Part shown: one piece after another, positions 1 through 64,000 of the stretch | Layout: the number at the start of each line of letters is the position of its first letter | Position numbering within the stretch: the first letter of the stretch is position 1 | DNA from: Desulfolithobacter dissulfuricans | GTDB taxonomy: Bacteria > Desulfobacterota > Desulfobulbia > Desulfobulbales > Desulfobulbaceae | Assembly (NCBI RefSeq): GCF_025998535.1 | Contig: NZ_AP024233.1 | Location: 3,062,001 to 3,126,000 of the forward strand | Direction of reading: 5' to 3' | Length of the DNA: 64,000 nt | Program-made: the position numbers and the translations under genes | Notes under the pieces: model-generated | What the model was told of the DNA's origin: nothing | Database searches by the model: none | What the model saw: the letters and a program-made list of their open reading frames with translations, nothing else

Positions 1-1
1 A

Positions 2-871
2 GGGGTGGATTTTGTGGCCATGTCTTTTGTCCGGCATGAAAAGGACCTGGAACCATTGCTGCAGAGAACAGCCGGGAACAGTACCCGACCGCTGCTCATT
101 GCCAAGATAGAAAAACCCCAGGCGGTCGACCGGCTGGGACCTATTATCGCTGCAGTGGACGGAGTGATGGTGGCCAGGGGAGATCTGGGCGTGGAAATGC
201 CCCTTGAAGACGTTCCACTGATCCAGAAAAAGATCATTTTTCAGGCCAGAACTGCGGGAAAAGTCGTCATAACAGCCACCCAGATGTTAGGCTCCATGGT
301 GGAAAATCCCAGACCCAGCCGGGCGGAAGTCACCGATGTCGCTAATGCTATTCTGGATGGGACCGACGCGGTCATGCTCAGTGAAGAAACAGCCGTGGGT
401 AATTATCCGGTGCAGGCAGTGACCGTCCTGGACCGCGTTGCGATCAGCACCGAGGCAAGCCTTGATCCCAGGCGATTTCTAAAAGATGATATCACTGAAA
501 ACCTGCCATTGTCCATTGCCGCTGTCAGCCGGGCAGCCGCGTGGATGGCCAATGATCTGAAAGCGGATCTTATCGTAGCCGCCACCACAGGTGGCTCCAC
601 GGCCCGCGTGATGTCGCGCCTGCGACTGCCAATACCCATTATCGGCCTGACCGCCGACCCGAAAATACTGAGACAGTTCTGTCTTTCCTACGGTGTGATC
701 CCGGCCCTGGTTCCAGCGTATGACGATTTTGACGAAATGCTCTGGCAGGTGAACCGCTACCTGAAAAATGAAGCTCTTGCCCGGAGAGGAAATCGGATAA
801 TTCTCACCGCCGGTACGCCTTTGGACGTTCCCGGAACCACCAACCTGATCAAAGTTCTGGAGATTGATTAA
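2..871 (+). CDS. pyk: Pyruvate kinase, C-terminal part (5' end outside window)
   Basis: Pyruvate kinase makes pyruvate and ATP from phosphoenolpyruvate and ADP in the last glycolytic step, in the cytosol. The reading frame is already open at the window edge (GVDFVAMSFVR), so the start lies upstream and about 289 residues are visible. Family motifs follow in order: AKIEKP with the catalytic-lysine region, VARGDLGVEMP with the metal-binding acidic residue, TQMLGSM, and the DGTDAVMLSEETA helix. The rest is the C-terminal regulatory alpha/beta domain ending at a TAA stop. It is not obviously linked to the nickel genes downstream, which start after a 240-bp gap with their own promoter. Confidence 0.95.
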   Translation, partial: GVDFVAMSFVRHEKDLEPLLQRTAGNSTRPLLIAKIEKPQAVDRLGPIIAAVDGVMVARGDLGVEMPLEDVPLIQKKIIFQARTAGKVVITATQMLGSMVENPRPSRAEVTDVANAILDGTDAVMLSEETAVGNYPVQAVTVLDRVAISTEASLDPRRFLKDDITENLPLSIAAVSRAAAWMANDLKADLIVAATTGGSTARVMSRLRLPIPIIGLTADPKILRQFCLSYGVIPALVPAYDDFDEMLWQVNRYLKNEALARRGNRIILTAGTPLDVPGTTNLIKVLEID

Positions 872-985
872 ACCAGCGATTGCATAAGCCTTCCAGATAC
901 CGCGCTCTACCTGCAAGGCCACCGACTCCCCCAAACCTGCGCCACCAGAAAACCTCGCCCCGGCACCCGGAATGCGGATTTGTTG

Positions 986-1039
986 TTGACAGAAAGAAAA
1001 AAACCGTCTTTAGTAACACCCAATTTTAAAACGTGTTAC
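986..1039 (+). promoter_or_regulatory. nikR promoter with overlapping NikR box (inverted half-sites)
   Basis: A TTGACA element at 986-991 and a poor TTTAGT at 1009-1014 are spaced by 17 bp. The half-sites GTAACAC (1013-1019) and GTGTTAC (1033-1039) form a perfect 7-bp inverted repeat separated by 13 bp and overlap the putative -10 region, as expected for repression. The half-sites match, from memory, those reported for delta-proteobacterial NikR. Autoregulation is inferred. Confidence 0.75.
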
Positions 1040-1112
1040 CTGACCCGGCGACAAAGAGGCACACCCCAGGAGACTGGCAGCAACCCGCCCGTTGCAATAA
1101 CTGTCATCAAAC

Positions 1113-1523
1113 ATGCTGAGACGATTCTCCATATCCCTTGAAGAAAGTCTGCTGGACAAGTTCGATCGCTATATCCAGGCACGCCAGTATGACAACCGCT
1201 CCGAAGCGATTCGGGACCTGATCAGGAAAGCCCTGGTCAAGAAGGAATGGCAGGCGGACAAGCAGGTCATGGGGGTCATAACCCTGGTGTACGATCACCA
1301 CCAGCCGAAGTTGCAGGAAAAGGTGACCGAAGCCCAGCATGATTTCCATCATCATATCGTTTCATCCACCCATGTTCACATGGACCACAACAACTGCATG
1401 GAAGTTATTATTGTCCGTGGCAAGGCAGGAGAGGTGCAGGAACTGGCAGACCGGCTCATCGCCCTGCGCGGGGTGCGGGACGGCAACCTGACCATGAGCA
1501 GCACCGGAAAAGCTCTCCGGTAA
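1113..1523 (+). CDS. nikR: Nickel-responsive regulator NikR
   Basis: This is a 136-residue ribbon-helix-helix repressor that binds DNA when loaded with Ni(II). Residues 1-50 are the DNA-binding ribbon-helix-helix (LRRFSISLEESLLDKFD) and the rest is the ACT-like tetramerisation and metal domain. The four high-affinity nickel ligands known from E. coli NikR are all present at the same numbers: His76, His87, His89 and Cys95. The gene stands between two NikR-type sites (1013-1039 and 1559-1585) and directly precedes the nickel transporter genes, so it is most likely autoregulated and controls the whole locus. Length and start agree with the family. Confidence 0.96.
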   Translation: MLRRFSISLEESLLDKFDRYIQARQYDNRSEAIRDLIRKALVKKEWQADKQVMGVITLVYDHHQPKLQEKVTEAQHDFHHHIVSSTHVHMDHNNCMEVIIVRGKAGEVQELADRLIALRGVRDGNLTMSSTGKALR

Positions 1524-1558
1524 TAAATAATTCCCGGGTAATATTTTTTTGCCCGCCA

Positions 1559-1585
1559 GTAACACGATTTATCCATCTGTAACAC
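1559..1585 (+). promoter_or_regulatory. Putative NikR box upstream of nikM (direct-repeat form)
   Basis: GTAACAC occurs at 1559-1565 and again at 1579-1585, with 13 bp between, exactly the spacing of the nikR site. Here, however, both half-sites point the same way. It ends 12 bp before the nikM start codon, so a bound repressor would overlap the ribosome-binding region or transcription start. Regulation of nikMLKQO by NikR is inferred. Confidence 0.6.
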
Positions 1586-1597
1586 AGGAAACAGGCT

Positions 1598-2197
1598 ATG
1601 CATATTTCAGAAGGTGTTTTATCGGCACCGGTGTTGATCGGCGGCGGGGCCCTGACCGCGGTGGGAACGGCCATTGGCCTGAAAAAGATCGATTATGACC
1701 GGATTATGTCCGTGGCCATTCTGACCTCGGCCTTTTTCGTCGCCTCGCTGATCCACGTGCCCCTGGGGCCGGGTTCCGTCCACCTGGTGCTCAACGGCCT
1801 GCTCGGGGTCATCCTGGGCTGGGCCAGTTTTCCGGCCATCCTGATCGCACTCCTGCTCCAGGCCATCTTTTTCCAGTTCGGCGGCCTGGTGGTACTGGGA
1901 GTCAACACATTCAACATGGCCGCCCCGGCCGTGCTCTGCTTTTATCTGCTGCGGCCCTGGCTGGTCCAGCCAAAACTCCGGCCTCTGGCCGGATTTGCCG
2001 GAGGTTTTCTCTCCATCCTGCTCTCTTCCCTGCTCATGGCCCTGTCACTCGCCCTGAGCGACACCGGCTTCCTGGGCACGGCCAGAATCGTTGTCGCCGC
2101 CCATCTGCCGGTCATGATCATCGAGGGATTCATCACCATGTTCACGGTCTCCTTTCTGGCCAGGGTACAACCCGACATCATGCAACTAAAAATATGA
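1598..2197 (+). CDS. nikM: Nickel ECF transporter substrate-specific membrane component NikM
   Basis: This is a CbiM/NikM-type integral membrane component that binds the metal and, with NikQ and NikO, imports Ni(II) across the inner membrane. It starts with MHISEG; the N-terminal Met-His is the known metal-binding feature of CbiM/NikM and requires that this ATG be the true start. Several hydrophobic segments span the 199 residues, and the conserved stretches HVPLGPGSVHLVLNGLLG and NTFNMA are present. The gene overlaps the next by 4 bp. Nickel rather than cobalt is inferred from the adjacent nikR and its operator. Confidence 0.92.
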   Translation: MHISEGVLSAPVLIGGGALTAVGTAIGLKKIDYDRIMSVAILTSAFFVASLIHVPLGPGSVHLVLNGLLGVILGWASFPAILIALLLQAIFFQFGGLVVLGVNTFNMAAPAVLCFYLLRPWLVQPKLRPLAGFAGGFLSILLSSLLMALSLALSDTGFLGTARIVVAAHLPVMIIEGFITMFTVSFLARVQPDIMQLKI

Positions 2198-2898
2198 AAC
2201 AGGAACAAGCCATGTCACGACCCGGAACAACAGCGCTTCTACTCACGGTGCAACTGGTTATTTTCTGCCTTCTGGCCGGTCCGGCCCTGGCCCACAAGGT
2301 ACGGATATTCGCTTACGCTGAAGGCGACACCATCATCGGCGAGACCGCCTTCAGCGGCGGCCGTGCCCCCAAGGACTCGGAAATCATTGTCAAGGACGCA
2401 GCCTCGGGCAAAATCCTGCTCACCACCCGCACCGACGACCATGGCGAGTTCAGCTTCCCCATCCCTACGGAGGCAAGGCAAAAAGGTCTTGACCTGCTCA
2501 TCGTGGTCAATGTCGGCGAAGGTCACCGTGGTCAGTGGAAACTGACCGCGGACGAGTACCTCGACCAGCCCCCCACCCCATCCCCCTCCCCAGCTACCGG
2601 ACCGACCCCGGCAACAAGCATCCGGGTCGGTCCGGACCCCGCCGCCGCTTTAACGGCAGGGGAGAGAGACGGGACACCGGCCCGGCCCGAGGTGGTAGCC
2701 GTGGATGAAACCATGCTGCGCCGGATGATGGAAGAGACTCTGGACAGAAAACTTGGACCGATCAAGCGGATGCTGGCCGAAAGCCGGGACCAGGGACCCC
2801 GGATACAGGATATCCTGGGCGGCATCGGCTACCTCATCGGCCTGGCAGGATTTCTGGCCTACTTCAAAGCAAAAGCCAACAAAGGAGAGAAAAAATGA
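2194..2898 (+). CDS. nikL: NikL-like accessory component of the nickel transporter
   Basis: This is a 234-residue secreted or anchored protein with a signal peptide ending near PALAHK, a carboxypeptidase-regulatory-like beta domain (about residues 30-120) and a Pro/Ser/Thr-rich linker (PPTPSPSPATGPTP). A charged helix and one C-terminal membrane segment (GGIGYLIGLAGFLAYF) complete it. This is the layout of the NikL component found with NikM, NikK, NikQ and NikO in delta-proteobacterial nickel transporters. Its start overlaps the nikM stop (ATGA); an internal ATG at 2212 with AGGA in front is an alternative start giving a more typical signal peptide. The exact role of NikL in transport is not established. 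Confidence 0.8.
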   Translation: MKQEQAMSRPGTTALLLTVQLVIFCLLAGPALAHKVRIFAYAEGDTIIGETAFSGGRAPKDSEIIVKDAASGKILLTTRTDDHGEFSFPIPTEARQKGLDLLIVVNVGEGHRGQWKLTADEYLDQPPTPSPSPATGPTPATSIRVGPDPAAALTAGERDGTPARPEVVAVDETMLRRMMEETLDRKLGPIKRMLAESRDQGPRIQDILGGIGYLIGLAGFLAYFKAKANKGEKK

Positions 2899-3674
2899 TT
2901 CGGAAAATGCTTTTCGCAGGATGCGTGGCCGGGCTGGTGCTCGGTGCGACCGCCCAGGCCATGGCCCATTTCGGCATGGTGATCCCGTCCGGCAACATCG
3001 TGACCCAGGAGAAAAAATCAGTCGATCTCACCCTGTCCTTTTCCCATCCCTTTGAGCTCATCGGCATGGATATGGACAAACCGGCGAAATTCTACGTGGT
3101 CCGCAACGGCAAAAAGACCGATCTGGTGAACAATCTGCGCCGGACATCGGTCATGGGACATGCGGCCTGGCAGACCACCTACAGGGTGAAACGGCCCGGG
3201 GTCTACCAGTTCGCCATGGAACCGAAACCCTACTGGGAGCCGGCCGAGGACCTCTCTATCATCCATTACACCAAGACCATTGTCGCCGCTTACGGTGCCG
3301 ACGAGGGCTGGGATGAACCCGTGGGCCTGCCGACGGAAATCGTCCCCCTGCTCCGTCCGTTTGGCAACTATGCCGGCAACTCCTTCACCGGCCAGGTCCT
3401 GATGAACGGCAAACCGGTTCCCCATGCCGAGGTTGAGGTGGAGCTTTACAACCGGGACGGTTCCCTGCAAGCCCCCAGTGATTACCACGTGACCCAGGTG
3501 ATCAAGGCCGATAAAAACGGTGTTTTCACCTTCACCTGTCCCCGGGCCGGCTGGTGGGGTTTTGCCGCATTGAGCGAGGCCGACTACACCATCCCCGATC
3601 CCGAGGGCAATGCCAAACCGGTGGAGCTGGGAGCGGTTCTGTGGATCTATCTGGACAGGTATCAGGGTAAATGA
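2895..3674 (+). CDS. nikK: NikK-like periplasmic component (DUF4198 family)
   Basis: This is a 259-residue secreted protein of the DUF4198 family, with a signal peptide (MIRKMLFAGC...AQAMAH). The mature protein would begin with AHFGMVIPSG, a His close to the N-terminus that could bind metal. The body is beta-rich, with a C-terminal carboxypeptidase-regulatory-like part (TGQVLMNGKPVPHAEVEVE). DUF4198 proteins recur beside nickel ECF transporters and are thought to assist uptake in the periplasm. AGGAG lies upstream, the start overlaps the nikL stop by 4 bp, and the stop overlaps nikQ by 4 bp, so nikMLKQ is translationally coupled. Confidence 0.85.
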   Translation: MIRKMLFAGCVAGLVLGATAQAMAHFGMVIPSGNIVTQEKKSVDLTLSFSHPFELIGMDMDKPAKFYVVRNGKKTDLVNNLRRTSVMGHAAWQTTYRVKRPGVYQFAMEPKPYWEPAEDLSIIHYTKTIVAAYGADEGWDEPVGLPTEIVPLLRPFGNYAGNSFTGQVLMNGKPVPHAEVEVELYNRDGSLQAPSDYHVTQVIKADKNGVFTFTCPRAGWWGFAALSEADYTIPDPEGNAKPVELGAVLWIYLDRYQGK

Positions 3675-4420
3675 CCTTCGAGGGATTCAGCCAGGGCGAC
3701 TCGCTGCTGCACCGGACCGATACCAGGGTCAAGCTGGTCTGCGCCCTGGCCCTGACCCTGGTGATCGCTCTTTGCCACAGCTTTGCGACCGCAGCCGGCG
3801 GACTGGTCCTCGGCCTGGTGCTGCTGGGCCTGGCCCGGCTGCCTCTTAGACAGGTTCTGTGGCGGCTGCTGGTGGTCAACAGCTTTATCGGCCTGCTCTG
3901 GCTGTCCCTGCCTCTGACCTATCCCGGCGATCCTCTGACGCTGGGTCCTCTGCACCTGAGCCGGCAGGGACTCGTGCTGGTGAGCCTTATCACGCTTAAG
4001 ACCAACGGGATCATCGTACTGTTCATCTCCCTGCTGGCCACCTCCACGGTGGCGGAACTGGGCCATGGACTGGGACAGCTCCGGGTGCCGGGCAAACTTT
4101 GCCTGCTGCTGCTCTTTTCCTACCGCTATATCTTCGTGATCAGCCAGGAATACCAGCGGCTGCTGCGGGCGGCCCGACTGCGCTGTTTCGAACCCGGCAC
4201 CAACCTGCACACCTACCGGACGTACGGCCACCTGTTCGGCATGACCCTGGTCAAAAGCTGGAACCGGGCCCAGAGGGTAACCCAGGCAATGATGCTGCGA
4301 GGCTTCCGGGGCAGGTTCTACACCCTGGAAGACCGGATCCTCAACCGGCGCGACCTGATTTTCCTCGCATCCATGACCACCATGGTTATTTGTCTTGGCA
4401 TTCTCGAGGGGATCCGTTAG
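3671..4420 (+). CDS. nikQ: Nickel ECF transporter T component NikQ (CbiQ family)
   Basis: This is the transmembrane coupling component that links NikM to the ATPase. The 249-residue protein has multiple hydrophobic segments and the two cytoplasmic Ala-Arg-type coupling motifs of the family: AARLRCF near residue 167 and AMMLRGF near residue 206. These insert into the ATPase grooves. It is coupled to nikK by an ATGA overlap. The ATPase gene follows only after an unusual 296-bp gap that holds a long inverted repeat. Confidence 0.92.
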   Translation: MTFEGFSQGDSLLHRTDTRVKLVCALALTLVIALCHSFATAAGGLVLGLVLLGLARLPLRQVLWRLLVVNSFIGLLWLSLPLTYPGDPLTLGPLHLSRQGLVLVSLITLKTNGIIVLFISLLATSTVAELGHGLGQLRVPGKLCLLLLFSYRYIFVISQEYQRLLRAARLRCFEPGTNLHTYRTYGHLFGMTLVKSWNRAQRVTQAMMLRGFRGRFYTLEDRILNRRDLIFLASMTTMVICLGILEGIR

Positions 4421-4490
4421 GAACGACAGACAGAAAAACAAAAAACAGAAAACAGAAATCTGATTACCATCAATCTCTGGCATTGAAACC

Positions 4491-4594
4491 GGTGTCGGCC
4501 TCACCTGTTGCACAGGACGCCATAAACCCGTCCCTGGGGCTTGACGGTGGCCATCCAGGCCACAGACACCCGTGCAACAGGTGAGGTTGACACC
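4491..4594. repeat. 23-bp inverted repeat in the nikQ-nikO gap
   Basis: The left arm at 4491-4513 and right arm at 4572-4594 are reverse complements at 21 of 23 positions (cores CCTCACCTGTTGCAC and GTGCAACAGGTGAGG), with a 58-nt loop. The whole gap 4421-4716 has no convincing gene. It could be a folded mRNA element or the remnant of a small non-autonomous insertion. No T-run follows, so it is not a standard terminator. Confidence 0.7.
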
Positions 4595-4716
4595 TTCATC
4601 CATCGAAGGCTGAATTTCAGTGGTAATCACAAACAGAAAAGCCGAACCATTCCCGGCCAGCCGGCCGTTCCCAGGCTTCATACACCTCGACAAAAAGAAC
4701 ATGATTCCAACCATCC

Positions 4717-5441
4717 ATGGCCCCGCTGCTTGAACTTGTTGACATATCCTTCAGTTATCCTGGGGCGGACCGGCCGGTCCTGGACCGGATCAATCTCACC
4801 CTGAGCCAGGGACAGCGCGTGGGCCTCATCGGCCCCAACGGCTGCGGTAAGACCTCGCTTTTCCATGTGATCATGGGCCTGCTGCAACCAACGTCCGGGA
4901 AGATACTTTTCAAGGGCAGGCCTGTGACCTCCAGGGAAGATTTCCGCCAGGTCCGGGAAAAGATCGGCCTGCTCTTCCAGGACGCCGACGACCAATTATT
5001 CTCGCCCACGGTTATCGAGGACGTGGCCTTTGGCCCCTGAACCTGGGCGCCAGTCCTGACGAGGCCAGGGAGCGGGCCATGCAGACCCTGGCACGACTGG
5101 GACTGGCCGGTTTTGAAAAACGGATTACCCACCAGCTGTCCGGTGGAGAAAAAAAACTGGTTTCCCTGGCCACCATCCTGGCCATGGAACCGGAGACCCT
5201 GCTCCTCGATGAGCCGACCAATAACCTAGATCCGGAGACCAGGAACCGGCTCATCAAGATCCTCACCGACCTGGAGCCGGGCTATGTGATCATCGCCCAT
5301 GACTGGGATTTTCTGGCGGAAACCTGCAGGGAAATCTATGTCATGGACCAGGGCCGGGTGACCCGGTGTGATACATCATGCCTTCATGAACACCACCACG
5401 CTCACCCCTACGGTGAGCATCCCCACCGGCACGGAGGATGA
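4717..5441 (+). pseudogene. nikO: Nickel ECF transporter ATPase NikO (CbiO family), frameshifted
   Basis: This ABC ATPase energises NikM/NikQ. The first frame (4717-5040) carries Walker A (GPNGCGKTS) and the Q-loop (LLFQDADDQLFSPTV), then stops at TGA after GGC CCC. The second frame resumes at 5037 with LNLGASPDEARERAMQ and carries the signature LSGGEKK, Walker B (TLLLDEPTNNLDP) and the H-loop region (IIAHD). One missing C in the run at 5034-5037 explains the break: with five Cs the protein reads GPLNLGAS and is about 241 residues. The C-terminus is histidine-rich (HEHHHAHPYGEHPHRHGG), fitting a nickel system. The cause may be a sequencing error, a real null mutation or a slip at CCC-TGA. No strong ribosome-binding site precedes the start. 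Confidence 0.88.
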
Positions 5442-5480
5442 AAAAACACCCGGACTGACCAGGGATAATCCGGGACACAA

Positions 5481-5507
5481 GTAACACGATTTTATAATTC
5501 GTGCTAC
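5481..5507 (+). promoter_or_regulatory. NikR box upstream of the TonB receptor operon
   Basis: GTAACAC at 5481-5487 and GTGCTAC at 5501-5507 form an inverted repeat with one mismatch and 13-bp spacing, the same geometry as the nikR site. The position, about 135 bp upstream of the receptor start, suggests an operator. Control by NikR is inferred. Confidence 0.7.
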
Positions 5508-5573
5508 AGCACTCCTCTGCCTGCAAAATGGCAGGAGGAGAAAATAAAGGTGCGATTATTTTTTTGTCAATCA

Positions 5574-5600
5574 GTGTTACGAATTTCAAAAACGTGTGTC
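5574..5600 (+). promoter_or_regulatory. Second, weaker NikR-like site before the TonB receptor
   Basis: GTGTTAC at 5574-5580 is followed after 13 bp by GTGTGTC at 5594-5600, a degenerate half-site in the same orientation. It lies closer to the receptor start codon than the stronger site at 5481. It is the weakest of the set and may be chance. Confidence 0.35.
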
Positions 5601-5642
5601 GGTTCTGTTACTGCCCATACATAACAACAAATGGAGGTACCA

Positions 5643-7649
5643 ATGCAGATGAAGTCAAACGGCAGACTATCAGGCAGGAGGTACACATCCCTGCTGGCCT
5701 CTGTCATTACCCTTCCCCTGAGCACCGTCATGGCCGGAATGAGCACCACGGCCCTGGCTGAACAGGCAGCACCGGAGCCGGCCGCAGTTCTGGAAGAAGT
5801 GGTGGTAACCGCCACCAAAACACCTCACACCCTCAAGGATGTACCGGTGGAAACCCTGGTGGTGGACCAGGAAGATATTGAACAGAGCAATGCCCAGAAT
5901 GTCATGGAACTCCTGAGCACGGTGCCGGGCATTACCACAGCGGTCCATGATGATATCTTCGGCACCTACACCTGGCGGGCCAGCCTGCGGGGACTGAACT
6001 TCAACGACGGATATGCCCTGATTCTCATCGACGGCCAGCGGGTGATGGGGTCCGGCCAGAGCGGCGGAATGGGCGAATACGGAATCGGCCTCAACCAGAT
6101 CCCGGTGGAAATGATCGAACGAATCGAGGTGGTAAAAGGCCCGGGATCCGCTCTGTACGGCAGCGATGCAGTGGCCGGCGTCATCAATATCATCACCAGA
6201 AAGACGCCGGACAGGCCAACCGCCCGGGCCGGTGGAGCCTACGGCTGGTACAAGGTCAAGGAAAGAGTACGAAACGGTATTGTCGAGAAACCATCTGATG
6301 ACGGTGAAAGCAGAAACATTGCCCGGGCCTATGTTTCCTTTGGCGACCATCCCCTGGACAGACTGGGATATCTGATCCATTACGACTACGAAAGCGCGGA
6401 AGACATCGGAGCCGACCCGATCAAGTCCGACCGCCACTCGGTCATGGCCAAGGTAGACCTGGCCGCCAGTAACCGCCTTGACCTGTATTTCAAGGGCGAG
6501 GCAAGCAAGTATGAAAAAATGGACAACCGGGAAGAAGACAGCTTCCGGTTATCGGCAGGTTTTGAGCACCACCCGGCAGACGACCAGGTCCTGGCCGTCA
6601 AGGGGTACACGTACAACTGGGATTTCGTCCACGGGTATCCCGGCTATGCCTATGGCTATAAGCATGGTGCCATCGGCTTTGATCAGATCGAAACGCAGCA
6701 CACCTGGTACACAAACGAGCGCAACACCCTGGTTACCGGCGTCGAAGCCCAGCAACAGACCATTGATTACACTATCGAAAACAGCGATGGTTCCATAATC
6801 ACTGTTCAGGAAGATATCACCACCTGCAGCCTGTACGGCCAGGACGAAATCACCCTCCTGGACGATCTGGTCCTGGTGGCCGGCCTGCGTTACGACGACC
6901 ATTCCACCTTTGGTTCCAGGGTCAATCCCAAGCTGAGCCTGATGTACAGCCTCACCGAAGACACTGTTTTCAGAGCTTCAGCGGGCCAGGCATTCAAGTC
7001 GCCCACCATTCGCCAACTCTATTACAGCGCCCCCTATCGCCACGGAAGCTTCTATGCCCAGTCCAATCCGGACCTGAAGCCGGAAACAGCCACCGGCTAC
7101 TCGGCAAGCCTGGAGCAATGGCTCCTGGGCCGCTCACTCATGCTCAATCTGGGCCTTTTCCGCAACGAGGTGGATGACATGGTGGTCCGTGAAGATACCG
7201 GCACCCTGTATGACGGGTTGCCGCTGCTGGTCTACCGCAACGTGGAAGAGGCGGTCACCCAGGGAGTCGAACTGCTGGCCAGGCTTGAACGTCGGGACTT
7301 CTCCCTGACAGCGACCTACACCTATACGGATTCGGAAAACAGGGATACCGGAAAGGAATTGACCTATGTTCCACGCCACAGTTTCTCCCTGGTTCCGGCC
7401 TATGAATGGAGCCAGTGGAACCTGGGCATAAGCTCCACCCTGACCTGCACGGGCAGACAATACACCGACGCGGACAACACGGAGCAAATCGATGCCCATA
7501 CGGTGGTGGATGCCAAAATGTACCTGAAACTCAGTGATAAGGCCCGCATCAGCCTGGAACTCGACAACATCTTTGATTCGGACAAAGGTGACGAAGGTAA
7601 TTTCCGGACCGGCAGAACCATCCTGGTCAAGCTTGATGCCTCATTCTGA
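5643..7649 (+). CDS. TonB-dependent outer-membrane receptor, probable nickel-chelate uptake
   Basis: This is a 668-residue TonB-dependent receptor. I chose the ATG at 5643 because GGAGG sits at 5633-5637; an upstream in-frame ATG at 5631 overlaps that site. The signal peptide ends near TTALA (residue 39) and the TonB box is EEVVVTATK (about 51-59). The plug domain follows (VPVETLVVDQEDIE, LRGLN, IERIEVVKGPGSALYGSDA, GVINIITRK), then a beta-barrel ending in the terminal phenylalanine of DASF. It is preceded by NikR-type sites and followed by NikK/NikL-like and nicotianamine-synthase-like genes, so the inferred ligand is a nickel chelate. BtuB-like cobalamin uptake is an alternative, but no cobalamin riboswitch is visible. 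Confidence 0.9.
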   Translation: MQMKSNGRLSGRRYTSLLASVITLPLSTVMAGMSTTALAEQAAPEPAAVLEEVVVTATKTPHTLKDVPVETLVVDQEDIEQSNAQNVMELLSTVPGITTAVHDDIFGTYTWRASLRGLNFNDGYALILIDGQRVMGSGQSGGMGEYGIGLNQIPVEMIERIEVVKGPGSALYGSDAVAGVINIITRKTPDRPTARAGGAYGWYKVKERVRNGIVEKPSDDGESRNIARAYVSFGDHPLDRLGYLIHYDYESAEDIGADPIKSDRHSVMAKVDLAASNRLDLYFKGEASKYEKMDNREEDSFRLSAGFEHHPADDQVLAVKGYTYNWDFVHGYPGYAYGYKHGAIGFDQIETQHTWYTNERNTLVTGVEAQQQTIDYTIENSDGSIITVQEDITTCSLYGQDEITLLDDLVLVAGLRYDDHSTFGSRVNPKLSLMYSLTEDTVFRASAGQAFKSPTIRQLYYSAPYRHGSFYAQSNPDLKPETATGYSASLEQWLLGRSLMLNLGLFRNEVDDMVVREDTGTLYDGLPLLVYRNVEEAVTQGVELLARLERRDFSLTATYTYTDSENRDTGKELTYVPRHSFSLVPAYEWSQWNLGISSTLTCTGRQYTDADNTEQIDAHTVVDAKMYLKLSDKARISLELDNIFDSDKGDEGNFRTGRTILVKLDASF

Positions 7650-7773
7650 CCAACGGAACCTGACCATACTTTGACCATATCCAGGGCGGAACCTGAAGAT
7701 ATTGGCCGGGCCGGTGGTCAGACACCGGGATACATTTCCATATCAACGCATTGCAAAAAAAAGGAGCATCTTC

Positions 7774-8601
7774 ATGAAAAAAAATTATTCCTACCAGCAC
7801 AACTGGACCACATTTCCACAGTATCTGGCAGCACCAAAACCTGGATGCCTGGCCGGACCGGTCAGGCACCGGATAAATTTTCATGGCAACCTGTTCGTTT
7901 TTGTGGCCGCCTTTCTCGCCTGTACCGCCTGGTTCACCGGAACGGCTGCAGCCCATGACCTCTGGTTGAATCTTGACAATTATTTACTGAAATCCCCTGG
8001 CAAAACCCTGGCAAAAGTCGTTTTCGGGCACAATTATCCCCATTATGGCATCCTTGTCAGCAGGGACCAGCTCAACGAGTTCTTTTATCTGACACCTGAC
8101 GGGCACAAAAAGGAGATAGACAAGACCTGGGAGGAATTTCACGGGGAGAGCTATGGCCGGCCGGCCGGTGCCCGGGTCGGCGAAGTGAGGTGCGAACAGG
8201 AGGGAACCTATATTGTAACGGCAGTCAAAAAGAGAAAAGGGGACCGCCTCCATGTACCATCTGAAAAATACGCTAAATCTGTTATTGTTGTCGGCAAGGG
8301 ATCAGCCGGAATCAACAGGGTGGTGGGGCACCGCATCGAGATCATACCTCTGAAAAATCCCACCGAGGTGCGGGCCGGACAGGTTTTCCCGGTAAAAGTA
8401 CTGTTCGAGGGCAAACCGCTGGCAACCTATGTGTACGGCACATATGCCGGCTATGCTTCCGAAGACGAACCGTTTCCCGTACTTGCCAGGAGCGACGAGA
8501 ACGGCATTGCCCGGATCAGGATTGACAGGCCAGGCACCTGGATGGTGGTCACCAACCACAAAGTGGATTTTTCCGCTTCATTGACATTCCAGATCAAATG
8601 A
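7774..8601 (+). CDS. Second DUF4198 (NikK-like) periplasmic protein
   Basis: This is a 275-residue DUF4198 family protein. The ATG at 7774 has AAGGAG 8 bp upstream. The N-terminus is unusually long before the hydrophobic export segment (LFVFVAAFLACTAWFTG), with cleavage near TAAAHD, so a His would again lie at the mature N-terminus as in NikK. The rest is beta-rich and ends with a fold typical of the family (RPGTWMVVTNHK). It shares the layout of NikK at 2895 but is encoded after the TonB receptor and lacks its own membrane transporter subunits. It may accept nickel or the nickel chelate in the periplasm; that role is inferred. Confidence 0.75.
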   Translation: MKKNYSYQHNWTTFPQYLAAPKPGCLAGPVRHRINFHGNLFVFVAAFLACTAWFTGTAAAHDLWLNLDNYLLKSPGKTLAKVVFGHNYPHYGILVSRDQLNEFFYLTPDGHKKEIDKTWEEFHGESYGRPAGARVGEVRCEQEGTYIVTAVKKRKGDRLHVPSEKYAKSVIVVGKGSAGINRVVGHRIEIIPLKNPTEVRAGQVFPVKVLFEGKPLATYVYGTYAGYASEDEPFPVLARSDENGIARIRIDRPGTWMVVTNHKVDFSASLTFQIK

Positions 8602-9047
8602 AGCGCTATGGCACCCCTCTTGCGCTGTTGATCCTGGTGTCTCTGGTTGCCACCTCCCCGGTATCCGCCCACACCATCCGCTACACGACCGGTACCGGCG
8701 GAATGGTAGTCACTGCCCTTTTTGACGACGGCCGGCCGGCCAGAGACATGTTCGTGTCCGTCTTTGCGCCCGGACTGGAGGAACGTTTCCAGTCCGGAAA
8801 GACGGACAGGAATGGACGGTTCACCTTTTTTCCTGACAGATCAGGAACCTGGGAAATCCTTGTGTATGACCGTATGGGGCATCGCCTGGAAGTCAAGATG
8901 AAGGTGGACAGCGCACTCTGCCCCGAAGAAGACAAAAAACCAGATCAATCTGATCGCGGTTTGAAGATACTCATGGGGCTGAGTACCATAGCTGTTCTTT
9001 TTTCCGGTTTGCGGCTGGTGAAGAAGAAAAACAAGGCGGATTGCTAG
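8598..9047 (+). CDS. Second NikL-like protein with C-terminal membrane anchor
   Basis: This is a 149-residue protein with a signal peptide (ALLILVSLVATSPVSAH), a single carboxypeptidase-regulatory-like beta domain (about residues 30-105: ALFDDGRPARDMFVSVF, DRNGRFTFFPD), a short charged linker and a C-terminal hydrophobic helix (LKILMGLSTIAVLFSGL) followed by lysines. This is a compact version of NikL at 2194. The start overlaps the stop of the preceding DUF4198 gene by 4 bp, and the pair mirrors nikL/nikK. The function in nickel uptake is inferred from context. Confidence 0.7.
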   Translation: MKRYGTPLALLILVSLVATSPVSAHTIRYTTGTGGMVVTALFDDGRPARDMFVSVFAPGLEERFQSGKTDRNGRFTFFPDRSGTWEILVYDRMGHRLEVKMKVDSALCPEEDKKPDQSDRGLKILMGLSTIAVLFSGLRLVKKKNKADC

Positions 9048-9934
9048 ACTGGTATATGCACTATTTTCCCATAGACCATGATCATGAACTGACAGAGCAC
9101 GAGTTTCTCGGCTGTTGCAAAGACTGCGAGCGCAGTCACTGGTTGGTGAAAAAACATCTCTGTGACTTTTATCAGCGGATTAGCAGCTACAGTCCGGAGG
9201 AACTGCGTTCCCTGCCTCCGGCCGAACTCTACCAGCTCTATCTGGTCCTGGATGATATCGCCCATCTGGACTGCGGCAACCACCTGGCGGAACTGATCCT
9301 GGCCGACCGGGAGATAGAAAAACTGCTCCCGACGATACGGGGTTACTACACCACCTTTTTCGAGCTGCATGAAACCGCCCTGGCCAGGGAAGTGATGACG
9401 GCGGCTGATCCCTGGAAGCCCCTGGAGATCTTTGGCCTCTATCCCCGGTATGAGGCCCTGATCAGAACCCAGGTCGAAACCCTGGACCTGCCCCGTCCCA
9501 ACCGGCTGGCCTTTATCGGTTGCGGACCGGTTCCACTTTCCCTGATCCTCATGCACCGACTTTACGGGATAAGCTCCTTTGGCCTGGAAAGTGACCCGCA
9601 GGCTGTCTCCCTGGCCAACCAATGTCTGGACCGACTGGGCCTTGCGGGCGCAATTGAAATTATCCCGGGCAACGAAGAATCACTTGGAGATCTCGACTGG
9701 GACCTGGTTCTGGTGGCGGCCCTGGCCGAACCCAAGGCCAGAATCTTTACCCACCTGGCCCGGATCATGGCAGACAGGGGAAAACGACCGGTGATCTGCC
9801 GCACCTATTCCGGCCTGCGCGGCCTGCTGCATCCGCCACTGACCGCCAGGGATTACAGTGGATTCCGAGTGCAATATGAGATCCGACCCGGCGGTCGGGT
9901 CAACAACACCCTGCTGCTGCTGGAGATGATGTAA
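9041..9934 (+). CDS. Nicotianamine synthase-like enzyme 1
   Basis: This 297-residue protein resembles nicotianamine synthases, which condense aminocarboxypropyl groups from S-adenosylmethionine into metal chelators. Visible features are the SAM-site motif FIGCGPVPLS (about 158-167, compare the plant motif GSGPLPLT), a preceding helix of the form DPWKPLEIF..YPRYEAL, DLVLVAAL (221-228), a SGLRGLLHP element and a terminal VNNTLLLLE strand, all in the family order. The N-terminus adds a His/Cys-rich stretch (His7, 13, 15, 20; Cys25, 26, 29) not typical of the family. The start is uncertain: TTG at 9041 overlaps the previous stop, and ATG at 9056 is an alternative; neither has a well-placed ribosome-binding site. 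The product is unknown. Confidence 0.8.
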   Translation: MLDWYMHYFPIDHDHELTEHEFLGCCKDCERSHWLVKKHLCDFYQRISSYSPEELRSLPPAELYQLYLVLDDIAHLDCGNHLAELILADREIEKLLPTIRGYYTTFFELHETALAREVMTAADPWKPLEIFGLYPRYEALIRTQVETLDLPRPNRLAFIGCGPVPLSLILMHRLYGISSFGLESDPQAVSLANQCLDRLGLAGAIEIIPGNEESLGDLDWDLVLVAALAEPKARIFTHLARIMADRGKRPVICRTYSGLRGLLHPPLTARDYSGFRVQYEIRPGGRVNNTLLLLEMM

Positions 9935-10743
9935 TGACGGCAGACTTTACCGCAATCCACAGTGAACTCCTGGATATCTACGACGCCATCCGGGACTTGA
10001 GCGATAAGGAGATCCTCCGGGCGCATCCCGGGGCCCTGGATCCCCCTTTTCGCCGTCTGGACCAGCTGGCCGCGATGGAGATCGAAGACGGGGTGCTGGC
10101 AAAGATTCTTGCTTCTCCCGAACTTGAACAGGTGCTCCTGGCCATCAGCCGGTTGCGCAATACGTATGGCCTGCGCCTGGAGATCGAACAGGCCCATGCC
10201 CTGCTCGCTTCATCCGATCCCTGGAAAACACTGCAGGAATTCACCTTCCATGAGAACTACCTGCAGCTGGCAGCCATGGAACAGCAGGGAGCAGGTCTCA
10301 AGTCGGGAGACAGGATCATCTTCCTGGGAAGCGGACCTTTGCCGCTGTCCCTCATTTTCCTCTGTTCCCGGTACGATTTACAGGGTATCGGTATTGAACG
10401 GGAAAACTTTTTTGCTGATCTCTCCCGACAGGTGGTGGCCCACCTCGGCCTGGAGGATCGAATTACCATCAGGGCTGGCAACCATTTTTCTCTGCCCCTA
10501 AAAGAGCAGTTTCAGTTGTTGATGGTGGCCGCCATGGCCCGGCCCAAGGAGGAAATCTTCCGCCACCTGGCCCGCAGCCTGCCGGAAGGAAGCCTGGTTG
10601 CCTTTCGCCTTTACGAGAAGGGACTGCGCCGACTCCTGGACCGCAACGGAGATGTCACGTTGCCACCCGAGTTCACTGTCTATCACCGCATCCGACCCCG
10701 ACCGCCGGTAAACAACACCGTGGTGGTGGTCAGGCGACAATAA
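9934..10743 (+). CDS. Nicotianamine synthase-like enzyme 2
   Basis: This 269-residue paralogue of the preceding gene has a start overlapping its stop (taATGa). It has FLGSGPLPLS (about 130-139), closer to the canonical nicotianamine synthase motif, a DPWKTLQEF..HENYLQL helix before it, LLMVAAMARPKEE, EGSLVAFRLYEKGLRRLL and the terminal VNNTVVVV strand. It lacks the His/Cys-rich N-terminal extension of enzyme 1. Two linked copies suggest either successive condensation steps or a heteromeric enzyme. No opine dehydrogenase of the staphylopine type is seen nearby, so the product is more likely nicotianamine-like than opine-like. That is inference. Confidence 0.8.
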   Translation: MTADFTAIHSELLDIYDAIRDLSDKEILRAHPGALDPPFRRLDQLAAMEIEDGVLAKILASPELEQVLLAISRLRNTYGLRLEIEQAHALLASSDPWKTLQEFTFHENYLQLAAMEQQGAGLKSGDRIIFLGSGPLPLSLIFLCSRYDLQGIGIERENFFADLSRQVVAHLGLEDRITIRAGNHFSLPLKEQFQLLMVAAMARPKEEIFRHLARSLPEGSLVAFRLYEKGLRRLLDRNGDVTLPPEFTVYHRIRPRPPVNNTVVVVRRQ

Positions 10744-10754
10744 AAACTTCGTAA

Positions 10755-11483
10755 TCAAGGACGAACAGCACTCATGACAAAGAAATGAGACCCATAGCCG
10801 GCCGGATAGGGATGGTGCGGAAAATGGTGTTCGTGGCGAACAGGCCGGGTAAAGCCGCAGCCGGTCAGCAGATCCTCGGCCTCGGCAGCCCGCACCCCGC
10901 AAAAATGCGGGAGGTGACGCCTGATCGGCTGATAGGCCAGCTCAAAACGTACCGGAATGGAATTGCGGCCTTTTCTGAGGGCTGAAACAAGTAACCGGGT
11001 GTAATGGGTCACCAGGCCCGAAAAATCCGGACGACGCCATATTCCGTCGGAAACGATGATTCTGCCACCAGGCCTGATGAGCCTGTGCCAGCACCGCAGG
11101 GCCCGTGCCGGTTCTGGCAGGGTCCAGAGCAGGTTGCGGCAGACAATGGCGTCGAAGCTGGCAGGCGTGAAGGGTGGGTCAATGGCATCCGCCGCAAGCA
11201 AGCTAAGCGTCAGCCCCTGCACGGTGACCTTGGTCCCGGCCTGACGCAGCATGCCCGGCGAGATATCCAGGCCAGTAACCCGGTGACCGCCCCTGGCCAG
11301 TCCCAGGGCGATAAAACCGGTGCCGGTACCGACATCTAGAATACGCAGGGGTCCGGTGGCTCCCAGGGCCCGATTATAGACCTGCCACCAGCTTTGCTGC
11401 TGGGCCGAGGAGCCATCAAAGGAAAGGGCCCGCCAGTCCCAGTAATTGCGGATATACCGGGCTGCTGTTGTTGCATTATTCAT
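10755..11483 (-). CDS. SAM-dependent methyltransferase (class I)
   Basis: This is a 242-residue class I methyltransferase. I chose the start at 11483 (MNNATTAARYI) rather than the longer frame to 11585, because the longer version would read through the NikR-type site at 11504-11530. The SAM-binding motif I is LDVGTGTGFIALGLA; motif II ends in TGLDISPGML, followed by DAIVCRNLLWTLPEP and PGGRIIVSDG. It is convergent with the second nicotianamine-synthase-like gene (11-bp gap) and divergent from the FmdE-like gene. The substrate is unknown; methylation of the chelator is possible, and a housekeeping role cannot be excluded. Confidence 0.8.
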   Translation of the reverse strand: MNNATTAARYIRNYWDWRALSFDGSSAQQQSWWQVYNRALGATGPLRILDVGTGTGFIALGLARGGHRVTGLDISPGMLRQAGTKVTVQGLTLSLLAADAIDPPFTPASFDAIVCRNLLWTLPEPARALRCWHRLIRPGGRIIVSDGIWRRPDFSGLVTHYTRLLVSALRKGRNSIPVRFELAYQPIRRHLPHFCGVRAAEAEDLLTGCGFTRPVRHEHHFPHHPYPAGYGSHFFVMSAVRP

Positions 11484-11503
11484 AGGGAGATTCCCGTTAC
11501 CCA

Positions 11504-11530
11504 ATAACACAAAAAAATAATTTGTGTTAA
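11504..11530. promoter_or_regulatory. NikR box in the methyltransferase/FmdE-like divergent promoter
   Basis: ATAACAC at 11504-11510 and GTGTTAA at 11524-11530 are inverted half-sites with 13-bp spacing, matching the nikR site except at the outermost bases. The site sits 21 bp upstream of the methyltransferase start and 54 bp upstream of the FmdE-like start, so it could control both directions, including exbB-exbD-tonB and the radical SAM gene. Confidence 0.65.
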
Positions 11531-11584
11531 ACCCTACTCTTTTTTGCTGATTTTTCAAGTGCTTTCGACATGGAGGTATAGCCA

Positions 11585-12187
11585 ATGCTCATACCCATGG
11601 AATTACACTGTCTGACCCTGCGCAAGGGCTACCTGAGCCCGGAACTCGCCATTGGCTGGCAGATCGGCAAATACGTGGAAGAATTTTTCGATGGGCTGGA
11701 GGAGGTGTGGATTGCCGCGGCCCGGGACGATGACGCCGTCCTGGCCCTCTCGTATCTAACGCGGCAGCACGGCCATCCCGGCCAGGTCATTGTGCCGGAG
11801 ACCGCAAGGCCCTGGGATTTTCTCTTTTATCATCTCACCACCGGCACCCGGCTGGGCTTCACCCTGATCCGGCAGCGCACCCGGTTGCCGCAGAAAATAC
11901 GCGATCTGGAACCAGACCTCTGTGTGGACAACCCGGCGGTGGTGGAAATCTACCAGGCCAGCCTCAACCTGTTGATCAAGTCGGTCCTCTGCCAGCCGGT
12001 GACCAGTTTCTGTCAGGTCCGCCAGGCCCGTTGCCGCCGCCTGCTGTCCAAACACAGCAGTGACCAGCAGACCAGCTGTCACCGTTGCGGCCGCCCGGTT
12101 CCCCTCAGCCAGGCGTGGGATATAGAAGGCGACATCTGCTGTCCTGCATGCACCGGGCTGGAGCCGGTCTGGTACACCTTACATTAG
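11585..12187 (+). CDS. FmdE-like protein with C-terminal zinc-ribbon
   Basis: This 200-residue protein can be laid over the FmdE family (subunit E-like proteins of formylmethanofuran dehydrogenase). The N-terminal part reads GYLSPELAIGWQIG where the family has a histidine/cysteine metal motif of the type HGHxCPGLAIG. The C-terminal part has two Cys pairs (CHRCG and CCPAC) forming a zinc-ribbon as in FmdE. Loss of the usual His and Cys ligands in the first motif suggests a changed or absent metal site there. GGAGGT precedes the ATG well. It is first in a run with exbB, exbD, tonB and a radical SAM gene behind a NikR-type site. The function is unknown. Confidence 0.6.
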   Translation: MLIPMELHCLTLRKGYLSPELAIGWQIGKYVEEFFDGLEEVWIAAARDDDAVLALSYLTRQHGHPGQVIVPETARPWDFLFYHLTTGTRLGFTLIRQRTRLPQKIRDLEPDLCVDNPAVVEIYQASLNLLIKSVLCQPVTSFCQVRQARCRRLLSKHSSDQQTSCHRCGRPVPLSQAWDIEGDICCPACTGLEPVWYTLH

Positions 12188-12248
12188 CTGAAAAGAATTG
12201 CTTTCCAGAACCACGTTTCACCCAAAAAAACAGATGCTTTTAAAAAAC

Positions 12249-12863
12249 ATGTGGGAAATAATACATCATGGCGGCCCCGTGATGTGGCCGCTATTGGCCT
12301 GCTCCGTCATTGTGCTCACGGTGATTCTTGAACGGATTTTGTTCTGGATCAGAATTGAGCGCAGGCGAAACCGGACCCTGATGGACGAAATCCTGCGCCT
12401 GGCGGAAAAGAGGGACTGGGCGCAGATCAGGAAAAAGATCAGGGGCAGCGAGGATTATGTGATCCGGGTGCTTACGGTGGGTATCCTGCATCGGGAATAT
12501 GACATGGGCAAGGCCATGGAGGCTGAGGCCCGGCACATGGAAAAAAAAATGTCACGCTTTATGACCGTACTCGACACCATGATCACCGCGGCCCCCCTCC
12601 TGGGTATCTTCGGCACCGTGCTCGGCATTATCTCCTCTTTCAAGATGCTGGGCACAGGCGGGATTGCCGACCCGAAGCTGGTCACCGGCGGCATTGCCCA
12701 GGCACTGATCACCACCGCTGCCGGGCTTGGCATCTCCATTATCACCGTGTTTCCCTACAATTATTTCAAGAGCCGTATTGAAAACGGTATCTACGTTATG
12801 GAAAAATATGCCACCAGTCTGGAAGTGGTGTATGAAAAAGTACAAATAGACAAACACAAATGA
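12249..12863 (+). CDS. exbB: ExbB-type proton channel subunit (MotA/TolQ/ExbB family)
   Basis: This inner-membrane proton-channel subunit powers TonB-dependent outer-membrane transport. The roughly 204-residue protein starts MWEIIHHGGPVMWPLL, with a first membrane helix (LLACSVIVLTVILERILFW), a cytoplasmic domain, and two further helices with the family motif PLLGIFGTVLGIISSF and a second run GGIAQALITTAAGLGISI. In-frame starts also exist at 12234 and 12198 (TTG); none has a clear ribosome-binding site, and I prefer 12249 by homology. Genes for ExbD and TonB follow, so this is a complete dedicated energising complex, presumably for the receptor at 5643. Confidence 0.88.
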   Translation: MWEIIHHGGPVMWPLLACSVIVLTVILERILFWIRIERRRNRTLMDEILRLAEKRDWAQIRKKIRGSEDYVIRVLTVGILHREYDMGKAMEAEARHMEKKMSRFMTVLDTMITAAPLLGIFGTVLGIISSFKMLGTGGIADPKLVTGGIAQALITTAAGLGISIITVFPYNYFKSRIENGIYVMEKYATSLEVVYEKVQIDKHK

Positions 12864-12937
12864 GGTCCGTCTGCACAGGCGCAGATAACCGAAATTTTAA
12901 TTGGACAATTCGTCACTTCTCTTTTCAGAATATTACC

Positions 12938-13363
12938 ATGAAGGTTCACAGAAAAAGTATTTCGTCGCCACGCATCGAGATGCTGCCGCTTATCGATATC
13001 GTCTTTCTCCTCCTGGTATTTTTCATCTATGCCATGCTCTCCATGGCCGTGCACCATGGCCAGCCAGTGGACCTGCCCGACTCCACGGGTGCGGTCCTGG
13101 AGCCCGATGAGGCCATCGGGATCACCATCCAGGACATGGGGGACACCATCCGTCTCCACGTGAATGAACAACCGGTCAGACTGGAGGAACTGTCCGCGGT
13201 GCTCCGCGAGCAGGCCGGCGAGGAACGGGAGCAGGAGGTGAAGGTCTTTGCCGACAGGACGGTAGCCTACCAGGAGCTCTTCCGGGTCCTGGACCGGATC
13301 CGCCAAGCCGGCCTGAGTCGTATCTCGCTCCAGGCCCGGCCCGAAGAAGTGGCCAGCCCATGA
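12938..13363 (+). CDS. exbD: ExbD-type biopolymer transport protein
   Basis: This is a 141-residue partner of ExbB: a short cytoplasmic N-terminus, one membrane helix (LIDIVFLLLVFFIYAML) with the conserved Asp of the proton path in PLIDIVF, and a periplasmic domain ending in a DRIRQAGL repeat. The ATG at 12938 was chosen because residues encoded upstream do not fit the family. It overlaps tonB by 4 bp. Confidence 0.88.
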   Translation: MKVHRKSISSPRIEMLPLIDIVFLLLVFFIYAMLSMAVHHGQPVDLPDSTGAVLEPDEAIGITIQDMGDTIRLHVNEQPVRLEELSAVLREQAGEEREQEVKVFADRTVAYQELFRVLDRIRQAGLSRISLQARPEEVASP

Positions 13364-14205
13364 GTGAACCATGGCGACTTGCCCTGGCCGCCGTGCTCGC
13401 TCTGGGCCTTCATGGTGCGGTCCTGACCCTGATCCGCATGGACCTCCGACAGACCCTGCCCGCCCCCCTCATGATGGAACGGATCACGGTCTCCCTGGGT
13501 GGCACCGGGGCCAGTGTGCCGACAGAGAAGAAAAAAGAAAGAGAGAAAGGAAAAGAAAAAATTCAGCCGGTTACGGAAGACACCCCGGAGAGGCCGGCGG
13601 CAGAAGAAGAGGTGGCCAGGGAAACAGAGAAGGTCCAGGTGCCAGAGGCCAGATCCGAACCTGAACCCGGGCCGCAGCCCGGAGAACGGACAGAAAAAAA
13701 GGTTGAGCGGCAGAAGACAAAGAGTACCGTAATCACAGAGAGGGAAGAAAAACCGGAATCGCGACAGACAATCCAGCCCCGGCGCACCCGGAAGAGGATG
13801 GTTTCTTCGGTCCGGGAAAAGGCGGTCCGGGAGGATCTCGCCGCCGGGGCCGGACCGGTGACATTCCCCCGGCAGAGCACGGCAGAGGATGCGGCGGATG
13901 ATCAGGCCGCGCCGCAGGCCGCCCTGGTCACGGTCCAGGCGACCCCGCTCTACCGGGTCAATCCACCGCCCAGGTACCCCCGCCTGGCCAGACGCCGGGG
14001 CCTGGAGGGCACGGTTCTCCTCGAGGTCCTGGTCGACCGGAACGGCCGGGTCCGCGAAGTGCGTGTCCAGGCCTCCTCGGGTTACCCGATCCTCGACCGG
14101 GCGGCGTTCAAGGGAGTGCGTAACTGGCGTTTCAGCCCTGGAACCATCGACGGCCAACCTTCGGACATGTGGATCCGGGTACCGGTTCGCTTTCAGCTCA
14201 GGTGA
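13360..14205 (+). CDS. tonB: TonB energy-transducing protein
   Basis: This is a 281-residue TonB with an N-terminal membrane anchor (ALAAVLALGLHGAVLTLI), a long linker very rich in Glu, Lys, Pro and Arg (about residues 50-180) that spans the periplasm, and the C-terminal TonB domain (about 200-281: PPRYPRLARRRGLEGTVLLE, SSGYPILDRAAFKGVRNWRF). Together with ExbB and ExbD it would drive the receptor at 5643. It is coupled to exbD by an ATGA overlap. Confidence 0.9.
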   Translation: MSEPWRLALAAVLALGLHGAVLTLIRMDLRQTLPAPLMMERITVSLGGTGASVPTEKKKEREKGKEKIQPVTEDTPERPAAEEEVARETEKVQVPEARSEPEPGPQPGERTEKKVERQKTKSTVITEREEKPESRQTIQPRRTRKRMVSSVREKAVREDLAAGAGPVTFPRQSTAEDAADDQAAPQAALVTVQATPLYRVNPPPRYPRLARRRGLEGTVLLEVLVDRNGRVREVRVQASSGYPILDRAAFKGVRNWRFSPGTIDGQPSDMWIRVPVRFQLR

Positions 14206-14207
14206 TT

Positions 14208-15482
14208 ATGTTGACCAGTCATGAGCGGCGTTCCGCGACATGGACCATCCGGCCCTGGCGCCGCGGCCTTGCCGTCCACCGCAAACTCAGCTATCCGGCC
14301 CGCTACGGCTGCTACCATGAGCTCATCACCCCGCAGGCCGTCTACCACATGGGCCTGGACGGGTTTCCCCGTTTCCTCCAGGGCACCGGCCCCGACTGGT
14401 CCCATCCCCAGGAATGGCTCAAGCTGACCCGGAACGGTGACTGGGTCTATTACTCCACCCAGGGCTACAGCGATCTCTTCGATCTCACCGGTGAATATTA
14501 TTATCCCCTGCTGCCCTATCCCTCCAATCCCATATTTCAGGGATCTCCCCACACCGTTCCCGGGGTAGCCGACCTCCTGGCCGCCCATGATCAGCATTGC
14601 GCCGAGGCCGCCCGGCTGGCCTCAACCTGTTGCTCCAGGCAGGAGACAGCCGTGCTGCGAAGTTTTTCCCGCTGGACCAGCACGCAAATCCGCCGCCACG
14701 CCGGAGCGCTGCACCGGCTCATCCAGGGTCGCATTCCGGTACTGCCACCGGACTGCCGTCATGTGGATTATGACGTTTTGCCGATCCTGCTCACCGAAGG
14801 GTGTCTGGCCAACTGCGGATTCTGCCGGATCAAGACCGGCACCGAATTCCGGCTTCGATCACAAAGGGAGGTGCGGGATCAGCTTGAAGGAATGAAAAAT
14901 CTGCTGGGGGAAGAAATCGGCAACTACCGGGCGGTCTTTCTTGGCCAGCATGACTGCCTGGCCGCCGGCAGCCGTGCCATTGTCCAGGCGCTTGACCAGA
15001 TCGAGGCCACCCTGGCCCCGGGCACGGTTCATGTCCGGAAACCGGTGGCCTTTCTCTTTGGCTCTACCCGCTCCCTTCTGGCCCTGGACGACGACGATCT
15101 CAGGCGACTCGATCGGTCTCCATTCAGGATAGTTGTCAATATCGGCCTGGAATCCTTTGATCAGGAGACCCTGGAGATCCTGAAAAAACCGGTCCGGGCA
15201 GAAGAGAACTGGCTGGCTCTGCAAAAAATGGTGACCATCAACCGCCGCTATCCGGGAATCAGCATCAGCGGTAACCTGGTCCTGGGCGACGGGCTCGGCA
15301 GCGGTCATATACAGCGAACCCTGGATGTTCTCAGCGAACTGCCCCGGTCCCAGCCCGGCTCCACCCTTTATCTCTCCCCCCTCGCCGGAGCCTGCCGAAC
15401 AAGGGATATCCTTGCAATCCTCCGCCGACTTAAAGACCTCATGCGCCTGGAGATCTATCCCTATCTTATCCAGCAACTCTAA
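14208..15482 (+). CDS. Radical SAM protein of the nickel locus
   Basis: This is a 424-residue radical SAM enzyme. The 4Fe-4S motif CLANCGFC has cysteines at residues 199, 203 and 206 (Cx3Cx2C), preceded by an about 190-residue N-terminal domain I do not recognise. Later barrel motifs include VVNIGLESFDQETLEILKKP, which is typical of radical SAM strands. The ATG at 14208, two bases after the tonB stop with AGGTG overlapping it, is preferred to an upstream in-frame start inside tonB. No SPASM-type cysteine cluster is seen at the C-terminus. As the last gene of the FmdE-like/exbB/exbD/tonB operon it may modify the metal chelator or process the imported complex; both are guesses. Confidence 0.8.
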   Translation: MLTSHERRSATWTIRPWRRGLAVHRKLSYPARYGCYHELITPQAVYHMGLDGFPRFLQGTGPDWSHPQEWLKLTRNGDWVYYSTQGYSDLFDLTGEYYYPLLPYPSNPIFQGSPHTVPGVADLLAAHDQHCAEAARLASTCCSRQETAVLRSFSRWTSTQIRRHAGALHRLIQGRIPVLPPDCRHVDYDVLPILLTEGCLANCGFCRIKTGTEFRLRSQREVRDQLEGMKNLLGEEIGNYRAVFLGQHDCLAAGSRAIVQALDQIEATLAPGTVHVRKPVAFLFGSTRSLLALDDDDLRRLDRSPFRIVVNIGLESFDQETLEILKKPVRAEENWLALQKMVTINRRYPGISISGNLVLGDGLGSGHIQRTLDVLSELPRSQPGSTLYLSPLAGACRTRDILAILRRLKDLMRLEIYPYLIQQL

Positions 15483-15599
15483 CAGGCTGTTGAAAAACGT
15501 AGCGAGCGAAGTAGGTTCTCAACGGCCTGCCAAGGGTTGAGCCCTCAACAAAAAAATTCAGCGCGGACCGGAGACCCGCGCCGGTAGGAGTTCCGGGCC
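15483..15599. other. Short intergenic region between convergent genes
   Basis: No gene is visible. It contains a small GTTGAG/CTCAAC hairpin followed by A/T-rich sequence (about 15536-15558) that could weakly terminate the nickel operon. A CAGGCTGTTGAAAAACG stretch follows directly after the radical SAM stop codon. Confidence 0.4.
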
Positions 15600-16065
15600 T
15601 TACAGCTTCTTCAGGAACTCCTGCTGGGCGCTGGTCAGGACATTTCTGGTATCATGGATACACTGGAGATGAACCATGGTTGTCCTGGTCTTCAGCCGGG
15701 CAATGGTCTTGACCAGCGGCCGGAGCTCCTCCAGGCTCTTTCCGGCAAAGATCCCCTCGACTACCTGCTTTTCAAGGGCCGCCATTTTTCGGTCCGAGCC
15801 GGCGGACAGTGCTAATGCTCTCCTTGCGCACCACCATTAGTCTGCTCTTCTGTTCATCGCTCAGATTCAGTTCCGGGTTATCCCACTGCTGCATCAGCAG
15901 CTTGGTCAGATGGGGCAGTTTGCCGGTGATCAGAAAAGGGGGCGTTTTTTTCTGCTGCCCAGGTCCTACGGAGCCACCGTGGCCCTGGGCAAACAGCCCG
16001 GCAGCCGAGAAGGTGACGGTCATCAGAACAGCGACGGCAACGAGCAGGACCTTTCTTTGCAACAT
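15600..16065 (-). pseudogene. Spy/CpxP-like periplasmic protein, frameshifted
   Basis: This is a secreted protein of about 154 residues with a signal peptide (LLVAVAVLMTVTFSAAGLFAQ) and two LTxxQ-type motifs (LNLSDEQKSRL and LTSAQQEFL), the mark of Spy/CpxP periplasmic chaperones and metal-sensing relatives. The start at 16065 has AGGAG 8 bp upstream. The frame breaks at an A5 run on the coding strand (15785-15789): with four As the product reads LGPKMAALEKQVVEG without interruption. So it is one inserted base, either an assembly error or a real mutation. It is convergent with the radical SAM gene. Confidence 0.75.
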
Positions 16066-16475
16066 TCTTGAACTCCTGATTTTTTTTGTTGAATACGACG
16101 TTATTGGAGCTGACCTGAAGGAACAACTCGCGAGAATAACAATCAATCACAGATCCTGTGGTGCAAAGATTCTCCCGGGCTGTCCAGATAAACCAGCATA
16201 ACTGGACCATATTTCAGAACTGTCCAGCCACAACAAACCATGAAAATCATCCTGCAATCACTTAAGGTTGTGGTGATTTTCGGATAAAAGACACGGTCTT
16301 AAGCGGCAGGAATGTCCGGGGGTATCCGGGGTGCGATGGTCACTGGCTGCCAGAGGAAAGAAAAGACCTGTCTGGCTCAGGTGATGACAAAACGTGGAGA
16401 GCAACAGGGAATAGGGAGTAGAACACCGCCGGAACCGGTCATGCCGCGGCGGACAAAGAAGGAAAACCAGGCCGG
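16066..16475. other. 410-bp region without a gene
   Basis: No coding region is supported. It contains a hairpin with arms at 16242-16251 and 16272-16281 (GAAAATCATC and GGTGATTTTC), which may end transcription of the kinase operon. A shorter CTGGAC/GTCCAG inverted repeat lies at 16202-16227. A promoter for the Spy-like gene must lie here, but I see no clear -35/-10. Confidence 0.4.
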
Positions 16476-19400
16476 TCAGGCTCCATGCAGGGCCTGGTTG
16501 ACCACCAGACCGAGCTCGAGCAGGGTATAGGGCTTGCACAGAAGCTGGCCGGCCCCCATGGCCTGGGCCTTTTTCACCTCCTCGCTCCGGGAAAAACCAC
16601 TGGCGATGATGGCTTTCTGATCCGGATGGATCTTGATGATCTCTGCATAGGTCTCGCAGCCGTTTATCCCCGGATCCATGATCATGTCAAGAAGGATCAG
16701 ATCCACGCTCCTGGAACGGAGCCAGGCAATGGCCTCTTCCCCGGAGGCAACCGTATGCACGGAGTAGCCGAAAAGCTGCAGCATCTTCCGGGTTATATCC
16801 CGCTGGGTCTCCTCGTCATCGACCACCAGGATCCGCTCACCCCGGCCACGCAGGTCTACCATGGAGAGTGAGTCCTCCAGGACAGCGGGACGCTCTTCGC
16901 TGGCCGGAAAAAAGAGGCTGAAGACGGTTCCCTGGCTATCGCTTTCCACGGTCACACTACCCCGTGATCCTGGACCGTGTTCCAGACCACGGCCAGGCCA
17001 AGCCCGGTTCCGCTCTTGCCCATGACCTTCTTGGTATAAAACGGCTCGAAGATACGCTCCAGATCCCCGGGTGATATGCCACTGCCGTTGTCCTGGACAC
17101 GCAGGACCACAAACTCCCCGGCTTCAAGCGACACATCGGCCCCATCCCCGCTGACAGACCGGCCACCGGTGCTCACCACCACCCGACCGCTGGTGGCCAC
17201 GGCCTCGGCGCCGTTGAGCACCAGATTCATCAGACACTTGCTGATATGAACCGGAGAACAGGTGATGACCTGCGGCTCCCTGGCCAGTTCGGTATGGAAC
17301 TGGACCCCGGGAAAACGGGCGCTGATCTGCTGATGTTCCGGCGAGTCAAAATACTCCCGGACCAGGTCGTTGACATCCACCACCTCGCGGACTCCGGCCG
17401 CGCCCCGGGCCACGGTCAGCAGGTCGGCCACCACGGCCGCCGCCCTCTCACCGGCCCGCTGCATGGTCTTGATCGGCGCATACAGCTCGGAGCCCTCGTC
17501 CAGCTGGCCGAGCAACAGTTCGGGATAGCTGACGATCCCGGAGAGGATGTTATTAAGGTCATGGGCCACCCCACCGGCCATGAGGCCGATGGCCTCCATC
17601 TTCTTCACCTGCTGCAGCTTGTGACGCAGGACCTCTTTTTCCTCTTCCTCCTGCTTTTCCCGCGTCAAATCATCGTAGACCGCAACAATCTCGCCGGAAG
17701 GCAGCTTATAGACCATGTTCTCGCGCCAGCCCTGGAGCCGCTCGTCCTCGTACCAGGACAGCGGATGCCTTTTCGGCCGGCCGGTTTTCCAGACCTCGCG
17801 GAAAACCTCAAGCAGGCCGAGCTGCGCCACTCCGGGGAAGACCTCGGACACCCTTTTGCCGATCAGGTCCTCCCGCCGGACCCGCTCGATCCGTTCTCCG
17901 GCCCGGTTGAAATCCTTGAAAATAAAATCCGCTCCCTTATCCACTGCCTCGTAGACCGCCACCCCGGAGCTGGAATGTTCAAACAGCTCCTTGTAGACCA
18001 GCTCGGTCTGTCTCCGTTTCTCCTCCTCCTTCTTCAGGTCGCGAAGATCCACGTCCACACAGTAAAGCTCCCGTCCCCCGGCCCGGTTGGTCAAAAGGAC
18101 ATGGGTGGAGTAGACCGGCACCGGATTCCCGTCTTTGTCCCGCAGAACCTGCTCCGCCGGCGGAATAGGCGTATCGTTGTCCAGGCAGTCCTGGATCGCA
18201 CCAAGGACCTCGTCCCGTATTTCCTCGGGGATGGTCAGGTCCTCCAGCTGGCGGCCACAGGCCTCCTCGGCCGTATAGCCGTACAGTTCCTCGCTGGTTC
18301 TGTTCCAGAAAAAGACCCGCCGGTTCTCGTCATAGCCCTGGACAGCGACCTTGTGCAGGCTGTCAACCAGGGAACGGAACCGTTCCTCGCTGGCTGCCAG
18401 CTCCGCAGTCCGGCGGGAAATGGTAGCCTCGAGGTTTTGCACATGGTTCTTGATCTGGCCGGCCATGAGAGAAAAGGTTCGGGCCAGTTCGCCGATTTCA
18501 TCCCTCCCGGCCACGGGCAGAGCCACGTCCATGTTACCCTGGCGCAGGCCGGCCGCAGCCTCGGTCAACCGAACGATATTGCCGGTAATGCTGTGCTGGA
18601 GAATGCGGGAGATAACAATGGCCGAGACCAGCCCGGCGGCAAAAATAGCCGCCATGGCGCCGGCCGCTATCCGATAGGCCCGGCTGATATGGAGCTGGGC
18701 CCGCTCCATCTGCTGTTTGGACTCGTTGATCAGGATGGCCGAAACCGGAGCCACTGCCTCGGCCTGGAGGGCGAAATCATGCAGTTTTTCCCGCAGAGCG
18801 CGGTCGGTGGAGAGGATATCATCGGCGGTCTTCCTGCACTGCTCCAGGAGGTCTAAAAGCTTCAACTTTTCCTCCTGGCTAAGCTCCGTCGACTGTTCCA
18901 GTGCCTGGATGATCCGGAAACGAACGTTAAAGGCCGACTGCATGTAGGGCCGCTTCCTGGTCAGCAGATAGTCCTTGGATGCCAGAAGCATCTGCCGGTG
19001 CAGATCCTCCAGGGAATGGAGCCTGGAAATTTTCTCGTCGATCTGCCGGGCAATCGTCCGGAACCGATCCTCGAGACCGCGCTCGGGCACCGCCAGCCTG
19101 GTCACCAGTTCGATGGCCTCGATGGAGGTCCGGGCGAATCGTCTCGCCAAAGAGAGGTAGAGATTGAACTTGCTGGTCAGGTCTGTGCGGTTCAGTTTCT
19201 CCCGCAGCAGGGTACTGGTGTTGATGGCCCGGGCTGCCTCGCGGATGGATGGCTGGGCATAGCGGATATGGGCCTTGTTGAGCCCCATGACTGGATACTG
19301 GATCAGAAAATCATCCATCAGTCGCCGGGCCTTCTCCATGCTCCGGTCCATTTCCAGGGTCAACCGGCCGATCTCGCTGCTGGCACTGATGGCCCGCTCG

Positions 19401-19528
19401 GCATGGCGGATATACCAGAAGGTGAAGCAGCCGGTGACCGCCAGGGACAACAGCATCACCAGCAAGATGAGCAGACCGGCGGACATCTTGCTGCCCACGC
19501 TGAGGCGATGCCAGTAGTTTCGGATCAT
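16476..19528 (-). pseudogene. Hybrid sensor histidine kinase with receiver domain, frameshifted
   Basis: This is a large membrane sensor. In order it has membrane helix 1 (about residues 17-38), a helical periplasmic domain, helix 2 (about 288-310), HAMP, two PAS domains (about 385-500 and 515-625), HisKA with the phospho-acceptor in GGVAHDLNNILSG, and an HATPase ending GTGLGLAVVWNTVQDHG. The frame then stops. Continuing at 16955 in another frame are MTVESDSQGTVFSLFFP and a receiver domain (ILVVDDEETQRD, DLILLDMIMDPG, KPYTLLEL). A missing G in the G4 run of the coding strand (16960-16963) explains it: five Gs give DHGGSVTVES, matching the intact paralogue at 61155. The start overlaps the stop of the binding-protein gene by 4 bp. 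Confidence 0.85.
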
Positions 19529-20799
19529 GGATTTTTTGTGACCTGCGGGGTTGCCGGGAAGGAAAACCGGACATTATGTCGCAATCCATCAACCCCGGAA
19601 GCCGGGTCATCCTGCCTGAGGATATGGAAGACAGGAGTGGCGCAGTCGCCGAATTCATCGCAATGGAGCCTACCGGTTACCCCATCTTCCCTGTCCATGG
19701 AACGAAGGGCGTCACGCAGGGCCTGGCGTCCGACCAGCAACTCTCCCCCGGGACCCGGGACAGCCACCTGTTCGATGGCGTCAAAGAGCAGCCGGGCCGC
19801 ATCAAAACCTGAAAGATAATACCCGGTAGGCGGTTCCTCACCGTAGCGGACAACATACCGTTTTCCCAGTTCCCTGCCGGCCGGGGTATCCGGGATATCC
19901 GGGCCGACAAAATACATCCCGCGTCCCAGCTCCCCCACCGACTGAATAAAGGAGTCTTCGATCAGTGCGCCGTCACTCATCAGCAGGATCCCGTCAAGTT
20001 CGGCCATATTACGAGCCTGGCGAAGGATATGCGTTCCCTCGGGCTGGAACAGGGGAAAGAAAAGCAGCTGGGCTCCCGAATCATGGACCGCGGTCAGCAC
20101 CGGCTCCATATTCGAATCGCCTTTATTGACCGAGGTCGCCAGAGTGATGGTTCCGCCGAGCCGGATGAACTCGGCCGCAAACCCGTCGGTCAGCCCCCGG
20201 GTGTAGATATCACCATCGTTGATGGTGGCGACCCGCCGAATGCCCAGCTGACGGTAGACAAAATAGGCAGCAGCCTTGCCGGCGTTTTCCTCGTTGAAGG
20301 CGGTGCGGAAATAACCCGGATGGTGATTGGGTGCCTCTTTCCCGCCCATGGAGGTCAGGAATGGAGCCGAATTGTTACCGGAAATCATGGTCAGGCCGGC
20401 ATCGGACATGGCCTGGGAAGCGGCAGCCGCAGCTCCTGAACAAGTGGTACCGTACAGGGCCACGGTCTGCGGATCGGCAATGACCTTCAGGGCCGCGTTG
20501 GCCCCGCCCTCGGCCGTACAGCCGGTATCCTCGATCTGCAGAACCACCGGATGGCCTGCAATCTTCCCGTCCCGCTCCTCCAGGGCCAGTTCCAGGCCAC
20601 GGATCTGTTCCTGGCCCAGGGACGCTATCTTACCACTCAGGGCCTGCAGCACCCCGATCCGGACCGGTGCCTCGGATAAAATTTCCACACAACCCAGGGG
20701 GTCCCCGCAGACCAGCTTGTGCTCCGGACCGTTGCATCCGGCGGTAACAAGCAACAGAAACAAAGGAAGAAACCAGTGCCGCCAGATTCCCATTACCAT
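19525..20799 (-). CDS. Periplasmic substrate-binding lipoprotein (LivK-like), sensor partner
   Basis: This is a 424-residue type I periplasmic-binding fold protein of the branched-chain amino acid (LivK) type. The signal peptide is followed by a lipobox LVTAGC with Cys22, so it is predicted to be lipid-anchored. The motif VRIGVLQALSGKIASLGQEQ opens the mature domain, with GTTCSGAAAAAS and HHPGYFRTAF further on. GGGAG stands 7 bp before the ATG. No permease or ATPase genes are next to it. Instead its stop overlaps the start of the hybrid kinase, so it probably acts as a ligand-binding partner of that sensor rather than in transport. The ligand is unknown. Confidence 0.8.
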   Translation of the reverse strand: MVMGIWRHWFLPLFLLLVTAGCNGPEHKLVCGDPLGCVEILSEAPVRIGVLQALSGKIASLGQEQIRGLELALEERDGKIAGHPVVLQIEDTGCTAEGGANAALKVIADPQTVALYGTTCSGAAAAASQAMSDAGLTMISGNNSAPFLTSMGGKEAPNHHPGYFRTAFNEENAGKAAAYFVYRQLGIRRVATINDGDIYTRGLTDGFAAEFIRLGGTITLATSVNKGDSNMEPVLTAVHDSGAQLLFFPLFQPEGTHILRQARNMAELDGILLMSDGALIEDSFIQSVGELGRGMYFVGPDIPDTPAGRELGKRYVVRYGEEPPTGYYLSGFDAARLLFDAIEQVAVPGPGGELLVGRQALRDALRSMDREDGVTGRLHCDEFGDCATPVFHILRQDDPASGVDGLRHNVRFSFPATPQVTKNP

Positions 20800-21034
20800 T
20801 CAAACACTCCCTGACTCGATTCCGGTTCGCGGCTTCATGGCTACACCCACTGCGGTGGAAGGTAGAGCTCACCTGTTTGCAGTATAGGTGGCGACCGGCG
20901 TATCTGGCAAGGAGAGTGGCGGTAAAATTCGCAGGAAGTTCAAAAGAAATGTCCCTGGACATTATCCTGCGTCGCCCGGAATAATCCAGGCATGAAAAAC
21001 AATTTCGATCCGGAGAGATACGACAGGAATGCTC
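20800..21034. other. Intergenic region upstream of the binding-protein/kinase operon
   Basis: No gene is seen here. It should hold the promoter of the 20799-16476 operon (reverse strand), but no element stands out. Confidence 0.3.
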
Positions 21035-21074
21035 AAAAAAAGTGCCACTCCCGCCAGGACGGTGGGAGTGGCAC
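21035..21074 (-). terminator. Rho-independent terminator of the phosphoesterase gene
   Basis: Arms GTGCCACTCCCGCC (21042-21055) and GGTGGGAGTGGCAC (21061-21074) form a nearly perfect 14-bp GC-rich stem. On the reverse strand it is followed by seven Ts (21035-21041). It sits just after the stop of the gene at 21118. Confidence 0.85.
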
Positions 21075-21117
21075 AACGTGGAATGGAGCGATAAAAGCGG
21101 TACGGTCTGGTTGCGGC

Positions 21118-22197
21118 TCACACCCTGGTCAGCTTGCGACCGCCGACGATCATGTCGTTGTTCTCATAGAAACCAAGGACGGCCATGTCGTTGGCCGGGG
21201 AGGACTCGCGGTACTGCTGGTCCCGCCACCAGGAGGCCTGCAGCAGGGCCTGGCGGGCCGCAAGATGGGTGGCCTCGCTGACTCCGACCATGGGCGTCTT
21301 CCAGGAAAGCTGTTCATGGGTCACGGTAAAGATACTGTAGCGCATGGGATGTGAGTTCAGGGACGGCAGGGCGAAATACTGGACACTGTTGAGTTCCCGG
21401 GTATGCAGACCGATATGGCGGTGACCGGAAAAGGCGATGGGCGTGGCCTGGACGTTTTTTTCGAGAACCGACCGGACTTCGGCCGCATTGTCAATACAGA
21501 ACCACTGTTTGGGGCCACCGCGCAGCTCATCGACCGACCAGGGCAGGAAGTTATGGTGCATGAAGACCAGGTTCACCTGGTCACTGTGGGAAAAAAGCTC
21601 CTGATCCAGCCAGTGGAGCTGTTCATCGGGCAGCCGACCGCCCCACTTCTTCTCTTCAGCGGGCAGGCAGGCATCCAGGGCGATGAGACGCAGACCGGGA
21701 ACAATCTGCCTGGCATAGTAGCGGCGAGCGGAATCATCGTAGCCAAAGCCGGCAAAATACTTCCTGAACTCCCCGTCGCTCAGGTAGGTGAACCCCTGGC
21801 GCAGCTTCTTTGGATTGGCCGGCCGGTAATCGTGGTTACCGCTGATGACAAAAACCGGAGCCTTGAGAACGGACAGGGCATCCCGGACCACCCTGGCATT
21901 CTCCAGCTCGCCATCCTGGAGTAGATCACCATTGACCATGACAAAGGCCAATTCCTCCTCCCGATTGAGATCATCAACCGTGTGCTGCAGACATTCGATA
22001 CTGTGAGCGCTCATCTTCATTTTGTTCACCCCACGGATGTCCACATGGGGATCTGAAATAACCGCAAAACGTACCGGCTGCAGCGGGGTGGTTGCCGGGG
22101 CGGCAAAGACACGCCTGCCGCCACTCGTCATCACCGCCGCCCCAAGCAGGGACAGGGTGGTGGTTCCGATAAACTGACGTCTTGTAACAGGTTTCAT
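21118..22197 (-). CDS. Tat-exported metallophosphoesterase
   Basis: This is a calcineurin-like phosphoesterase of about 359 residues. The N-terminus has a twin-arginine signal (TRRQFIGTTTLSLLGAAVM), so it is exported folded. The metal-binding blocks are all present: SDPHVD, NGDLLQDGE, SGNHDYR, FMHHN and SGHRHIG. Two adjacent ATGs lie at 22200 and 22197; GGAG favours 22197 by spacing. It stands alone, with its own terminator. The substrate is not predictable; a role in phosphate-ester or nucleotide scavenging would fit the neighbouring phosphonate operon, but that is inference. Confidence 0.85.
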   Translation of the reverse strand: MKPVTRRQFIGTTTLSLLGAAVMTSGGRRVFAAPATTPLQPVRFAVISDPHVDIRGVNKMKMSAHSIECLQHTVDDLNREEELAFVMVNGDLLQDGELENARVVRDALSVLKAPVFVISGNHDYRPANPKKLRQGFTYLSDGEFRKYFAGFGYDDSARRYYARQIVPGLRLIALDACLPAEEKKWGGRLPDEQLHWLDQELFSHSDQVNLVFMHHNFLPWSVDELRGGPKQWFCIDNAAEVRSVLEKNVQATPIAFSGHRHIGLHTRELNSVQYFALPSLNSHPMRYSIFTVTHEQLSWKTPMVGVSEATHLAARQALLQASWWRDQQYRESSPANDMAVLGFYENNDMIVGGRKLTRV

Positions 22198-22200
22198 CAT

Positions 22201-22533
22201 GTCTCCTCTCTTGTTTCTTTTCCCAGGATTATTTCTCTTGGCCCCAAACACCATAGTTTTGGCCGCCGTGGATCCCTATCCCGGCCGGGGCCCTCTGTTT
22301 GCTCCACAAATCCTGCGCTCTCAATATCCTGTTCCTGTTACAACCCGGTTACCAATCCATTACAGGACCATTAGGATCAGTCCACCTCCTCCCCTCGAAC
22401 TTACACAATCTTTCACTAACAGAGAAATCATACGTCCCTAACCATTCCGTAATCAGCACCTAACACAGGCTCTGTAGTCTCCCACTTGTTGCACGGATGA
22501 TGTCTCCAGTGGAGAGCATCCTGTCCTCCTACC
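22201..22533. other. Intergenic region between the phosphoesterase and phn operons
   Basis: A 330-bp stretch of divergent upstream sequence with no supported gene. It presumably holds promoters for both the phosphoesterase (reverse) and phnC (forward). I see no convincing Pho-box repeat. Confidence 0.3.
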
Positions 22534-22563
22534 AGAGCCGGACCAGTTACCGGGTCCGGCTCT
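22534..22563 (+). promoter_or_regulatory. Strong GC-rich hairpin in the phnC leader
   Basis: AGAGCCGGACC (22534-22544) pairs perfectly with GGTCCGGCTCT (22553-22563) around an 8-nt loop, 24 bp before the phnC start. No T-run follows, so it is not a classical terminator. It could stabilise the mRNA or modulate translation, or be the end of an upstream transcript. Confidence 0.55.
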
Positions 22564-22587
22564 CCCTCCTGCCAAGGAGAAGTACAC

Positions 22588-23445
22588 ATGATCAACCTGG
22601 AAAATGTAACGCTTGGCTACAACGGAAAACCGGTCCTAAACAACGTGAACCTCCACATGGAACAAGGGGAGTTTGTCGGGATTATCGGCCTGTCCGGGGC
22701 GGGGAAATCCACTCTCCTCATGTCGCTGATCGGCAGTATCGATATCCTGGCCGGTCGCTACCGGGTGGGCGAATACCAACTGGGCAACATATCCAAAAAA
22801 CAGCTCAAGGAGCTGCGCTCCCGGATCGGTTTCATCTTCCAGGGCTACAACCTGGTGGACAGGCTGAGCGTCCTGCACAACATCATGAGTGGCATGCTCG
22901 GCCGCATGCCCCTGCCCAGGGCCCTGGTCAAGTGCTATGACCGGGACTCCCTGGCCAGGGGCTATGAATACATGCAGACCGTGGACCTGGTCGATGTCGC
23001 CCACCAGCGTTGTGATGCGCTCTCCGGCGGACAACGCCAGCGGGTGGCCATCGCCCGGGCCCTGGCCCAGGAGCCTGACATTCTGCTGGCCGATGAGCCC
23101 GTGGCGGCCCTGGACCCCAGGAGCGCGACCCGGGTCATGGACATCCTTAACACCATCAATTCCCGCTACGGTGTCACCATCATCGCCAACCTGCACCACC
23201 TCAGCTTTGCCAGGGAGTACTGTTCCCGCATCATCGGTATCGCCGAAGGCGGGATCGTCTTTGACGGCAGCCCCGCCGAGCTGGCCCAGGCCCATCTGGA
23301 TCGGATCTACCATGTCACAAACAGTGCCCGGCCTGAAGAAAACGTGGCAGAGGTCGAGCGGTCTTTGCCCATCGGCGGGGCCAGCCCCTGTCCCCGGTTC
23401 AACAAGAATATACTGATCCCCGTGAAAGAGGCGGCAGGCATCTGA
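22588..23445 (+). CDS. phnC: Phosphonate ABC transporter ATPase PhnC
   Basis: This is the ATPase of the phosphonate importer, 285 residues. Walker A is GLSGAGKST, the Q-loop FIFQGYNLVDRLSVLHN is typical of PhnC, the signature is LSGGQRQRVAIARAL, Walker B is ILLADEPVAALDP, and the H-loop is in NLHHLS. The C-terminus extends about 40 residues past the usual domain. AAGGAG precedes the ATG. It is the first gene of phnCDE-GHIJKLMN. Confidence 0.93.
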   Translation: MINLENVTLGYNGKPVLNNVNLHMEQGEFVGIIGLSGAGKSTLLMSLIGSIDILAGRYRVGEYQLGNISKKQLKELRSRIGFIFQGYNLVDRLSVLHNIMSGMLGRMPLPRALVKCYDRDSLARGYEYMQTVDLVDVAHQRCDALSGGQRQRVAIARALAQEPDILLADEPVAALDPRSATRVMDILNTINSRYGVTIIANLHHLSFAREYCSRIIGIAEGGIVFDGSPAELAQAHLDRIYHVTNSARPEENVAEVERSLPIGGASPCPRFNKNILIPVKEAAGI

Positions 23446-23513
23446 AGAGGTTTCAGGTTCTGTCCCGCCAGCGGGTTTTTTGTAACCTCACACACATTTA
23501 AAGGAGAGAAACG

Positions 23514-24395
23514 ATGAAGAAAATGATTCTGGCACTGGTCGTACTGGGTGTCGCCCTGACCGTAAGTCTGTCCCAGGCCCTGGCGGCCCAGCAGTGGCCC
23601 GAAGAGATAACCTTCGGGGTGATTCCAGTGGCCTCGTCGCGAGAGATGAGTGATTCCTTTGGCGACCTGACCAGCTACCTGCAGAAAGAGCTGGGCATCA
23701 AGGTCAAACTGCAGGTGGCCGGAGACTATGCCGCGGTGATAACCGGCATGCAGCACAAGCACGTGGATGTGGCCTACCTGGGGCCCAAGTCGTACTGCGA
23801 GGCCGCCAGGCGGGCCGGGGCCGAAGCCGTGGCCGTTGAAGTCGGCGAGGATGGAACCGCCGGCTACTATGGTTTCATCATCACCAGGGCGGACTCCGGC
23901 CTGACGGACTTAAATTCCCTCAAGGGCAAGACATGGGCCTTCACGGATCCCCAGTCCACCTCCGGGACCCTGGTGCCGACCATCTATTTCAACGAGGTGG
24001 GCATCGATCCGCATAAATACTTTTCCAAGGTGATCTATTCCGGAAGCCACGAGGCCTCCATCCTGGCCGTGAAATCGGGCAAGGTTGCGGCCGCCTCGAC
24101 CAATAACCTGGACTATTCCCGCGGCCTGGGCCGGCACTGGCAGGAAAAGGATTTCAACATCATCTGGAAATCCGACCTGATACCTGGCTCGCCCATCGCC
24201 GTCCGCAGCGACCTCCCCTCTTCCCTGAAAATGGCCATCAAGGGTGCCTTCATTTCCTACAACGACAAGGAAGGACTGGAGAAGCTGAAGATCGCCGGCT
24301 ACATCCCGGGCAACGACTCCATGTACAACGGGGTTCGTGAACTGATCGTCATGAAGAACGCCCTGAAGAAGAAGGCAAAGGTTGCCAGACAGTAG
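23514..24395 (+). CDS. phnD: Phosphonate-binding periplasmic protein PhnD
   Basis: This is a 293-residue periplasmic binding protein with a signal peptide (MILALVVLGVALTVSLSQALAA). The mature part starts with the PhnD-like FGVIPVASSREMSD and contains AYLGPKSYCEA and TDPQSTSGTLVPT, family motifs at the phosphonate pocket. AAAGGAG lies 7 bp before the ATG. It binds phosphonates and delivers them to PhnE. Confidence 0.93.
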   Translation: MKKMILALVVLGVALTVSLSQALAAQQWPEEITFGVIPVASSREMSDSFGDLTSYLQKELGIKVKLQVAGDYAAVITGMQHKHVDVAYLGPKSYCEAARRAGAEAVAVEVGEDGTAGYYGFIITRADSGLTDLNSLKGKTWAFTDPQSTSGTLVPTIYFNEVGIDPHKYFSKVIYSGSHEASILAVKSGKVAAASTNNLDYSRGLGRHWQEKDFNIIWKSDLIPGSPIAVRSDLPSSLKMAIKGAFISYNDKEGLEKLKIAGYIPGNDSMYNGVRELIVMKNALKKKAKVARQ

Positions 24396-24418
24396 CTGAG
24401 TTCCAGCGGTGTATACCC

Positions 24419-24458
24419 GGTCTGTTTTGTCCACCCCTCCGGGTGAAACAGACCTTTT
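24419..24458 (+). terminator. Intra-operon hairpin with T-run between phnD and phnE
   Basis: GGTCTGTTT (24419-24427) pairs with AAACAGACC (24446-24454), with an inner CACCC/GGGTG stem, and is followed by TTTT. It resembles a partial terminator or a 3' stabilising hairpin, which is common after binding-protein genes and would make PhnD more abundant than PhnE. Confidence 0.55.
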
Positions 24459-24492
24459 CCCTGAACCCGCGTGAACCGTTTCAGGAGATATC

Positions 24493-25383
24493 ATGTCAAC
24501 CATCCAGGATTCCACACCTGCTGACCTGGCCGTGTCGCGGCTGAAAAGGAGCTCGACCCCGTTTCGCTGGCAGACATTTTTCGTCGCCGCCATCCTTGCC
24601 GCAGTCTTCCTGACCAGCTGGTTCGACACCGGGATGAGCATCGGCTCGCTGCTGGGCGGGGCCGGTTTCATGAGGGACTACCTGGTCGGCAACCCGGAGA
24701 TCAGCGGTTCCGCTTTTTTTCCGCCCACCCTGATTCTCTCTGATATCCGGGTCTACGTGATGGCCATGATAGAGACCCTGGAGATGGCGGTGGTTGCCCT
24801 GTTCTTTTCCATCCTGGTGGCTGTGCCCCTGTCGCTCTTCGCCTCACGCAACATCCTCAGGATTCTCCTGCCCGGCCATTCCCTGATCACCCGTACCCTG
24901 CGGACCGGTATCTACCTGGCTGCATCGCTGGTGGCCAACGTCTTTCGCTCCATCAATGAAATCGTCTGGGCCCTGTTTTTTGTCTCTGCCGTCGGCCTGG
25001 GCCCCATGGCTGGAATTCTTGCCCTGGCGGTTCATACGGCGGGGGTGCTGTGCAAGCTGTTGGCCGAGGGCAACGAGGCCATTGATCCCGGACCGGTGGA
25101 AGCCCTGAGCGCCACCGGTGCCGGCTTTCTCAAGATCATAACCTTTGCGGTGGTCCCCCAGACCATGCCCCATTTTATCTCCATGGTCCTCTACCGCTTT
25201 GAATCCGACGTCCGGTCCGCCTCCATCCTCGGCTTTGTCGGGGCCGGCGGCATCGGCTTTTACCTCTTTGACAAGGTCAGATCCTTTGAAAACGGCGACG
25301 TAACCACGATTATCATCATCATCGTGGTCACGGTCTGGCTGATCGACAAACTGAGCGCCTATATCAGAGAAAAATTCATTTAA
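24493..25383 (+). CDS. phnE: Phosphonate ABC transporter permease PhnE
   Basis: This is the 296-residue inner-membrane permease of the phosphonate importer. It has several membrane helices and the EAA-type loop that docks the ATPase (EALSATGAGFLKIITFAVVPQ), followed by VLYRFESDVRSASILGFVGAGGIGF, which is typical of PhnE. CAGGAG precedes the ATG. Only one permease gene is present, so it should act as a homodimer. Confidence 0.92.
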   Translation: MSTIQDSTPADLAVSRLKRSSTPFRWQTFFVAAILAAVFLTSWFDTGMSIGSLLGGAGFMRDYLVGNPEISGSAFFPPTLILSDIRVYVMAMIETLEMAVVALFFSILVAVPLSLFASRNILRILLPGHSLITRTLRTGIYLAASLVANVFRSINEIVWALFFVSAVGLGPMAGILALAVHTAGVLCKLLAEGNEAIDPGPVEALSATGAGFLKIITFAVVPQTMPHFISMVLYRFESDVRSASILGFVGAGGIGFYLFDKVRSFENGDVTTIIIIIVVTVWLIDKLSAYIREKFI

Positions 25384-25439
25384 AGAAGCGAGACCTACAA
25401 CCTGTATTCGAAAACAGTTAGACGCAAGGTGCAGAAAAA

Positions 25440-25859
25440 ATGCAGATCAAACGCGAAAACTTAAATGACCTCCTGCAGGAGATCGCCCGGGAAGATGTGC
25501 AGCATCTGGCTGATCGAATCAGCCGGAGAGCGGTTATCCATATTCTCCAGCATTCCACCCAGCATACCCTGCTGGTTCCGGTATTCGACCCGGTGAGCCA
25601 GTCCCGGTTCTACAGTGGCGAGGCCCTGGTCACCTCGGCCGTGGTCCAGGTGAACGGCTGTAACGGCTGGGCCATGGTCATGGATGACCAGCCGGAACTT
25701 GCCCTGGCCATCGCGGTCCTGGACGGGGCCTGGGGCGCGGTACTTTTCAGGGAAGACATTGCCCGCCTGGTGCAGCAGGGAATCCGGAGCCGTACCCTCA
25801 CCCGCCAGCGGCAGCAAAACGAGGTGGCGGCGACCGAGGTTAACTTTGATCTCCTGTAA
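25440..25859 (+). CDS. phnG: C-P lyase subunit PhnG
   Basis: This is a 139-residue subunit of the PhnGHIJ C-P lyase core complex, which cleaves carbon-phosphorus bonds after the substrate is joined to ribose triphosphate. Family traits include SRFYSGEALVTSAVVQVNG and the central ALAIAVLDG stretch. It begins the catalytic half of the operon, 56 bp after phnE. Confidence 0.9.
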   Translation: MQIKRENLNDLLQEIAREDVQHLADRISRRAVIHILQHSTQHTLLVPVFDPVSQSRFYSGEALVTSAVVQVNGCNGWAMVMDDQPELALAIAVLDGAWGAVLFREDIARLVQQGIRSRTLTRQRQQNEVAATEVNFDLL

Positions 25860-25896
25860 CACGCAGGAGAGTGGGGTTCATGACTGTGGGCTGGAT

Positions 25897-26448
25897 ATGA
25901 TCAACAGGCAAGTTCAGCTTGAGCAGACCAACCGCCGAAATTTCAGGGTCTGCCTGGAAACTCTTGCCCGGCCGGGAACCACGGGCACGATCCTCCCGGT
26001 TTTTGGCAGCCATCTGCTGGCCCTGGCCCACTGTCTGCTCTATCCGGAGGTCACCAGCTGTTTTTACGCTCCGGGCAATCAGCGGCAGCTCCGAGCCATG
26101 ACCGGTTCCCCCGGTGCACCCCCCGACCAGGCCGATTACATCTTCTGCGACCGGGCCGAAACAACGATTCTGACCGCCGCCAGAGCCGGAACCCTGATGC
26201 ATCCGGAACAGTCCGCTACCCTCTTTATCCAGACCGATGATCCAGGAGTTAAGACCACCAGGGTCCTGCTGAGCGGTCCCGGGATCCCGGGACGCATGGC
26301 AAGGAGTCTGCCGGTGGCAGGTTCGTTTTTGTCCCTGCTCCGGGAGAAAAACTCCTCTTTTCCGCTTGGACTCGACTGTTTCTTCCTGGACCGGGACGGG
26401 AGGATGACTGGTATTGCCCGCACAACCAGAGTGGAGATCATCCCATGA
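25897..26448 (+). CDS. phnH: C-P lyase subunit PhnH
   Basis: This is a 183-residue C-P lyase core subunit. I place the start at ATG 25897 (MINRQVQLEQTNRRNFRVCLETLARPGT), because the part encoded upstream overlaps phnG and is unlike the family. The motif RNFRxxLETLARPG is the usual PhnH opening. Its stop overlaps the phnI start by 4 bp. The ribosome-binding site is weak, suggesting coupling to phnG. Confidence 0.88.
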   Translation: MINRQVQLEQTNRRNFRVCLETLARPGTTGTILPVFGSHLLALAHCLLYPEVTSCFYAPGNQRQLRAMTGSPGAPPDQADYIFCDRAETTILTAARAGTLMHPEQSATLFIQTDDPGVKTTRVLLSGPGIPGRMARSLPVAGSFLSLLREKNSSFPLGLDCFFLDRDGRMTGIARTTRVEIIP

Positions 26449-27500
26449 GTTATGTGGCCATCAAGGGCGGCACAGAGGCCATAACCGCCTCAAAAGCCCT
26501 CTATAAGAAGATGCTTGCCGGAGAGTTCCCGGACATCGACGGCGTGCAGGGCCAACTCCTCTTCGGCCTGGACCGGATCATGGGCGAAGGCGCCCTCTAC
26601 TCGCAGCAGATGGGCATCCGGGCCATCGAGTATTCCGGCTGCGACCTGCTTGAAGCCGCCTTTTACCTCCGGGCCCACCGCTCCACCTGTCGTCGGGCCG
26701 GGATCGCCGAAACCGTCAGGACCGAAGATATCAGACTGGTTCGCAGAATTTCCTCGGCCTTTAAGGAGATCCCCGGCGGCCAGATCCTCGGTCCTTCCAG
26801 CGACTACCTGTTCAAGCTTTTGGCAGAAAAACGGCCTGTCCCCGGCCCGTCGACAATCCCCGTGGCCGCAGCCAGGGGCAAGGTGGCCGGGGCCCTGGAC
26901 GAACTGCGGCGCCAGGAGAGAATCCTGCAACTCGAGGTGGATCAGGAAGAACCCTTTGACATCACCAGGGCAACACCCCTGCCGCCCTATCCCCGGTCGA
27001 GCCTCATGCAGATGATGGCCCGGGGCGAAACCGGCTCCATGCTCGCTTTTGCCTACACCTCCCTGCGCGGCTACGGCGACGTCCATCCGACCATCGGCGA
27101 GCTGCGTCTCGGCATGGTGGCCCTGGAAACCACTCATCCGTTCACCGGCAACCGGGTCACTGTGGGCGAGATCAGGGTCACGGCGGTGGAAAGCGTGGGC
27201 AGCTTCAAAAAAGACCCCCGGGACGGTAAACTGCGGCTGGCCACCGGCTTTGGCTTCTGTTTCGGGTTCAACGAGACCAAGGCCATTGCCATGTCCATCC
27301 TTGACCTGGCCATGACCTGGCCCAGCTTCTCCATCGGCGGGGAGGATGGGGTGGCGACAAGCCCGGAGATGATCATGCATCACATCGACGGTATCGAATC
27401 CATGGGCTTCACCAACCACTTCAAAATGCCCCATTACGTCACCTTCCAGGCCGACCTCCACACCTTCAACAAGGCGAAAGACAATAAACACCATGACTGA
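26445..27500 (+). CDS. phnI: C-P lyase subunit PhnI
   Basis: This 351-residue core subunit catalyses, with PhnGHL, transfer of the phosphonate to the ribose of a nucleoside triphosphate (nucleosidase activity of PhnI). It opens MSYVAIKGGTEAI as usual and contains ALAFAYTSLRGYGDVHPT-like and TGFGFCFGFNETKAIAM blocks and FQADLHTF near the end. The length agrees with the family. It overlaps both neighbours by a few bases. Confidence 0.93.
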   Translation: MSYVAIKGGTEAITASKALYKKMLAGEFPDIDGVQGQLLFGLDRIMGEGALYSQQMGIRAIEYSGCDLLEAAFYLRAHRSTCRRAGIAETVRTEDIRLVRRISSAFKEIPGGQILGPSSDYLFKLLAEKRPVPGPSTIPVAAARGKVAGALDELRRQERILQLEVDQEEPFDITRATPLPPYPRSSLMQMMARGETGSMLAFAYTSLRGYGDVHPTIGELRLGMVALETTHPFTGNRVTVGEIRVTAVESVGSFKKDPRDGKLRLATGFGFCFGFNETKAIAMSILDLAMTWPSFSIGGEDGVATSPEMIMHHIDGIESMGFTNHFKMPHYVTFQADLHTFNKAKDNKHHD

Positions 27501-28332
27501 ACCCACCTTTGGCTTTTTTGACCAGGATACCAAGAAAGAGATCCGCCGCGCCCTGCTCAAGGCGGTCTCACTGCCCGGCTATACCGTCCCCTTTGCTTCC
27601 CGCGAGATGCCCATCGCCCGCGGCTGGGGAACCGGCGGGTTGCAGATAACCCTGAGCCTCATCGAGGAAGACGATGTCCTCAAGGTCATCGACCAGGGTT
27701 GCGACGGCTCGGTCAACGCGGTCAATATCCGCGACTTCATCGTCGCCACCACCGGGGTCCGGACCACCTGCCATACCAGCGATGCGACCGTGATCCAGTC
27801 CCGGCACCGGATCCCGGAACAACCCCTCACCGAAAATCAGATCCTGGTTCTACAGGTACCTGTACCCGAGGTTCTTACCACAGTGGAACCGGACACCGGC
27901 CGACAGAAAGACATGCACGCCCACCGGGACTACTCCAGGCTCTGGGTCCTGCTCTACGAGGATACGGCCCAGTTCGGAGATTCAAGAATATCCAGCCGGT
28001 ATCCGGTGGCGGTCCATGATCACTATGTCATGGACCCCTCCCCCATTCCCCGCTACGACATTCCCCGGCTCCACAATAATCCGGCCCTGCTGCTCTTTGG
28101 CGCCGGACGGGAAAAAAGGATCTATGCAATTCCGCCTTTTACCACTGTCACGCCACTCGTCTTCGCCGACCGACCGTTCCGGATCGAGACCTTTGACGGT
28201 ATCTGCTGTGAGCGATGCGGAACCAGCGGGGTTTTCTTTGACCAGGTCCAGCGGGAAGACGGGACCCATTACTATTGCAGCGACACCGATAACTGCGACT
28301 CCATGCTGAAGAGGAAACAGAATGCTGCTTGA
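27493..28332 (+). CDS. phnJ: Carbon-phosphorus lyase PhnJ (radical SAM)
   Basis: This 279-residue catalytic subunit breaks the C-P bond by radical chemistry. The cluster cysteines are at residues 239, 242, 262 and 268 (Cx2C, then Cx5C), with an extra Cys238. The segment between the second and third cysteines is 19 residues, as counted here. The N-terminus holds the ARGWGTGGLQITL block with the glycines of the radical site region. It overlaps phnI and phnK. Confidence 0.93.
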   Translation: MTEPTFGFFDQDTKKEIRRALLKAVSLPGYTVPFASREMPIARGWGTGGLQITLSLIEEDDVLKVIDQGCDGSVNAVNIRDFIVATTGVRTTCHTSDATVIQSRHRIPEQPLTENQILVLQVPVPEVLTTVEPDTGRQKDMHAHRDYSRLWVLLYEDTAQFGDSRISSRYPVAVHDHYVMDPSPIPRYDIPRLHNNPALLLFGAGREKRIYAIPPFTTVTPLVFADRPFRIETFDGICCERCGTSGVFFDQVQREDGTHYYCSDTDNCDSMLKRKQNAA

Positions 28333-29158
28333 TATCCAGTCGCTCTGCAAGATCTACGGACCCTCGTGTGGCCAGTGCCTGGACCTGACTGGCGACGACC
28401 ATGGCCGCTCCATCTGTCCCCGCTGCCAGGCGGTGGTGGCGGTCAACCGGGTCAATCTGCAGATCGGCGAGGACGAGGTCCTGGGTATTGTCGGCGAGTC
28501 CGGCTCGGGTAAATCCACCCTGCTCCAGCTAGTGTACCGGGACATTGAAGCCACTTCAGGAAAGGTGTTTTTCAGGGATATGACCAACGGCTGCGGCGTG
28601 CCCGTAAACATTCTTGAGCTGAGCCTGCTGGAAACCACCCGGATGCGTAGCGAACTGATGTCCATGATTTACCAGAATCCGCGCCTGGGGCTGAACTTTC
28701 TCTTTTCCGCCGGCGGAAACATTGCTGAGAAGATCATCGGCTCGGGCGAACTGCGCTATGAAACCATCCGAAGCCAGGCCCTCCATTTCATCGACAAGAT
28801 CGAGCTGCCCATCTCCCGTATCGACGAGTACCCGGAGACCTTTTCCGGCGGCCAGCAGCAGCGTATCCAGATCGCCAAGGCCCTGTCCAGCTCACCCAGG
28901 CTGCTCCTGCTCGATGAACCAACCACCGGCCTTGATGTATCGGTCCAGGCCAGGATCCTGGATATGATCAAGAAGCTGCAGCAAGAGATGGGTTTTTCCA
29001 TGATCGTCGTTTCCCACGACCTGGGCATCATCAGGCATCTCACCGATATCACGGTGGTCATGCGACATGGATCCATTGTCGAATATGGCCTCACCGACCA
29101 GATCCTGGAAGATCCGCAGCATGGCTATACCCAGCTGCTGGTCTCCTCCATTCTCTGA
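28322..29158 (+). CDS. phnK: C-P lyase-associated ATPase PhnK
   Basis: This is a 278-residue ABC-type ATPase that binds the PhnGHIJ core. Walker A is GESGSGKST, the signature is FSGGQQQRIQIAKAL, and Walker B is LLLLDEPTTGLDV. A pair of Cys doublets near the N-terminus (CGQC, CPRC at about 17-40) is notable and may bind a metal. It is not a membrane transporter ATPase despite its oligopeptide-transporter look. Confidence 0.92.
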   Translation: MLLDIQSLCKIYGPSCGQCLDLTGDDHGRSICPRCQAVVAVNRVNLQIGEDEVLGIVGESGSGKSTLLQLVYRDIEATSGKVFFRDMTNGCGVPVNILELSLLETTRMRSELMSMIYQNPRLGLNFLFSAGGNIAEKIIGSGELRYETIRSQALHFIDKIELPISRIDEYPETFSGGQQQRIQIAKALSSSPRLLLLDEPTTGLDVSVQARILDMIKKLQQEMGFSMIVVSHDLGIIRHLTDITVVMRHGSIVEYGLTDQILEDPQHGYTQLLVSSIL

Positions 29159-29166
29159 GCACTGGT

Positions 29167-29877
29167 ATGAATATCCAGGTTGAAAATCCACCCTGCCTGC
29201 AGGTCAACGACCTGACCAAGGAGTTCACCCTCCACAACCGGGACGGCATGCAGATCAACGGTTTTTCCGGGGTCTCCTTCTCGGTCCGGACCGGAGAGCT
29301 GCTGGCCCTGACCGGACCAAGCGGAGTCGGCAAATCCTCGATACTGAAGACCGTGTATCGGACCTACACCCCGAGTCGGGGGACCATCTGGTTGCACCGG
29401 GGCCAGGGCAAGATGGTGAACCTGGCCGGTTGCAGCGAGAGCGAGATGCTTGGCTATCGGCGCCGCCACATCGGCTTTGTCACCCAGTTTCTCAAGATCC
29501 TGCCCCGTATCCCGGCCCTGGATGTGGTGGCGGCCCCGCTCATCGAAACCGGAACCCGAAAGGATGAGGCCAGGGAACGGGCAGCCGAAATGCTCCGCGC
29601 CCTGCACATCAGGGAGGAGCTCTTTTCGATCTCCCCGCTGACCTTTTCCGGCGGCGAGCAGCAGCGCATCAACATAGCCCGGGGAATCATTGCCCCCAAA
29701 AAGCTTCTACTCCTGGACGAGCCCACGGCCTCCCTGGACGAGCAGTCCGCCTCCAGTGTCCTGCAGCTGCTCCAGGAGCTGAAACGACAGAAGATCTGCA
29801 TGGTCGCCATCTTCCACGACAGGGAGCGCATGGTGCAGGTCGCGGACAACGAATATCACCTTGAGCAGGAGACCTGA
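29167..29877 (+). CDS. phnL: C-P lyase-associated ATPase PhnL
   Basis: This is a 236-residue ABC-type ATPase needed for joining phosphonate to the nucleotide. Walker A is GPSGVGKSS, the signature is FSGGEQQRINIARGI, and Walker B is LLLLDEPTASLD. It shares one base with the phnM start. Confidence 0.92.
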   Translation: MNIQVENPPCLQVNDLTKEFTLHNRDGMQINGFSGVSFSVRTGELLALTGPSGVGKSSILKTVYRTYTPSRGTIWLHRGQGKMVNLAGCSESEMLGYRRRHIGFVTQFLKILPRIPALDVVAAPLIETGTRKDEARERAAEMLRALHIREELFSISPLTFSGGEQQRINIARGIIAPKKLLLLDEPTASLDEQSASSVLQLLQELKRQKICMVAIFHDRERMVQVADNEYHLEQET

Positions 29878-31106
29878 TGCAGACAACCATACTTCGTTCG
29901 ACCAGGGTCCTGGTGGAGAAGACTGTCACACCGACGGATATCGTCCTTGTCGGAGGGCGTATCCGCGAAATCGCGGCCCATGGCTCCTTCATGGGCGAGA
30001 CCATTGACCTGGGCTCGCTGCTTGTCCTGCCCGGGCTCGTGGACCTGCACTCCGACGCGGTAGAAAAAGAGATCGAGCCCCGACCGGGCGCCACATTTCC
30101 GATCCGCGCAAGCCTGGTCGAACTGGATAAGAAACTGGCCATGGCCGGCATAACCACCATGTTCCACGCTGTTGCCTTCAATGATGAATCCATTACCAGC
30201 AGCCGGGGGACGGAAATGGCGGCCGCGATCATCCGGGAGACCGGAGAAGCCAACCAGAACCTTCTCGGGGTCGACAACTTCATCCACGCCCGCTTTGAAA
30301 TCACCTCGTTTTCATCGGCACCCGTCATCAGGGAGTTGATCGCCAAAGGGCATGTCCACATGCTTTCGATCATGGACCACACCCCGGGCCAGGGGCAGTT
30401 CAAATCCATCGAGACCTGGAAACGGTTCCACCTGCCCACCTACGATCTCTCCGAGTCCCGGGCCGAAGCCATTATCAGAAAAAAGCTGGCCGACCAGGAA
30501 CTGGCTTACAACCGGGTCCGAAGCCTGCTGGAATTTGGCCACCGGCATGGACTGGTCCTGCTTTCCCATGATGATGACCGGCCGCGTAAAATCGATCTGA
30601 TCCGGGAGATGGGAATCACGGTTTCGGAATTTCCTCTTGATGTGGACGTGGCCGTCTACGCCCGGGAACAAGGCATGACCACCGGTATGGGGGCACCCAA
30701 TGTAGTGCGGGGAAAAAGCCAGAGCGGCAATATTTCCGCCCGGGAGCTGATAAGAGAGGAGTGCTGCGACTTTCTCTGCTCCGACTACCATCCCAGCTCC
30801 CTGCTCCAGGCCGCCTTTGTCCTCCACCGGGAAATGGACCTGGACCTTGCGGCGGCCATGGCCATGGTTAGTTCCTTTCCGGCGGACATCGCCGGTCTGA
30901 CCGATCGGGGCCGTATCGCCCCGGGCCTGCTGGCCGACCTGACCGTGGTGGACGACCGGGATGTCCCCAGGGTAGTCGCCACCTTCAAGACCGGTGAGAT
31001 GATCTATAGTTCGCGCACCTGTGGCCGGCGACAGAGCGCCTGCCCGAACCCGGCCGGGCAGACGCCGGAATGGAACCATCACCCCTATCCTGGACAGGCA
31101 TTATGA
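29877..31106 (+). CDS. phnM: Triphosphoribosyl phosphonate diphosphohydrolase PhnM
   Basis: This is a 409-residue amidohydrolase that removes diphosphate from the phosphonate-ribose triphosphate. Metal-binding motifs are DLHSDAVEKE, MDHTPGQGQ, LSHDDD and CSDYHPSS. The C-terminus (after GEMIYSS) extends about 35 residues past the usual end, with no recognisable domain, and overlaps phnN by ATGA. Confidence 0.92.
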   Translation: MQTTILRSTRVLVEKTVTPTDIVLVGGRIREIAAHGSFMGETIDLGSLLVLPGLVDLHSDAVEKEIEPRPGATFPIRASLVELDKKLAMAGITTMFHAVAFNDESITSSRGTEMAAAIIRETGEANQNLLGVDNFIHARFEITSFSSAPVIRELIAKGHVHMLSIMDHTPGQGQFKSIETWKRFHLPTYDLSESRAEAIIRKKLADQELAYNRVRSLLEFGHRHGLVLLSHDDDRPRKIDLIREMGITVSEFPLDVDVAVYAREQGMTTGMGAPNVVRGKSQSGNISARELIREECCDFLCSDYHPSSLLQAAFVLHREMDLDLAAAMAMVSSFPADIAGLTDRGRIAPGLLADLTVVDDRDVPRVVATFKTGEMIYSSRTCGRRQSACPNPAGQTPEWNHHPYPGQAL

Positions 31107-31672
31107 ACATCGCCCTGATCGTCGGTGCCAGCGGCACCGGCAAGGACACCCTGCTTCGGACTGCCGGGCACTACTTTGCCAGCAATCACAGGATCGTCTT
31201 CCTAAAGCGCTATATCACCCGGCCCCCGGACATCCACGAAACCAACTACTTCCTTGATCCGGGCGCCTTTGAACATCTGCTGGCCGGCAACTTTTTCATC
31301 AGTCACTGGCAGGCCCACGGCCACCGCTACGGCGTCGCCCGGGACCATCTGCGGCAGGTACCTTCCGGCGGCCTGGGCCTGGTCTCGATTTCCCGCACAG
31401 CGATAGCGGATTTTGAAACGCACTATCCCCGGGCCGTCACCATCCAGGTCCAGGCCGACCCGGATACACTCGGCAAGCGGCTGCGCGTGCGGGGTCGGGA
31501 AGAACCGGATAAAATAGACAACCGGCTGGCCCGAGCCAGGCTCCCGGTGGCAGCCCGAAACTTGATTCTCTTTGACAACTCCCGCCCGCTCTCCAGGACA
31601 GGCCCGGCATTCATCAGCCTGCTCGAATCTCTCCTGGACCGATCCGCGCCGCCCCGGCGGCCGGAAACCTAA
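31103..31672 (+). CDS. phnN: Ribose 1,5-bisphosphate phosphokinase PhnN
   Basis: This is a 189-residue guanylate-kinase-like enzyme that turns ribose 1,5-bisphosphate from C-P lyase action into PRPP. The P-loop is GASGTGKDT at the N-terminus, followed by the kinase motif KRYITRPP. I use ATG 31103, which overlaps the phnM stop, rather than an upstream in-frame start. It is the last gene of the operon. No phnP, phnO or phnF is seen, so cyclic ribose phosphate opening must be done elsewhere. Confidence 0.9.
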   Translation: MNIALIVGASGTGKDTLLRTAGHYFASNHRIVFLKRYITRPPDIHETNYFLDPGAFEHLLAGNFFISHWQAHGHRYGVARDHLRQVPSGGLGLVSISRTAIADFETHYPRAVTIQVQADPDTLGKRLRVRGREEPDKIDNRLARARLPVAARNLILFDNSRPLSRTGPAFISLLESLLDRSAPPRRPET

Positions 31673-31691
31673 GAGCATCCGGCCCCGGTTG

Positions 31692-34600
31692 TCAAGCAGG
31701 CGTACCCCTTGCCGCGCTCTTGCGGGTGGTCCAGATAAAGATCAGCGGAATAAAGAGCAAGGTGAGAAAAGTACCCACCAGCAGCCCGCCGATGGCCACA
31801 GCCCCCAGCGGTGCCAGCCGCTCCAGGCCGATGGCCGAACCAAGGGCGATGGGGATCATGCCCACAGCCACCGCGAAGGCGGTCATCAGGACCGGTCGGG
31901 CACGGATACGAATACTCTCCAGCATGGCGGCCCGCCTGTCCATGCCCTCGTCCATCTTCTCCTGGGCGAAATGGATCAGGAGGATGGCATTGTTGACGAT
32001 GATGCCGGACAGGAGGATAAAACCCATCATGGCCGGCATGGAGACGTGGTAGTCGAGCAGGAGCAGGGTCCAGGAGGCGCCGATGATGGTCAGGGGGATG
32101 GAAAGGATAATCATCAGCGACACCTTGACCGAGTCGAAAAAGGTGATCAGGGTGAAAAAGATCAGGATCACCGCAAAACCAATGGCCGTGACCATGCGCC
32201 CGGCCGAATTCTTGAACTCCTTGATATCGCCCACCTGTTCCAGGGTCACCGAGGGTGGTAGTTTCGTACCGGTAAAATTTTCCTGGAAATTATCCATGAT
32301 GTGGGAGATGGCCGCCTTCTCCCGGTATCCGTAGACGTTCAAGGTGTAGTTGAGCCCCTCCCTGTTGATCACCCCGGGTTCAAAGTCCCGGGTTATGGTC
32401 GCCAGGGCGCCCAGGGGAATCTTCTCGCCCCCGGGGGTATCGATCAGGATGGTGGAGAGCAGCTCCAGCCGATCCCGCTGGCTTGCGGGCAACCAGACCC
32501 GAACCCCGAAATCGCTGCTGTTGGCGGCCGGGAAGCTGGACACCAGGGCGCCGCGGAGCAGGGCCTGGAGCTGACCGGTGATATCGGAGTTACGCAGACC
32601 GTACAGGGCCGCCCGCTCCCGATCGATCTCCAGGTTGTAGACCGTCTTGTCTATATCCCAGGTCCGGCCCACGGACACGACGCCCCGGGTCCTGTAGAGG
32701 ACCTTTTCGACCCGGTCGCCGGCCTGGACCAGGTCCTCGAAATCCGGGGCGGAAAGCATGATATCGATATTGGCCCGGATACTGGAAAGGGCTGTAGCCC
32801 CGTAATCGGACACATCGACCCGCTTGACGTTTTCGATCCCGGCCAGCTGTTTGCGCAGCCGTCTCTCGATCTCCCAGACAGACTCGTCACGCTCGTATCG
32901 ATTGACGTAGGTGGCGGTCACCGCGATGTGATCGCTGCCCGAGCCACTGCCGATACTCAGCACCCCTGCCTCGCTGCCGATAGCCGCCGAGAGCCGGTCC
33001 AGCTTGCCGTTTTTCTTAACGATCCGACTCACCTCCCGGGCCACCTGGATGCTCTTTTCAATGGGCAGGTTGGGATCAGTTGTCACCTTGATCTGTACTC
33101 CGCCGGTATCCATGGGCGGCATCAGCTCCCTTCCGACAATAGGCATGATTCCCCGGACACTGACCACAAACAGACCGATCAGGAAGATAAAATAGAGCAC
33201 GGCAACCACCCTGCGGCGCAGCGCCAGGTCCACGGCTGAGGCGAAGAACTGCTGGATCCCATCGTTGACCCGGCTGGTCAGCCGGTGAAACATGGCCTCG
33301 GCCTTGAGCAGCCAGGGATAATCCAGCCTGAGGATGGCCAGGGACAGCAGCGGCACCGCAGTGATGGAGATCACATACGAGGCCGCCAGCGCCAGGAGCA
33401 GGGTCGAAGTCAGGGGTCTAAACACCGTCTGCGGATAGCCGCCGACAAAGAGAATCGGCGCTAGGGCGATCATGGTGGTTACGGTACCGGAGAGATCGGC
33501 GAACATGATCTCCCTGGTCCCCTCCATGACCGCCTTGTGGATCTCGGATCCCAGTTCCCGGTAATGGCGCTCGATGTTCTCCATGACCACCACCGCGTCG
33601 TCAAGCAGCAGGCCCAGGGCCAGAATGATACCGGTCAGGGTCACCACGTTGAACTCGATGCCCACCAGCCACATCAGGGCCACGGTGGCGGCATAGACCA
33701 GGGGAATGGTGAACAGCACCACCAGGACCTGCCGGAAACTGGCCAGAAAGAGGAAAACCACGAAAATGGACATCAGGATCGCATCGCGGAGCGACTCGAA
33801 CATGTTCTCGGTGGACTGGACAATGGTGTCCTTCTGGGTATCGGTAATTTCAAAATGCAGCCCGGGATAGCGGGCCCGGATCCTGTCCAACTCGGCCTCC
33901 ACCCGATCGATGGTCCGGACCACGTCGGCATCAAGGCCGCGTTGCACGGCCAGGGCGATGGCCTCCCGGCCGTTACCGAAATAGGAGGCTGAGTTCTCGT
34001 AATGACCGAAATAGACCCGGGCCACATCGGCCAGGGTCACATCCGGGGTCAGGCGCAGGGAACGGATACCCTCGATACTCTCGGCCCGGCCCGGAGATTT
34101 GAGCAGGTACCGGCTCGACTCGCTCGAGAGAAAACCGATGGCATAATCCCGGTTGTTGGCCTGGAGAACCGACAGCACCTGACCGATGCCAAGCCCGTAG
34201 CGGTCCAGTTTCTCCTTGTCGACGATGACCTGGATTTCCTTTTTATAGCCGCCAAAGACATCCACGTTGGCCACCCCGGGGAGCTTGATCAGCTCCTGTT
34301 TGAAAGTATTGTCCGCCAGCTGGCGGATATCCTCGAGCGGGATGGAGTCATCGCCCGGGCTTATGGCGATCACCACCACCGGCGCGGTGGCCGAGGAGAT
34401 CTTGTGGATCTGCGGCTCCAGGATATCGGCCGGCAGGGAGGAGCGGATCTTGCCAATCGCCGTGGTCACGTCGCTGGCCGCCATCTCCAGGTTCCTGGAG
34501 TACTCGAACTCGGCCCGGATCACGCTGACCTCGTCGATGGTTGTGGAGTAGACCCGGCGGACCTTGTCCAGGGTATAGAGTTCCTCCTCCACCGGCACGG

Positions 34601-34796
34601 CGATATTTGCGGCAATGGTCTTGGCCGAACCGCCTGGCTGGACGATAACCACCGCGATCTCGGGATAATTAGAATCGGGAAAGAGTTTCCGGTCCAGCCG
34701 GCTGTAGCCCAGGACCCCGAGAAAGAGAAAAAGGGTCAGAAACGAATAGATAAAATAGGGCCGCCCGAGCAGCCTCTCAATCCAGCTCTTATTCAT
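31692..34796 (-). CDS. RND family efflux pump, inner-membrane transporter
   Basis: This is a roughly 1034-residue proton-driven efflux transporter of the AcrB/HAE type. The start MNKSWIERLLGRPYF (34796) is preferred to an in-frame codon 27 bp upstream. It has twelve expected membrane helices in two halves, a paired-aspartate proton relay in GLLLDDAVVVMENIERH, and large periplasmic loops. It overlaps the adaptor gene by 8 bp and forms an operon with the adaptor and TolC. The substrates are unknown. Confidence 0.92.
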   Translation of the reverse strand: MNKSWIERLLGRPYFIYSFLTLFLFLGVLGYSRLDRKLFPDSNYPEIAVVIVQPGGSAKTIAANIAVPVEEELYTLDKVRRVYSTTIDEVSVIRAEFEYSRNLEMAASDVTTAIGKIRSSLPADILEPQIHKISSATAPVVVIAISPGDDSIPLEDIRQLADNTFKQELIKLPGVANVDVFGGYKKEIQVIVDKEKLDRYGLGIGQVLSVLQANNRDYAIGFLSSESSRYLLKSPGRAESIEGIRSLRLTPDVTLADVARVYFGHYENSASYFGNGREAIALAVQRGLDADVVRTIDRVEAELDRIRARYPGLHFEITDTQKDTIVQSTENMFESLRDAILMSIFVVFLFLASFRQVLVVLFTIPLVYAATVALMWLVGIEFNVVTLTGIILALGLLLDDAVVVMENIERHYRELGSEIHKAVMEGTREIMFADLSGTVTTMIALAPILFVGGYPQTVFRPLTSTLLLALAASYVISITAVPLLSLAILRLDYPWLLKAEAMFHRLTSRVNDGIQQFFASAVDLALRRRVVAVLYFIFLIGLFVVSVRGIMPIVGRELMPPMDTGGVQIKVTTDPNLPIEKSIQVAREVSRIVKKNGKLDRLSAAIGSEAGVLSIGSGSGSDHIAVTATYVNRYERDESVWEIERRLRKQLAGIENVKRVDVSDYGATALSSIRANIDIMLSAPDFEDLVQAGDRVEKVLYRTRGVVSVGRTWDIDKTVYNLEIDRERAALYGLRNSDITGQLQALLRGALVSSFPAANSSDFGVRVWLPASQRDRLELLSTILIDTPGGEKIPLGALATITRDFEPGVINREGLNYTLNVYGYREKAAISHIMDNFQENFTGTKLPPSVTLEQVGDIKEFKNSAGRMVTAIGFAVILIFFTLITFFDSVKVSLMIILSIPLTIIGASWTLLLLDYHVSMPAMMGFILLSGIIVNNAILLIHFAQEKMDEGMDRRAAMLESIRIRARPVLMTAFAVAVGMIPIALGSAIGLERLAPLGAVAIGGLLVGTFLTLLFIPLIFIWTTRKSAARGTPA

Positions 34797-35856
34797 TGGT
34801 CTCCCCGGCAAACACTTGAACACCAGAGGTCGGCAGCAGGCCCAGCTTGGCCTCGGAGGCCACGGCCACCGGCCCGTCCACGCAGGGCTCGATCAGAGCG
34901 TAGCCGGCGTCACGGGCCAGCACGGTGACCGACTGTTCGCGGAACCGACCGTCCAGGTAGAGCATCACGCTCTCGCCGTCCGGCCGATGCAGCAGCGAGC
35001 GCACCGGCACTCCGCAGCCGGTTCCCTGCCCGGTGACCACCTCAATGGTCAGGTAACTGCCCGACGGCCGCTCCAGCCGGTTGTCCAGGACAACCTCGGC
35101 TACCCACAGTCCCTGCCTGGCATCATCATAGACCAGGGCCACCGTACCGATCTTCACCCCTTTGTACAGTACATCCTGCCCGGTCTGGACTCCGCCCGGA
35201 CAAGGCATGAAGGAAAAGGTTAGTTTCTGCGGCAGGGAGTTCAGGCGCAGAACGGGCCGTCCCGGGGTGGCCAGGTCTCCCTGGTGCAGGAACACGGTAC
35301 CCACGATCCCGTCAAACGGGGCCATGATCCGGCTGTAAGCCAGCTGGTTTTCCAGCCCCCTGATCTTCTGCAAAATCTCCTCTACTGTAGCCGATGCGGT
35401 ATTGCAGGCCACCTCGGAGGCCTCCAGTTTTTCCCGGGCCAGGCCACCGGCATCGAACAGGGCCCTGTTACGGTCCAACTGTTTTTTCGCGTAGTCGCGC
35501 TGCGACCTGGCCGAAGCAAGGGAGGCCCGCAAGCCGTCGATGGAGGCCTGAATCTCCAGGTCGTCCAACTGCACAAGCAGGTCACCTTGGTGCACGACCT
35601 GGCTTTCCCGGACCGGCAACGCACCTATCCGCCCGTTCAGCTTGGAGGCGATCTCCACGCTGTGGCGCGATTCCAGCCTGGCGAGAAAGGTATTTGTCTG
35701 TCGCACGGTGCGGGAGGAAGGCTCGACCGTGCGGACCCGGTAGGTAACCGGAATCGGCAGCGGGGTCTGGACCATGGCCTGTTTCCGTTTTTTGACCAGC
35801 TTGACACCGCCGACCACCAGGACGACAAGCAGAAGAACAAGGACTATTTTCTTCAT
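34789..35856 (-). CDS. RND efflux membrane-fusion (adaptor) protein
   Basis: This is a 355-residue periplasmic adaptor: an N-terminal membrane anchor (IVLVLLLVVLVVGGVKLV), a split lipoyl domain (EIASKLNGRIGALPVREGS-like start and IMAPFDGIVGTVFLHQGD), a coiled-coil hairpin (about residues 105-170) and beta-barrel domains. It links the pump at 31692 with the TolC-like channel at 35853, whose stop it overlaps by 4 bp. Confidence 0.9.
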   Translation of the reverse strand: MKKIVLVLLLVVLVVGGVKLVKKRKQAMVQTPLPIPVTYRVRTVEPSSRTVRQTNTFLARLESRHSVEIASKLNGRIGALPVRESQVVHQGDLLVQLDDLEIQASIDGLRASLASARSQRDYAKKQLDRNRALFDAGGLAREKLEASEVACNTASATVEEILQKIRGLENQLAYSRIMAPFDGIVGTVFLHQGDLATPGRPVLRLNSLPQKLTFSFMPCPGGVQTGQDVLYKGVKIGTVALVYDDARQGLWVAEVVLDNRLERPSGSYLTIEVVTGQGTGCGVPVRSLLHRPDGESVMLYLDGRFREQSVTVLARDAGYALIEPCVDGPVAVASEAKLGLLPTSGVQVFAGETNE

Positions 35857-37193
35857 CGGTTTTCTCCCTTCTCAAGCAGGTAATCAAGATAGAACCTGGC
35901 TGAGGTATAGTTGTACGAGGCCTCTATGAGGCTGCTTTTCGCCAACTGACGGCGGGCCTTGGCATAGAGCAGATCATTGATGTCCGCCGCCCCCTTATCG
36001 TAACGCACCTGTTCGATCTTTTCGGTTTCACGGGTCAGGGCAAGTTCCTCACGGGCGCTGTGGTAGCTGGATACGGCGGTATTGATTTTTGCGACAGCCT
36101 CCTGCAGGGCCCGCTGGATCTCCAGCCTGGTCCGGGCGAGTTCGTAGCGACTCTGGCGTTCCATGTTTTTTGCTTTGCGAACCCTGGCCCGGTTGGTACC
36201 GAAATCAAAAACTGTCCACTTCATGCTCAGGCCCACCTGCCACACCTCCTGATTCTCCCAGTCGCCGCTGTCGGGATTGGTGGAATCATTGGGACCGTAG
36301 TTCCAGCCATAGGAGGTATTGAGAACCAGCTGGGGGTAGAAACCGCTCCTGGTCTTTTCCGCCTGTTTGGCGTTTTTCTCCACCGCCAGCCGGGCTGCGC
36401 GCAGACGCTCCAGGGTGTCGAGGTCTCCGGCCGGTTTGTCCTGGAGAACAACTTCCGACCGCTCGGAGGGGGGCAGCTTTTCCAGAGTATCAAGTTTATC
36501 CACACCCAGCAGGGCAGCCAGGCCGGCCTTCAGGATGACGATGTTACCTTCGAGCTGCTCCACCCGGGCCCGTGCGTTCTGCAGGTCCGCCCTGGCCTTG
36601 AGCAGGTCGATTTTCGCCCTGGTTCCCACCTCAAACTCGCGGGCAATCTTGTCGTGCAGATGGATGAGCGCCCGGACATACCCTTCCTGGGCTTCTTTTT
36701 GCGTCATTTGGGACAAGATGTTTACATAGAGCGTCCTTACATTGTAGATCAGCTGCTCCCGGTTCAACTTCAAGGTGGCCGCGGCCATTTCCCTCTGCAA
36801 GGCAGCAATCTCCACCGCCCGGGTCCGGGCGAAGCCGGTAAAGAGGGGCACCTCATAGACCAACCCGGAAAAAAACAGGTCTTCGGTGGTGGGTATTGTG
36901 CCGGTCCCGGCCGTGGCTATGGTGGCCGGGGTCATGGGAGTGAGGGTCCGGGGCAGGCTATAGTGGGTGTAGGAGGAAACCAGATCCAGCCGGCCGAAAT
37001 TCTGCGCCTTCTGCTCGACTACATCCTGGTCAGCCAGCTTGAGCCCAAGGCGTTGTTTCTGCAGATCCGGATTGTTTTTCAGGGCCAGGCTGACGCATTC
37101 ATCAAGCGTCAGGGCCTGGCTTTGCATGGGGGTAACCACGCAGAGTATCTGGGCAATGATACACAGCAAGAGGCCCAACTTGAACAGGTTCAT
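35853..37193 (-). CDS. TolC family outer-membrane efflux channel
   Basis: This is a 446-residue outer-membrane channel: a signal peptide (LLLCIIAQILCVVTPMQSQALT), then two repeats of long alpha-helical hairpins with OEP motifs (LTLDECVSLALKNNPDL at the mature start, NLRTLYVNILSQ-like helices and RLEIQRALQEAVAKIN). It is the first gene of the tolC-adaptor-pump operon, behind the TetR-type operator. Confidence 0.9.
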   Translation of the reverse strand: MNLFKLGLLLCIIAQILCVVTPMQSQALTLDECVSLALKNNPDLQKQRLGLKLADQDVVEQKAQNFGRLDLVSSYTHYSLPRTLTPMTPATIATAGTGTIPTTEDLFFSGLVYEVPLFTGFARTRAVEIAALQREMAAATLKLNREQLIYNVRTLYVNILSQMTQKEAQEGYVRALIHLHDKIAREFEVGTRAKIDLLKARADLQNARARVEQLEGNIVILKAGLAALLGVDKLDTLEKLPPSERSEVVLQDKPAGDLDTLERLRAARLAVEKNAKQAEKTRSGFYPQLVLNTSYGWNYGPNDSTNPDSGDWENQEVWQVGLSMKWTVFDFGTNRARVRKAKNMERQSRYELARTRLEIQRALQEAVAKINTAVSSYHSAREELALTRETEKIEQVRYDKGAADINDLLYAKARRQLAKSSLIEASYNYTSARFYLDYLLEKGENR

Positions 37194-37243
37194 AACAATT
37201 TCTTTGACATATAAATTAAGTTCTGCTTGAATAGACCCAGGCC

Positions 37244-37259
37244 TTAAACAAACGTTTAA
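37244..37259. promoter_or_regulatory. Probable TetR operator of the efflux operon
   Basis: TTAAAC-AAAC-GTTTAA is a perfect 6-bp inverted repeat in the 80-bp space between the TolC gene (reverse) and the tetR gene (forward). It lies 15 bp before the tetR start, the usual place for an autoregulated TetR operator. Confidence 0.65.
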
Positions 37260-37273
37260 TCAAGAGTAATGGC

Positions 37274-37954
37274 GTGACAAAAAAAGTCAACAGTAAACAG
37301 CGCAAAGGGTCCTCCCGGGAACGAATTATCCATGCGGCGGTCCGTCTCTTCGCCCGACATGGATTTGCCGGCACCGGCCTGCGCGAGCTGGCCTCGGCTG
37401 CCGATGTCAACCTGGCCATGATCAACTATTTCTTTGGCTCCAAGAAGGAACTGCTCAAGGAAATTCTTGATATCTTTCTTGCCGGATACCTGGAACTGGC
37501 CCGCCTGGAACTGGCAGGCAACGAAGAGCTGGAGGTCAAGCTGGATCGGTTTATCCGCAGTGCGGTGACCTACTTTGCCCACCACCGGGACTACCTGCTG
37601 GTCACCATCACCGAACTGCCCCACGACGACCCGGAAATCATCGAATACAAGGCCACCTGGGGCCGGCAGATCATGGAGATAATGGAAAAGGAGGTTTGCC
37701 GCCACCTCTCGACCCGCACCGGCGAGCGGATCTCACCCGTGGTCATCGGACCCATGTTGACCTCCATGATGGCCTCACGTTTCCTTTTTGCCCCGGTGAT
37801 GAACCAGGTACGTCCTGAACATGAAAAGGAACCGCCGACCGGTGACTACCAGGAGATCATCAGCCGGATCATCCTCGGGGGCTTAGAGATTTTCGAAACG
37901 ATGCAGAGAAGGAAGAGAGGGGAAGATAAGAGGCGGTGGCGGTCTCAGGGCTGA
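37274..37954 (+). CDS. TetR family regulator of the efflux operon
   Basis: This is a 226-residue repressor starting with GTG. The N-terminal helix-turn-helix is RERIIHAAVRLFARHGFAGTGLRELASAADVNLAMINYFFGSKKEL in family terms, with recognition helix around residues 40-50. The C-terminal ligand-binding domain is unassigned. It is divergent from the RND operon and most likely represses it. A strong terminator follows. Confidence 0.88.
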   Translation: MTKKVNSKQRKGSSRERIIHAAVRLFARHGFAGTGLRELASAADVNLAMINYFFGSKKELLKEILDIFLAGYLELARLELAGNEELEVKLDRFIRSAVTYFAHHRDYLLVTITELPHDDPEIIEYKATWGRQIMEIMEKEVCRHLSTRTGERISPVVIGPMLTSMMASRFLFAPVMNQVRPEHEKEPPTGDYQEIISRIILGGLEIFETMQRRKRGEDKRRWRSQG

Positions 37955-37997
37955 CAGGAGTCTTGGAACCGCGAGGCGACCAAACGACAAAAACGAC

Positions 37998-38030
37998 AAA
38001 AGCCCGAGGGAGATCCCCTCGGGCTTTTTT
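37998..38030. terminator. Bidirectional terminator between tetR and tRNA-Asn
   Basis: AAAAGCCCGAGGG (37998-38010) pairs with CCCTCGGGCTTTT (38016-38028). T-runs occur on both strands, so it can serve the tetR gene (forward) and the tRNA-Asn gene (reverse). Confidence 0.9.
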
Positions 38031-38058
38031 ATGCAAACATCCTGAAGATGGTTTTATC

Positions 38059-38134
38059 TGGCTCCTCGGGAGGGACTCGAACCCCCGACAGGGTGGTTAA
38101 CAGCCACCTGCTCTACCAGCTGAGCTACCGAGGA
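38059..38134 (-). tRNA. tRNA-Asn (GTT)
   Basis: On the reverse strand, the acceptor arms TCCTCGG and CCGAGGA pair. The D-loop GTAGCTCAGCTGGTAGAGC, the anticodon loop around CTGTTAA giving anticodon GTT, the T-loop GGTTCGAGTCC and an encoded CCA end are all present. It is 76 nt long with CCA. Confidence 0.95.
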
Positions 38135-38418
38135 ACACACGAGGCATCGCCTGTTATGACTCCTGCCTCGTTGAAAGGCAACCTTTAATAGCACAGCGCA
38201 GAAAACGAGTCAAGAGAAACTTTAGCCCGGGCCGGGCGATTTTCATTTTGCAGGGTTTTGTCCACCAGGAGCACGTAACAGGAAAAACCACTTATAATTA
38301 TTTAATTTTTTTCAATCCACAACTGGTCAGAACGCGGAACCCAGATTTAAAAAATGGTTGCGTTCACCAGGAAAACCCAGTATCAGAGTATCCACTTTTC
38401 ATCTACTGCCGACCGGGT

Positions 38419-38496
38419 CGGGGCGTAGCGCAGCCTGGTTAGCGCGCCTGCCTTGGGAGCAGGAGGTCGCAGGTTCGAATCCTGCCGCCCCGACCA
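38419..38496 (+). tRNA. tRNA-Pro (TGG)
   Basis: Acceptor arms CGGGGCG and CGCCCCG pair. The D-arm GCGCAGCCTGGTTAGCGC, the anticodon loop CTTGGGA giving anticodon TGG, the T-loop GGTTCGAATCC and an encoded ACCA end are present. It is 78 nt long with CCA. Confidence 0.95.
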
Positions 38497-38508
38497 AAAA
38501 ATTTAACT

Positions 38509-38535
38509 GCCACAATGAATTGTGGCCATTTTTTG
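38509..38535 (+). terminator. Terminator of tRNA-Pro
   Basis: GCCACAA (38509-38515) pairs with TTGTGGC (38520-38526) around a 4-nt loop and is followed by a T-run (CATTTTTTG). Confidence 0.75.
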
Positions 38536-38646
38536 TTTTATTCCCTCCTGTAGACTTGCTGGTTTTTAGCAACATGCTGTCCCAGCAGGATACGGACGTA
38601 CTCCTCGAGTTTCTTGCTTGCCCTGTCCACTCCCCTTACAAGGAAG

Positions 38647-38674
38647 CGAGGTATCGCTGCAAGCGATCACCTCG
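38647..38674. repeat. Short imperfect palindrome in intergenic space
   Basis: CGAGGT-A-TCGCT and AGCGA-TC-ACCTCG can form an 11-bp stem with a 3-nt loop. It has no T-run and lies in a 210-bp gap with no supported gene. It may be a REP-like remnant. Confidence 0.4.
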
Positions 38675-38739
38675 TGAAGGTCGACCGATATTCTGGGCTT
38701 GATCGATGGCATATTCCCCGTTCTCTGTTCCATGATCTT

Positions 38740-39288
38740 CTATTCCTGCCTTTCCCTGTCCGCAAACTCTCCCGTGGACAGGCTGCGGTCCACCAGCCGA
38801 CCGCCGGCATAGATCAGAAAAACCAGAAAGCCAAGCCCCCCGAGTATCAGCAATGCCTTGCCGTCTCCGCTCCGACCGGGAATCAGGCAGGACTGCCCGG
38901 GATATGCCGGATTGTAATAGACCTGGACCCGGCTGCCTACCTCATAGGGTGCCACCAGCTTTTCTGCAAGTTTTCTCCCGTTGTCTCCCTGTTTACAGGG
39001 TGACCCGCCGTAATAGATATCATCGTTTACCCATCGGCCCGTGGGACTGTCATAACTGTATCGGACAATTCCCTGGTAACAGGTGCCGGTGGCGCCACCC
39101 CGTCCCATGTACAGGGTCCCGGTGGTGATTTCTCTGGAAAGGACCACTCCGGGGACCGATAGCCAGGAGGAAGACAGGTCCGAAGTTCGCAACATCAAAA
39201 AACCGCTGCCCACCGCGCCCAGCGAACCGAGCAGCAGCAGGGCTGCCCGAAGGACGAACTTCCTGCTGAAATAGCCTGGATCAGCCAT
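38740..39288 (-). CDS. DUF3592 family membrane protein
   Basis: This is a 182-residue protein with two membrane helices (about residues 12-32 and 145-165) flanking an extracytoplasmic beta-rich part (SWLSVPGVVLSREIT, YDSPTGRWVNDD, YNPAYPGQSCLIPG), the layout of DUF3592 proteins. The function is unknown. It lies 26 bp downstream of the AI-2E family gene on the same strand, so both may form one transcript. Confidence 0.8.
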   Translation of the reverse strand: MADPGYFSRKFVLRAALLLLGSLGAVGSGFLMLRTSDLSSSWLSVPGVVLSREITTGTLYMGRGGATGTCYQGIVRYSYDSPTGRWVNDDIYYGGSPCKQGDNGRKLAEKLVAPYEVGSRVQVYYNPAYPGQSCLIPGRSGDGKALLILGGLGFLVFLIYAGGRLVDRSLSTGEFADRERQE

Positions 39289-39313
39289 AACAAAAAGATC
39301 CCGTCCCGACCGG

Positions 39314-40450
39314 TCAGCTGTCCGGATGTTCCAGTGCCGGCCGGTACTCCTTGAGGTAGATATCGGACAGGGTGAGAAAGCCGGTCACGATCAGGGGCCC
39401 GTAGATGATACCGAGCACCCCGAACATGTTCATCCCGCCGATAATAGCCAGGAAGACCAGCAGGGTATGCATCTTCACATGGCTGCCGACAAACTTCGGC
39501 TTGATCAGGTATTCGACAGAAAAGGAGAGGACGACGTAAAAGACCAGGGTAAACATGGCCTTTTCAAAATAGCCGTTGATGAGCAGAATGGCCGCAGTGG
39601 GCAGCAAGACCAGGCCGATTCCGAAAATGGGAAGAAAGGCGAGAATGGCCATAACCCCGCCCCAGAGCACAGGCGATTTGAACCCCAGGAGGACAAAAAA
39701 CGCACCGCCCATGATTCCCTGGAAGACACCACTCAACCCGTTGCCCACCAGGATGACGCCGGAGATCTCGAGAAATTTTTTCATCAGCAGATCGTCCTGA
39801 GTATCGGGCAGCGGCGAGAGGTGCTTTATGAAATTGATCAGCCGCTCAAGTTCGATGAGCAGAAAAAAAATCACCAGGATCAGGATACAGAACTGGAGGA
39901 CGAAGTTCATAATATTGGCAGCCCAGTTGGAGGCCTTGCCATAGATGAACAGCCCCACGGTTTTACTCAAATCCGATACCAGGCCAATGACATCCGTGGG
40001 TTCAACATTTATCCCCATGTCGGCGAGTACCACTTGTGCCTGTGCGAGCAATGTATTATTCTGAATGAATTGCTGCAGTTTAAGGAGAACATTGGAATCC
40101 TTGCCCAGATGGTAGAGGCTGAGAGCCTCAGATGAGAGGGCGCCGATACAGAAGGTCAGCGGCACAAAGACGATGAGCACGATCAGGCCGCAGGTCAGAA
40201 GCGAAGCCATCCAGGGCGAAACCCAGCGGGTCAGCCAGAGGTAGATCGGCCGGAAGATCCCGGAGAGCAGGAAGGCAAGGACCAGCAGTTGCCAGAATGG
40301 CGACAGAACCAGCCCCAGCAGGCAGAGCGCTGCCAGGAATATAAAGAAGAAGTACCGGGTCTGCACCGGTCCGGGCCGGCCGCTGCCCGCGCCCGTTGCT
40401 GTTCTCTCCCGACGGACGGCGGCAGATTTTTCCAACTCGGATTGTTTCAT
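39314..40450 (-). CDS. AI-2E transporter family (PerM-like) membrane protein
   Basis: This is a 378-residue polytopic inner-membrane protein. About eight hydrophobic segments can be picked out, with the family motif GVLGIIYGPLIVTGFLTL at the end and PKFVGSHVKMHTLLVFLAIIGG before it. The family is named after autoinducer-2 export, but members also act as ion antiporters, so the substrate is open. The N-terminus has an Arg/Gly-rich cytoplasmic stretch. Confidence 0.85.
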   Translation of the reverse strand: MKQSELEKSAAVRRERTATGAGSGRPGPVQTRYFFFIFLAALCLLGLVLSPFWQLLVLAFLLSGIFRPIYLWLTRWVSPWMASLLTCGLIVLIVFVPLTFCIGALSSEALSLYHLGKDSNVLLKLQQFIQNNTLLAQAQVVLADMGINVEPTDVIGLVSDLSKTVGLFIYGKASNWAANIMNFVLQFCILILVIFFLLIELERLINFIKHLSPLPDTQDDLLMKKFLEISGVILVGNGLSGVFQGIMGGAFFVLLGFKSPVLWGGVMAILAFLPIFGIGLVLLPTAAILLINGYFEKAMFTLVFYVVLSFSVEYLIKPKFVGSHVKMHTLLVFLAIIGGMNMFGVLGIIYGPLIVTGFLTLSDIYLKEYRPALEHPDS

Positions 40451-40557
40451 CGGTTAGTAATCTGCAGGTTCTGTTTATTTTCAAAGACTGGCATCACAGT
40501 AAATACTACCGCTTATGGTTAAAAAAGAAAATTATAACATGCAACAGGATCCCGACC

Positions 40558-41643
40558 ATGCTGTATAAAAATCTCGAAATCACCCTCCACAAGGCTTCCC
40601 CGGAACAGAAAAAAGAAAAACCGGACCAGGACAAACTCGGTTTTGGCGTCCACTTCAGCGACCACATGTTCACCGCCCGTTGGAACCGGGAAAAGGGCTG
40701 GCACGACGCCGAGATCAAGCCCTACCGGGATTTCGAACTGGACCCGGCGGCCATGGTTTTTCATTACGGGCAGGCCATCTTCGAAGGCCTCAAGGCCTAT
40801 CGCGGAAAAGACGGCCAGGTGCTGCTCTTCCGGCCCAAGGACAACCTCGAGCGCCTCAACCGCTCGGCCCTGCGGATGTGCATGCCGCGCATTCCGACGG
40901 AGCGGTTTCTTCAGGCCCTCAAGGCATTGGTCTACCTGGACCGTGAGTGGATCCCCGAGGCAGAAGGTGCCACCCTCTACATCCGCCCGACCATGATCGC
41001 CACAGAACCGGCGCTGGGGCTTCGTCCATCGGACGAATACCTCTTCTTCATCATCAACAGCCCGGTGGGGGCCTACTATTCCGAAGGGTTCAACCCGGTG
41101 AAAATCTACGTTGAGGACAGCTATGTCCGGGCCGTACCCGGCGGCGTGGGCGAGGCCAAAACTGCAGGCAACTACGCGGCCTCGGTCAAGGCCCTGACCG
41201 AAGCCCAGAAAAAAGGCTACACCCAGGTCCTATGGCTCGACGCCATCGAGCGCCGCTACATCGAGGAGGTGGGGACCTCCAATATCTTCTTTGTCCTCGG
41301 CGACGAGCTGGTCACCCCGCCCATCAGAGGTACCATCCTGCCGGGTATCACCCGTGATTCCGTGCTCCAGCTGGCCCGGGACTGGGGACTCAAGGTCGCG
41401 GAACGACCGGTGACCATCGACGAGGTCATCGAGGCGGCGGAAAACGGCACCCTGAAGGAGGCCTTCGGCACCGGCACCGCGGCGGTTATTTCCCCAGTGG
41501 GCGAATTCTGCTACAAGGACCGCAACATCGTCATCAACGACGGCCGGACCGGGAAACTCTCCCAGCGTTTCTTCGATGAACTCCAGGCTCTGCAGCGTGG
41601 CTTTCGCGACGACGTGCACAACTGGGTGGTCCGGGTCGGATAA
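40558..41643 (+). CDS. ilvE: Branched-chain amino acid aminotransferase
   Basis: This is a 361-residue PLP-dependent fold-type IV aminotransferase that interconverts Leu, Ile and Val with their keto acids. It matches the long (BCAT class II-like) form: GQAIFEGLKAYRGKDG, the PLP-lysine segment GEAKTAGNYAAS, and EEVGTSNIFFV, followed by GTILPGITRDSVLQLA. The start at 40558 fits the family start (MLYKNLEITLHKASPEQK). A hairpin follows at 41698. Confidence 0.94.
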   Translation: MLYKNLEITLHKASPEQKKEKPDQDKLGFGVHFSDHMFTARWNREKGWHDAEIKPYRDFELDPAAMVFHYGQAIFEGLKAYRGKDGQVLLFRPKDNLERLNRSALRMCMPRIPTERFLQALKALVYLDREWIPEAEGATLYIRPTMIATEPALGLRPSDEYLFFIINSPVGAYYSEGFNPVKIYVEDSYVRAVPGGVGEAKTAGNYAASVKALTEAQKKGYTQVLWLDAIERRYIEEVGTSNIFFVLGDELVTPPIRGTILPGITRDSVLQLARDWGLKVAERPVTIDEVIEAAENGTLKEAFGTGTAAVISPVGEFCYKDRNIVINDGRTGKLSQRFFDELQALQRGFRDDVHNWVVRVG

Positions 41644-41697
41644 TTTTTCTCCCGCCATCTTTCCCTCCAATCAAAAAATTCCTTTTTTCAACAGATT

Positions 41698-41721
41698 AGG
41701 CGGAAAAATTTTTTTCCGCCT
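41698..41721 (+). terminator. Hairpin downstream of ilvE, upstream of groES
   Basis: AGGCGGAAAAA (41698-41708) pairs with TTTTTCCGCCT (41711-41721). It could end ilvE transcription, or form part of the groES leader. No T-run follows on the forward strand, so termination is uncertain. No CIRCE repeat is seen before groES. Confidence 0.5.
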
Positions 41722-41886
41722 GATCCCTTGATTTTTCAAAAACCGTCCCTATTGTTTTGCGCAGCATGAAGCACGAAACAGTGTTTTTGTCCGGTCATGG
41801 CGGATTTGGGTCGAATACCGGACTCAATCATTTTTTACGGCTCAAATCAATTTCACGTTAAAAAATCAGCAATAGGAGGTTTGTCC

Positions 41887-42177
41887 ATGAAAATTCGTCC
41901 ATTGAATGACCGCATCCTGGTCAAGAGATTGGAAGGAGAAGAGAAAACCGCTGGTGGAATCATCATTCCCGATTCCGCCAAGGAAAAACCGGCCGAGGGC
42001 GAGGTTATCGCTGTAGGTCCCGGAAAGCTTGGTGACAATGGCGAGCGCGTGGCCATTGATGTCAAGGTGGGTGACCGGGTTCTGTTTTCCAAGTACGGCG
42101 GCACCGATGTCAAACTGGACGGCGAAGATTACCTCATCCTGCGTGAGGATGACATTCTCGGTGTTGTTGAAAACTAA
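41887..42177 (+). CDS. groS: Co-chaperonin GroES
   Basis: This is a 96-residue heptameric lid of the GroEL chamber. It starts [16 protein letters not shown], with the mobile loop [21 protein letters not shown] and the C-terminal [31 protein letters not shown] lies 6 bp before the ATG. groEL follows after 37 bp. Confidence 0.97.
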
Positions 42178-42199
42178 GGACGATAACTACTGCTTATAA

Positions 42200-43864
<1,665 letters not shown>

Positions 43865-43894
43865 CATGACCGACCAGCTTATGCTGTGATTTCC

Positions 43895-43934
43895 AGTCCT
43901 TTTCCTGCCCCTGCGGCGGGAAAAGGACTTTTGT
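43895..43934 (+). terminator. Terminator of groES-groEL
   Basis: AGTCCTTTTCC (43895-43905) pairs with GGAAAAGGACT (43919-43929), followed by a short T-run. Confidence 0.8.
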
Positions 43935-44028
43935 CTCCAGGGAACCGGTAAAATGCACGGTTTCCTGTTGACAAACTCTGAAAAATTTTGAATATTGGCA
44001 CGGTTTCAATATACCGCTGCAAATACAT

Positions 44029-44105
44029 GGCGATGTAGCTCAGCAGGTTAGAGCATACGGCTCATATCCGTAGTGTCCGGGGTTCAAGTCCCTGCATCGC
44101 CACCA
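44029..44105 (+). tRNA. tRNA-Met (CAT), elongator type
   Basis: Acceptor arms GGCGATG and CATCGCC pair. The D-loop has AGCTCAGCAGGTTAGAGC, the anticodon loop CTCATAT gives CAT, the T-loop is GGTTCAAGTCC and ACCA is encoded at the end. An Ile tRNA with modified CAT cannot be excluded from sequence alone. Confidence 0.9.
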
Positions 44106-44132
44106 GATATACCCGGCCAGGCCGGTTTCCAT

Positions 44133-44170
44133 AAAACCCCGAGTCCTTGTGGACCCGGGGTTTTTCTTTT
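44133..44170 (+). terminator. Terminator of tRNA-Met
   Basis: AAAACCCCGAGTCC (44133-44146) pairs with GGACCCGGGGTTTT (44151-44164), one mismatch, followed by further Ts. Confidence 0.85.
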
Positions 44171-44481
44171 TCCTCTGTTTTCCAATAAAACAGCCTGGCT
44201 GAACCACTCCGCAGTATGCTCCAGCCAGGCCGGTTGACAGAGATACCGTTATCCGCAACTCCATATCAGAGTATCCAGACACACTGGCTTTTTTCATGGT
44301 CCACTCCCCACTCTGAAAAAATCGCAAAACCCGGGGTACTTCACAGACCAAGGGCCACTTCTTGCCTCATCTTCCTTCCTCAGTCTGCTTTTTTCTTTAC
44401 GTTTCATTTACTTTTTGCTATTTCCCTGCCTAACGTTCGTTAAGGACAATTGTTCCAGCTGGACAAAAAGGAGATGGAAAC
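44171..44481. other. Intergenic region upstream of the second RND operon
   Basis: A 310-bp stretch with no supported gene. Reverse-strand reading frames here run over the tRNA and are not real. It contains TAACGTTCGTTA at about 44431-44442, a small palindrome that could be a regulator site for the following operon. Confidence 0.35.
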
Positions 44482-45575
44482 ATGTCAACCATACGGGTTT
44501 GCCGCATTTTTCTTTTTTTCGCTGTGTTCTGGACAGCGAGCAGTGGTTGCCTGGCTGGCACGGGCGGAAAAGGGACCGTGGTAACAGTTGCCCCGGTTAT
44601 CCGCGACACTGTGGTTATCACCGAAGAGTCCATGGGATGGATCGAGGCGGAAACCAGCCCGGCAGTGGCTGCGGAAGTGGCTGGTAAAATAGAAAATATC
44701 TTTGCTGATACCGGTCAGACAGTGCAGGCCGGCACCCTCCTGGCCTCCATCGACAATACGCGGCAGAAGCTTGAAATAAAAGCCCTGAAGGCAGAGATTG
44801 GCCGGCTCAAGGCTCTGATCACGAACCAGGAACGGACTGTTAAACGCTACCGCAACCTGTTGGCAAAAAACTCCATTTCCCGGAACAGGTTGATAACGCG
44901 GAGGTACAACTTGTAGCGCTTCGCAAGCAGCTTGAAGCTGCCCATGCCCGTCTGGCCGACAGCGGACGCCGTCTTGGCAAGACCTCGGTGGTTGCCCCGG
45001 TAGATGGCAGAATCGAAAAACGGTTTGTCTCGACAGGTGATTTTGTCGATACAGGAACCCCTCTCTTTCGGATGGTGGCAACTCAGAAGCTGCGTATCGT
45101 GCTGCCTTTTCCTGAAAATGCCGCGGCCAGGCTCACGGTCGGACAACAGGTTACATTGACTTCACCCCTGACTCCCGGCCGCCTGGTCGAAGCTGGAATC
45201 GATCAGATACGCCCGGCAATAACTCCACGAAGCCGGGCGGTGGAAATTCTTATCTATATTGACAATCCTGGCGGGTGGCGGCCCGGAGGTACCGTCAACG
45301 GAACGGTCATCATCGACAGACACGAACATGCCCTGCTGGTTCCTGCCCAGGCTGTGGTCAGACGCCCGGCCGGGGAGGTTGTTTATCAGGTTGTGGACAA
45401 TACTGCCCGCCAGATCCAGGTGACCACTGGACAGCACCAGGGCAATCTTGTGGAGATAGTCAGCGGCCTGTCCGGAAACGAGCGGATCGCTGTTGACGGG
45501 GCAGGCTTTCTTACCAATGGCGCCACGGTTTACGAGAAACAGGTACACCGAAACCAAAAAAATGAATCTTCCTGA
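44482..45575 (+). pseudogene. RND efflux adaptor protein, frameshifted
   Basis: This is a periplasmic adaptor of about 364 residues. The first frame (44482-44916) has an export signal possibly ending in a lipobox (SSGC), a first lipoyl half (AAEVAGKIENIFADTGQTVQAG) and coiled coil. It stops after NSISRNRL. The second frame continues with DNAEVQLVALRKQLEAAHARL, then VVAPVDGRIEKRFVSTGDFVDTGTPLFR and beta domains. One G missing next to 44892 explains the break; the restored product has the full adaptor layout. It overlaps the pump gene that follows. Whether the indel is real is not decidable here. Confidence 0.85.
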
Positions 45576-48500
45576 ACTCTCTATCAGACGCCATGTTCTG
45601 GCCACCATGCTCAGCGCGGTGATCATCCTCTTTGGCCTGGTGAGCTATAACCGCATTGGTGTGGACGAATATCCGGAGATCGATTTCCCGATGATCTCCA
45701 TCACCACCACCATGATCGGCGCCGATCCGGATATCATCGATACCACGGTCACCAATGTCATCGAAACCGCGGTCAACTCGACGCCCGGTATCGAGCATAT
45801 CACTTCCCGCTCCGCGCCCGGAGTTTCCGTGGTTGTTATCAAGTTCGAGTTGAGTCGGGATGTGGACGTGGCCTTTAACGAGGTCCAGGCCAAGGTCAAC
45901 CAGTCCCTGCGTGACCTGCCAAAAGAGGCTGATCCGCCGGTGGTTGCCAAGGTTGAGGTCGGCGCCGCGCCGGTGATGTGGCTGGCCCTGCTGGGTGACC
46001 GCACCCTGCAGCAGCTCAACCAGTATGCCCGCAATACAGTCAAGAAACAGCTGGAATCCATCGATGGCGTGGGCGAGGTCAGAATCGGTGGTAAGCGTGA
46101 TCGCACCATTCGGGTCAATCTGCACCCGGAGGCCATGGCCGGCCTGTCCATAACCATCGGTGACGTCATCCGCGCCTTTCAGATCAACCACATTCAGCTC
46201 CCGGGCGGTTATCTCGTGGGCGGCATGACAGAAGACCTCATCAAGCTCAATCTGGAATTCCACAGAGTCGAGGACATTGGTGATCTGATCATTGCCTACC
46301 GGGAAGGAGCCGCCATCCGTCTGGACCAGATCGCCACGATTACAGACGGCCTGGAAGACAAACGCAAGCTGGCCCAGTTCAACGACCAGCCCTGCGTCAG
46401 CCTGGGCATTGTCAAGGTAACCGGTTCCAATACCGTGGCCATTGTCAGGGCGGTCAAGGAAAAGCTGGACCATGAGATCTCTCCCCAGCTGCCGCCGGGA
46501 TTGCGTATAGAGATTGCCTCAGACGACTCCAACTTCATAGAGGAATCGGTGAACGCCCTGAAAGAACATATCATCCTGGGCACCCTGTTTGCGGCCCTGG
46601 TCGTCTTTGCGTTTCTCCAGTCCTTCCGTTCCACCCTGATCATCTCGGTTGCTATCCCTGTTTCCCTGCTGGGAGCAGTGATGGTGATGTATTTTTCCGG
46701 TTATACGTTCAACAAGATGACCCTGCTGGCCCTGCTCCTGCTCATCGGTGTAGTGGTGGACGATGCCATTGTGGTTCTGGAAAATATTTTCCGGATCCGG
46801 GAAGAAAACCCTGCCATGGATCCGCACAAAGCCGCTCTCATTGGTACCAATCAGGTGGCCTTTGCGGTGCTTGCCGCCACTTTTTCCCTGGCCTGCATCT
46901 TTGCACCGGTCATCTTCATGGGGGGCATAATCGGGCGTTTCTTCACTGCCTTTGCCGTGGTGGTCACGGTTGGCGTGCTGACCTCTCTGTTCATAGCGAT
47001 CAGCCTCACACCCATGCTCTGCTCCCGTTTTCTGCGCATTGCCACCAGACGAGGACGGCTCCATGGTCTGCTGGAATCCTTTTTCCAGACCATGGAACGG
47101 GGTTATGCAGCCACATTGCGTTTTGCCCTGCGTTTTCGCTGGACAGTGGTTCTTCTCACCGTTGTGGTAGTCGCCCTCCTCTTCCCCCTGTTTGGCAAAA
47201 TCGGAAAAAGTTTCATGCCCAATGAGGACAAGGGCCATTTTCTCATTACCCTGAAAACCCCGCTGGGCTCATCCATCGAGTATACCAGCGACCGCCTTGC
47301 CGAAGTCGAGAAGGTGCTGCAGACCCATCCCCACGAAATTGCCTCCTACCTTTCATCCATCGGCACCGATGCCACCGGGCAGGTGTCCAGGGGAGAAATT
47401 TCGGTACGGATGAACCCCCGCTCGGAACGTACGCTGAAACAGTATGAATTCATTGATATCCTGCGTAAGGAACTGGCTGCGATTCCAGGGGTCCTGGCCT
47501 TTCCCGCACCCGTATCCGTGGTGGGCGGCATGCGGGGAGAGCCGCTGCAGTTCAACCTGACCGGACCGGAACTGGGCCGGGTCGCGGAACTGGCCCACAG
47601 GTTGAACCGGAAACTGGCAGCGGATCCGGACCTCGGCACCATTGACCTGGATCTGCAGCTCAACCTGCCCCAGGTCAAACTGGTGATTGACCGCACCAGG
47701 GCGGCTGACCTCGGGTTATCCGCGCTTGATGTGGCCCTGGCAGTCAATGTTCTGGCTGGCGGCTATGACGTGGCAAAATACAATGATGAGCCCGGCGATG
47801 GCGAACGCTATGACATCCGGTTGAAAACGGCTGCCGGAACTATCAATACGCCACAGGATCTGCGTCGTATCTATCTGCGGAGCAGAAGCGGCGAGCTGGT
47901 CCGGCTCGACACGGTGGCCCATCTGGAAAAAGTGGTGGGCCCGGCGGTGATTTCCAGGTACGATCTGCAGTACGCGGCGGAATTTTTTGCCACCCCGGCG
48001 GTTCCCCTGGGCACGGCTGTGAACAAGGTCAAAACAGCGGCCAGGGACCTGCTGCCCCTGGGGTATCAGATCAAAATGACGGGCCGGGCCGAGGAATTCG
48101 GCAAGACCGTGCATTATATCAGTTTTACCTTTCTCATGGCCGTTATCCTGGTGTATATGGTCCTGGCCAGCCAGTTCAACTCGTTCATCCAGCCCCTGAT
48201 CATCATGGTGGCCCAGCCCCTGGCCATTGTCGGCGGGATTGGCGGCCTGTATCTTTTCCACCACGGCCTCAATATCTTTTCCATGGTCGGCCTGGTGCTG
48301 CTCATGGGCCTGGTGGCGAAAAACTCCATACTCCTGGTGGATCTCACCAACCAGTTCCGGGCCGAAGGCAAGTCCATCCTTGAGGCCCTGAGCACGGCCT
48401 GTCCGCTGCGGCTGCGGCCGGTTCTCATGACCTCCTTTACCGTCATCCTGGCCATGCTGCCGGCAGCGCTTGGCTATGGCGCAGGCGCCGATACCAACGG

Positions 48501-48633
48501 TCCGCTGGCTGTGGCGGTTATCGGTGGTATGCTCAGCTCCACCATGCTCACCCTGGTGGTGGTTCCAGCGGTCTATTCCCTGGTTGAAAACGGCCTGCTG
48601 CGGCTGCGAAACCGGTGGACAAAACAAGGCTGA
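45562..48633 (+). CDS. RND family efflux pump (HAE1-type), inner-membrane transporter
   Basis: This is a 1023-residue proton-driven efflux transporter. It starts MNLPELSIRRHVLATMLSAV (45562). The first periplasmic domain has DEYPEIDFPMISI and the proton relay is IGVVVDDAIVVLENIFR. The second half mirrors the first, ending VVPAVYSLVENG. It is coupled to the adaptor by an overlap. No TolC-like gene is next to it, so it would have to use a channel encoded elsewhere, possibly the one at 35853. Confidence 0.92.
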   Translation: MNLPELSIRRHVLATMLSAVIILFGLVSYNRIGVDEYPEIDFPMISITTTMIGADPDIIDTTVTNVIETAVNSTPGIEHITSRSAPGVSVVVIKFELSRDVDVAFNEVQAKVNQSLRDLPKEADPPVVAKVEVGAAPVMWLALLGDRTLQQLNQYARNTVKKQLESIDGVGEVRIGGKRDRTIRVNLHPEAMAGLSITIGDVIRAFQINHIQLPGGYLVGGMTEDLIKLNLEFHRVEDIGDLIIAYREGAAIRLDQIATITDGLEDKRKLAQFNDQPCVSLGIVKVTGSNTVAIVRAVKEKLDHEISPQLPPGLRIEIASDDSNFIEESVNALKEHIILGTLFAALVVFAFLQSFRSTLIISVAIPVSLLGAVMVMYFSGYTFNKMTLLALLLLIGVVVDDAIVVLENIFRIREENPAMDPHKAALIGTNQVAFAVLAATFSLACIFAPVIFMGGIIGRFFTAFAVVVTVGVLTSLFIAISLTPMLCSRFLRIATRRGRLHGLLESFFQTMERGYAATLRFALRFRWTVVLLTVVVVALLFPLFGKIGKSFMPNEDKGHFLITLKTPLGSSIEYTSDRLAEVEKVLQTHPHEIASYLSSIGTDATGQVSRGEISVRMNPRSERTLKQYEFIDILRKELAAIPGVLAFPAPVSVVGGMRGEPLQFNLTGPELGRVAELAHRLNRKLAADPDLGTIDLDLQLNLPQVKLVIDRTRAADLGLSALDVALAVNVLAGGYDVAKYNDEPGDGERYDIRLKTAAGTINTPQDLRRIYLRSRSGELVRLDTVAHLEKVVGPAVISRYDLQYAAEFFATPAVPLGTAVNKVKTAARDLLPLGYQIKMTGRAEEFGKTVHYISFTFLMAVILVYMVLASQFNSFIQPLIIMVAQPLAIVGGIGGLYLFHHGLNIFSMVGLVLLMGLVAKNSILLVDLTNQFRAEGKSILEALSTACPLRLRPVLMTSFTVILAMLPAALGYGAGADTNGPLAVAVIGGMLSSTMLTLVVVPAVYSLVENGLLRLRNRWTKQG

Positions 48634-48718
48634 TTTTTAAAGCAACCAGACAGATGGCAACTACTCATGAAACCTGATCTGCCAGTGTAACCCATGTTCT
48701 CTCCGCACCCATGTACCC

Positions 48719-49906
48719 ATGTCTGACTCTTCCTGTTTTCGTCTGCAACTGACTGTCTTTGCGCTGGTGTCTGCTTCGTTTACGAACATATACATCACCC
48801 AGCCGGTGTTACCTGTGCTGCAGACCGAATTTGGTGCTGACATGGTAACAGTTTCCTTCACAGTGTCCGCTGTCATCCTCGGCATAGCCCTGTCCAATCT
48901 GCCTTTCGGTATTCTGGCAGACCGGTTGCCGATAAAGCCCATTATTCTCACCGGCGGTGTTCTGGTGGCGTTAAATGGCATCATCTGTGCCATCACCCAT
49001 AATCTCTGGATTTTAATTGGCGCCCGATTTCTCCAGGGTGTTTTTCTCCCTGCTTTGACAACCTGCCTTGCGGCGTATCTGGCAAAGACCATTCCCGATT
49101 CAAGGCTGACCGTTGTCATGGGATCCTATGTGTCGGCAACGGTGCTCGGTGGCATGGGAGGGCGCCTGCTTGGCGGCTGGATTCACCCGCCCCTGCACTG
49201 GCGCTATGCATTTGTCTCTGCAGCAGCACTCATCCTCGTTGCAACATTTACTGCTCTGCGGACACTGCCGGCCACTGAGACCGGCAGAGGCCGACAACAG
49301 GAAACCACCGGGTTTGCAGCTTTATTAAAACGTCGGGAGATCCTGCTTATCTATTTCTGTGCATCAGGCAGCTTTGCAATTTTTTCCTCGGTTTTTAACT
49401 ATCTGCCGTTCCGGTTGAGCACAGAACCTTTTCATTTTTCCACCCAGTCAACGACCATGCTGTATCTTGTCTATATCATGGGCATCTTTATGGGGCCAAC
49501 AGCCGGCAAAATCAGCAACCGCTTCGGCAGCGGCAACACTCTGATCGCAGGCAGTATTCTCCTGGGGATTTCATTGCTCCTCATTTTGCTGCCTTCTGTT
49601 CCTGCGGTGGTGACCGCCCTGCTTGGAATCTGTGCCGGCTTTTTTACCGTCCATGCTGCCGCTGTCGGTTCTCTGAACCGCAAGCTGACCAGTGGCCAGG
49701 GAAGGGCCAACGCTCTCTATGTTCTGTTTTATTATATGGGCGGATGGCTTGGCATTACCGGCGCCGGGTTCGCGTATAAACACGGCGGCTGGAGCTTTGT
49801 GGTGTATATCTGTCTGGTTCTCCTGCTCATTCCCTTAAGCGCCGGTATGGGTGAGCGGAAGATGAATAACGCGCAGGAAGCATCCGCACACACTGGATGC
49901 ACATAA
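48719..49906 (+). CDS. MFS transporter
   Basis: This is a 395-residue major facilitator protein with about 12 membrane helices. Motif A-like GILADRLPIKP lies after helix 2 and LIGARFLQGVFLPAL follows in helix 4. It resembles the YnfM-type drug/arabinose-polymer exporters. It is followed by a TetR gene 24 bp downstream, so it may be a regulated efflux protein. The substrate is unknown. Confidence 0.85.
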   Translation: MSDSSCFRLQLTVFALVSASFTNIYITQPVLPVLQTEFGADMVTVSFTVSAVILGIALSNLPFGILADRLPIKPIILTGGVLVALNGIICAITHNLWILIGARFLQGVFLPALTTCLAAYLAKTIPDSRLTVVMGSYVSATVLGGMGGRLLGGWIHPPLHWRYAFVSAAALILVATFTALRTLPATETGRGRQQETTGFAALLKRREILLIYFCASGSFAIFSSVFNYLPFRLSTEPFHFSTQSTTMLYLVYIMGIFMGPTAGKISNRFGSGNTLIAGSILLGISLLLILLPSVPAVVTALLGICAGFFTVHAAAVGSLNRKLTSGQGRANALYVLFYYMGGWLGITGAGFAYKHGGWSFVVYICLVLLLIPLSAGMGERKMNNAQEASAHTGCT

Positions 49907-49930
49907 ACATCGCCCTGAAATCCTGTAATA

Positions 49931-50512
49931 ATGAGTGCTGGTAAACAAAAAACAAAAGCGGAAATACTGGATATCGTCATTCCCCTCTTTGCCAGGAGCG
50001 GCTATGCCGGAGTAAGCATGCGCCAGATAGCCCGGGCAGTGGGCATTAAAGCGGCCTCACTGTACCACCATTTCCCGGACAAGCAGACGCTGTATGTCCA
50101 GGCCCTTGCCCAGGCATTTTCCAGGCGTACCGCTTTGTTGCATGACGCCCTGGCCCTGTCTGCCGATCCGGAAGAGCAGTTTCGCCGGCTGGTGCACAGC
50201 CTGTGCAGACTGGTGCATGACGATACTGATTTCAGCAGGCTCATTCAGCGAGAGATCATGGATGGCGACGAAAAGCGGCTGCAGCTGCTTGCAGACAACG
50301 TCTTTGGCAGTTTTTTTCAGGAAATGACCATACTTTGCCGTGCACTTGCCCCTGACCGGGATCCCCATCTGCTGGCCATTTCTATCCTTGGGCTGATCAT
50401 TTATCATTTTCAGATCACGCCAATCCGGTCTTTTCTTCCAGGGTTTCAGGAATCCCATAACGACCCGGAAGCTGTTGCCAACCATGTTATTTCTCTGCTG
50501 AAAAATGGATAA
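49931..50512 (+). CDS. TetR family regulator
   Basis: This is a 193-residue repressor with an N-terminal helix-turn-helix (AEILDIVIPLFARSGYAGVSMRQIARAVG, recognition helix KAASLYHHFPDK). The C-terminal domain is unassigned. It overlaps the following LysE-type gene by 8 bp and follows the MFS gene, so it probably controls this transport cluster. Confidence 0.85.
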   Translation: MSAGKQKTKAEILDIVIPLFARSGYAGVSMRQIARAVGIKAASLYHHFPDKQTLYVQALAQAFSRRTALLHDALALSADPEEQFRRLVHSLCRLVHDDTDFSRLIQREIMDGDEKRLQLLADNVFGSFFQEMTILCRALAPDRDPHLLAISILGLIIYHFQITPIRSFLPGFQESHNDPEAVANHVISLLKNG

Positions 50513-51173
50513 CTTTCCTGCACTGGCCGGAATTGCCGGCACGTCATTTATCCTGGCCCTGTCCGGGGCGCTGATGCCCGGACCGCTTTTCACCCTGACC
50601 GTGGCAGAAGCTGCCAGAAGGGGAACACGGGCCGGACCGATGATTATCACCGGTCATGGTCTTCTTGAGCTGCTGCTGGTCGTTGCCGTTATCAAGGGGC
50701 TGGGTCCGTTTCTCAAGGAGCCACCGGTTATTGGCACCATCGCCCTTCTCGGCGGGATTATCCTGCTTGTCATGGGGATAGACATGGCGCGCAAGGCTGG
50801 TTCGCTTTCCCTGGAGCAGGATACGGTGCAGAGCGATCAAACCCCTGCCCGCCATCCCATTGTGCTCGGATTTGTCGGCAGCCTTGCCAATCCGTACTGG
50901 ATCATCTGGTGGGTGACCATAGGTCTTGGTTACCTGATCACAGCCAGTCACTTCGGCTGGCCGGGCCTTGTGACGTTTTTTCTTGGCCACATTGCTGCCG
51001 ATTATGCCTGGTATATCCTTATAGCACTGAGCGTCAGCCGCGGCAGGGGCCTACTGTCTGACAATAGCTATCAGACAATGATACGCTGCTGCGGCATATT
51101 TCTCATTGGCTTTGGCACCTGGTTTTTCGGCACAGCTTTCAAGCATTTGTCAGGCAGTATTCTGTTACTGTAG
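50505..51173 (+). CDS. LysE family exporter
   Basis: This is a 222-residue membrane protein of the LysE/RhtB type, with six expected helices. The opening motif is ALSGALMPGPLFTLTVAEAARRGTRAGP and the middle motif is FVGSLANPYWIIWWVTIG. Such proteins export amino acids or similar small solutes. The substrate is unknown. It is translationally coupled to the tetR gene. Confidence 0.85.
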   Translation: MDNFPALAGIAGTSFILALSGALMPGPLFTLTVAEAARRGTRAGPMIITGHGLLELLLVVAVIKGLGPFLKEPPVIGTIALLGGIILLVMGIDMARKAGSLSLEQDTVQSDQTPARHPIVLGFVGSLANPYWIIWWVTIGLGYLITASHFGWPGLVTFFLGHIAADYAWYILIALSVSRGRGLLSDNSYQTMIRCCGIFLIGFGTWFFGTAFKHLSGSILLL

Positions 51174-51274
51174 CGAAATGATGGGGTACATCACCCGGAA
51201 CACTTCTGCAAAACAGGCTTTGCCCGAAAAGGCTATTGAATAACCAAATCAGGAGAACAGGAGAAAATTATCTC

Positions 51275-51673
51275 GTGGATCTGCAAACTTTTTTCCAGAA
51301 AGATTCATTTGCCCGGTATGTCGGCATTGAACTCCTCGACGTTGCACCGGGCTACGCCCGGGTACAGCTCGATATCAGCAGCCATCATTTGAACGGTGTC
51401 AATATTGCCCATGGCGGCGCCATTTTCGCCTTGGCCGACTATGCCTTTGCCGTGGCTTCCAACTCCCATGGCACTGTAGCTCTCGGGATCAACGCGACCA
51501 TCTCCTACCTGAAAGCCGCGGGAGAAGGGCTGTTGACTGCCGAGGCAAAAGAAATTTCAAGAAATCCAAAACTTGCCACATATCAGGTCAGCATAGCCGA
51601 TGCCGATCGCAACCTTATCGCCGTTTTTCAAGGCACGGTATACCGGAAGAAAGATAAAATCGCCAACCGATAG
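51275..51673 (+). CDS. PaaI-like hotdog-fold thioesterase
   Basis: This is a roughly 132-residue acyl-CoA thioesterase of the PaaI type with the motif NGVNIAHGGAIFALADYAFA that holds the catalytic region. The start is uncertain: GTG 51275 has AGGAG 11 bp upstream, while a TTG at 51236 would add 13 residues. It follows the LysE-type gene at about 100 bp and may share its transcript. The substrate is unknown. Confidence 0.8.
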   Translation: MDLQTFFQKDSFARYVGIELLDVAPGYARVQLDISSHHLNGVNIAHGGAIFALADYAFAVASNSHGTVALGINATISYLKAAGEGLLTAEAKEISRNPKLATYQVSIADADRNLIAVFQGTVYRKKDKIANR

Positions 51674-51857
51674 AATACAGGTACGTCAAGCCCTCTACCC
51701 GTTCTGTTCATTTGCAGTTACCGGGAACGTGCTTACTCTATTTATGAAGGGCAGGGAGCAAGTCAAACCCACAGGGGAAAAGGTGCTGCCTTTTTGTCTG
51801 CCTGATCTGTCAGTCGGAAGATCTTAATGACCCGTTTACCGGAAGAAACGACCTGCG
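51674..51857. other. Intergenic region before rtcB
   Basis: About 180 bp with no supported gene; presumably the rtcB promoter is here, but no element is clear. Confidence 0.3.
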
Positions 51858-53033
51858 ATGAAACGGATTATTAGCACAGAAAAGCGGCCCATCAAACTCT
51901 GGCTCGACGATGTTGAAGCCGGAACCATGGAGCAGGCGAAACATCTTGCCAACCTGGATTTTGTCCATGGACATATTGCGCTGATGCCGGATGCCCATCT
52001 TGGCTACGGCATGCCCATTGGCGGGGTTATGGCAACGACGGATGTGATCGTGCCCAATGCGGTGGGAGTTGACATCGGCTGCGGCATGTGCGCTCTCCAG
52101 ACGTCCCTTACCAATATCGACACTGATCAGCTCAAGTCCATTATGGCCCTGATCCGGCAAACTGTCCCGGTGGGATTCAAACACCATAAAAAAAAACAGG
52201 ACCCTGCCCTGATGCCGCCAACGCCAGGGAATGTTCCCCTGGAAGATCTCTATGTTGTTTCGCGGGAATACAACAATGCCCTGACGCAGCTGGGCACCCT
52301 GGGCGGCGGGAACCATTTTATCGAGATCCAGAGGGGCAGCGACGCTCAAATCTGGATCATGGTGCACAGCGGCAGCCGTAACCTGGGATACAAGGTGGCC
52401 AATTATTACAACAAGCTGGCAATTCAGCTCAACCATAAATGGGGCGCAGCGGTACCGCCGAAATGGCAGCTTGCCTTTCTGCCCCTGGACACCGAAGCTG
52501 GGCGAAAGTATCTTCTGGAGATGCAGTACTGCGTGGATTTTGCCCTAGCAAACCGCCAGGTAATCATGCAGAAAATAAAAGATGCCTTCACTATGGTGAT
52601 TCCCGGAGTATTTTTCCCCAAGTTTATCAATATTGCCCATAATTATGCGGCAATGGAGACCCATTTCCACAAAAATGTTGTTGTCCATCGCAAGGGAGCG
52701 ACCAGAGCCAGACCGGACGAACTGGGTATTATCCCCGGTTCTCAGGGAAGCCCCAGCTACATTGTTCGCGGCAAAGGAAACGAAGAAAGTTTTATGTCCT
52801 GTTCCCATGGCGCTGGCCGGAAAATGGGCCGTAAACAGGCAAAAAAACAGTTGGATTTACGTGCCGAGCAGAAACGACTCGAAGATCAGGGAATTATTCA
52901 TGCCATTCGGCACCGGGGGGACCTCGATGAAGCAGCCGGGGCCTATAAAGACATCGATGAAGTTGTGGAGAACCAGCTCGATCTCGTCGAAGTGGTGGTT
53001 GCCCTGAAGCCACTGGCGGTCATCAAAGGGTAG
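51858..53033 (+). CDS. rtcB: RNA ligase RtcB
   Basis: This is a 391-residue RNA-splicing ligase that joins 2',3'-cyclic phosphate or 3'-phosphate ends to 5'-OH ends using GTP and manganese. The motifs are VGVDIGCGMCALQT with the metal-binding Cys, GGGNHFIEI, VHSGSRNLG, and SCSHGAGRKMGR with the GMP-accepting His. Two small genes follow on the same strand. Confidence 0.94.
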   Translation: MKRIISTEKRPIKLWLDDVEAGTMEQAKHLANLDFVHGHIALMPDAHLGYGMPIGGVMATTDVIVPNAVGVDIGCGMCALQTSLTNIDTDQLKSIMALIRQTVPVGFKHHKKKQDPALMPPTPGNVPLEDLYVVSREYNNALTQLGTLGGGNHFIEIQRGSDAQIWIMVHSGSRNLGYKVANYYNKLAIQLNHKWGAAVPPKWQLAFLPLDTEAGRKYLLEMQYCVDFALANRQVIMQKIKDAFTMVIPGVFFPKFINIAHNYAAMETHFHKNVVVHRKGATRARPDELGIIPGSQGSPSYIVRGKGNEESFMSCSHGAGRKMGRKQAKKQLDLRAEQKRLEDQGIIHAIRHRGDLDEAAGAYKDIDEVVENQLDLVEVVVALKPLAVIKG

Positions 53034-53084
53034 CCGACCACCCGGACGGGATAATCTGTCAATTCAGGTGCAAGGGAGGGAGCC

Positions 53085-53447
53085 ATGAGTAAGCAGATTT
53101 CCTTTACCAGGATCGAGAACGACCTGCTGCCCGAGTACAGAAGAAAAATCAGCATGGCCGAGTCCACCGAGGACATCAGAAAATTTTTTGTCTACACCAT
53201 CCAGGAACTGCTCCAGCGGGCTTGTAACGGGAATATAGCCATTACCTATGAGGATATCGTCCTGGACCAGGACAATCCTCCCCACTACCGGCTCTCCGAA
53301 ACCCTGCAGACCCAGCAGGAGTTCGCCGCTGTCTGGACCGGTTCGGATCTCGCTCATATCATCGCCCGGTTCACCGAAACAGCCATGAACCATTACAGGC
53401 ACCTGGCCAGGAACCCGGATAAAACCGAGGCCAAGATCAGAATGTAA
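53085..53447 (+). CDS. Hypothetical protein linked to rtcB
   Basis: I do not recognise this 120-residue protein. It is soluble, mostly helical by eye, with an acidic N-terminal half and no signal peptide or cysteine motif. AGGGAGG precedes the ATG. It lies 51 bp after rtcB and overlaps the following regulator gene by 1 bp, so the three may form an operon. Confidence 0.7.
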   Translation: MSKQISFTRIENDLLPEYRRKISMAESTEDIRKFFVYTIQELLQRACNGNIAITYEDIVLDQDNPPHYRLSETLQTQQEFAAVWTGSDLAHIIARFTETAMNHYRHLARNPDKTEAKIRM

Positions 53448-53470
53448 TGACCTGCAGGGGTAATCACGTC

Positions 53471-53755
53471 ATGACCGCCACCAAACGGCAGCAGCTCATG
53501 GATATGCTGCGGCAGGAAGAGCTCACCAGCCTTGACATCTCCGCCATGCTGGGCATCCCTGAGAAGGAGGTCCATACCCAGCTTGGGCATATCCGCCGCA
53601 GCCTCTCCCGTCGGGGAGAAAAACTGGTGGTCACGCCGTTTTCCTGCCAGAGCTGTGGCTACCTGTTTAAGAAACGGCAGCGCCTGGACCGGCCAGGCCG
53701 CTGTCCGAAGTGCAAAAGCAGCCACATCCGCCTGGCAACCTTCCGGGTAGGGTAG
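53471..53755 (+). CDS. HTH domain fused to a zinc ribbon, predicted regulator
   Basis: This is a 94-residue protein. A winged-helix-like N-terminal half (TATKRQQLMDMLRQEELTSLDISAMLG) is followed by a C-terminal zinc ribbon with two Cys pairs (CQSCG, CPKC). This fits the family of small predicted regulators with HTH plus zinc ribbon. I prefer ATG 53471 with AGGGG upstream; ATG 53447 overlaps the previous stop. The target is unknown; RtcB linkage suggests an RNA-damage role, which is inference. Confidence 0.75.
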   Translation: MTATKRQQLMDMLRQEELTSLDISAMLGIPEKEVHTQLGHIRRSLSRRGEKLVVTPFSCQSCGYLFKKRQRLDRPGRCPKCKSSHIRLATFRVG

Positions 53756-53955
53756 GTTCCGGGCTGCCCCCAGGAGGGAGTGCGGCGGACAAAAAAGTTG
53801 GTCAAATCGGGAAAAATGCAGTATAAAGAGTAGTTGCTCCGGAGCAGATTCCGTACCTGGAATCTGCCGGACACGCTGTGCATCTCACACATCACGTCCT
53901 GGTCAGGCAGGATAATCCAGGCAGAACAGAAAATAATCTTTTTGGGGGTATACTC

Positions 53956-54057
53956 ATGGGAAAAGGTGATCTGAGAACCAAACGGGGAAAAATCGTCCGC
54001 GGGACCTTTGGCAACAGTCGTCCCAAGAAGAAAAACGCCAAGAAAAACAAGAAATAA
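53956..54057 (+). CDS. Small ribosomal subunit protein bTHX
   Basis: This is a 33-residue, strongly basic protein starting MGKGDLRTKRGKIVRGTFG and ending in a lysine-rich tail (KKKNAKKNKK). This matches the small 30S protein THX, which sits at the head of the subunit. GGGGG lies shortly before the ATG. It is easily missed because of its size. Confidence 0.85.
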   Translation: MGKGDLRTKRGKIVRGTFGNSRPKKKNAKKNKK

Positions 54058-54194
54058 CCTTAAGGGTGCCTTCCTGGGGCCTACCCCGAAAGCAACTGCA
54101 ATCGAGTAGGGTGAGGCAAGTTAATTACGCTTGCCTCATCCCTCTCACAGAACCGTACGTACGGGTCTCGTATACGGCTCCTGTTTATTTTCCT

Positions 54195-55083
54195 TCATAT
54201 TGAAACAGAGATTCCAGTAGATACAGCACCAAGATCAAAGAGACCCAAGCCCCGGTGTAAATATCCGTTGGGCAGGGCATAATGGCTCAAAGGACTTGCC
54301 GCATTGGCCCAGGAGTTCATTTTGATCGCATCAAACTTCCCCCTGTATCCAAGCTGCCTCAGCCTGCGGTGAAGCCGATTGGGCTTCTTCCACAATTTCA
54401 GCTGGATGGCTCGCAGTCTTCTCCGAATCCATCTCATCAGCCTTGAAAATTCTCCTGTGCAGTTCGCTATCCGGAAGTAGTTGGCAAATCCCCTCAAGAG
54501 CGGATTGAGATCTGCAATCACTTTCTCAAGATTCACCGGGGAATTACGCCGGGTCATTGCCTTGACCTTTGCCTTGAAAGACTTAATCTTGCCTCGCTGG
54601 ATTTGCGTATACTGAGAGCATACGGATACTCCCAGAAAGTTTACGCCCCGACTGCTGTGGCAGATATGGGTCTTTTCACGGTTGACAGTCAGCAGCAATT
54701 CTCCTTCAAGATAGTGCCGTGCCTGCTCAAGAGCATTCTCGGCCGCTTTCTTTGATTGGCACAGAATCAGGATATCGTCCGCATAGCGGACTATTCGGTG
54801 GCCACGATTCTTCATGAATTGATCAAAAGAATCGAGATACACATTGGCTATCAGAGGGCTGATCACGCCGCCCTGTGGACTGCCGATCTCGCTAGCCGTA
54901 AATCCCGAATCCGTCATTACACCGCTCTTCAGAAACTTCTCCAGGAGACCGAGGATACTCCCGTCCCTGATCCGGCGACGAAAGGCGCTGAGGATGAGAT
55001 CATGGTCCAAGGTGTCAAAGCATTTGGACAGATCCATATCAACTACCCACTTTCGATCGTAGTCACGGATAAACATCGTCGCC
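54195..55083 (-). pseudogene. ltrA: Group II intron reverse transcriptase/maturase, C-terminal part
   Basis: This is the larger part of a group II intron reverse transcriptase. It holds VDMDLSKCFDTLDHD (RT block 3), GSPQGGVISPLIANVYLD (block 4) and the active site RYADDILIL, plus the maturase (X) domain (LLRGFANYFRIA) and a short end. It is preceded by the IS, which cut the gene after residue CHQAIS. Joining 55083 to 57045 (one target copy) gives 1269 bases from the start at 57424, an exact multiple of three. As it stands the protein cannot be made. Confidence 0.9.
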
Positions 55084-55088
55084 TTGGA

Positions 55089-57044
55089 CAGGAGTTTATA
55101 GAATCCTCCATACTTTTTCATTAAAATGACGGTATTCCAGAGTGATAAATCTATATTTCCTGTAAGACCCCACCGGCTATTTTCCATCCAAATGCCCGCA
55201 TAATATCAGCCTGAGCCTCGTCCGGTTCTTCCAGCATACGTACGGCTTTCCTTTTTCCGGGTAACCACAGAAGGCAGGAGTGCAAATTGCCCATATGGCG
55301 CATAGCTGCCTTGGCTGTCATGTTAACACCTGCCTTCCTGAGCCTTAATTCGATGATGCGCAGGAGTGCCAGGGCTGCTATGCAGGTGAAGATGTGGCAC
55401 CTGATCTTGCTGTCAGTCCAATGACGTACCGGCCTGAGCGCCACCTGTGACTCATCTTTTGTCAGCCGGAAAGCATCCTCAACAGTCCAGCGGTCCAGGC
55501 TTGCCTGGACGATTTCATCGGTTGACCAGTCGGTTATATTGGTAATGATGATATTCTTGCCAAACCGGTCAATATAGCGCCCAATCCGGTAATGGTTCTT
55601 TCGAAAATTCATTCTGAGCCGCTTGTCTGTAACATAAAATTCAACCTTGTACAGGTCTGACGGGATGTGCAACTCCGAGCAGATGTCCATGTACCGCTTG
55701 AGAACAACTGATTGCTTACGCCAGTACGGGGCCTGCCTGTTGACCCTGGATTGAAATTCAAACAGGGTATCCTGAAGGCGAAGCATCTTTTTTTCAAAGG
55801 CGTAACGCTGTTTTGCGGCCGTCAGTGGATTGTATGTAACCACCACTGTGCGCTTCCGCCCCCAGTATTCACCTTGAGTCCGCCAGGCCAGCAACCGGTC
55901 ATCTTCTCTGCCCTTTTGAGCAAGTTTCCGGTTTTTCCGAGTATCAACAGGCTTGAATCTGTCCAGATCGACATGGACAAGATGGTCAGCATAATGGGTT
56001 GAATATGTGGTGATAAAGTTGACACCTTCCCTGGCATCGATGGCGGCGATATTATCCTCACTGTTCATTCCCTTGTCAAAGACAACGGTCAAGGCACCAT
56101 CTTCCCCAGCAGAGTCGCGCATGACCCTGAACATATCCTCCATGGTCTGAAGAAACATTTTTGAGTCGTGCCGATTGCCTTCGTATTCCCTGTAATAGAG
56201 CGGGATTCGTTTATCCCGACTGACAAGAAGAGCAACGCCTATCTGGCGTAACCAGTTGCGCCCTTCCTTGCTTTTCCCCCTCTGGGCCAGTACCGACTCG
56301 GTATCTGTGGCCATAAAGGTGTAGTAATTGGTTGTGTCAAACATGAAGCAGTCTGAAGACGAGGACTCTATCCTGGAGATGCGCCGAAGAAAATCCTTCG
56401 CGATCTGCTGCAGTTGCCGCTCTCCAACCTGATTCCATTTGAACCAGAACATCTGTGAGTTGAGCTCGTCAATCTGAACAGGGCGAATATGCTGGATGGC
56501 AGTGGCCTTATACCATCCCGGCATTGCCCGTTTCGAACAGGCCTGGATCATCCGGTTATAGACGGCATAGAGAAAATATTCGCCCACAGATGGCGCATTA
56601 TCTTTTTCTTCAGCCACGATCCCGTCAATCAGACCGGCAAGGTCTATTTCCTTTTCAACGAGATTCGCGAGCCAGAGTGCACCAAAGGCTTGCGCCTGGA
56701 TTTTTTTGGGCATGCTGTTGCCGCCCTGTGCCATCTCGAGAATACGTTCAGGTGACCCCAGGTATATCTGATTGATGACCTTGGGTTTGCCGTCGACCCG
56801 CGCGATCTCCCGGACATAATAGTAGGGCCTTCCCTTTTTCATCTTTTTATGCAGGTGTGCCATATCCACAAGATATCAGTAGGGTCTTACATGTGCAAGC
56901 GAAAAACGCCCATTATCTTGTTTTTCTATATTTTTTTGGGATGAAATCTTGGGAGGCGTGTAGGGTCTTACATGTTTTGTGAAAGCAACTAGCTGAATTC
57001 TTGAAGTTTTTTTGTTAAAAATGGTGAATCCCTATAAACTCCTG
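55089..57044 (-). mobile_element. IS1634-type insertion sequence inside the intron reverse transcriptase
   Basis: The ends are perfect 13-bp inverted repeats, CAGGAGTTTATAG at 55089-55101 and its complement at 57032-57044, flanked by the 5-bp target duplication TTGGA (55084-55088 and 57045-57049). Length is 1956 bp. It carries one transposase. TAGGGTCTTACATGT occurs twice inside the right end (about 56879 and 56961) and its complement core TGTAAGACCC near the left end (55161). Confidence 0.9.
55151..56863 (-). CDS. IS1634 family transposase (IS4 superfamily)
   Basis: This is a 570-residue DDE transposase. It opens MAHLHKKMKKGRPYYYVREI and carries the catalytic acidic residues in FDTTNYYTF (first Asp), VVFDKGMNSEDNIAAID (second Asp) and DRWTVEDAFRLTK (Glu in a YREK-like region). 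A GTG at 56869 could also start it. It lies inside the IS with matching ends, so the element looks intact and may be active. Confidence 0.9.
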   Translation of the reverse strand: MAHLHKKMKKGRPYYYVREIARVDGKPKVINQIYLGSPERILEMAQGGNSMPKKIQAQAFGALWLANLVEKEIDLAGLIDGIVAEEKDNAPSVGEYFLYAVYNRMIQACSKRAMPGWYKATAIQHIRPVQIDELNSQMFWFKWNQVGERQLQQIAKDFLRRISRIESSSSDCFMFDTTNYYTFMATDTESVLAQRGKSKEGRNWLRQIGVALLVSRDKRIPLYYREYEGNRHDSKMFLQTMEDMFRVMRDSAGEDGALTVVFDKGMNSEDNIAAIDAREGVNFITTYSTHYADHLVHVDLDRFKPVDTRKNRKLAQKGREDDRLLAWRTQGEYWGRKRTVVVTYNPLTAAKQRYAFEKKMLRLQDTLFEFQSRVNRQAPYWRKQSVVLKRYMDICSELHIPSDLYKVEFYVTDKRLRMNFRKNHYRIGRYIDRFGKNIIITNITDWSTDEIVQASLDRWTVEDAFRLTKDESQVALRPVRHWTDSKIRCHIFTCIAALALLRIIELRLRKAGVNMTAKAAMRHMGNLHSCLLWLPGKRKAVRMLEEPDEAQADIMRAFGWKIAGGVLQEI

Positions 57045-57049
57045 TTGGA

Positions 57050-57424
57050 TATCGCCTGATGACAACTGCGGCCTGGGCGATAGCCATAGCTCGACGGGTG
57101 GAAATCCCGATCGAATATCGGCAGGAGAATGTCGAGCAGTGCCTGCTGCACTACACGGTCACGGACTGCTGGAATACCGAGCAACCGAACTCCTCCGGTT
57201 GGCTTGGGTATCTCTACCCGGCGCACGGCCAGTGGCTGGTAACTCTTTTCCCACAGTTCCTTCAGGAGACAGTCGATGTTGGCTTCGGCTGATGCGGCAA
57301 AGTCCTTGATGGACTGGCCGTCTATTCCGGCAGCTCCCTTCGCAGACCTCACCTTCCCAAACGCCTTGTGCAGAGCGTCCCTGCTCAGCATCCGGTCATA
57401 CAGACTGTACCAAACGTCAACCAT
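57050..57424 (-). pseudogene. ltrA: Group II intron reverse transcriptase, N-terminal part
   Basis: This is the first 125 residues of the reverse transcriptase, ahead of the IS. It starts MVDVWYSLYDRMLSRDALHK with AGGA upstream, then GAAGIDGQSIKDF, RVEIPKPTGGVRLLGIPAVRDRVVQQAL (RT block 2) and SSYGYRPGRSCHQA, where the IS begins. An in-frame start 60 bp upstream exists but lies in intron RNA. Confidence 0.88.
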
Positions 57425-58152
57425 GCTCCTGTCCTGCGTCCCCATCCCTCCACTTCTGCCTGGAATCCCCGGGTCTTCACCCAAATGAGAGCGCCTTCTA
57501 TCCCAATGGGCAATGTACGCTCAACTGTTCAGGTTACTCCGATGAACGGCCAAAATCAGCAGACGGCCTCTCACAGCATACCGCCGAAAATGTGCCCCGC
57601 CCCGTCGGGCAGCTTGTGTTCTGACTCCAGACCTCCATGATCTTCAGGGAACCTTCAAATAAACTTCATCCCTTCGCAACTGATACCGCTTTTGGCAAAT
57701 ACCAGCCCCTGTCAAACAACGCTGACAGGTCATCCCGGTTTTATCCTCCACGCTGTTACCAGGCTTCTCCGGCCGGGATTTCATCACTACTACGGAATCA
57801 TCTGCCACCTCCCACCGCTTCGGTAGGCCTTGGATCTCTCCTTGAACCTTCCTTAACTCTCGTACTGCAAGTACGCTAGGAGGCTTCCCCGGTTAAGGCG
57901 AACTCCCGGTGAGCAATCCCATCCTCAATCACGCCAAAGGTCTGACCAGGTATCGGGCTTCACGCTATTGTGCACGCTTACCCACCTATGACGCCGAATC
58001 AGGTTCACTTACGCTATGTACCGCTCACTTCCTATCGCTTCCTTCAGACCCTGCCGTTGCCAGCAACGCCCTTGCGATTCGGATTGTCTTCCCCCTGGTC
58101 GGGGTGACGCCTGCGTTCCGCAGGCTGGGTTTGCCCGCCATGCCGGGCAAAC
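57425..58152 (-). other. Group II intron 5' RNA region and adjoining sequence
   Basis: This 730-bp stretch has no supported gene. Its forward and reverse reading frames are short and unlike any protein. It should be domain I-IV RNA of the group II intron (down to about 57950), and then exon-side sequence. No convincing 5' splice boundary was found. Confidence 0.5.
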
Positions 58153-58154
58153 AC

Positions 58155-58189
58155 AAAAAGGCAGGAACCGGACCGGTTCCTGCCTTTTT
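58155..58189. terminator. Bidirectional terminator before the GGGtGRT gene end
   Basis: GGCAGGAACCGG (58160-58171) and CCGGTTCCTGCC (58173-58184) form a 12-bp perfect stem with A-run before and T-run after, so it works in both directions. It ends the reverse-strand GGGtGRT/NifU-like operon. Confidence 0.9.
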
Positions 58190-58210
58190 GTTTTCCAGAT
58201 CAGGCCAGCA

Positions 58211-59209
58211 TCAGGACAGGGCCTGCTCGATGGCCACCGAGACCGCCACCGAGGCACCGACCATGGGATTATTGCCCATGCCGATAAAACCCATCATCTC
58301 CACATGGGCCGGTACGGAAGAACTGCCCGCGAACTGGGCATCGCAGTGCATGCGACCCATGGTATCTGTCATGCCGTACGATGCAGGTCCGGCAGCCATA
58401 TTGTCCGGATGCAGAGTCCGGCCGGTACCGCCGCCCGAAGCCACTGAAAAATATCGTTTTCCCTGCTGGACACATTCCTTCTTGTAGGTTCCGGCCACGG
58501 GATGCTGGAACCGGGTGGGGTTGGTAGAGTTGCCGGTGATGGAGACATCCACCCCTTCCAGGTGGTTGATGGCCACACCCTCGCGGACATCATCGGCACC
58601 AAAACAGCGCACCTTGGCCCGCTCTCCTTTTGAATACGGTGTTTCCTTCACCACCGCCAGTGTACCGTCCTTATAGTTGAATTTTGTCTCCACATGGGTA
58701 AACCCGTTGATCCGGGAGATTATATGGGCCGCATCCTTGCCAAGCCCGTTTAAAATAACCCGCAGCGGCTCCTTCCGGACCCGGTTGGCGGAGCGGGCAA
58801 TGCCGATGGCCCCCTCGGCGGCGGCAAAGGACTCATGCCCGGCGAGAAAGGCGAAACAGCGGGTCTCCTCGGAAAGGAGCATGGAGGCTAGGTTGCCGTG
58901 GCCGATACCCACCTGGCGTTCCTCGGCCACCGAGCCGGGGATGCAGAAGGCCTGCAACCCCTCGCCCAGGGTGGCGGCGATATCGGCGGCCCTGGTCTGG
59001 CCCTTTTTCAAGGCAATGGCCCCGCCGAGGATGTAGGCCCAGCAGGCGTTTTCAAAACAGATAGGCTGGACATCCCGAACAATGGTATAGGCATCCACCC
59101 CCCGATCAAGCAGCATCTGCCGGGCGGTCTCCAGGCTCTCGATCCCGTACTGATCCAGGACTTTCTCTATTTTCTCAATTCGTCTCTCGTATCCTTCAAA
59201 CTGCGCCAT
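58211..59209 (-). CDS. GGGtGRT family protein
   Basis: This is a 332-residue protein of the family named for its SGGGTGRTLHPDN motif, found here near residue 260. The function is unknown. Family members lie next to a NifU-like scaffold gene, as here (14 bp upstream), suggesting a role with iron-sulfur clusters. It has many conserved glycines and a few Cys (CFENACW, CVQQG), no signal peptide and no membrane segments. It ends at a strong terminator. Confidence 0.85.
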   Translation of the reverse strand: MAQFEGYERRIEKIEKVLDQYGIESLETARQMLLDRGVDAYTIVRDVQPICFENACWAYILGGAIALKKGQTRAADIAATLGEGLQAFCIPGSVAEERQVGIGHGNLASMLLSEETRCFAFLAGHESFAAAEGAIGIARSANRVRKEPLRVILNGLGKDAAHIISRINGFTHVETKFNYKDGTLAVVKETPYSKGERAKVRCFGADDVREGVAINHLEGVDVSITGNSTNPTRFQHPVAGTYKKECVQQGKRYFSVASGGGTGRTLHPDNMAAGPASYGMTDTMGRMHCDAQFAGSSSVPAHVEMMGFIGMGNNPMVGASVAVSVAIEQALS

Positions 59210-59223
59210 GGTTCTCTCTCCTG

Positions 59224-59916
59224 CTACTGATGTCTCGGATCAATGGTTCGGACCGCCTCTGCAAAACGGCCATAGGTGCCGGTGGCCTGGGCCAGGGCCT
59301 CGCCAGGGTCCAGACCGTCCTTGATCGCATCCATCATCCGGCCGAGGTTGACAAACTTGTAGCCGATGATCTCGTCGTTCTCGTCCAGCCCCTGCTCCAG
59401 GACATATCCCTCGGCCATCTCCAGGTAGCGGGGCCCCTTGAGATTGGTACCGTACATGGTCCCGGTGACCGAACGCAGCCCCTTGCCCAGGTCCTCGAGC
59501 CCGGCCCCGACGGGCAGTCCGCCCTCGGAAAAGGCCGACTGGCTGCGGCCATAGCTGATCTGCAGAAAAAGCTCTCGCATGGCGACATTGATGGCATCAC
59601 AGACAAGGTCGGTGTTCAGAGCCTCGAGGATGGTCTTGCCGGGCAGGATCTCCGAAGCCATGGCCGCGGAGTGGGTCATGCCGGTACAGCCGACGGTCTC
59701 GATCAGGGCCTCTTCGATGATGCCATTTTTTATGTTGAGTGTCAGCTTGCAGGCACCCTGCTGCGGCGCACACCAGCCCACTCCGTGGGTCAGTCCGTTA
59801 ATATCGCCGATCTGGCGCGCCTGGTTCCATTGCCCTTCCTGGGGGATCGGGGCCGGACCGTGATTGGGTCCCTGAGCGACACAGTACATTTTCTCGACTT
59901 CAGGGGTATACTCCAT
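59224..59916 (-). CDS. NifU-like iron-sulfur cluster assembly scaffold protein
   Basis: This 230-residue protein has an IscU/NifU-like scaffold core: the Cys motifs GVGWCAPQQGACKLT and ETVGCTGMTHSA would supply cluster ligands. The length exceeds IscU, with a C-terminal extension (YKFVNLGRMMDAIKDGLDPGEALAQATGTYG). It is the first gene of a pair with the GGGtGRT protein, downstream of a LysR gene on the same strand. Confidence 0.85.
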   Translation of the reverse strand: MEYTPEVEKMYCVAQGPNHGPAPIPQEGQWNQARQIGDINGLTHGVGWCAPQQGACKLTLNIKNGIIEEALIETVGCTGMTHSAAMASEILPGKTILEALNTDLVCDAINVAMRELFLQISYGRSQSAFSEGGLPVGAGLEDLGKGLRSVTGTMYGTNLKGPRYLEMAEGYVLEQGLDENDEIIGYKFVNLGRMMDAIKDGLDPGEALAQATGTYGRFAEAVRTIDPRHQ

Positions 59917-59992
59917 ACTGTTCCTCCATAATGCTGTTACTTTCCGCCTGGGCGGTGTTGTTCAAAAAATTCCATGAAAACCGGGACAGGTG

Positions 59993-60928
59993 CTACGAAT
60001 CGGAGTTGTTGTCCGCTGGCGTCTCCGTCCCGGTGGGATGTGCCTGGGCCAGCAGATACTGAAGAAAAACCGATGCCACCGGCGAGAGCTCCCGCCTTTT
60101 TCGCCGGATAAGGTAAAACGGCCGATGCATAACCACGTCGTTGACCGGCACGGTGACCAGCTGACCGCAACGCTCATCATCGGCCACAGCCCGGCTGGAA
60201 AGAATGGAAATACCGATTCCGGCCCGGACCGCCTCCTTGACCGCGGCGGTGGAACCGATCTCCGCCACCTCCTGCAACTGCGAAGGCCGCAGGCCGTGCT
60301 GTTCGAGAATCTGGGTGAATACCCGCCGGGTACCGGAACCGGACTCGCGGAGAATAAAGGGCTCGTGAAGCAGCTCCTCGAGATCCACCGAGTTCCTGGA
60401 TGCCCAGGGATGGCCCGGCGAGACCACCAGCACCAGCTGATCGGAGAAAACCTCCTCCCAGATCAGGCCGGTTTCATTCCAGCGGGCGCCGATCACGCCG
60501 ATCTCCAGTTCCCCGTGCAGCACTTCCCGGGCTATATGACGCGATGCGGAAATACGCAGCGTCGCCCGGATGGAAGGATATTGCCGCCGGAAAGAGCCGA
60601 TCAGCCGGGGCAGAATATAGGTGCCCGGGATGGTACCGCTGCCGATGAGGATCCGGCCGATCAACCGGCCGCCGTACTGCTCCACCGCCTGCAGGGCATC
60701 CTGGTGCAGTCGTATCATTCTCCGGCCATAATCGTAGAGCAGCCGCCCCACCGGGGTGGGTTCGATCTCCCGTCCCAGCCGGTCAAGCAGCTTCTGGCCC
60801 AGCTCCTGCTCCAGACTGCGCACATGTTCGCTCACCGTGGGTTGTGACAACAGCACGGCCTCGGCGGCGCGGGTAAAGCTGCCCAGTTCCACGACTTTGC
60901 AGAAGACTTCCAGTTTCCTCAATTCCAT
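59993..60928 (-). CDS. LysR family transcriptional regulator
   Basis: This is a 311-residue LysR-type regulator. The N-terminal helix-turn-helix is MELRKLEVFCKVVELGSFTRAAEAVLLSQPTVSEHVRSLE in family terms, followed by a substrate-binding domain (GRILIGSGTIPGTYILPRLI). It resembles CysB/CysL-like regulators. It lies upstream of, and on the same strand as, the NifU-like gene, so it may regulate that pair. The ligand is unknown. Confidence 0.9.
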   Translation of the reverse strand: MELRKLEVFCKVVELGSFTRAAEAVLLSQPTVSEHVRSLEQELGQKLLDRLGREIEPTPVGRLLYDYGRRMIRLHQDALQAVEQYGGRLIGRILIGSGTIPGTYILPRLIGSFRRQYPSIRATLRISASRHIAREVLHGELEIGVIGARWNETGLIWEEVFSDQLVLVVSPGHPWASRNSVDLEELLHEPFILRESGSGTRRVFTQILEQHGLRPSQLQEVAEIGSTAAVKEAVRAGIGISILSSRAVADDERCGQLVTVPVNDVVMHRPFYLIRRKRRELSPVASVFLQYLLAQAHPTGTETPADNNSDS

Positions 60929-61154
60929 TATCGGCTACCCCTGTATATCACCTGGATCTCTCTGACCTCGAAGTCATTTTCACCATCAGATTCCGGCACC
61001 CCTCATTATCGGCATCACACAAGGTAACGATTCTGGTTCCCCAGCCAGGATCCCGCCTTCATACCATAGATTTTTCCGATCTGCATTATCCAGGAAACCG
61101 GGAAAGATGAATAAAAGAATACCTGAGCAGGCGGGCAAGGGCAGAACGTCTCAA
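60929..61154. other. Intergenic region between LysR and the sensor kinase
   Basis: About 225 bp without a supported gene. It should carry the LysR promoter; no terminator for the kinase is obvious. Confidence 0.3.
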
Positions 61155-63863
61155 CTACGAAAGTATCGGGCAGGAAGGTTTCTGTCCGAGAATCCGATGG
61201 ACGACCCGGGCTATCTCTTCCAGGGTGTAGGGTTTTTTGGTAAAGCCACAGGCTCCGAGGGCGCAGGCCCTGCGAACCTCCTCGCTCTCGGAATAGCCAC
61301 TTACAATCAGGGCCTTCTGGCCGGGACGTATCTTGAGGATTTCCTCCAGGGTCTGGCGGCCGTTCATGCCCGGGTCCATGATCATGTCCAGCACGACAAG
61401 GTCCACCGCCCGGTGGCGAAGAAATTCCACCGCCTCCTCGCCACTGCCGACGCTTTCCACCCGGTAGCCGAGCATCTCCAGCATGCGGGAGGCGACATCG
61501 CGCTGCATCTCGTTATCATCCACCACGAGAATGGTTCCCTCACCGCGCCCGAGGACTTCAGGAACTACGGAATCATCCCGGCTGTACGGCTGCTCCTCGG
61601 CTGCGGCTGGCAGCAGGACACTGAACCGGCTGCCGTCCGACCCGGACTCCACGGTGACTGTGCCGCCATGGTCCTGGACCGTGTTCCAGACAATGGCCAG
61701 CCCCAGGCCGGTACCGCTCCGACCCAGCTTCTTCTTGCTGTAAAACGGTTCAAAGATATGCGGCAGGTCCTCATCTGAAATCCCCGCTCCGGTGTCCTCC
61801 ACCACAAGTTCCACATAGGGCCCCGGCGCCAGACTCCGGTCCGGCACGCTGTCCGTGGTCACCATGGTGTTGGCGGTGCTGATCCGGACCCGGCCCGGAC
61901 CGCTGATCGCTTCGAAACCATTGGCCAGCAGATTCATCAACAGTTTCTGGATATGCACAGGGGAACAGCGGCACCAGTGCAGGTCCGGGGCCAGGTGGGT
62001 CTCCAGTTCCACCTCGGGATACGTCTTGCCCAGCAGGGCAAATTCCGGTGAACCAAGATACTGCTCCACCAGGTCGTTGAGGAGACAGAGTTCCCGCACG
62101 CTTGCCGCGCCCCGGGCCACAGTAAGCAGGTCGGCGACAATGGCAGCCGCCCGCCGGCCGGAATCGCGGATGGCGGCCAGGATTTTTCTCTGCGGGCTCT
62201 CCGGCGGCGTCTCCAGCAAAAGCAGCTCCGGATAGTTGATGATCCCTGAGAGGATATTATTGAGGTCGTGGGCCACGCCACCGGCCATCATGCCGATCAT
62301 CTCCATCTTTTCCGCGCTGCGCAGCCGCTGTTCCATCTCCCGATGGAGTTCCTGGGCCCTGACAGTGGCGGAGATATCACGGATCACCAGAAGCGCGCCC
62401 CTCAATTCGTCCTCGCCGCAGGTAAAGGGCACCAGGGCCACATCGAGGTGCCGGTCCAGGTGGGGCTCGTAATACTGCCGGTGCTGCAGCTTGTCGCAGC
62501 AGATCTCCCGGAAACAGTATTGCGGCGGCCTGCTCGCGCCATGGATCAGTTCGTAGCAGTAGCGCCCTGCCACTTCCTTGACCGGCACTCCAACCATGTT
62601 GGCAAAGGGAATGTTGGCCCGCCGTATCCGGCAGTCCGGGGTGATGATGGCGATCATGTCCGGCACGGCATCAAAGGTGCGCTCCCACTCGGTTTTGGCC
62701 CGATGGATCTGCTGCTCCACCTGGACCCGGGCCGTGATCTCCTTCCGGAGCTTTTCCATCCGTTCGTTGAGCTGCCGGGCCATGATATTCATTGCCTGGC
62801 GCAGCACCTGCAGTTCCTCCAGTCCGTGGCGTTCCAGGGGAATCTGATAGGAAGGATCCCTGGATATCTTTCTTGTCTGGTCGACAATGGTCTTGAGAGA
62901 GCGCAGAAGATGCCTGGCCTGGAAAAAGAGCAGAAAAAGGAGCAGGCCCGCGACCAGCAGACTGGTCCTGGTGATAATGAGGGTCCGCTGCCAGAACCGT
63001 TCCCGTTCCTGCCGCACCTTCTGACCGGCCCAGGCAAAGATATCCATCATTCCCTGCCGGTTCTGTGCCAGGCTGCGGCCCACGGCCTTTTCCTTTTTCT
63101 CCAGAGCCACGATCCGCCTGAAATTCTGTTCGAAGATCCGCCCGTTTTCCAGGAGCGCCTCCACCAGCAGCCTGTCCTGGTCCTTGCGGGACGAGGCGGC
63201 AAAGCTGTCCACCGCACTGTAGAAGGCCCGCATGTTGGCTGAGAAGCTGGAACTCACCTGCCGGAAATCGTACAGCCCTTTAAGCGCTCGAAAATCACTG
63301 AGAATATCAGAGAGGAGATGCTGCAGTCCCACGGCTTCCTGAATGACATCGGGCTCCCGCCCGGAAGAAGCGGAATCGTTGCCGGCAGGAGAGGCAGAAG
63401 CCCCTTCCGGACGGGATCGGCCGTCGGCCTGGAGTATCTGCCGCAGCGTCAGCAGGTGGTTTTCATGGGCCGCACTGATCGCATTGGTCAGTTCCGCCAC
63501 CCGGTGCTGGACATCGCGCCGCAGGTGGGAAAGTTCACTCTTGTTTTCCTGGGACGAGATAAGCAGGTCAATGCGCTGTTCGGGCAGGTCGGATTTCCGT
63601 TCGTGGCAGGTGGTGCATCTGCGGCCGAATTCCTTTTCCCGGAGGATGAGCTTATTGTACTGAAACGGATCTTCCAGCAGGCGGGATTCATCCACGGCCA
63701 GGCGGAGGAACTGGCTCTCCATCTCCAGCATCCGGGCATAGGTGTTGTTGAGACGGGTGAACCGGTGGTTGAAAAAGAAGGTAAGCCCCAGAAGAATCGT
63801 AAAGAGGAGCAGCCCGGAGAGCATCATGTAGAAGTTGCCCCGAATGGATCGCGAATGCAGCAT
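61155..63863 (-). CDS. Hybrid sensor histidine kinase with periplasmic CxxCH motif
   Basis: This is a 902-residue sensor. In order it has membrane helix 1 (about residues 13-31), a periplasmic domain with a c-type heme motif CTTCH at residues 83-87, helix 2 (about 298-316), HAMP, a PAS domain (about 385-500), HisKA with the phospho-acceptor in GGVAHDLNNILSG, an HATPase ending GTGLGLAIVWNTVQDHGG and a C-terminal receiver (ILVVDDNEMQRD, DLVVLDMIMDPG, KKPYTLEE). The architecture resembles the frameshifted kinase at 16476. Heme could sense redox, oxygen or nitric oxide. The target is unknown, as no output protein is adjacent. Confidence 0.9.
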   Translation of the reverse strand: MLHSRSIRGNFYMMLSGLLLFTILLGLTFFFNHRFTRLNNTYARMLEMESQFLRLAVDESRLLEDPFQYNKLILREKEFGRRCTTCHERKSDLPEQRIDLLISSQENKSELSHLRRDVQHRVAELTNAISAAHENHLLTLRQILQADGRSRPEGASASPAGNDSASSGREPDVIQEAVGLQHLLSDILSDFRALKGLYDFRQVSSSFSANMRAFYSAVDSFAASSRKDQDRLLVEALLENGRIFEQNFRRIVALEKKEKAVGRSLAQNRQGMMDIFAWAGQKVRQERERFWQRTLIITRTSLLVAGLLLFLLFFQARHLLRSLKTIVDQTRKISRDPSYQIPLERHGLEELQVLRQAMNIMARQLNERMEKLRKEITARVQVEQQIHRAKTEWERTFDAVPDMIAIITPDCRIRRANIPFANMVGVPVKEVAGRYCYELIHGASRPPQYCFREICCDKLQHRQYYEPHLDRHLDVALVPFTCGEDELRGALLVIRDISATVRAQELHREMEQRLRSAEKMEMIGMMAGGVAHDLNNILSGIINYPELLLLETPPESPQRKILAAIRDSGRRAAAIVADLLTVARGAASVRELCLLNDLVEQYLGSPEFALLGKTYPEVELETHLAPDLHWCRCSPVHIQKLLMNLLANGFEAISGPGRVRISTANTMVTTDSVPDRSLAPGPYVELVVEDTGAGISDEDLPHIFEPFYSKKKLGRSGTGLGLAIVWNTVQDHGGTVTVESGSDGSRFSVLLPAAAEEQPYSRDDSVVPEVLGRGEGTILVVDDNEMQRDVASRMLEMLGYRVESVGSGEEAVEFLRHRAVDLVVLDMIMDPGMNGRQTLEEILKIRPGQKALIVSGYSESEEVRRACALGACGFTKKPYTLEEIARVVHRILGQKPSCPILS
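63603..63617 (-). other. CxxCH codons (possible covalent heme c site) in the sensor kinase
   Basis: These codons encode Cys83, Thr, Thr, Cys86, His87 in the periplasmic part of the kinase, the covalent heme c attachment signature. No second CxxCH is seen in this protein. Confidence 0.75.
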
Positions 63864-64000
63864 TATCTATCTTCTCCTTACTGCCGTCTTCGGGACATGC
63901 CAGAAAATGGTTCGGCGTCAACCATTACCATGCATCCCCCGGAGTTCCACACCGGTTCGCCGGTTTATCTCCTCCGGATCAGGCAGCGGGAGGGAAGCCG
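63864..64000. other. Window end, upstream of the sensor kinase
   Basis: About 137 bp upstream of the kinase start. I see no supported gene here, though an upstream gene may begin or end beyond the window. Confidence 0.3.

Follow-up and report, generated by a model that had tools for sequence, protein, structure and literature searches.

A candidate NikR-controlled, opine-free nicotianamine-type nickelophore locus in Desulfolithobacter dissulfuricans

The window, a 64-kb stretch of DNA from Desulfolithobacter dissulfuricans, contains at positions 1013-15482 an apparent cluster of nickel-starvation genes of a sediment-type bacterium. Pfam and NCBIfam profile searches recovered the gene set that a sequence-only reading had named there: nikR, ECF importer genes, a TonB receptor, two nicotianamine-synthase (NAS)-like genes, a methyltransferase and exbB-exbD-tonB. 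From nikR to tonB, all genes and sites except the methyltransferase gene are given on the forward strand. The product of nikR is a nickel-responsive repressor (1113..1523; NikR_C 1.4e-35, 121.8 bits; RHH_1). The importer genes follow as nikM, for the S-component (1598..2197; CbiM 1.8e-58, 198 bits), nikL (2194..2898; NF058648 179 bits, cut-off 100), nikK (DUF4198; 2895..3674; PF10670 8e-64, 216 bits), nikQ (3671..4420; CbiQ 2e-32, 113 bits) and the ATPase gene nikO (4717..5441). All five are present, as had been claimed, but only M, L, K and Q are intact: nikO reads as two pieces (4717-5040 and 5079-5441), each with an ABC_tran match, split by one base within a C run at 5034-5037, possibly an assembly error.

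The next operon starts with the TonB-dependent receptor (5631..7649; barrel PF00593 2e-62, 213 bits; Plug 1e-24, 87 bits), the closest solved relative of which is the colicin I receptor (149 bits). It also carries two genes that the earlier reading had missed, encoding a second NikK-like DUF4198 protein (7774..8601; PF10670 5e-38) and a second, short NikL-like protein (8598..9047; NF058648 51.9 bits, below the cut-off of 100); both are present too in genomes G162 and G090. The operon continues with NAS1 (9056..9934, with the ATG at 9056 taken as the start) and NAS2 (9934..10743). On the reverse strand lies a class I methyltransferase gene (10755..11483, likely start ATG at 11483; Methyltransf_11 6e-24, read from 11585, 85 bits). 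Of the 13 genomes with a match to it, our own counted, 9 have the top one in a NAS stretch; the gene also adjoins TBDT-SBP5-Opp genes in cable-bacterial genomes and SBP5-permease-permease-ATPase genes in G143. Divergent from it is a gene that had been called FmdE-like (11585..12187). That label holds only in that a Pfam-confirmed FmdE from another genome is weakly similar (BLAST E 2e-5); the protein has no Pfam or NCBIfam match (PF02663 included), its HGHxCPG motif has become KGYLSPE, and its predicted structure (mean pLDDT 45) is too poor for use. We describe it as a degenerate FmdE-like protein; homologues in G143 and G162 are 63 and 77% identical. It is followed by exbB (12198..12863; PF01618 3e-30, 105 bits), exbD (12860..13363; PF02472 2e-26, 93 bits) and tonB (13360..14205; PF03544 7e-26, TonB_C 91 bits).

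Four NikR-type sites lie upstream of transcription units and differ at 0, 1, 2 and 3 positions from the inverted motif GTAACAC-N13-GTGTTAC published for Desulfotalea, which belongs to the same order as the host (Rodionov et al. 2004, PMC545781). The first (1013..1039) agrees with the motif at 14/14 positions and ends 73 bp upstream of nikR; the second (GTAACAC-N13-GTGCTAC, 5481..5507, one mismatch) ends 123 bp upstream of the receptor gene; and the third (ATAACAC-N13-GTGTTAA, 11504..11530, two mismatches) lies between the divergent methyltransferase and FmdE-like genes. The earlier count of four sites stands; the one 12 bp upstream of nikM (1559..1585) is a direct repeat, GTAACAC-N13-GTAACAC, with three mismatches to the inverted form. 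The locus combines a NikR_C protein with a conserved motif upstream of its presumed regulon members, nikM with those three mismatches among them. A strict search with the published consensus is perfect only at 1013-1039, and a slightly degenerate pattern, derived from these very sites, has four perfect places genome-wide, three of them inside this locus. The fourth stops 175 bp short of the probable start codon (ATG) of an SBP5 gene, the product of which has as its best solved relatives a 'nickel-binding periplasmic protein' (135 bits), which we take to be Escherichia coli NikA, and the 'nickel ABC transporter' protein of 5yh5/5yh8/5yhe (119 bits), presumably Staphylococcus aureus CntA. Two more one-mismatch places occur in the genome, one of them within a coding region. 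The motif signal is that of the best matches and their positions, not of overall counts. At up to three mismatches, window positions 1-16000 hold six matches where 20 dinucleotide shuffles predict 0.65 (the nikM place is counted twice and one extra three-mismatch match lies at 1538), and the whole 64-kb window shows no enrichment (12 versus 9.7; 28 of 100 shuffles reach 12); nor does the genome at up to two mismatches (15 forward and 19 reverse versus 19 and 20 in a backwards control). The match to the Desulfotalea motif and the fourth genomic site at a NikA/CntA-like protein support the proposed NikR control, in which NikR would bind these putative operators.

Similar sites are found in some relatives. 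In G162, an arrangement similar to the nikM site precedes a nikM remnant (L017:5268-5294) and a one-mismatch site occupies the same place as the 11504..11530 operator (L017:11817-11843). G143 has a perfect site between a divergent TBDT gene and NAS1-NAS2, and a one-mismatch site upstream of its FmdE-like gene. No NikR-type site was found near the NAS genes in the cable-bacterial stretches L018, L020 and L022, a one-mismatch match in L020 (2418-2444) being far outside the operon, and among five pair-bearing bacterial stretches from outside the order only L062 matched the motif, with three mismatches.

NAS1 and NAS2 are the only PF03059 matches of the genome (1e-21, read from 9041, and 1e-33; 78 and 117 bits, curated cut-off 27.1), and both align with the thermonicotianamine synthase MtNAS (6e-38, to 3fpe, and 6e-28). 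Equivalents of MtNAS Glu81 and Tyr107, to which a passage of PMC10248798 assigns the catalytic role, are present in both proteins and are kept in all 50 aligned rows, MtNAS counted among them. In the tree, a split with 100/100 support on both sides separates NAS1 from NAS2; each pair, whether bacterial or archaeal, has one member per side, and NAS1 groups with MtNAS. The CntL equivalog model gives just 16.0 and 21.8 bits against a cut-off of 350. As stated earlier, neither an opine dehydrogenase nor a dedicated exporter is found among the annotated gene products of the locus, though an exporter may be encoded elsewhere; a PF10100 (CntM) search matched 0 of 14 genomes, but as the control genomes likewise gave none we claim no absence of the dehydrogenase. 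No relative was found in viral contigs with NAS2 or in plasmids with NAS1 as query. A contig scan with NAS1 returned only five loci because its two peptide patterns were narrow, and 33 weak matches to the NAS1 profile across the phylum (E 7.8e-7 to 8.0e-4) were treated as generic methyltransferases and set aside.

The NAS1-NAS2 pair occurs in 11 sampled Desulfobacterota-type genomes, cable bacteria among them, and 9 of the 11 carry a metal or chelate importer gene within the same stretch; in G455 and G260 none could be recognised next to the pair. Bacterial NAS-importer linkage was seen in G162, G146, G148, G152, G143, G090, G546, G415 and G462. In an archaeal phylum, a Ni/Co ECF-type gene adjoins NAS in 10 of 20 fetched NAS stretches. 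In further genera, as in archaea, NAS genes stand next to importers for nickel/cobalt or chelates, and the co-occurrence is not confined to this genome. Among 17 archaeal NAS promoters (those of the L116-L121 type excluded), seven from six genomes match the motif with two (six promoters) or three (one) mismatches, equalled by 0-1 of 200 shuffles; that of L106 has a three-mismatch match equalled by 6 of 200, and the remaining nine have 4-6 mismatches, compared with 5-6 in the six L116-L121 promoters. These archaeal matches are suggestive only, because the leader is conserved throughout (52-70% outside the half-sites) and a TATA-like box lies, by eye, some 100 bp away from the motif.

We think it somewhat probable that these genes form a NikR-repressed, opine-free, nicotianamine-type nickelophore system within a nickel-starvation regulon. 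The earlier interpretation is partly supported; gene content and NAS homology point to a NAS-type pathway and to TonB-dependent uptake. When nickel is short, NikR would leave its operators and derepress four units: the ECF importer NikMLKQO; the operon of the TonB receptor, the extra NikK/NikL-like proteins and the putative aminobutanoyl transferases NAS1 and NAS2; the methyltransferase and, divergently, the FmdE-like protein with ExbB-ExbD-TonB; and, elsewhere in the genome, the NikA/CntA-like binding protein. The two NAS enzymes probably extend an amino-acid starter stepwise with 2-aminobutyrate units taken from SAM, and so yield a nicotianamine-like chelator that would need no opine dehydrogenase; the methyltransferase may complete the chelator, or its substrate may be the imported complex. 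After secretion, the TonB receptor would recover the nickel complex. NikKL-NikMQO would then receive the nickel in the periplasm or, in relatives, an Opp/NikA-type or FecCD-type ABC importer would take over the complex.

In the main rival reading, the product is an intracellular ligand that stays in the periplasm or cytoplasm and buffers nickel or passes it on, in the manner of nicotianamine in plant cells, with the receptor importing nickel complexes made by others. We regard this as unlikely, although it deserves weight: the locus lacks an exporter gene, in G146 the TBDT operon and nikM-Q-O-NAS1-NAS2 are on different contigs, and archaeal NAS adjoins NikKMLQO where no neighbouring TonB receptor was found. 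Yet a TonB receptor lies in the pair's stretch in 6 of 11 bacterial genomes (G000, G143, G148, G152, G162 and G462), chelate-type ABC importer genes recur next to the pair, and either of these beside synthesis genes is the usual layout of a metallophore locus. A chelator for cobalt or for several metals rather than for nickel, with NikR a convenient switch, is improbable. The ECF family carries nickel or cobalt (NF058648 is named nickel/cobalt), CbiQ and CbiM genes occur in L106 and L107, L124 encodes a cobyrinate-amidase-type CbiA/GATase_3 protein, and nicotianamine, like the opine metallophores, binds several metals; against this, the NikR_C match is clear, all four window sites are NikR-like, and the nickel enzyme CooS, a Ni-type CO dehydrogenase, is encoded inside the G162 cluster. 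Chance adjacency of a nickel-uptake operon and unrelated biosynthetic genes, for which the unrelated behaviour of the radical SAM gene at the locus end and the two importer-less pairs could be cited, is very improbable, as the linkage recurs in several genera and archaea with differing gene orders, is lacking in all six single-NAS stretches (L116-L121), and is accompanied by NikR-type sites upstream of the NAS genes of G143 and, with less certainty, of archaea. We counted against the nickelophore reading the missing linked exporter, the receptor-less archaeal NAS loci, the frameshifted nikO, the site-less cable-bacterial NAS stretches, the importer-less G455 and G260, the unenriched motif counts and the one-mismatch place in a coding region.

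Known bacterial NAS-type metallophores are chiefly for zinc and have an opine as the final product, their loci combining CntL-CntM with CntO or CntA-F under Zur control. The nickelophore locus resembles those of staphylopine, pseudopaline and yersinopine in placing a NAS-family enzyme beside a TonB receptor and/or SBP5-Opp importer, the receptor being the form present here, but differs in its two tandem NAS subfamilies, ECF NikMLKQO partner and NikR-type sites, and in lacking a linked opine dehydrogenase or exporter, with CntL scores far below the cut-off. MtNAS (PDB 3fpe, 3o31) shares a homologous core and the same catalytic Glu and Tyr, whereas here a pair of subfamilies is embedded in a nickel regulon. 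Helicobacter takes up nickel through FrpB4 and FecA3, likewise NikR-controlled TonB receptors, and we know of no chelator synthesis genes in that system. The delta-proteobacterial regulon of PMC545781 has nikR, nikMLKQO and the inverted motif in common with ours, which adds NAS1-NAS2, the methyltransferase, the receptor and the NikA/CntA-like protein; the main text of that article does not mention nicotianamine. Nor does that of Hiralal et al. 2024 (PMC11247825), which names FrpB4 and FecA3 and describes a cable-bacterial Nik/Opp/Dpp operon with an 'undefined TBDT', proposed for nickel import; a TBDT with an Opp-type importer is shared with the operon that, in G148 and G152, follows nikO-NAS1-NAS2 and includes the methyltransferase. 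We infer that the two are the same operon. G148 and G152 belong to the genus of the E. gigas MAG.

More tentatively, at a little short of an even chance, a dedicated NikR-controlled nickelophore built by two paired NAS subfamilies with no opine dehydrogenase would be common to Desulfobacterota, cable bacteria included, and archaea of a methanogen-bearing phylum, linking chelator synthesis to groups with an exceptionally high nickel need. If so, its coupling to an ECF importer would reveal a means by which anaerobes contend for nickel in sulfidic sediment, a setting in which the metal is needed for methanogenesis, CO dehydrogenase and hydrogenases. The conductive fibres of cable bacteria contain nickel, and the chelator would be a candidate substrate for their unexplained receptor/Opp operon, making nickel supply testable. 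The two NAS subfamilies are enzymes ready for in vitro reconstitution.

The radical SAM gene at the end of the locus (14208-15482; Radical_SAM 40 bits), earlier proposed as a member, was rejected as part of the pathway. Homologues occur in 10 of 116 genomes of the order, our own included, and none of the other nine has a NAS match, the NAS search having covered 193 genomes of the order; the 116-genome set may omit other NAS genomes. No radical SAM homologue was seen in the set of NAS stretches that includes those of G162, G146, G148, G152, G143 and G090. The nine short stretches around its homologues contain no nik, exb or NAS match, and one of them, L148, has a single weak methyltransferase match.

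The gene set claimed in the sequence-only reading is present in the window: ORF lists, Pfam and NCBIfam recover nikR, nikM-L-K-Q-O, a TonB-dependent receptor gene, two adjacent nicotianamine synthase (NAS)-like genes (NAS1, 9056–9934; NAS2, 9934–10743), a divergent methyltransferase gene, an FmdE-like gene (11585–12187), exbB-exbD-tonB and a radical SAM gene, together with an extra nikK/nikL-like pair. The genome is a single 3.6-Mb contig, of which the window covers positions 3062001–3126000. The combination of NAS, a TonB receptor and an SBP5/Opp or FecCD importer is the layout of metallophore loci, in which an opine dehydrogenase is expected; here, a second NAS gene stands in its place and the switch is NikR. 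Because of this layout, the second NAS gene and the NikR switch, we favour a putative nicotianamine-type nickelophore system. Its main competitor is a nickel ligand that stays inside the cell rather than a secreted nickelophore, given that no exporter is linked to the locus and that archaeal NAS genes are kept beside NikKMLQO. nikO is split at 5034–5037 by a single-base frameshift within a run of C, which may be genuine or may come from the assembly; if genuine, it would deprive the ECF importer of its ATPase.

The δ-proteobacterial NikR consensus is GTGTTAC-N13/14-GTAACAC, and in Desulfotalea psychrophila the half-sites are described as reversed (GTAACAC-N13-GTGTTAC), preceding nikMLKQO and an unexplained gene pair (Rodionov et al. 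2004, PMC545781). The window sites have this reversed form. They lie at 1013–1039 (0 mismatches, nikR 73 bp downstream), 1559–1585 (3 mismatches, a direct repeat with nikM 12 bp downstream), 5481–5507 (1 mismatch, receptor gene 123 bp downstream) and 11504–11530 (2 mismatches, separating the methyltransferase and FmdE-like genes). Motif counts were not enriched, either in the window at up to 3 mismatches (12 versus 9.7) or genome-wide at up to 2 mismatches (15 and 19 versus 19 and 20 in the control); the signal is carried by the best matches and their places. The degenerate pattern RTAACAC-N13-GTGYTAM, which was derived from the window sites themselves, has four perfect places in the genome, three in the window locus and one at 1737708. 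Two more places carry 1 mismatch, neither with a known nickel tie: one is within a gene resembling PTS enzyme I (by eye), and the other (L142:3402–3428, genome 2183901–2183927) is upstream of a cytochrome/iron–sulfur/membrane-protein gene set (by eye) and may be either another NikR target or a chance match.

Of 193 genomes of the order, 8 match PF03059, 7 of them above the cut-off, and six have the NAS1–NAS2 pair (G000, the window's own genome, G143, G146, G148, G152 and G162); NAS1 is truncated by a contig end in G090, and the match in G050 falls short of the cut-off. Searching 395 genomes of the phylum with a NAS1 profile adds G260, G455, G546, G415 and G462. NAS genes recur with importers elsewhere: in 9 of the 11 bacterial genomes with the pair, its stretch also holds a gene for a metal or chelate importer, counting G415 on an ABC ATPase alone, which resembles the FecCD partner of G546. 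No importer was recognized in the pair's stretch in G455 or G260. The arrangement in G162 comprises nikR, a nikM–nikO remnant, receptor, nikK2, nikL2, NAS1, NAS2, methyltransferase, FmdE-like gene, CooS-kind CO dehydrogenase, exbB, exbD and tonB. In G143 the receptor gene is divergent from NAS1–NAS2, with an Opp-type importer, FmdE-like gene, exb/tonB genes and only a methyltransferase remnant; its intact methyltransferase lies in another SBP5-permease-permease-ATPase operon. G146, a Candidatus Electrothrix gigas MAG (a cable bacterium of the window's family), has nikM-Q-O-NAS1-NAS2, with receptor-methyltransferase-SBP5-ABC on a separate contig; G148 and G152, of the same genus, have nikO-NAS1-NAS2-receptor-methyltransferase-SBP5-ABC-ABC, and in G152 a gene for a NicO-domain protein precedes nikO. 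Outside the order, G546 has FecCD, its ATPase and FmdE (Pfam), G415 an ATPase and FmdE (by similarity), and G462 a receptor, an FmdE-domain protein, NAS1 and NAS2.

NikR-type sites precede nikR, the nikM remnant and the methyltransferase/FmdE-like genes in G162, the second as a direct repeat similar to that in the window (GTAATAC-N13-GTAACAC, L017:5268–5294). G143 has a perfect site between receptor and NAS1 and one with 1 mismatch before the FmdE-like gene. No such site was found near the NAS genes in the three cable-bacterial stretches, and among five pair stretches outside the order only L062 has a match (3 mismatches). In G162, the nikM start merges into the nikO remnant (L017:5307–5846) and L, K and Q are missing, with NAS, receptor and exb/tonB retained; either the ECF part is decaying or the MAG is misassembled. 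Its CooS-kind gene (L017:12388–14295) is flanked by the FmdE-like gene and exbB. The separate G146 operon (contig C110, L158:570–6194) is in a MAG labelled E. gigas, for which a Nik/Opp/Dpp operon is described as absent (PMC11247825); strain difference or binning may account for this.

Both enzymes are homologous to the thermonicotianamine synthase MtNAS (PDB 3fpe, 3o31; NAS1, 6e-38; NAS2, 6e-28). Residues E77 and Y106 of Arabidopsis NAS1 are described as essential (PMC10248798); by our own matching of numbering, Glu81 and Tyr107 of MtNAS would be their counterparts, and their equivalents are kept in 50 of 50 aligned rows, which include MtNAS and leave out broken copies. The tree splits (100/100) into a NAS1 side with MtNAS and a NAS2 side with the single-NAS type (L116–L121). 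Bacterial NAS1 and those of the archaeal pairs L106–L108 form one clade (99/99); bacterial-pair NAS2, with L115 included, form another (99/97), and NAS2 of L106–L108 a separate clade (100/100) with a weakly supported position (81/82). By this topology there are two old subfamilies, whose members stand side by side as pairs in Bacteria and Archaea alike; strict co-inheritance of the pair is likely. NAS1 begins with a His/Cys segment (9056–9130; MH..P..H.H...GCCKDC), a possible metal site; CC[KR][DN]C is present in NAS1 of Desulfobacterota-type genomes and CCLDC in the Methanoculleus contig L030, and the segment is absent from NAS1 of L106–L108.

In L030 (3.7 kb), a methyltransferase gene stands with NAS1 and NAS2; the methyltransferase gene and NAS1 are each split over two frames, and NAS2 falls on a long branch beside NAS2 of the window's order. 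Given its small size, this MAG contig may be mis-binned. In the phylum of this MAG, 27 of 246 genomes have PF03059 matches (24 above the cut-off), many of them presumably methanogens. The sample comprises 20 stretches, taken from 17 of these 27 genomes; among the ten omitted, the G807 match is strong and the rest are weak or partial. A Ni/Co ECF-type gene adjoins NAS in half of these stretches (L106–L110, L112 and L122–L125, with L110 counted on an ATPase alone where its contig ends; Pfam confirms CbiQ in L106 and CbiM in L107), and a methyltransferase is present in six (L106, L107, L109, L115, L124 and L125). Neither occurs in the six single-NAS-type stretches (L116–L121). A NikR-like motif, GTGTTAC-N13-GTSACAT, is found in six NAS promoters and in a 3-mismatch form in one (seven promoters, six archaeal genomes), at −142 in 6 of 7; it is suggestive only, because the surrounding leader is conserved too. 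This non-coding leader of about 140 bp precedes NAS in L109, L112, L123, L124 and L125 (and L110), and all six copies compared share the half-site GTGTTAC. In L109 (G664) and L112 (G640), a single NikKMLQO operon is surrounded by three to four members of the NAS family, whole or in pieces; L109 has a further nikK/nikL-like pair that separates NAS copies, and L112 has FecCD and a Peripla_BP_2 protein as well.

The methyltransferase query matched 13 of 18 genomes searched. Because nine of them (G000, G162, G148, G152, G750, G790, G664, G812 and G802) have their top hit within the NAS stretch, the enzyme is probably part of the NAS system, in which it may either finish the chelator or act on the imported complex. 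The top hit is beside an SBP5 importer in G143 and G146, and elsewhere in G696 and G546.

Neighbourhoods of cntL have reportedly been surveyed by Laffont and Arnoux in 2020. No comparable NAS nickel system was found in titles and abstracts of the open-access papers searched, and an earlier report of NAS near ECF genes is possible; among these papers, NAS, NikR, TonB and nickel are mentioned together in one only, a plant–bacteria review. The main text of a cable-bacteria nickel paper describes a receptor plus Opp operon and does not use the word nicotianamine (PMC11247825). Two oral-methanogen papers briefly mention NAS as a gene for metal uptake, and neither 'metallophore' nor 'nickelophore' is used in a survey of methanogen Nik genes.

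The fourth perfect place of the degenerate pattern lies upstream of a gene for a solute-binding protein (L140:3911–5452, near genome 1737708), with 175 bp between the end of the site and the likely start codon, an ATG. Among solved structures, the best relatives of this protein are a nickel-binding periplasmic protein, which we take to be NikA of E. coli, and the protein of 5yh5/5yhe, presumably CntA. No permease gene adjoins the solute-binding protein gene (by eye); a complete SBP5-permease-permease-ATPase-ATPase operon is found elsewhere in the genome. The solute-binding protein gene is followed by ArsR-, permease- and ArsC-like genes, and a transposase-like ORF disrupts the permease-like one (by eye); a reverse-transcriptase-like ORF is nearby. 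Similar copies of a hairpin-like repeat in the nikQ–nikO gap (4440–4640) and near the ars genes (L140:6110–6250; by eye) look like a dispersed repeat element.
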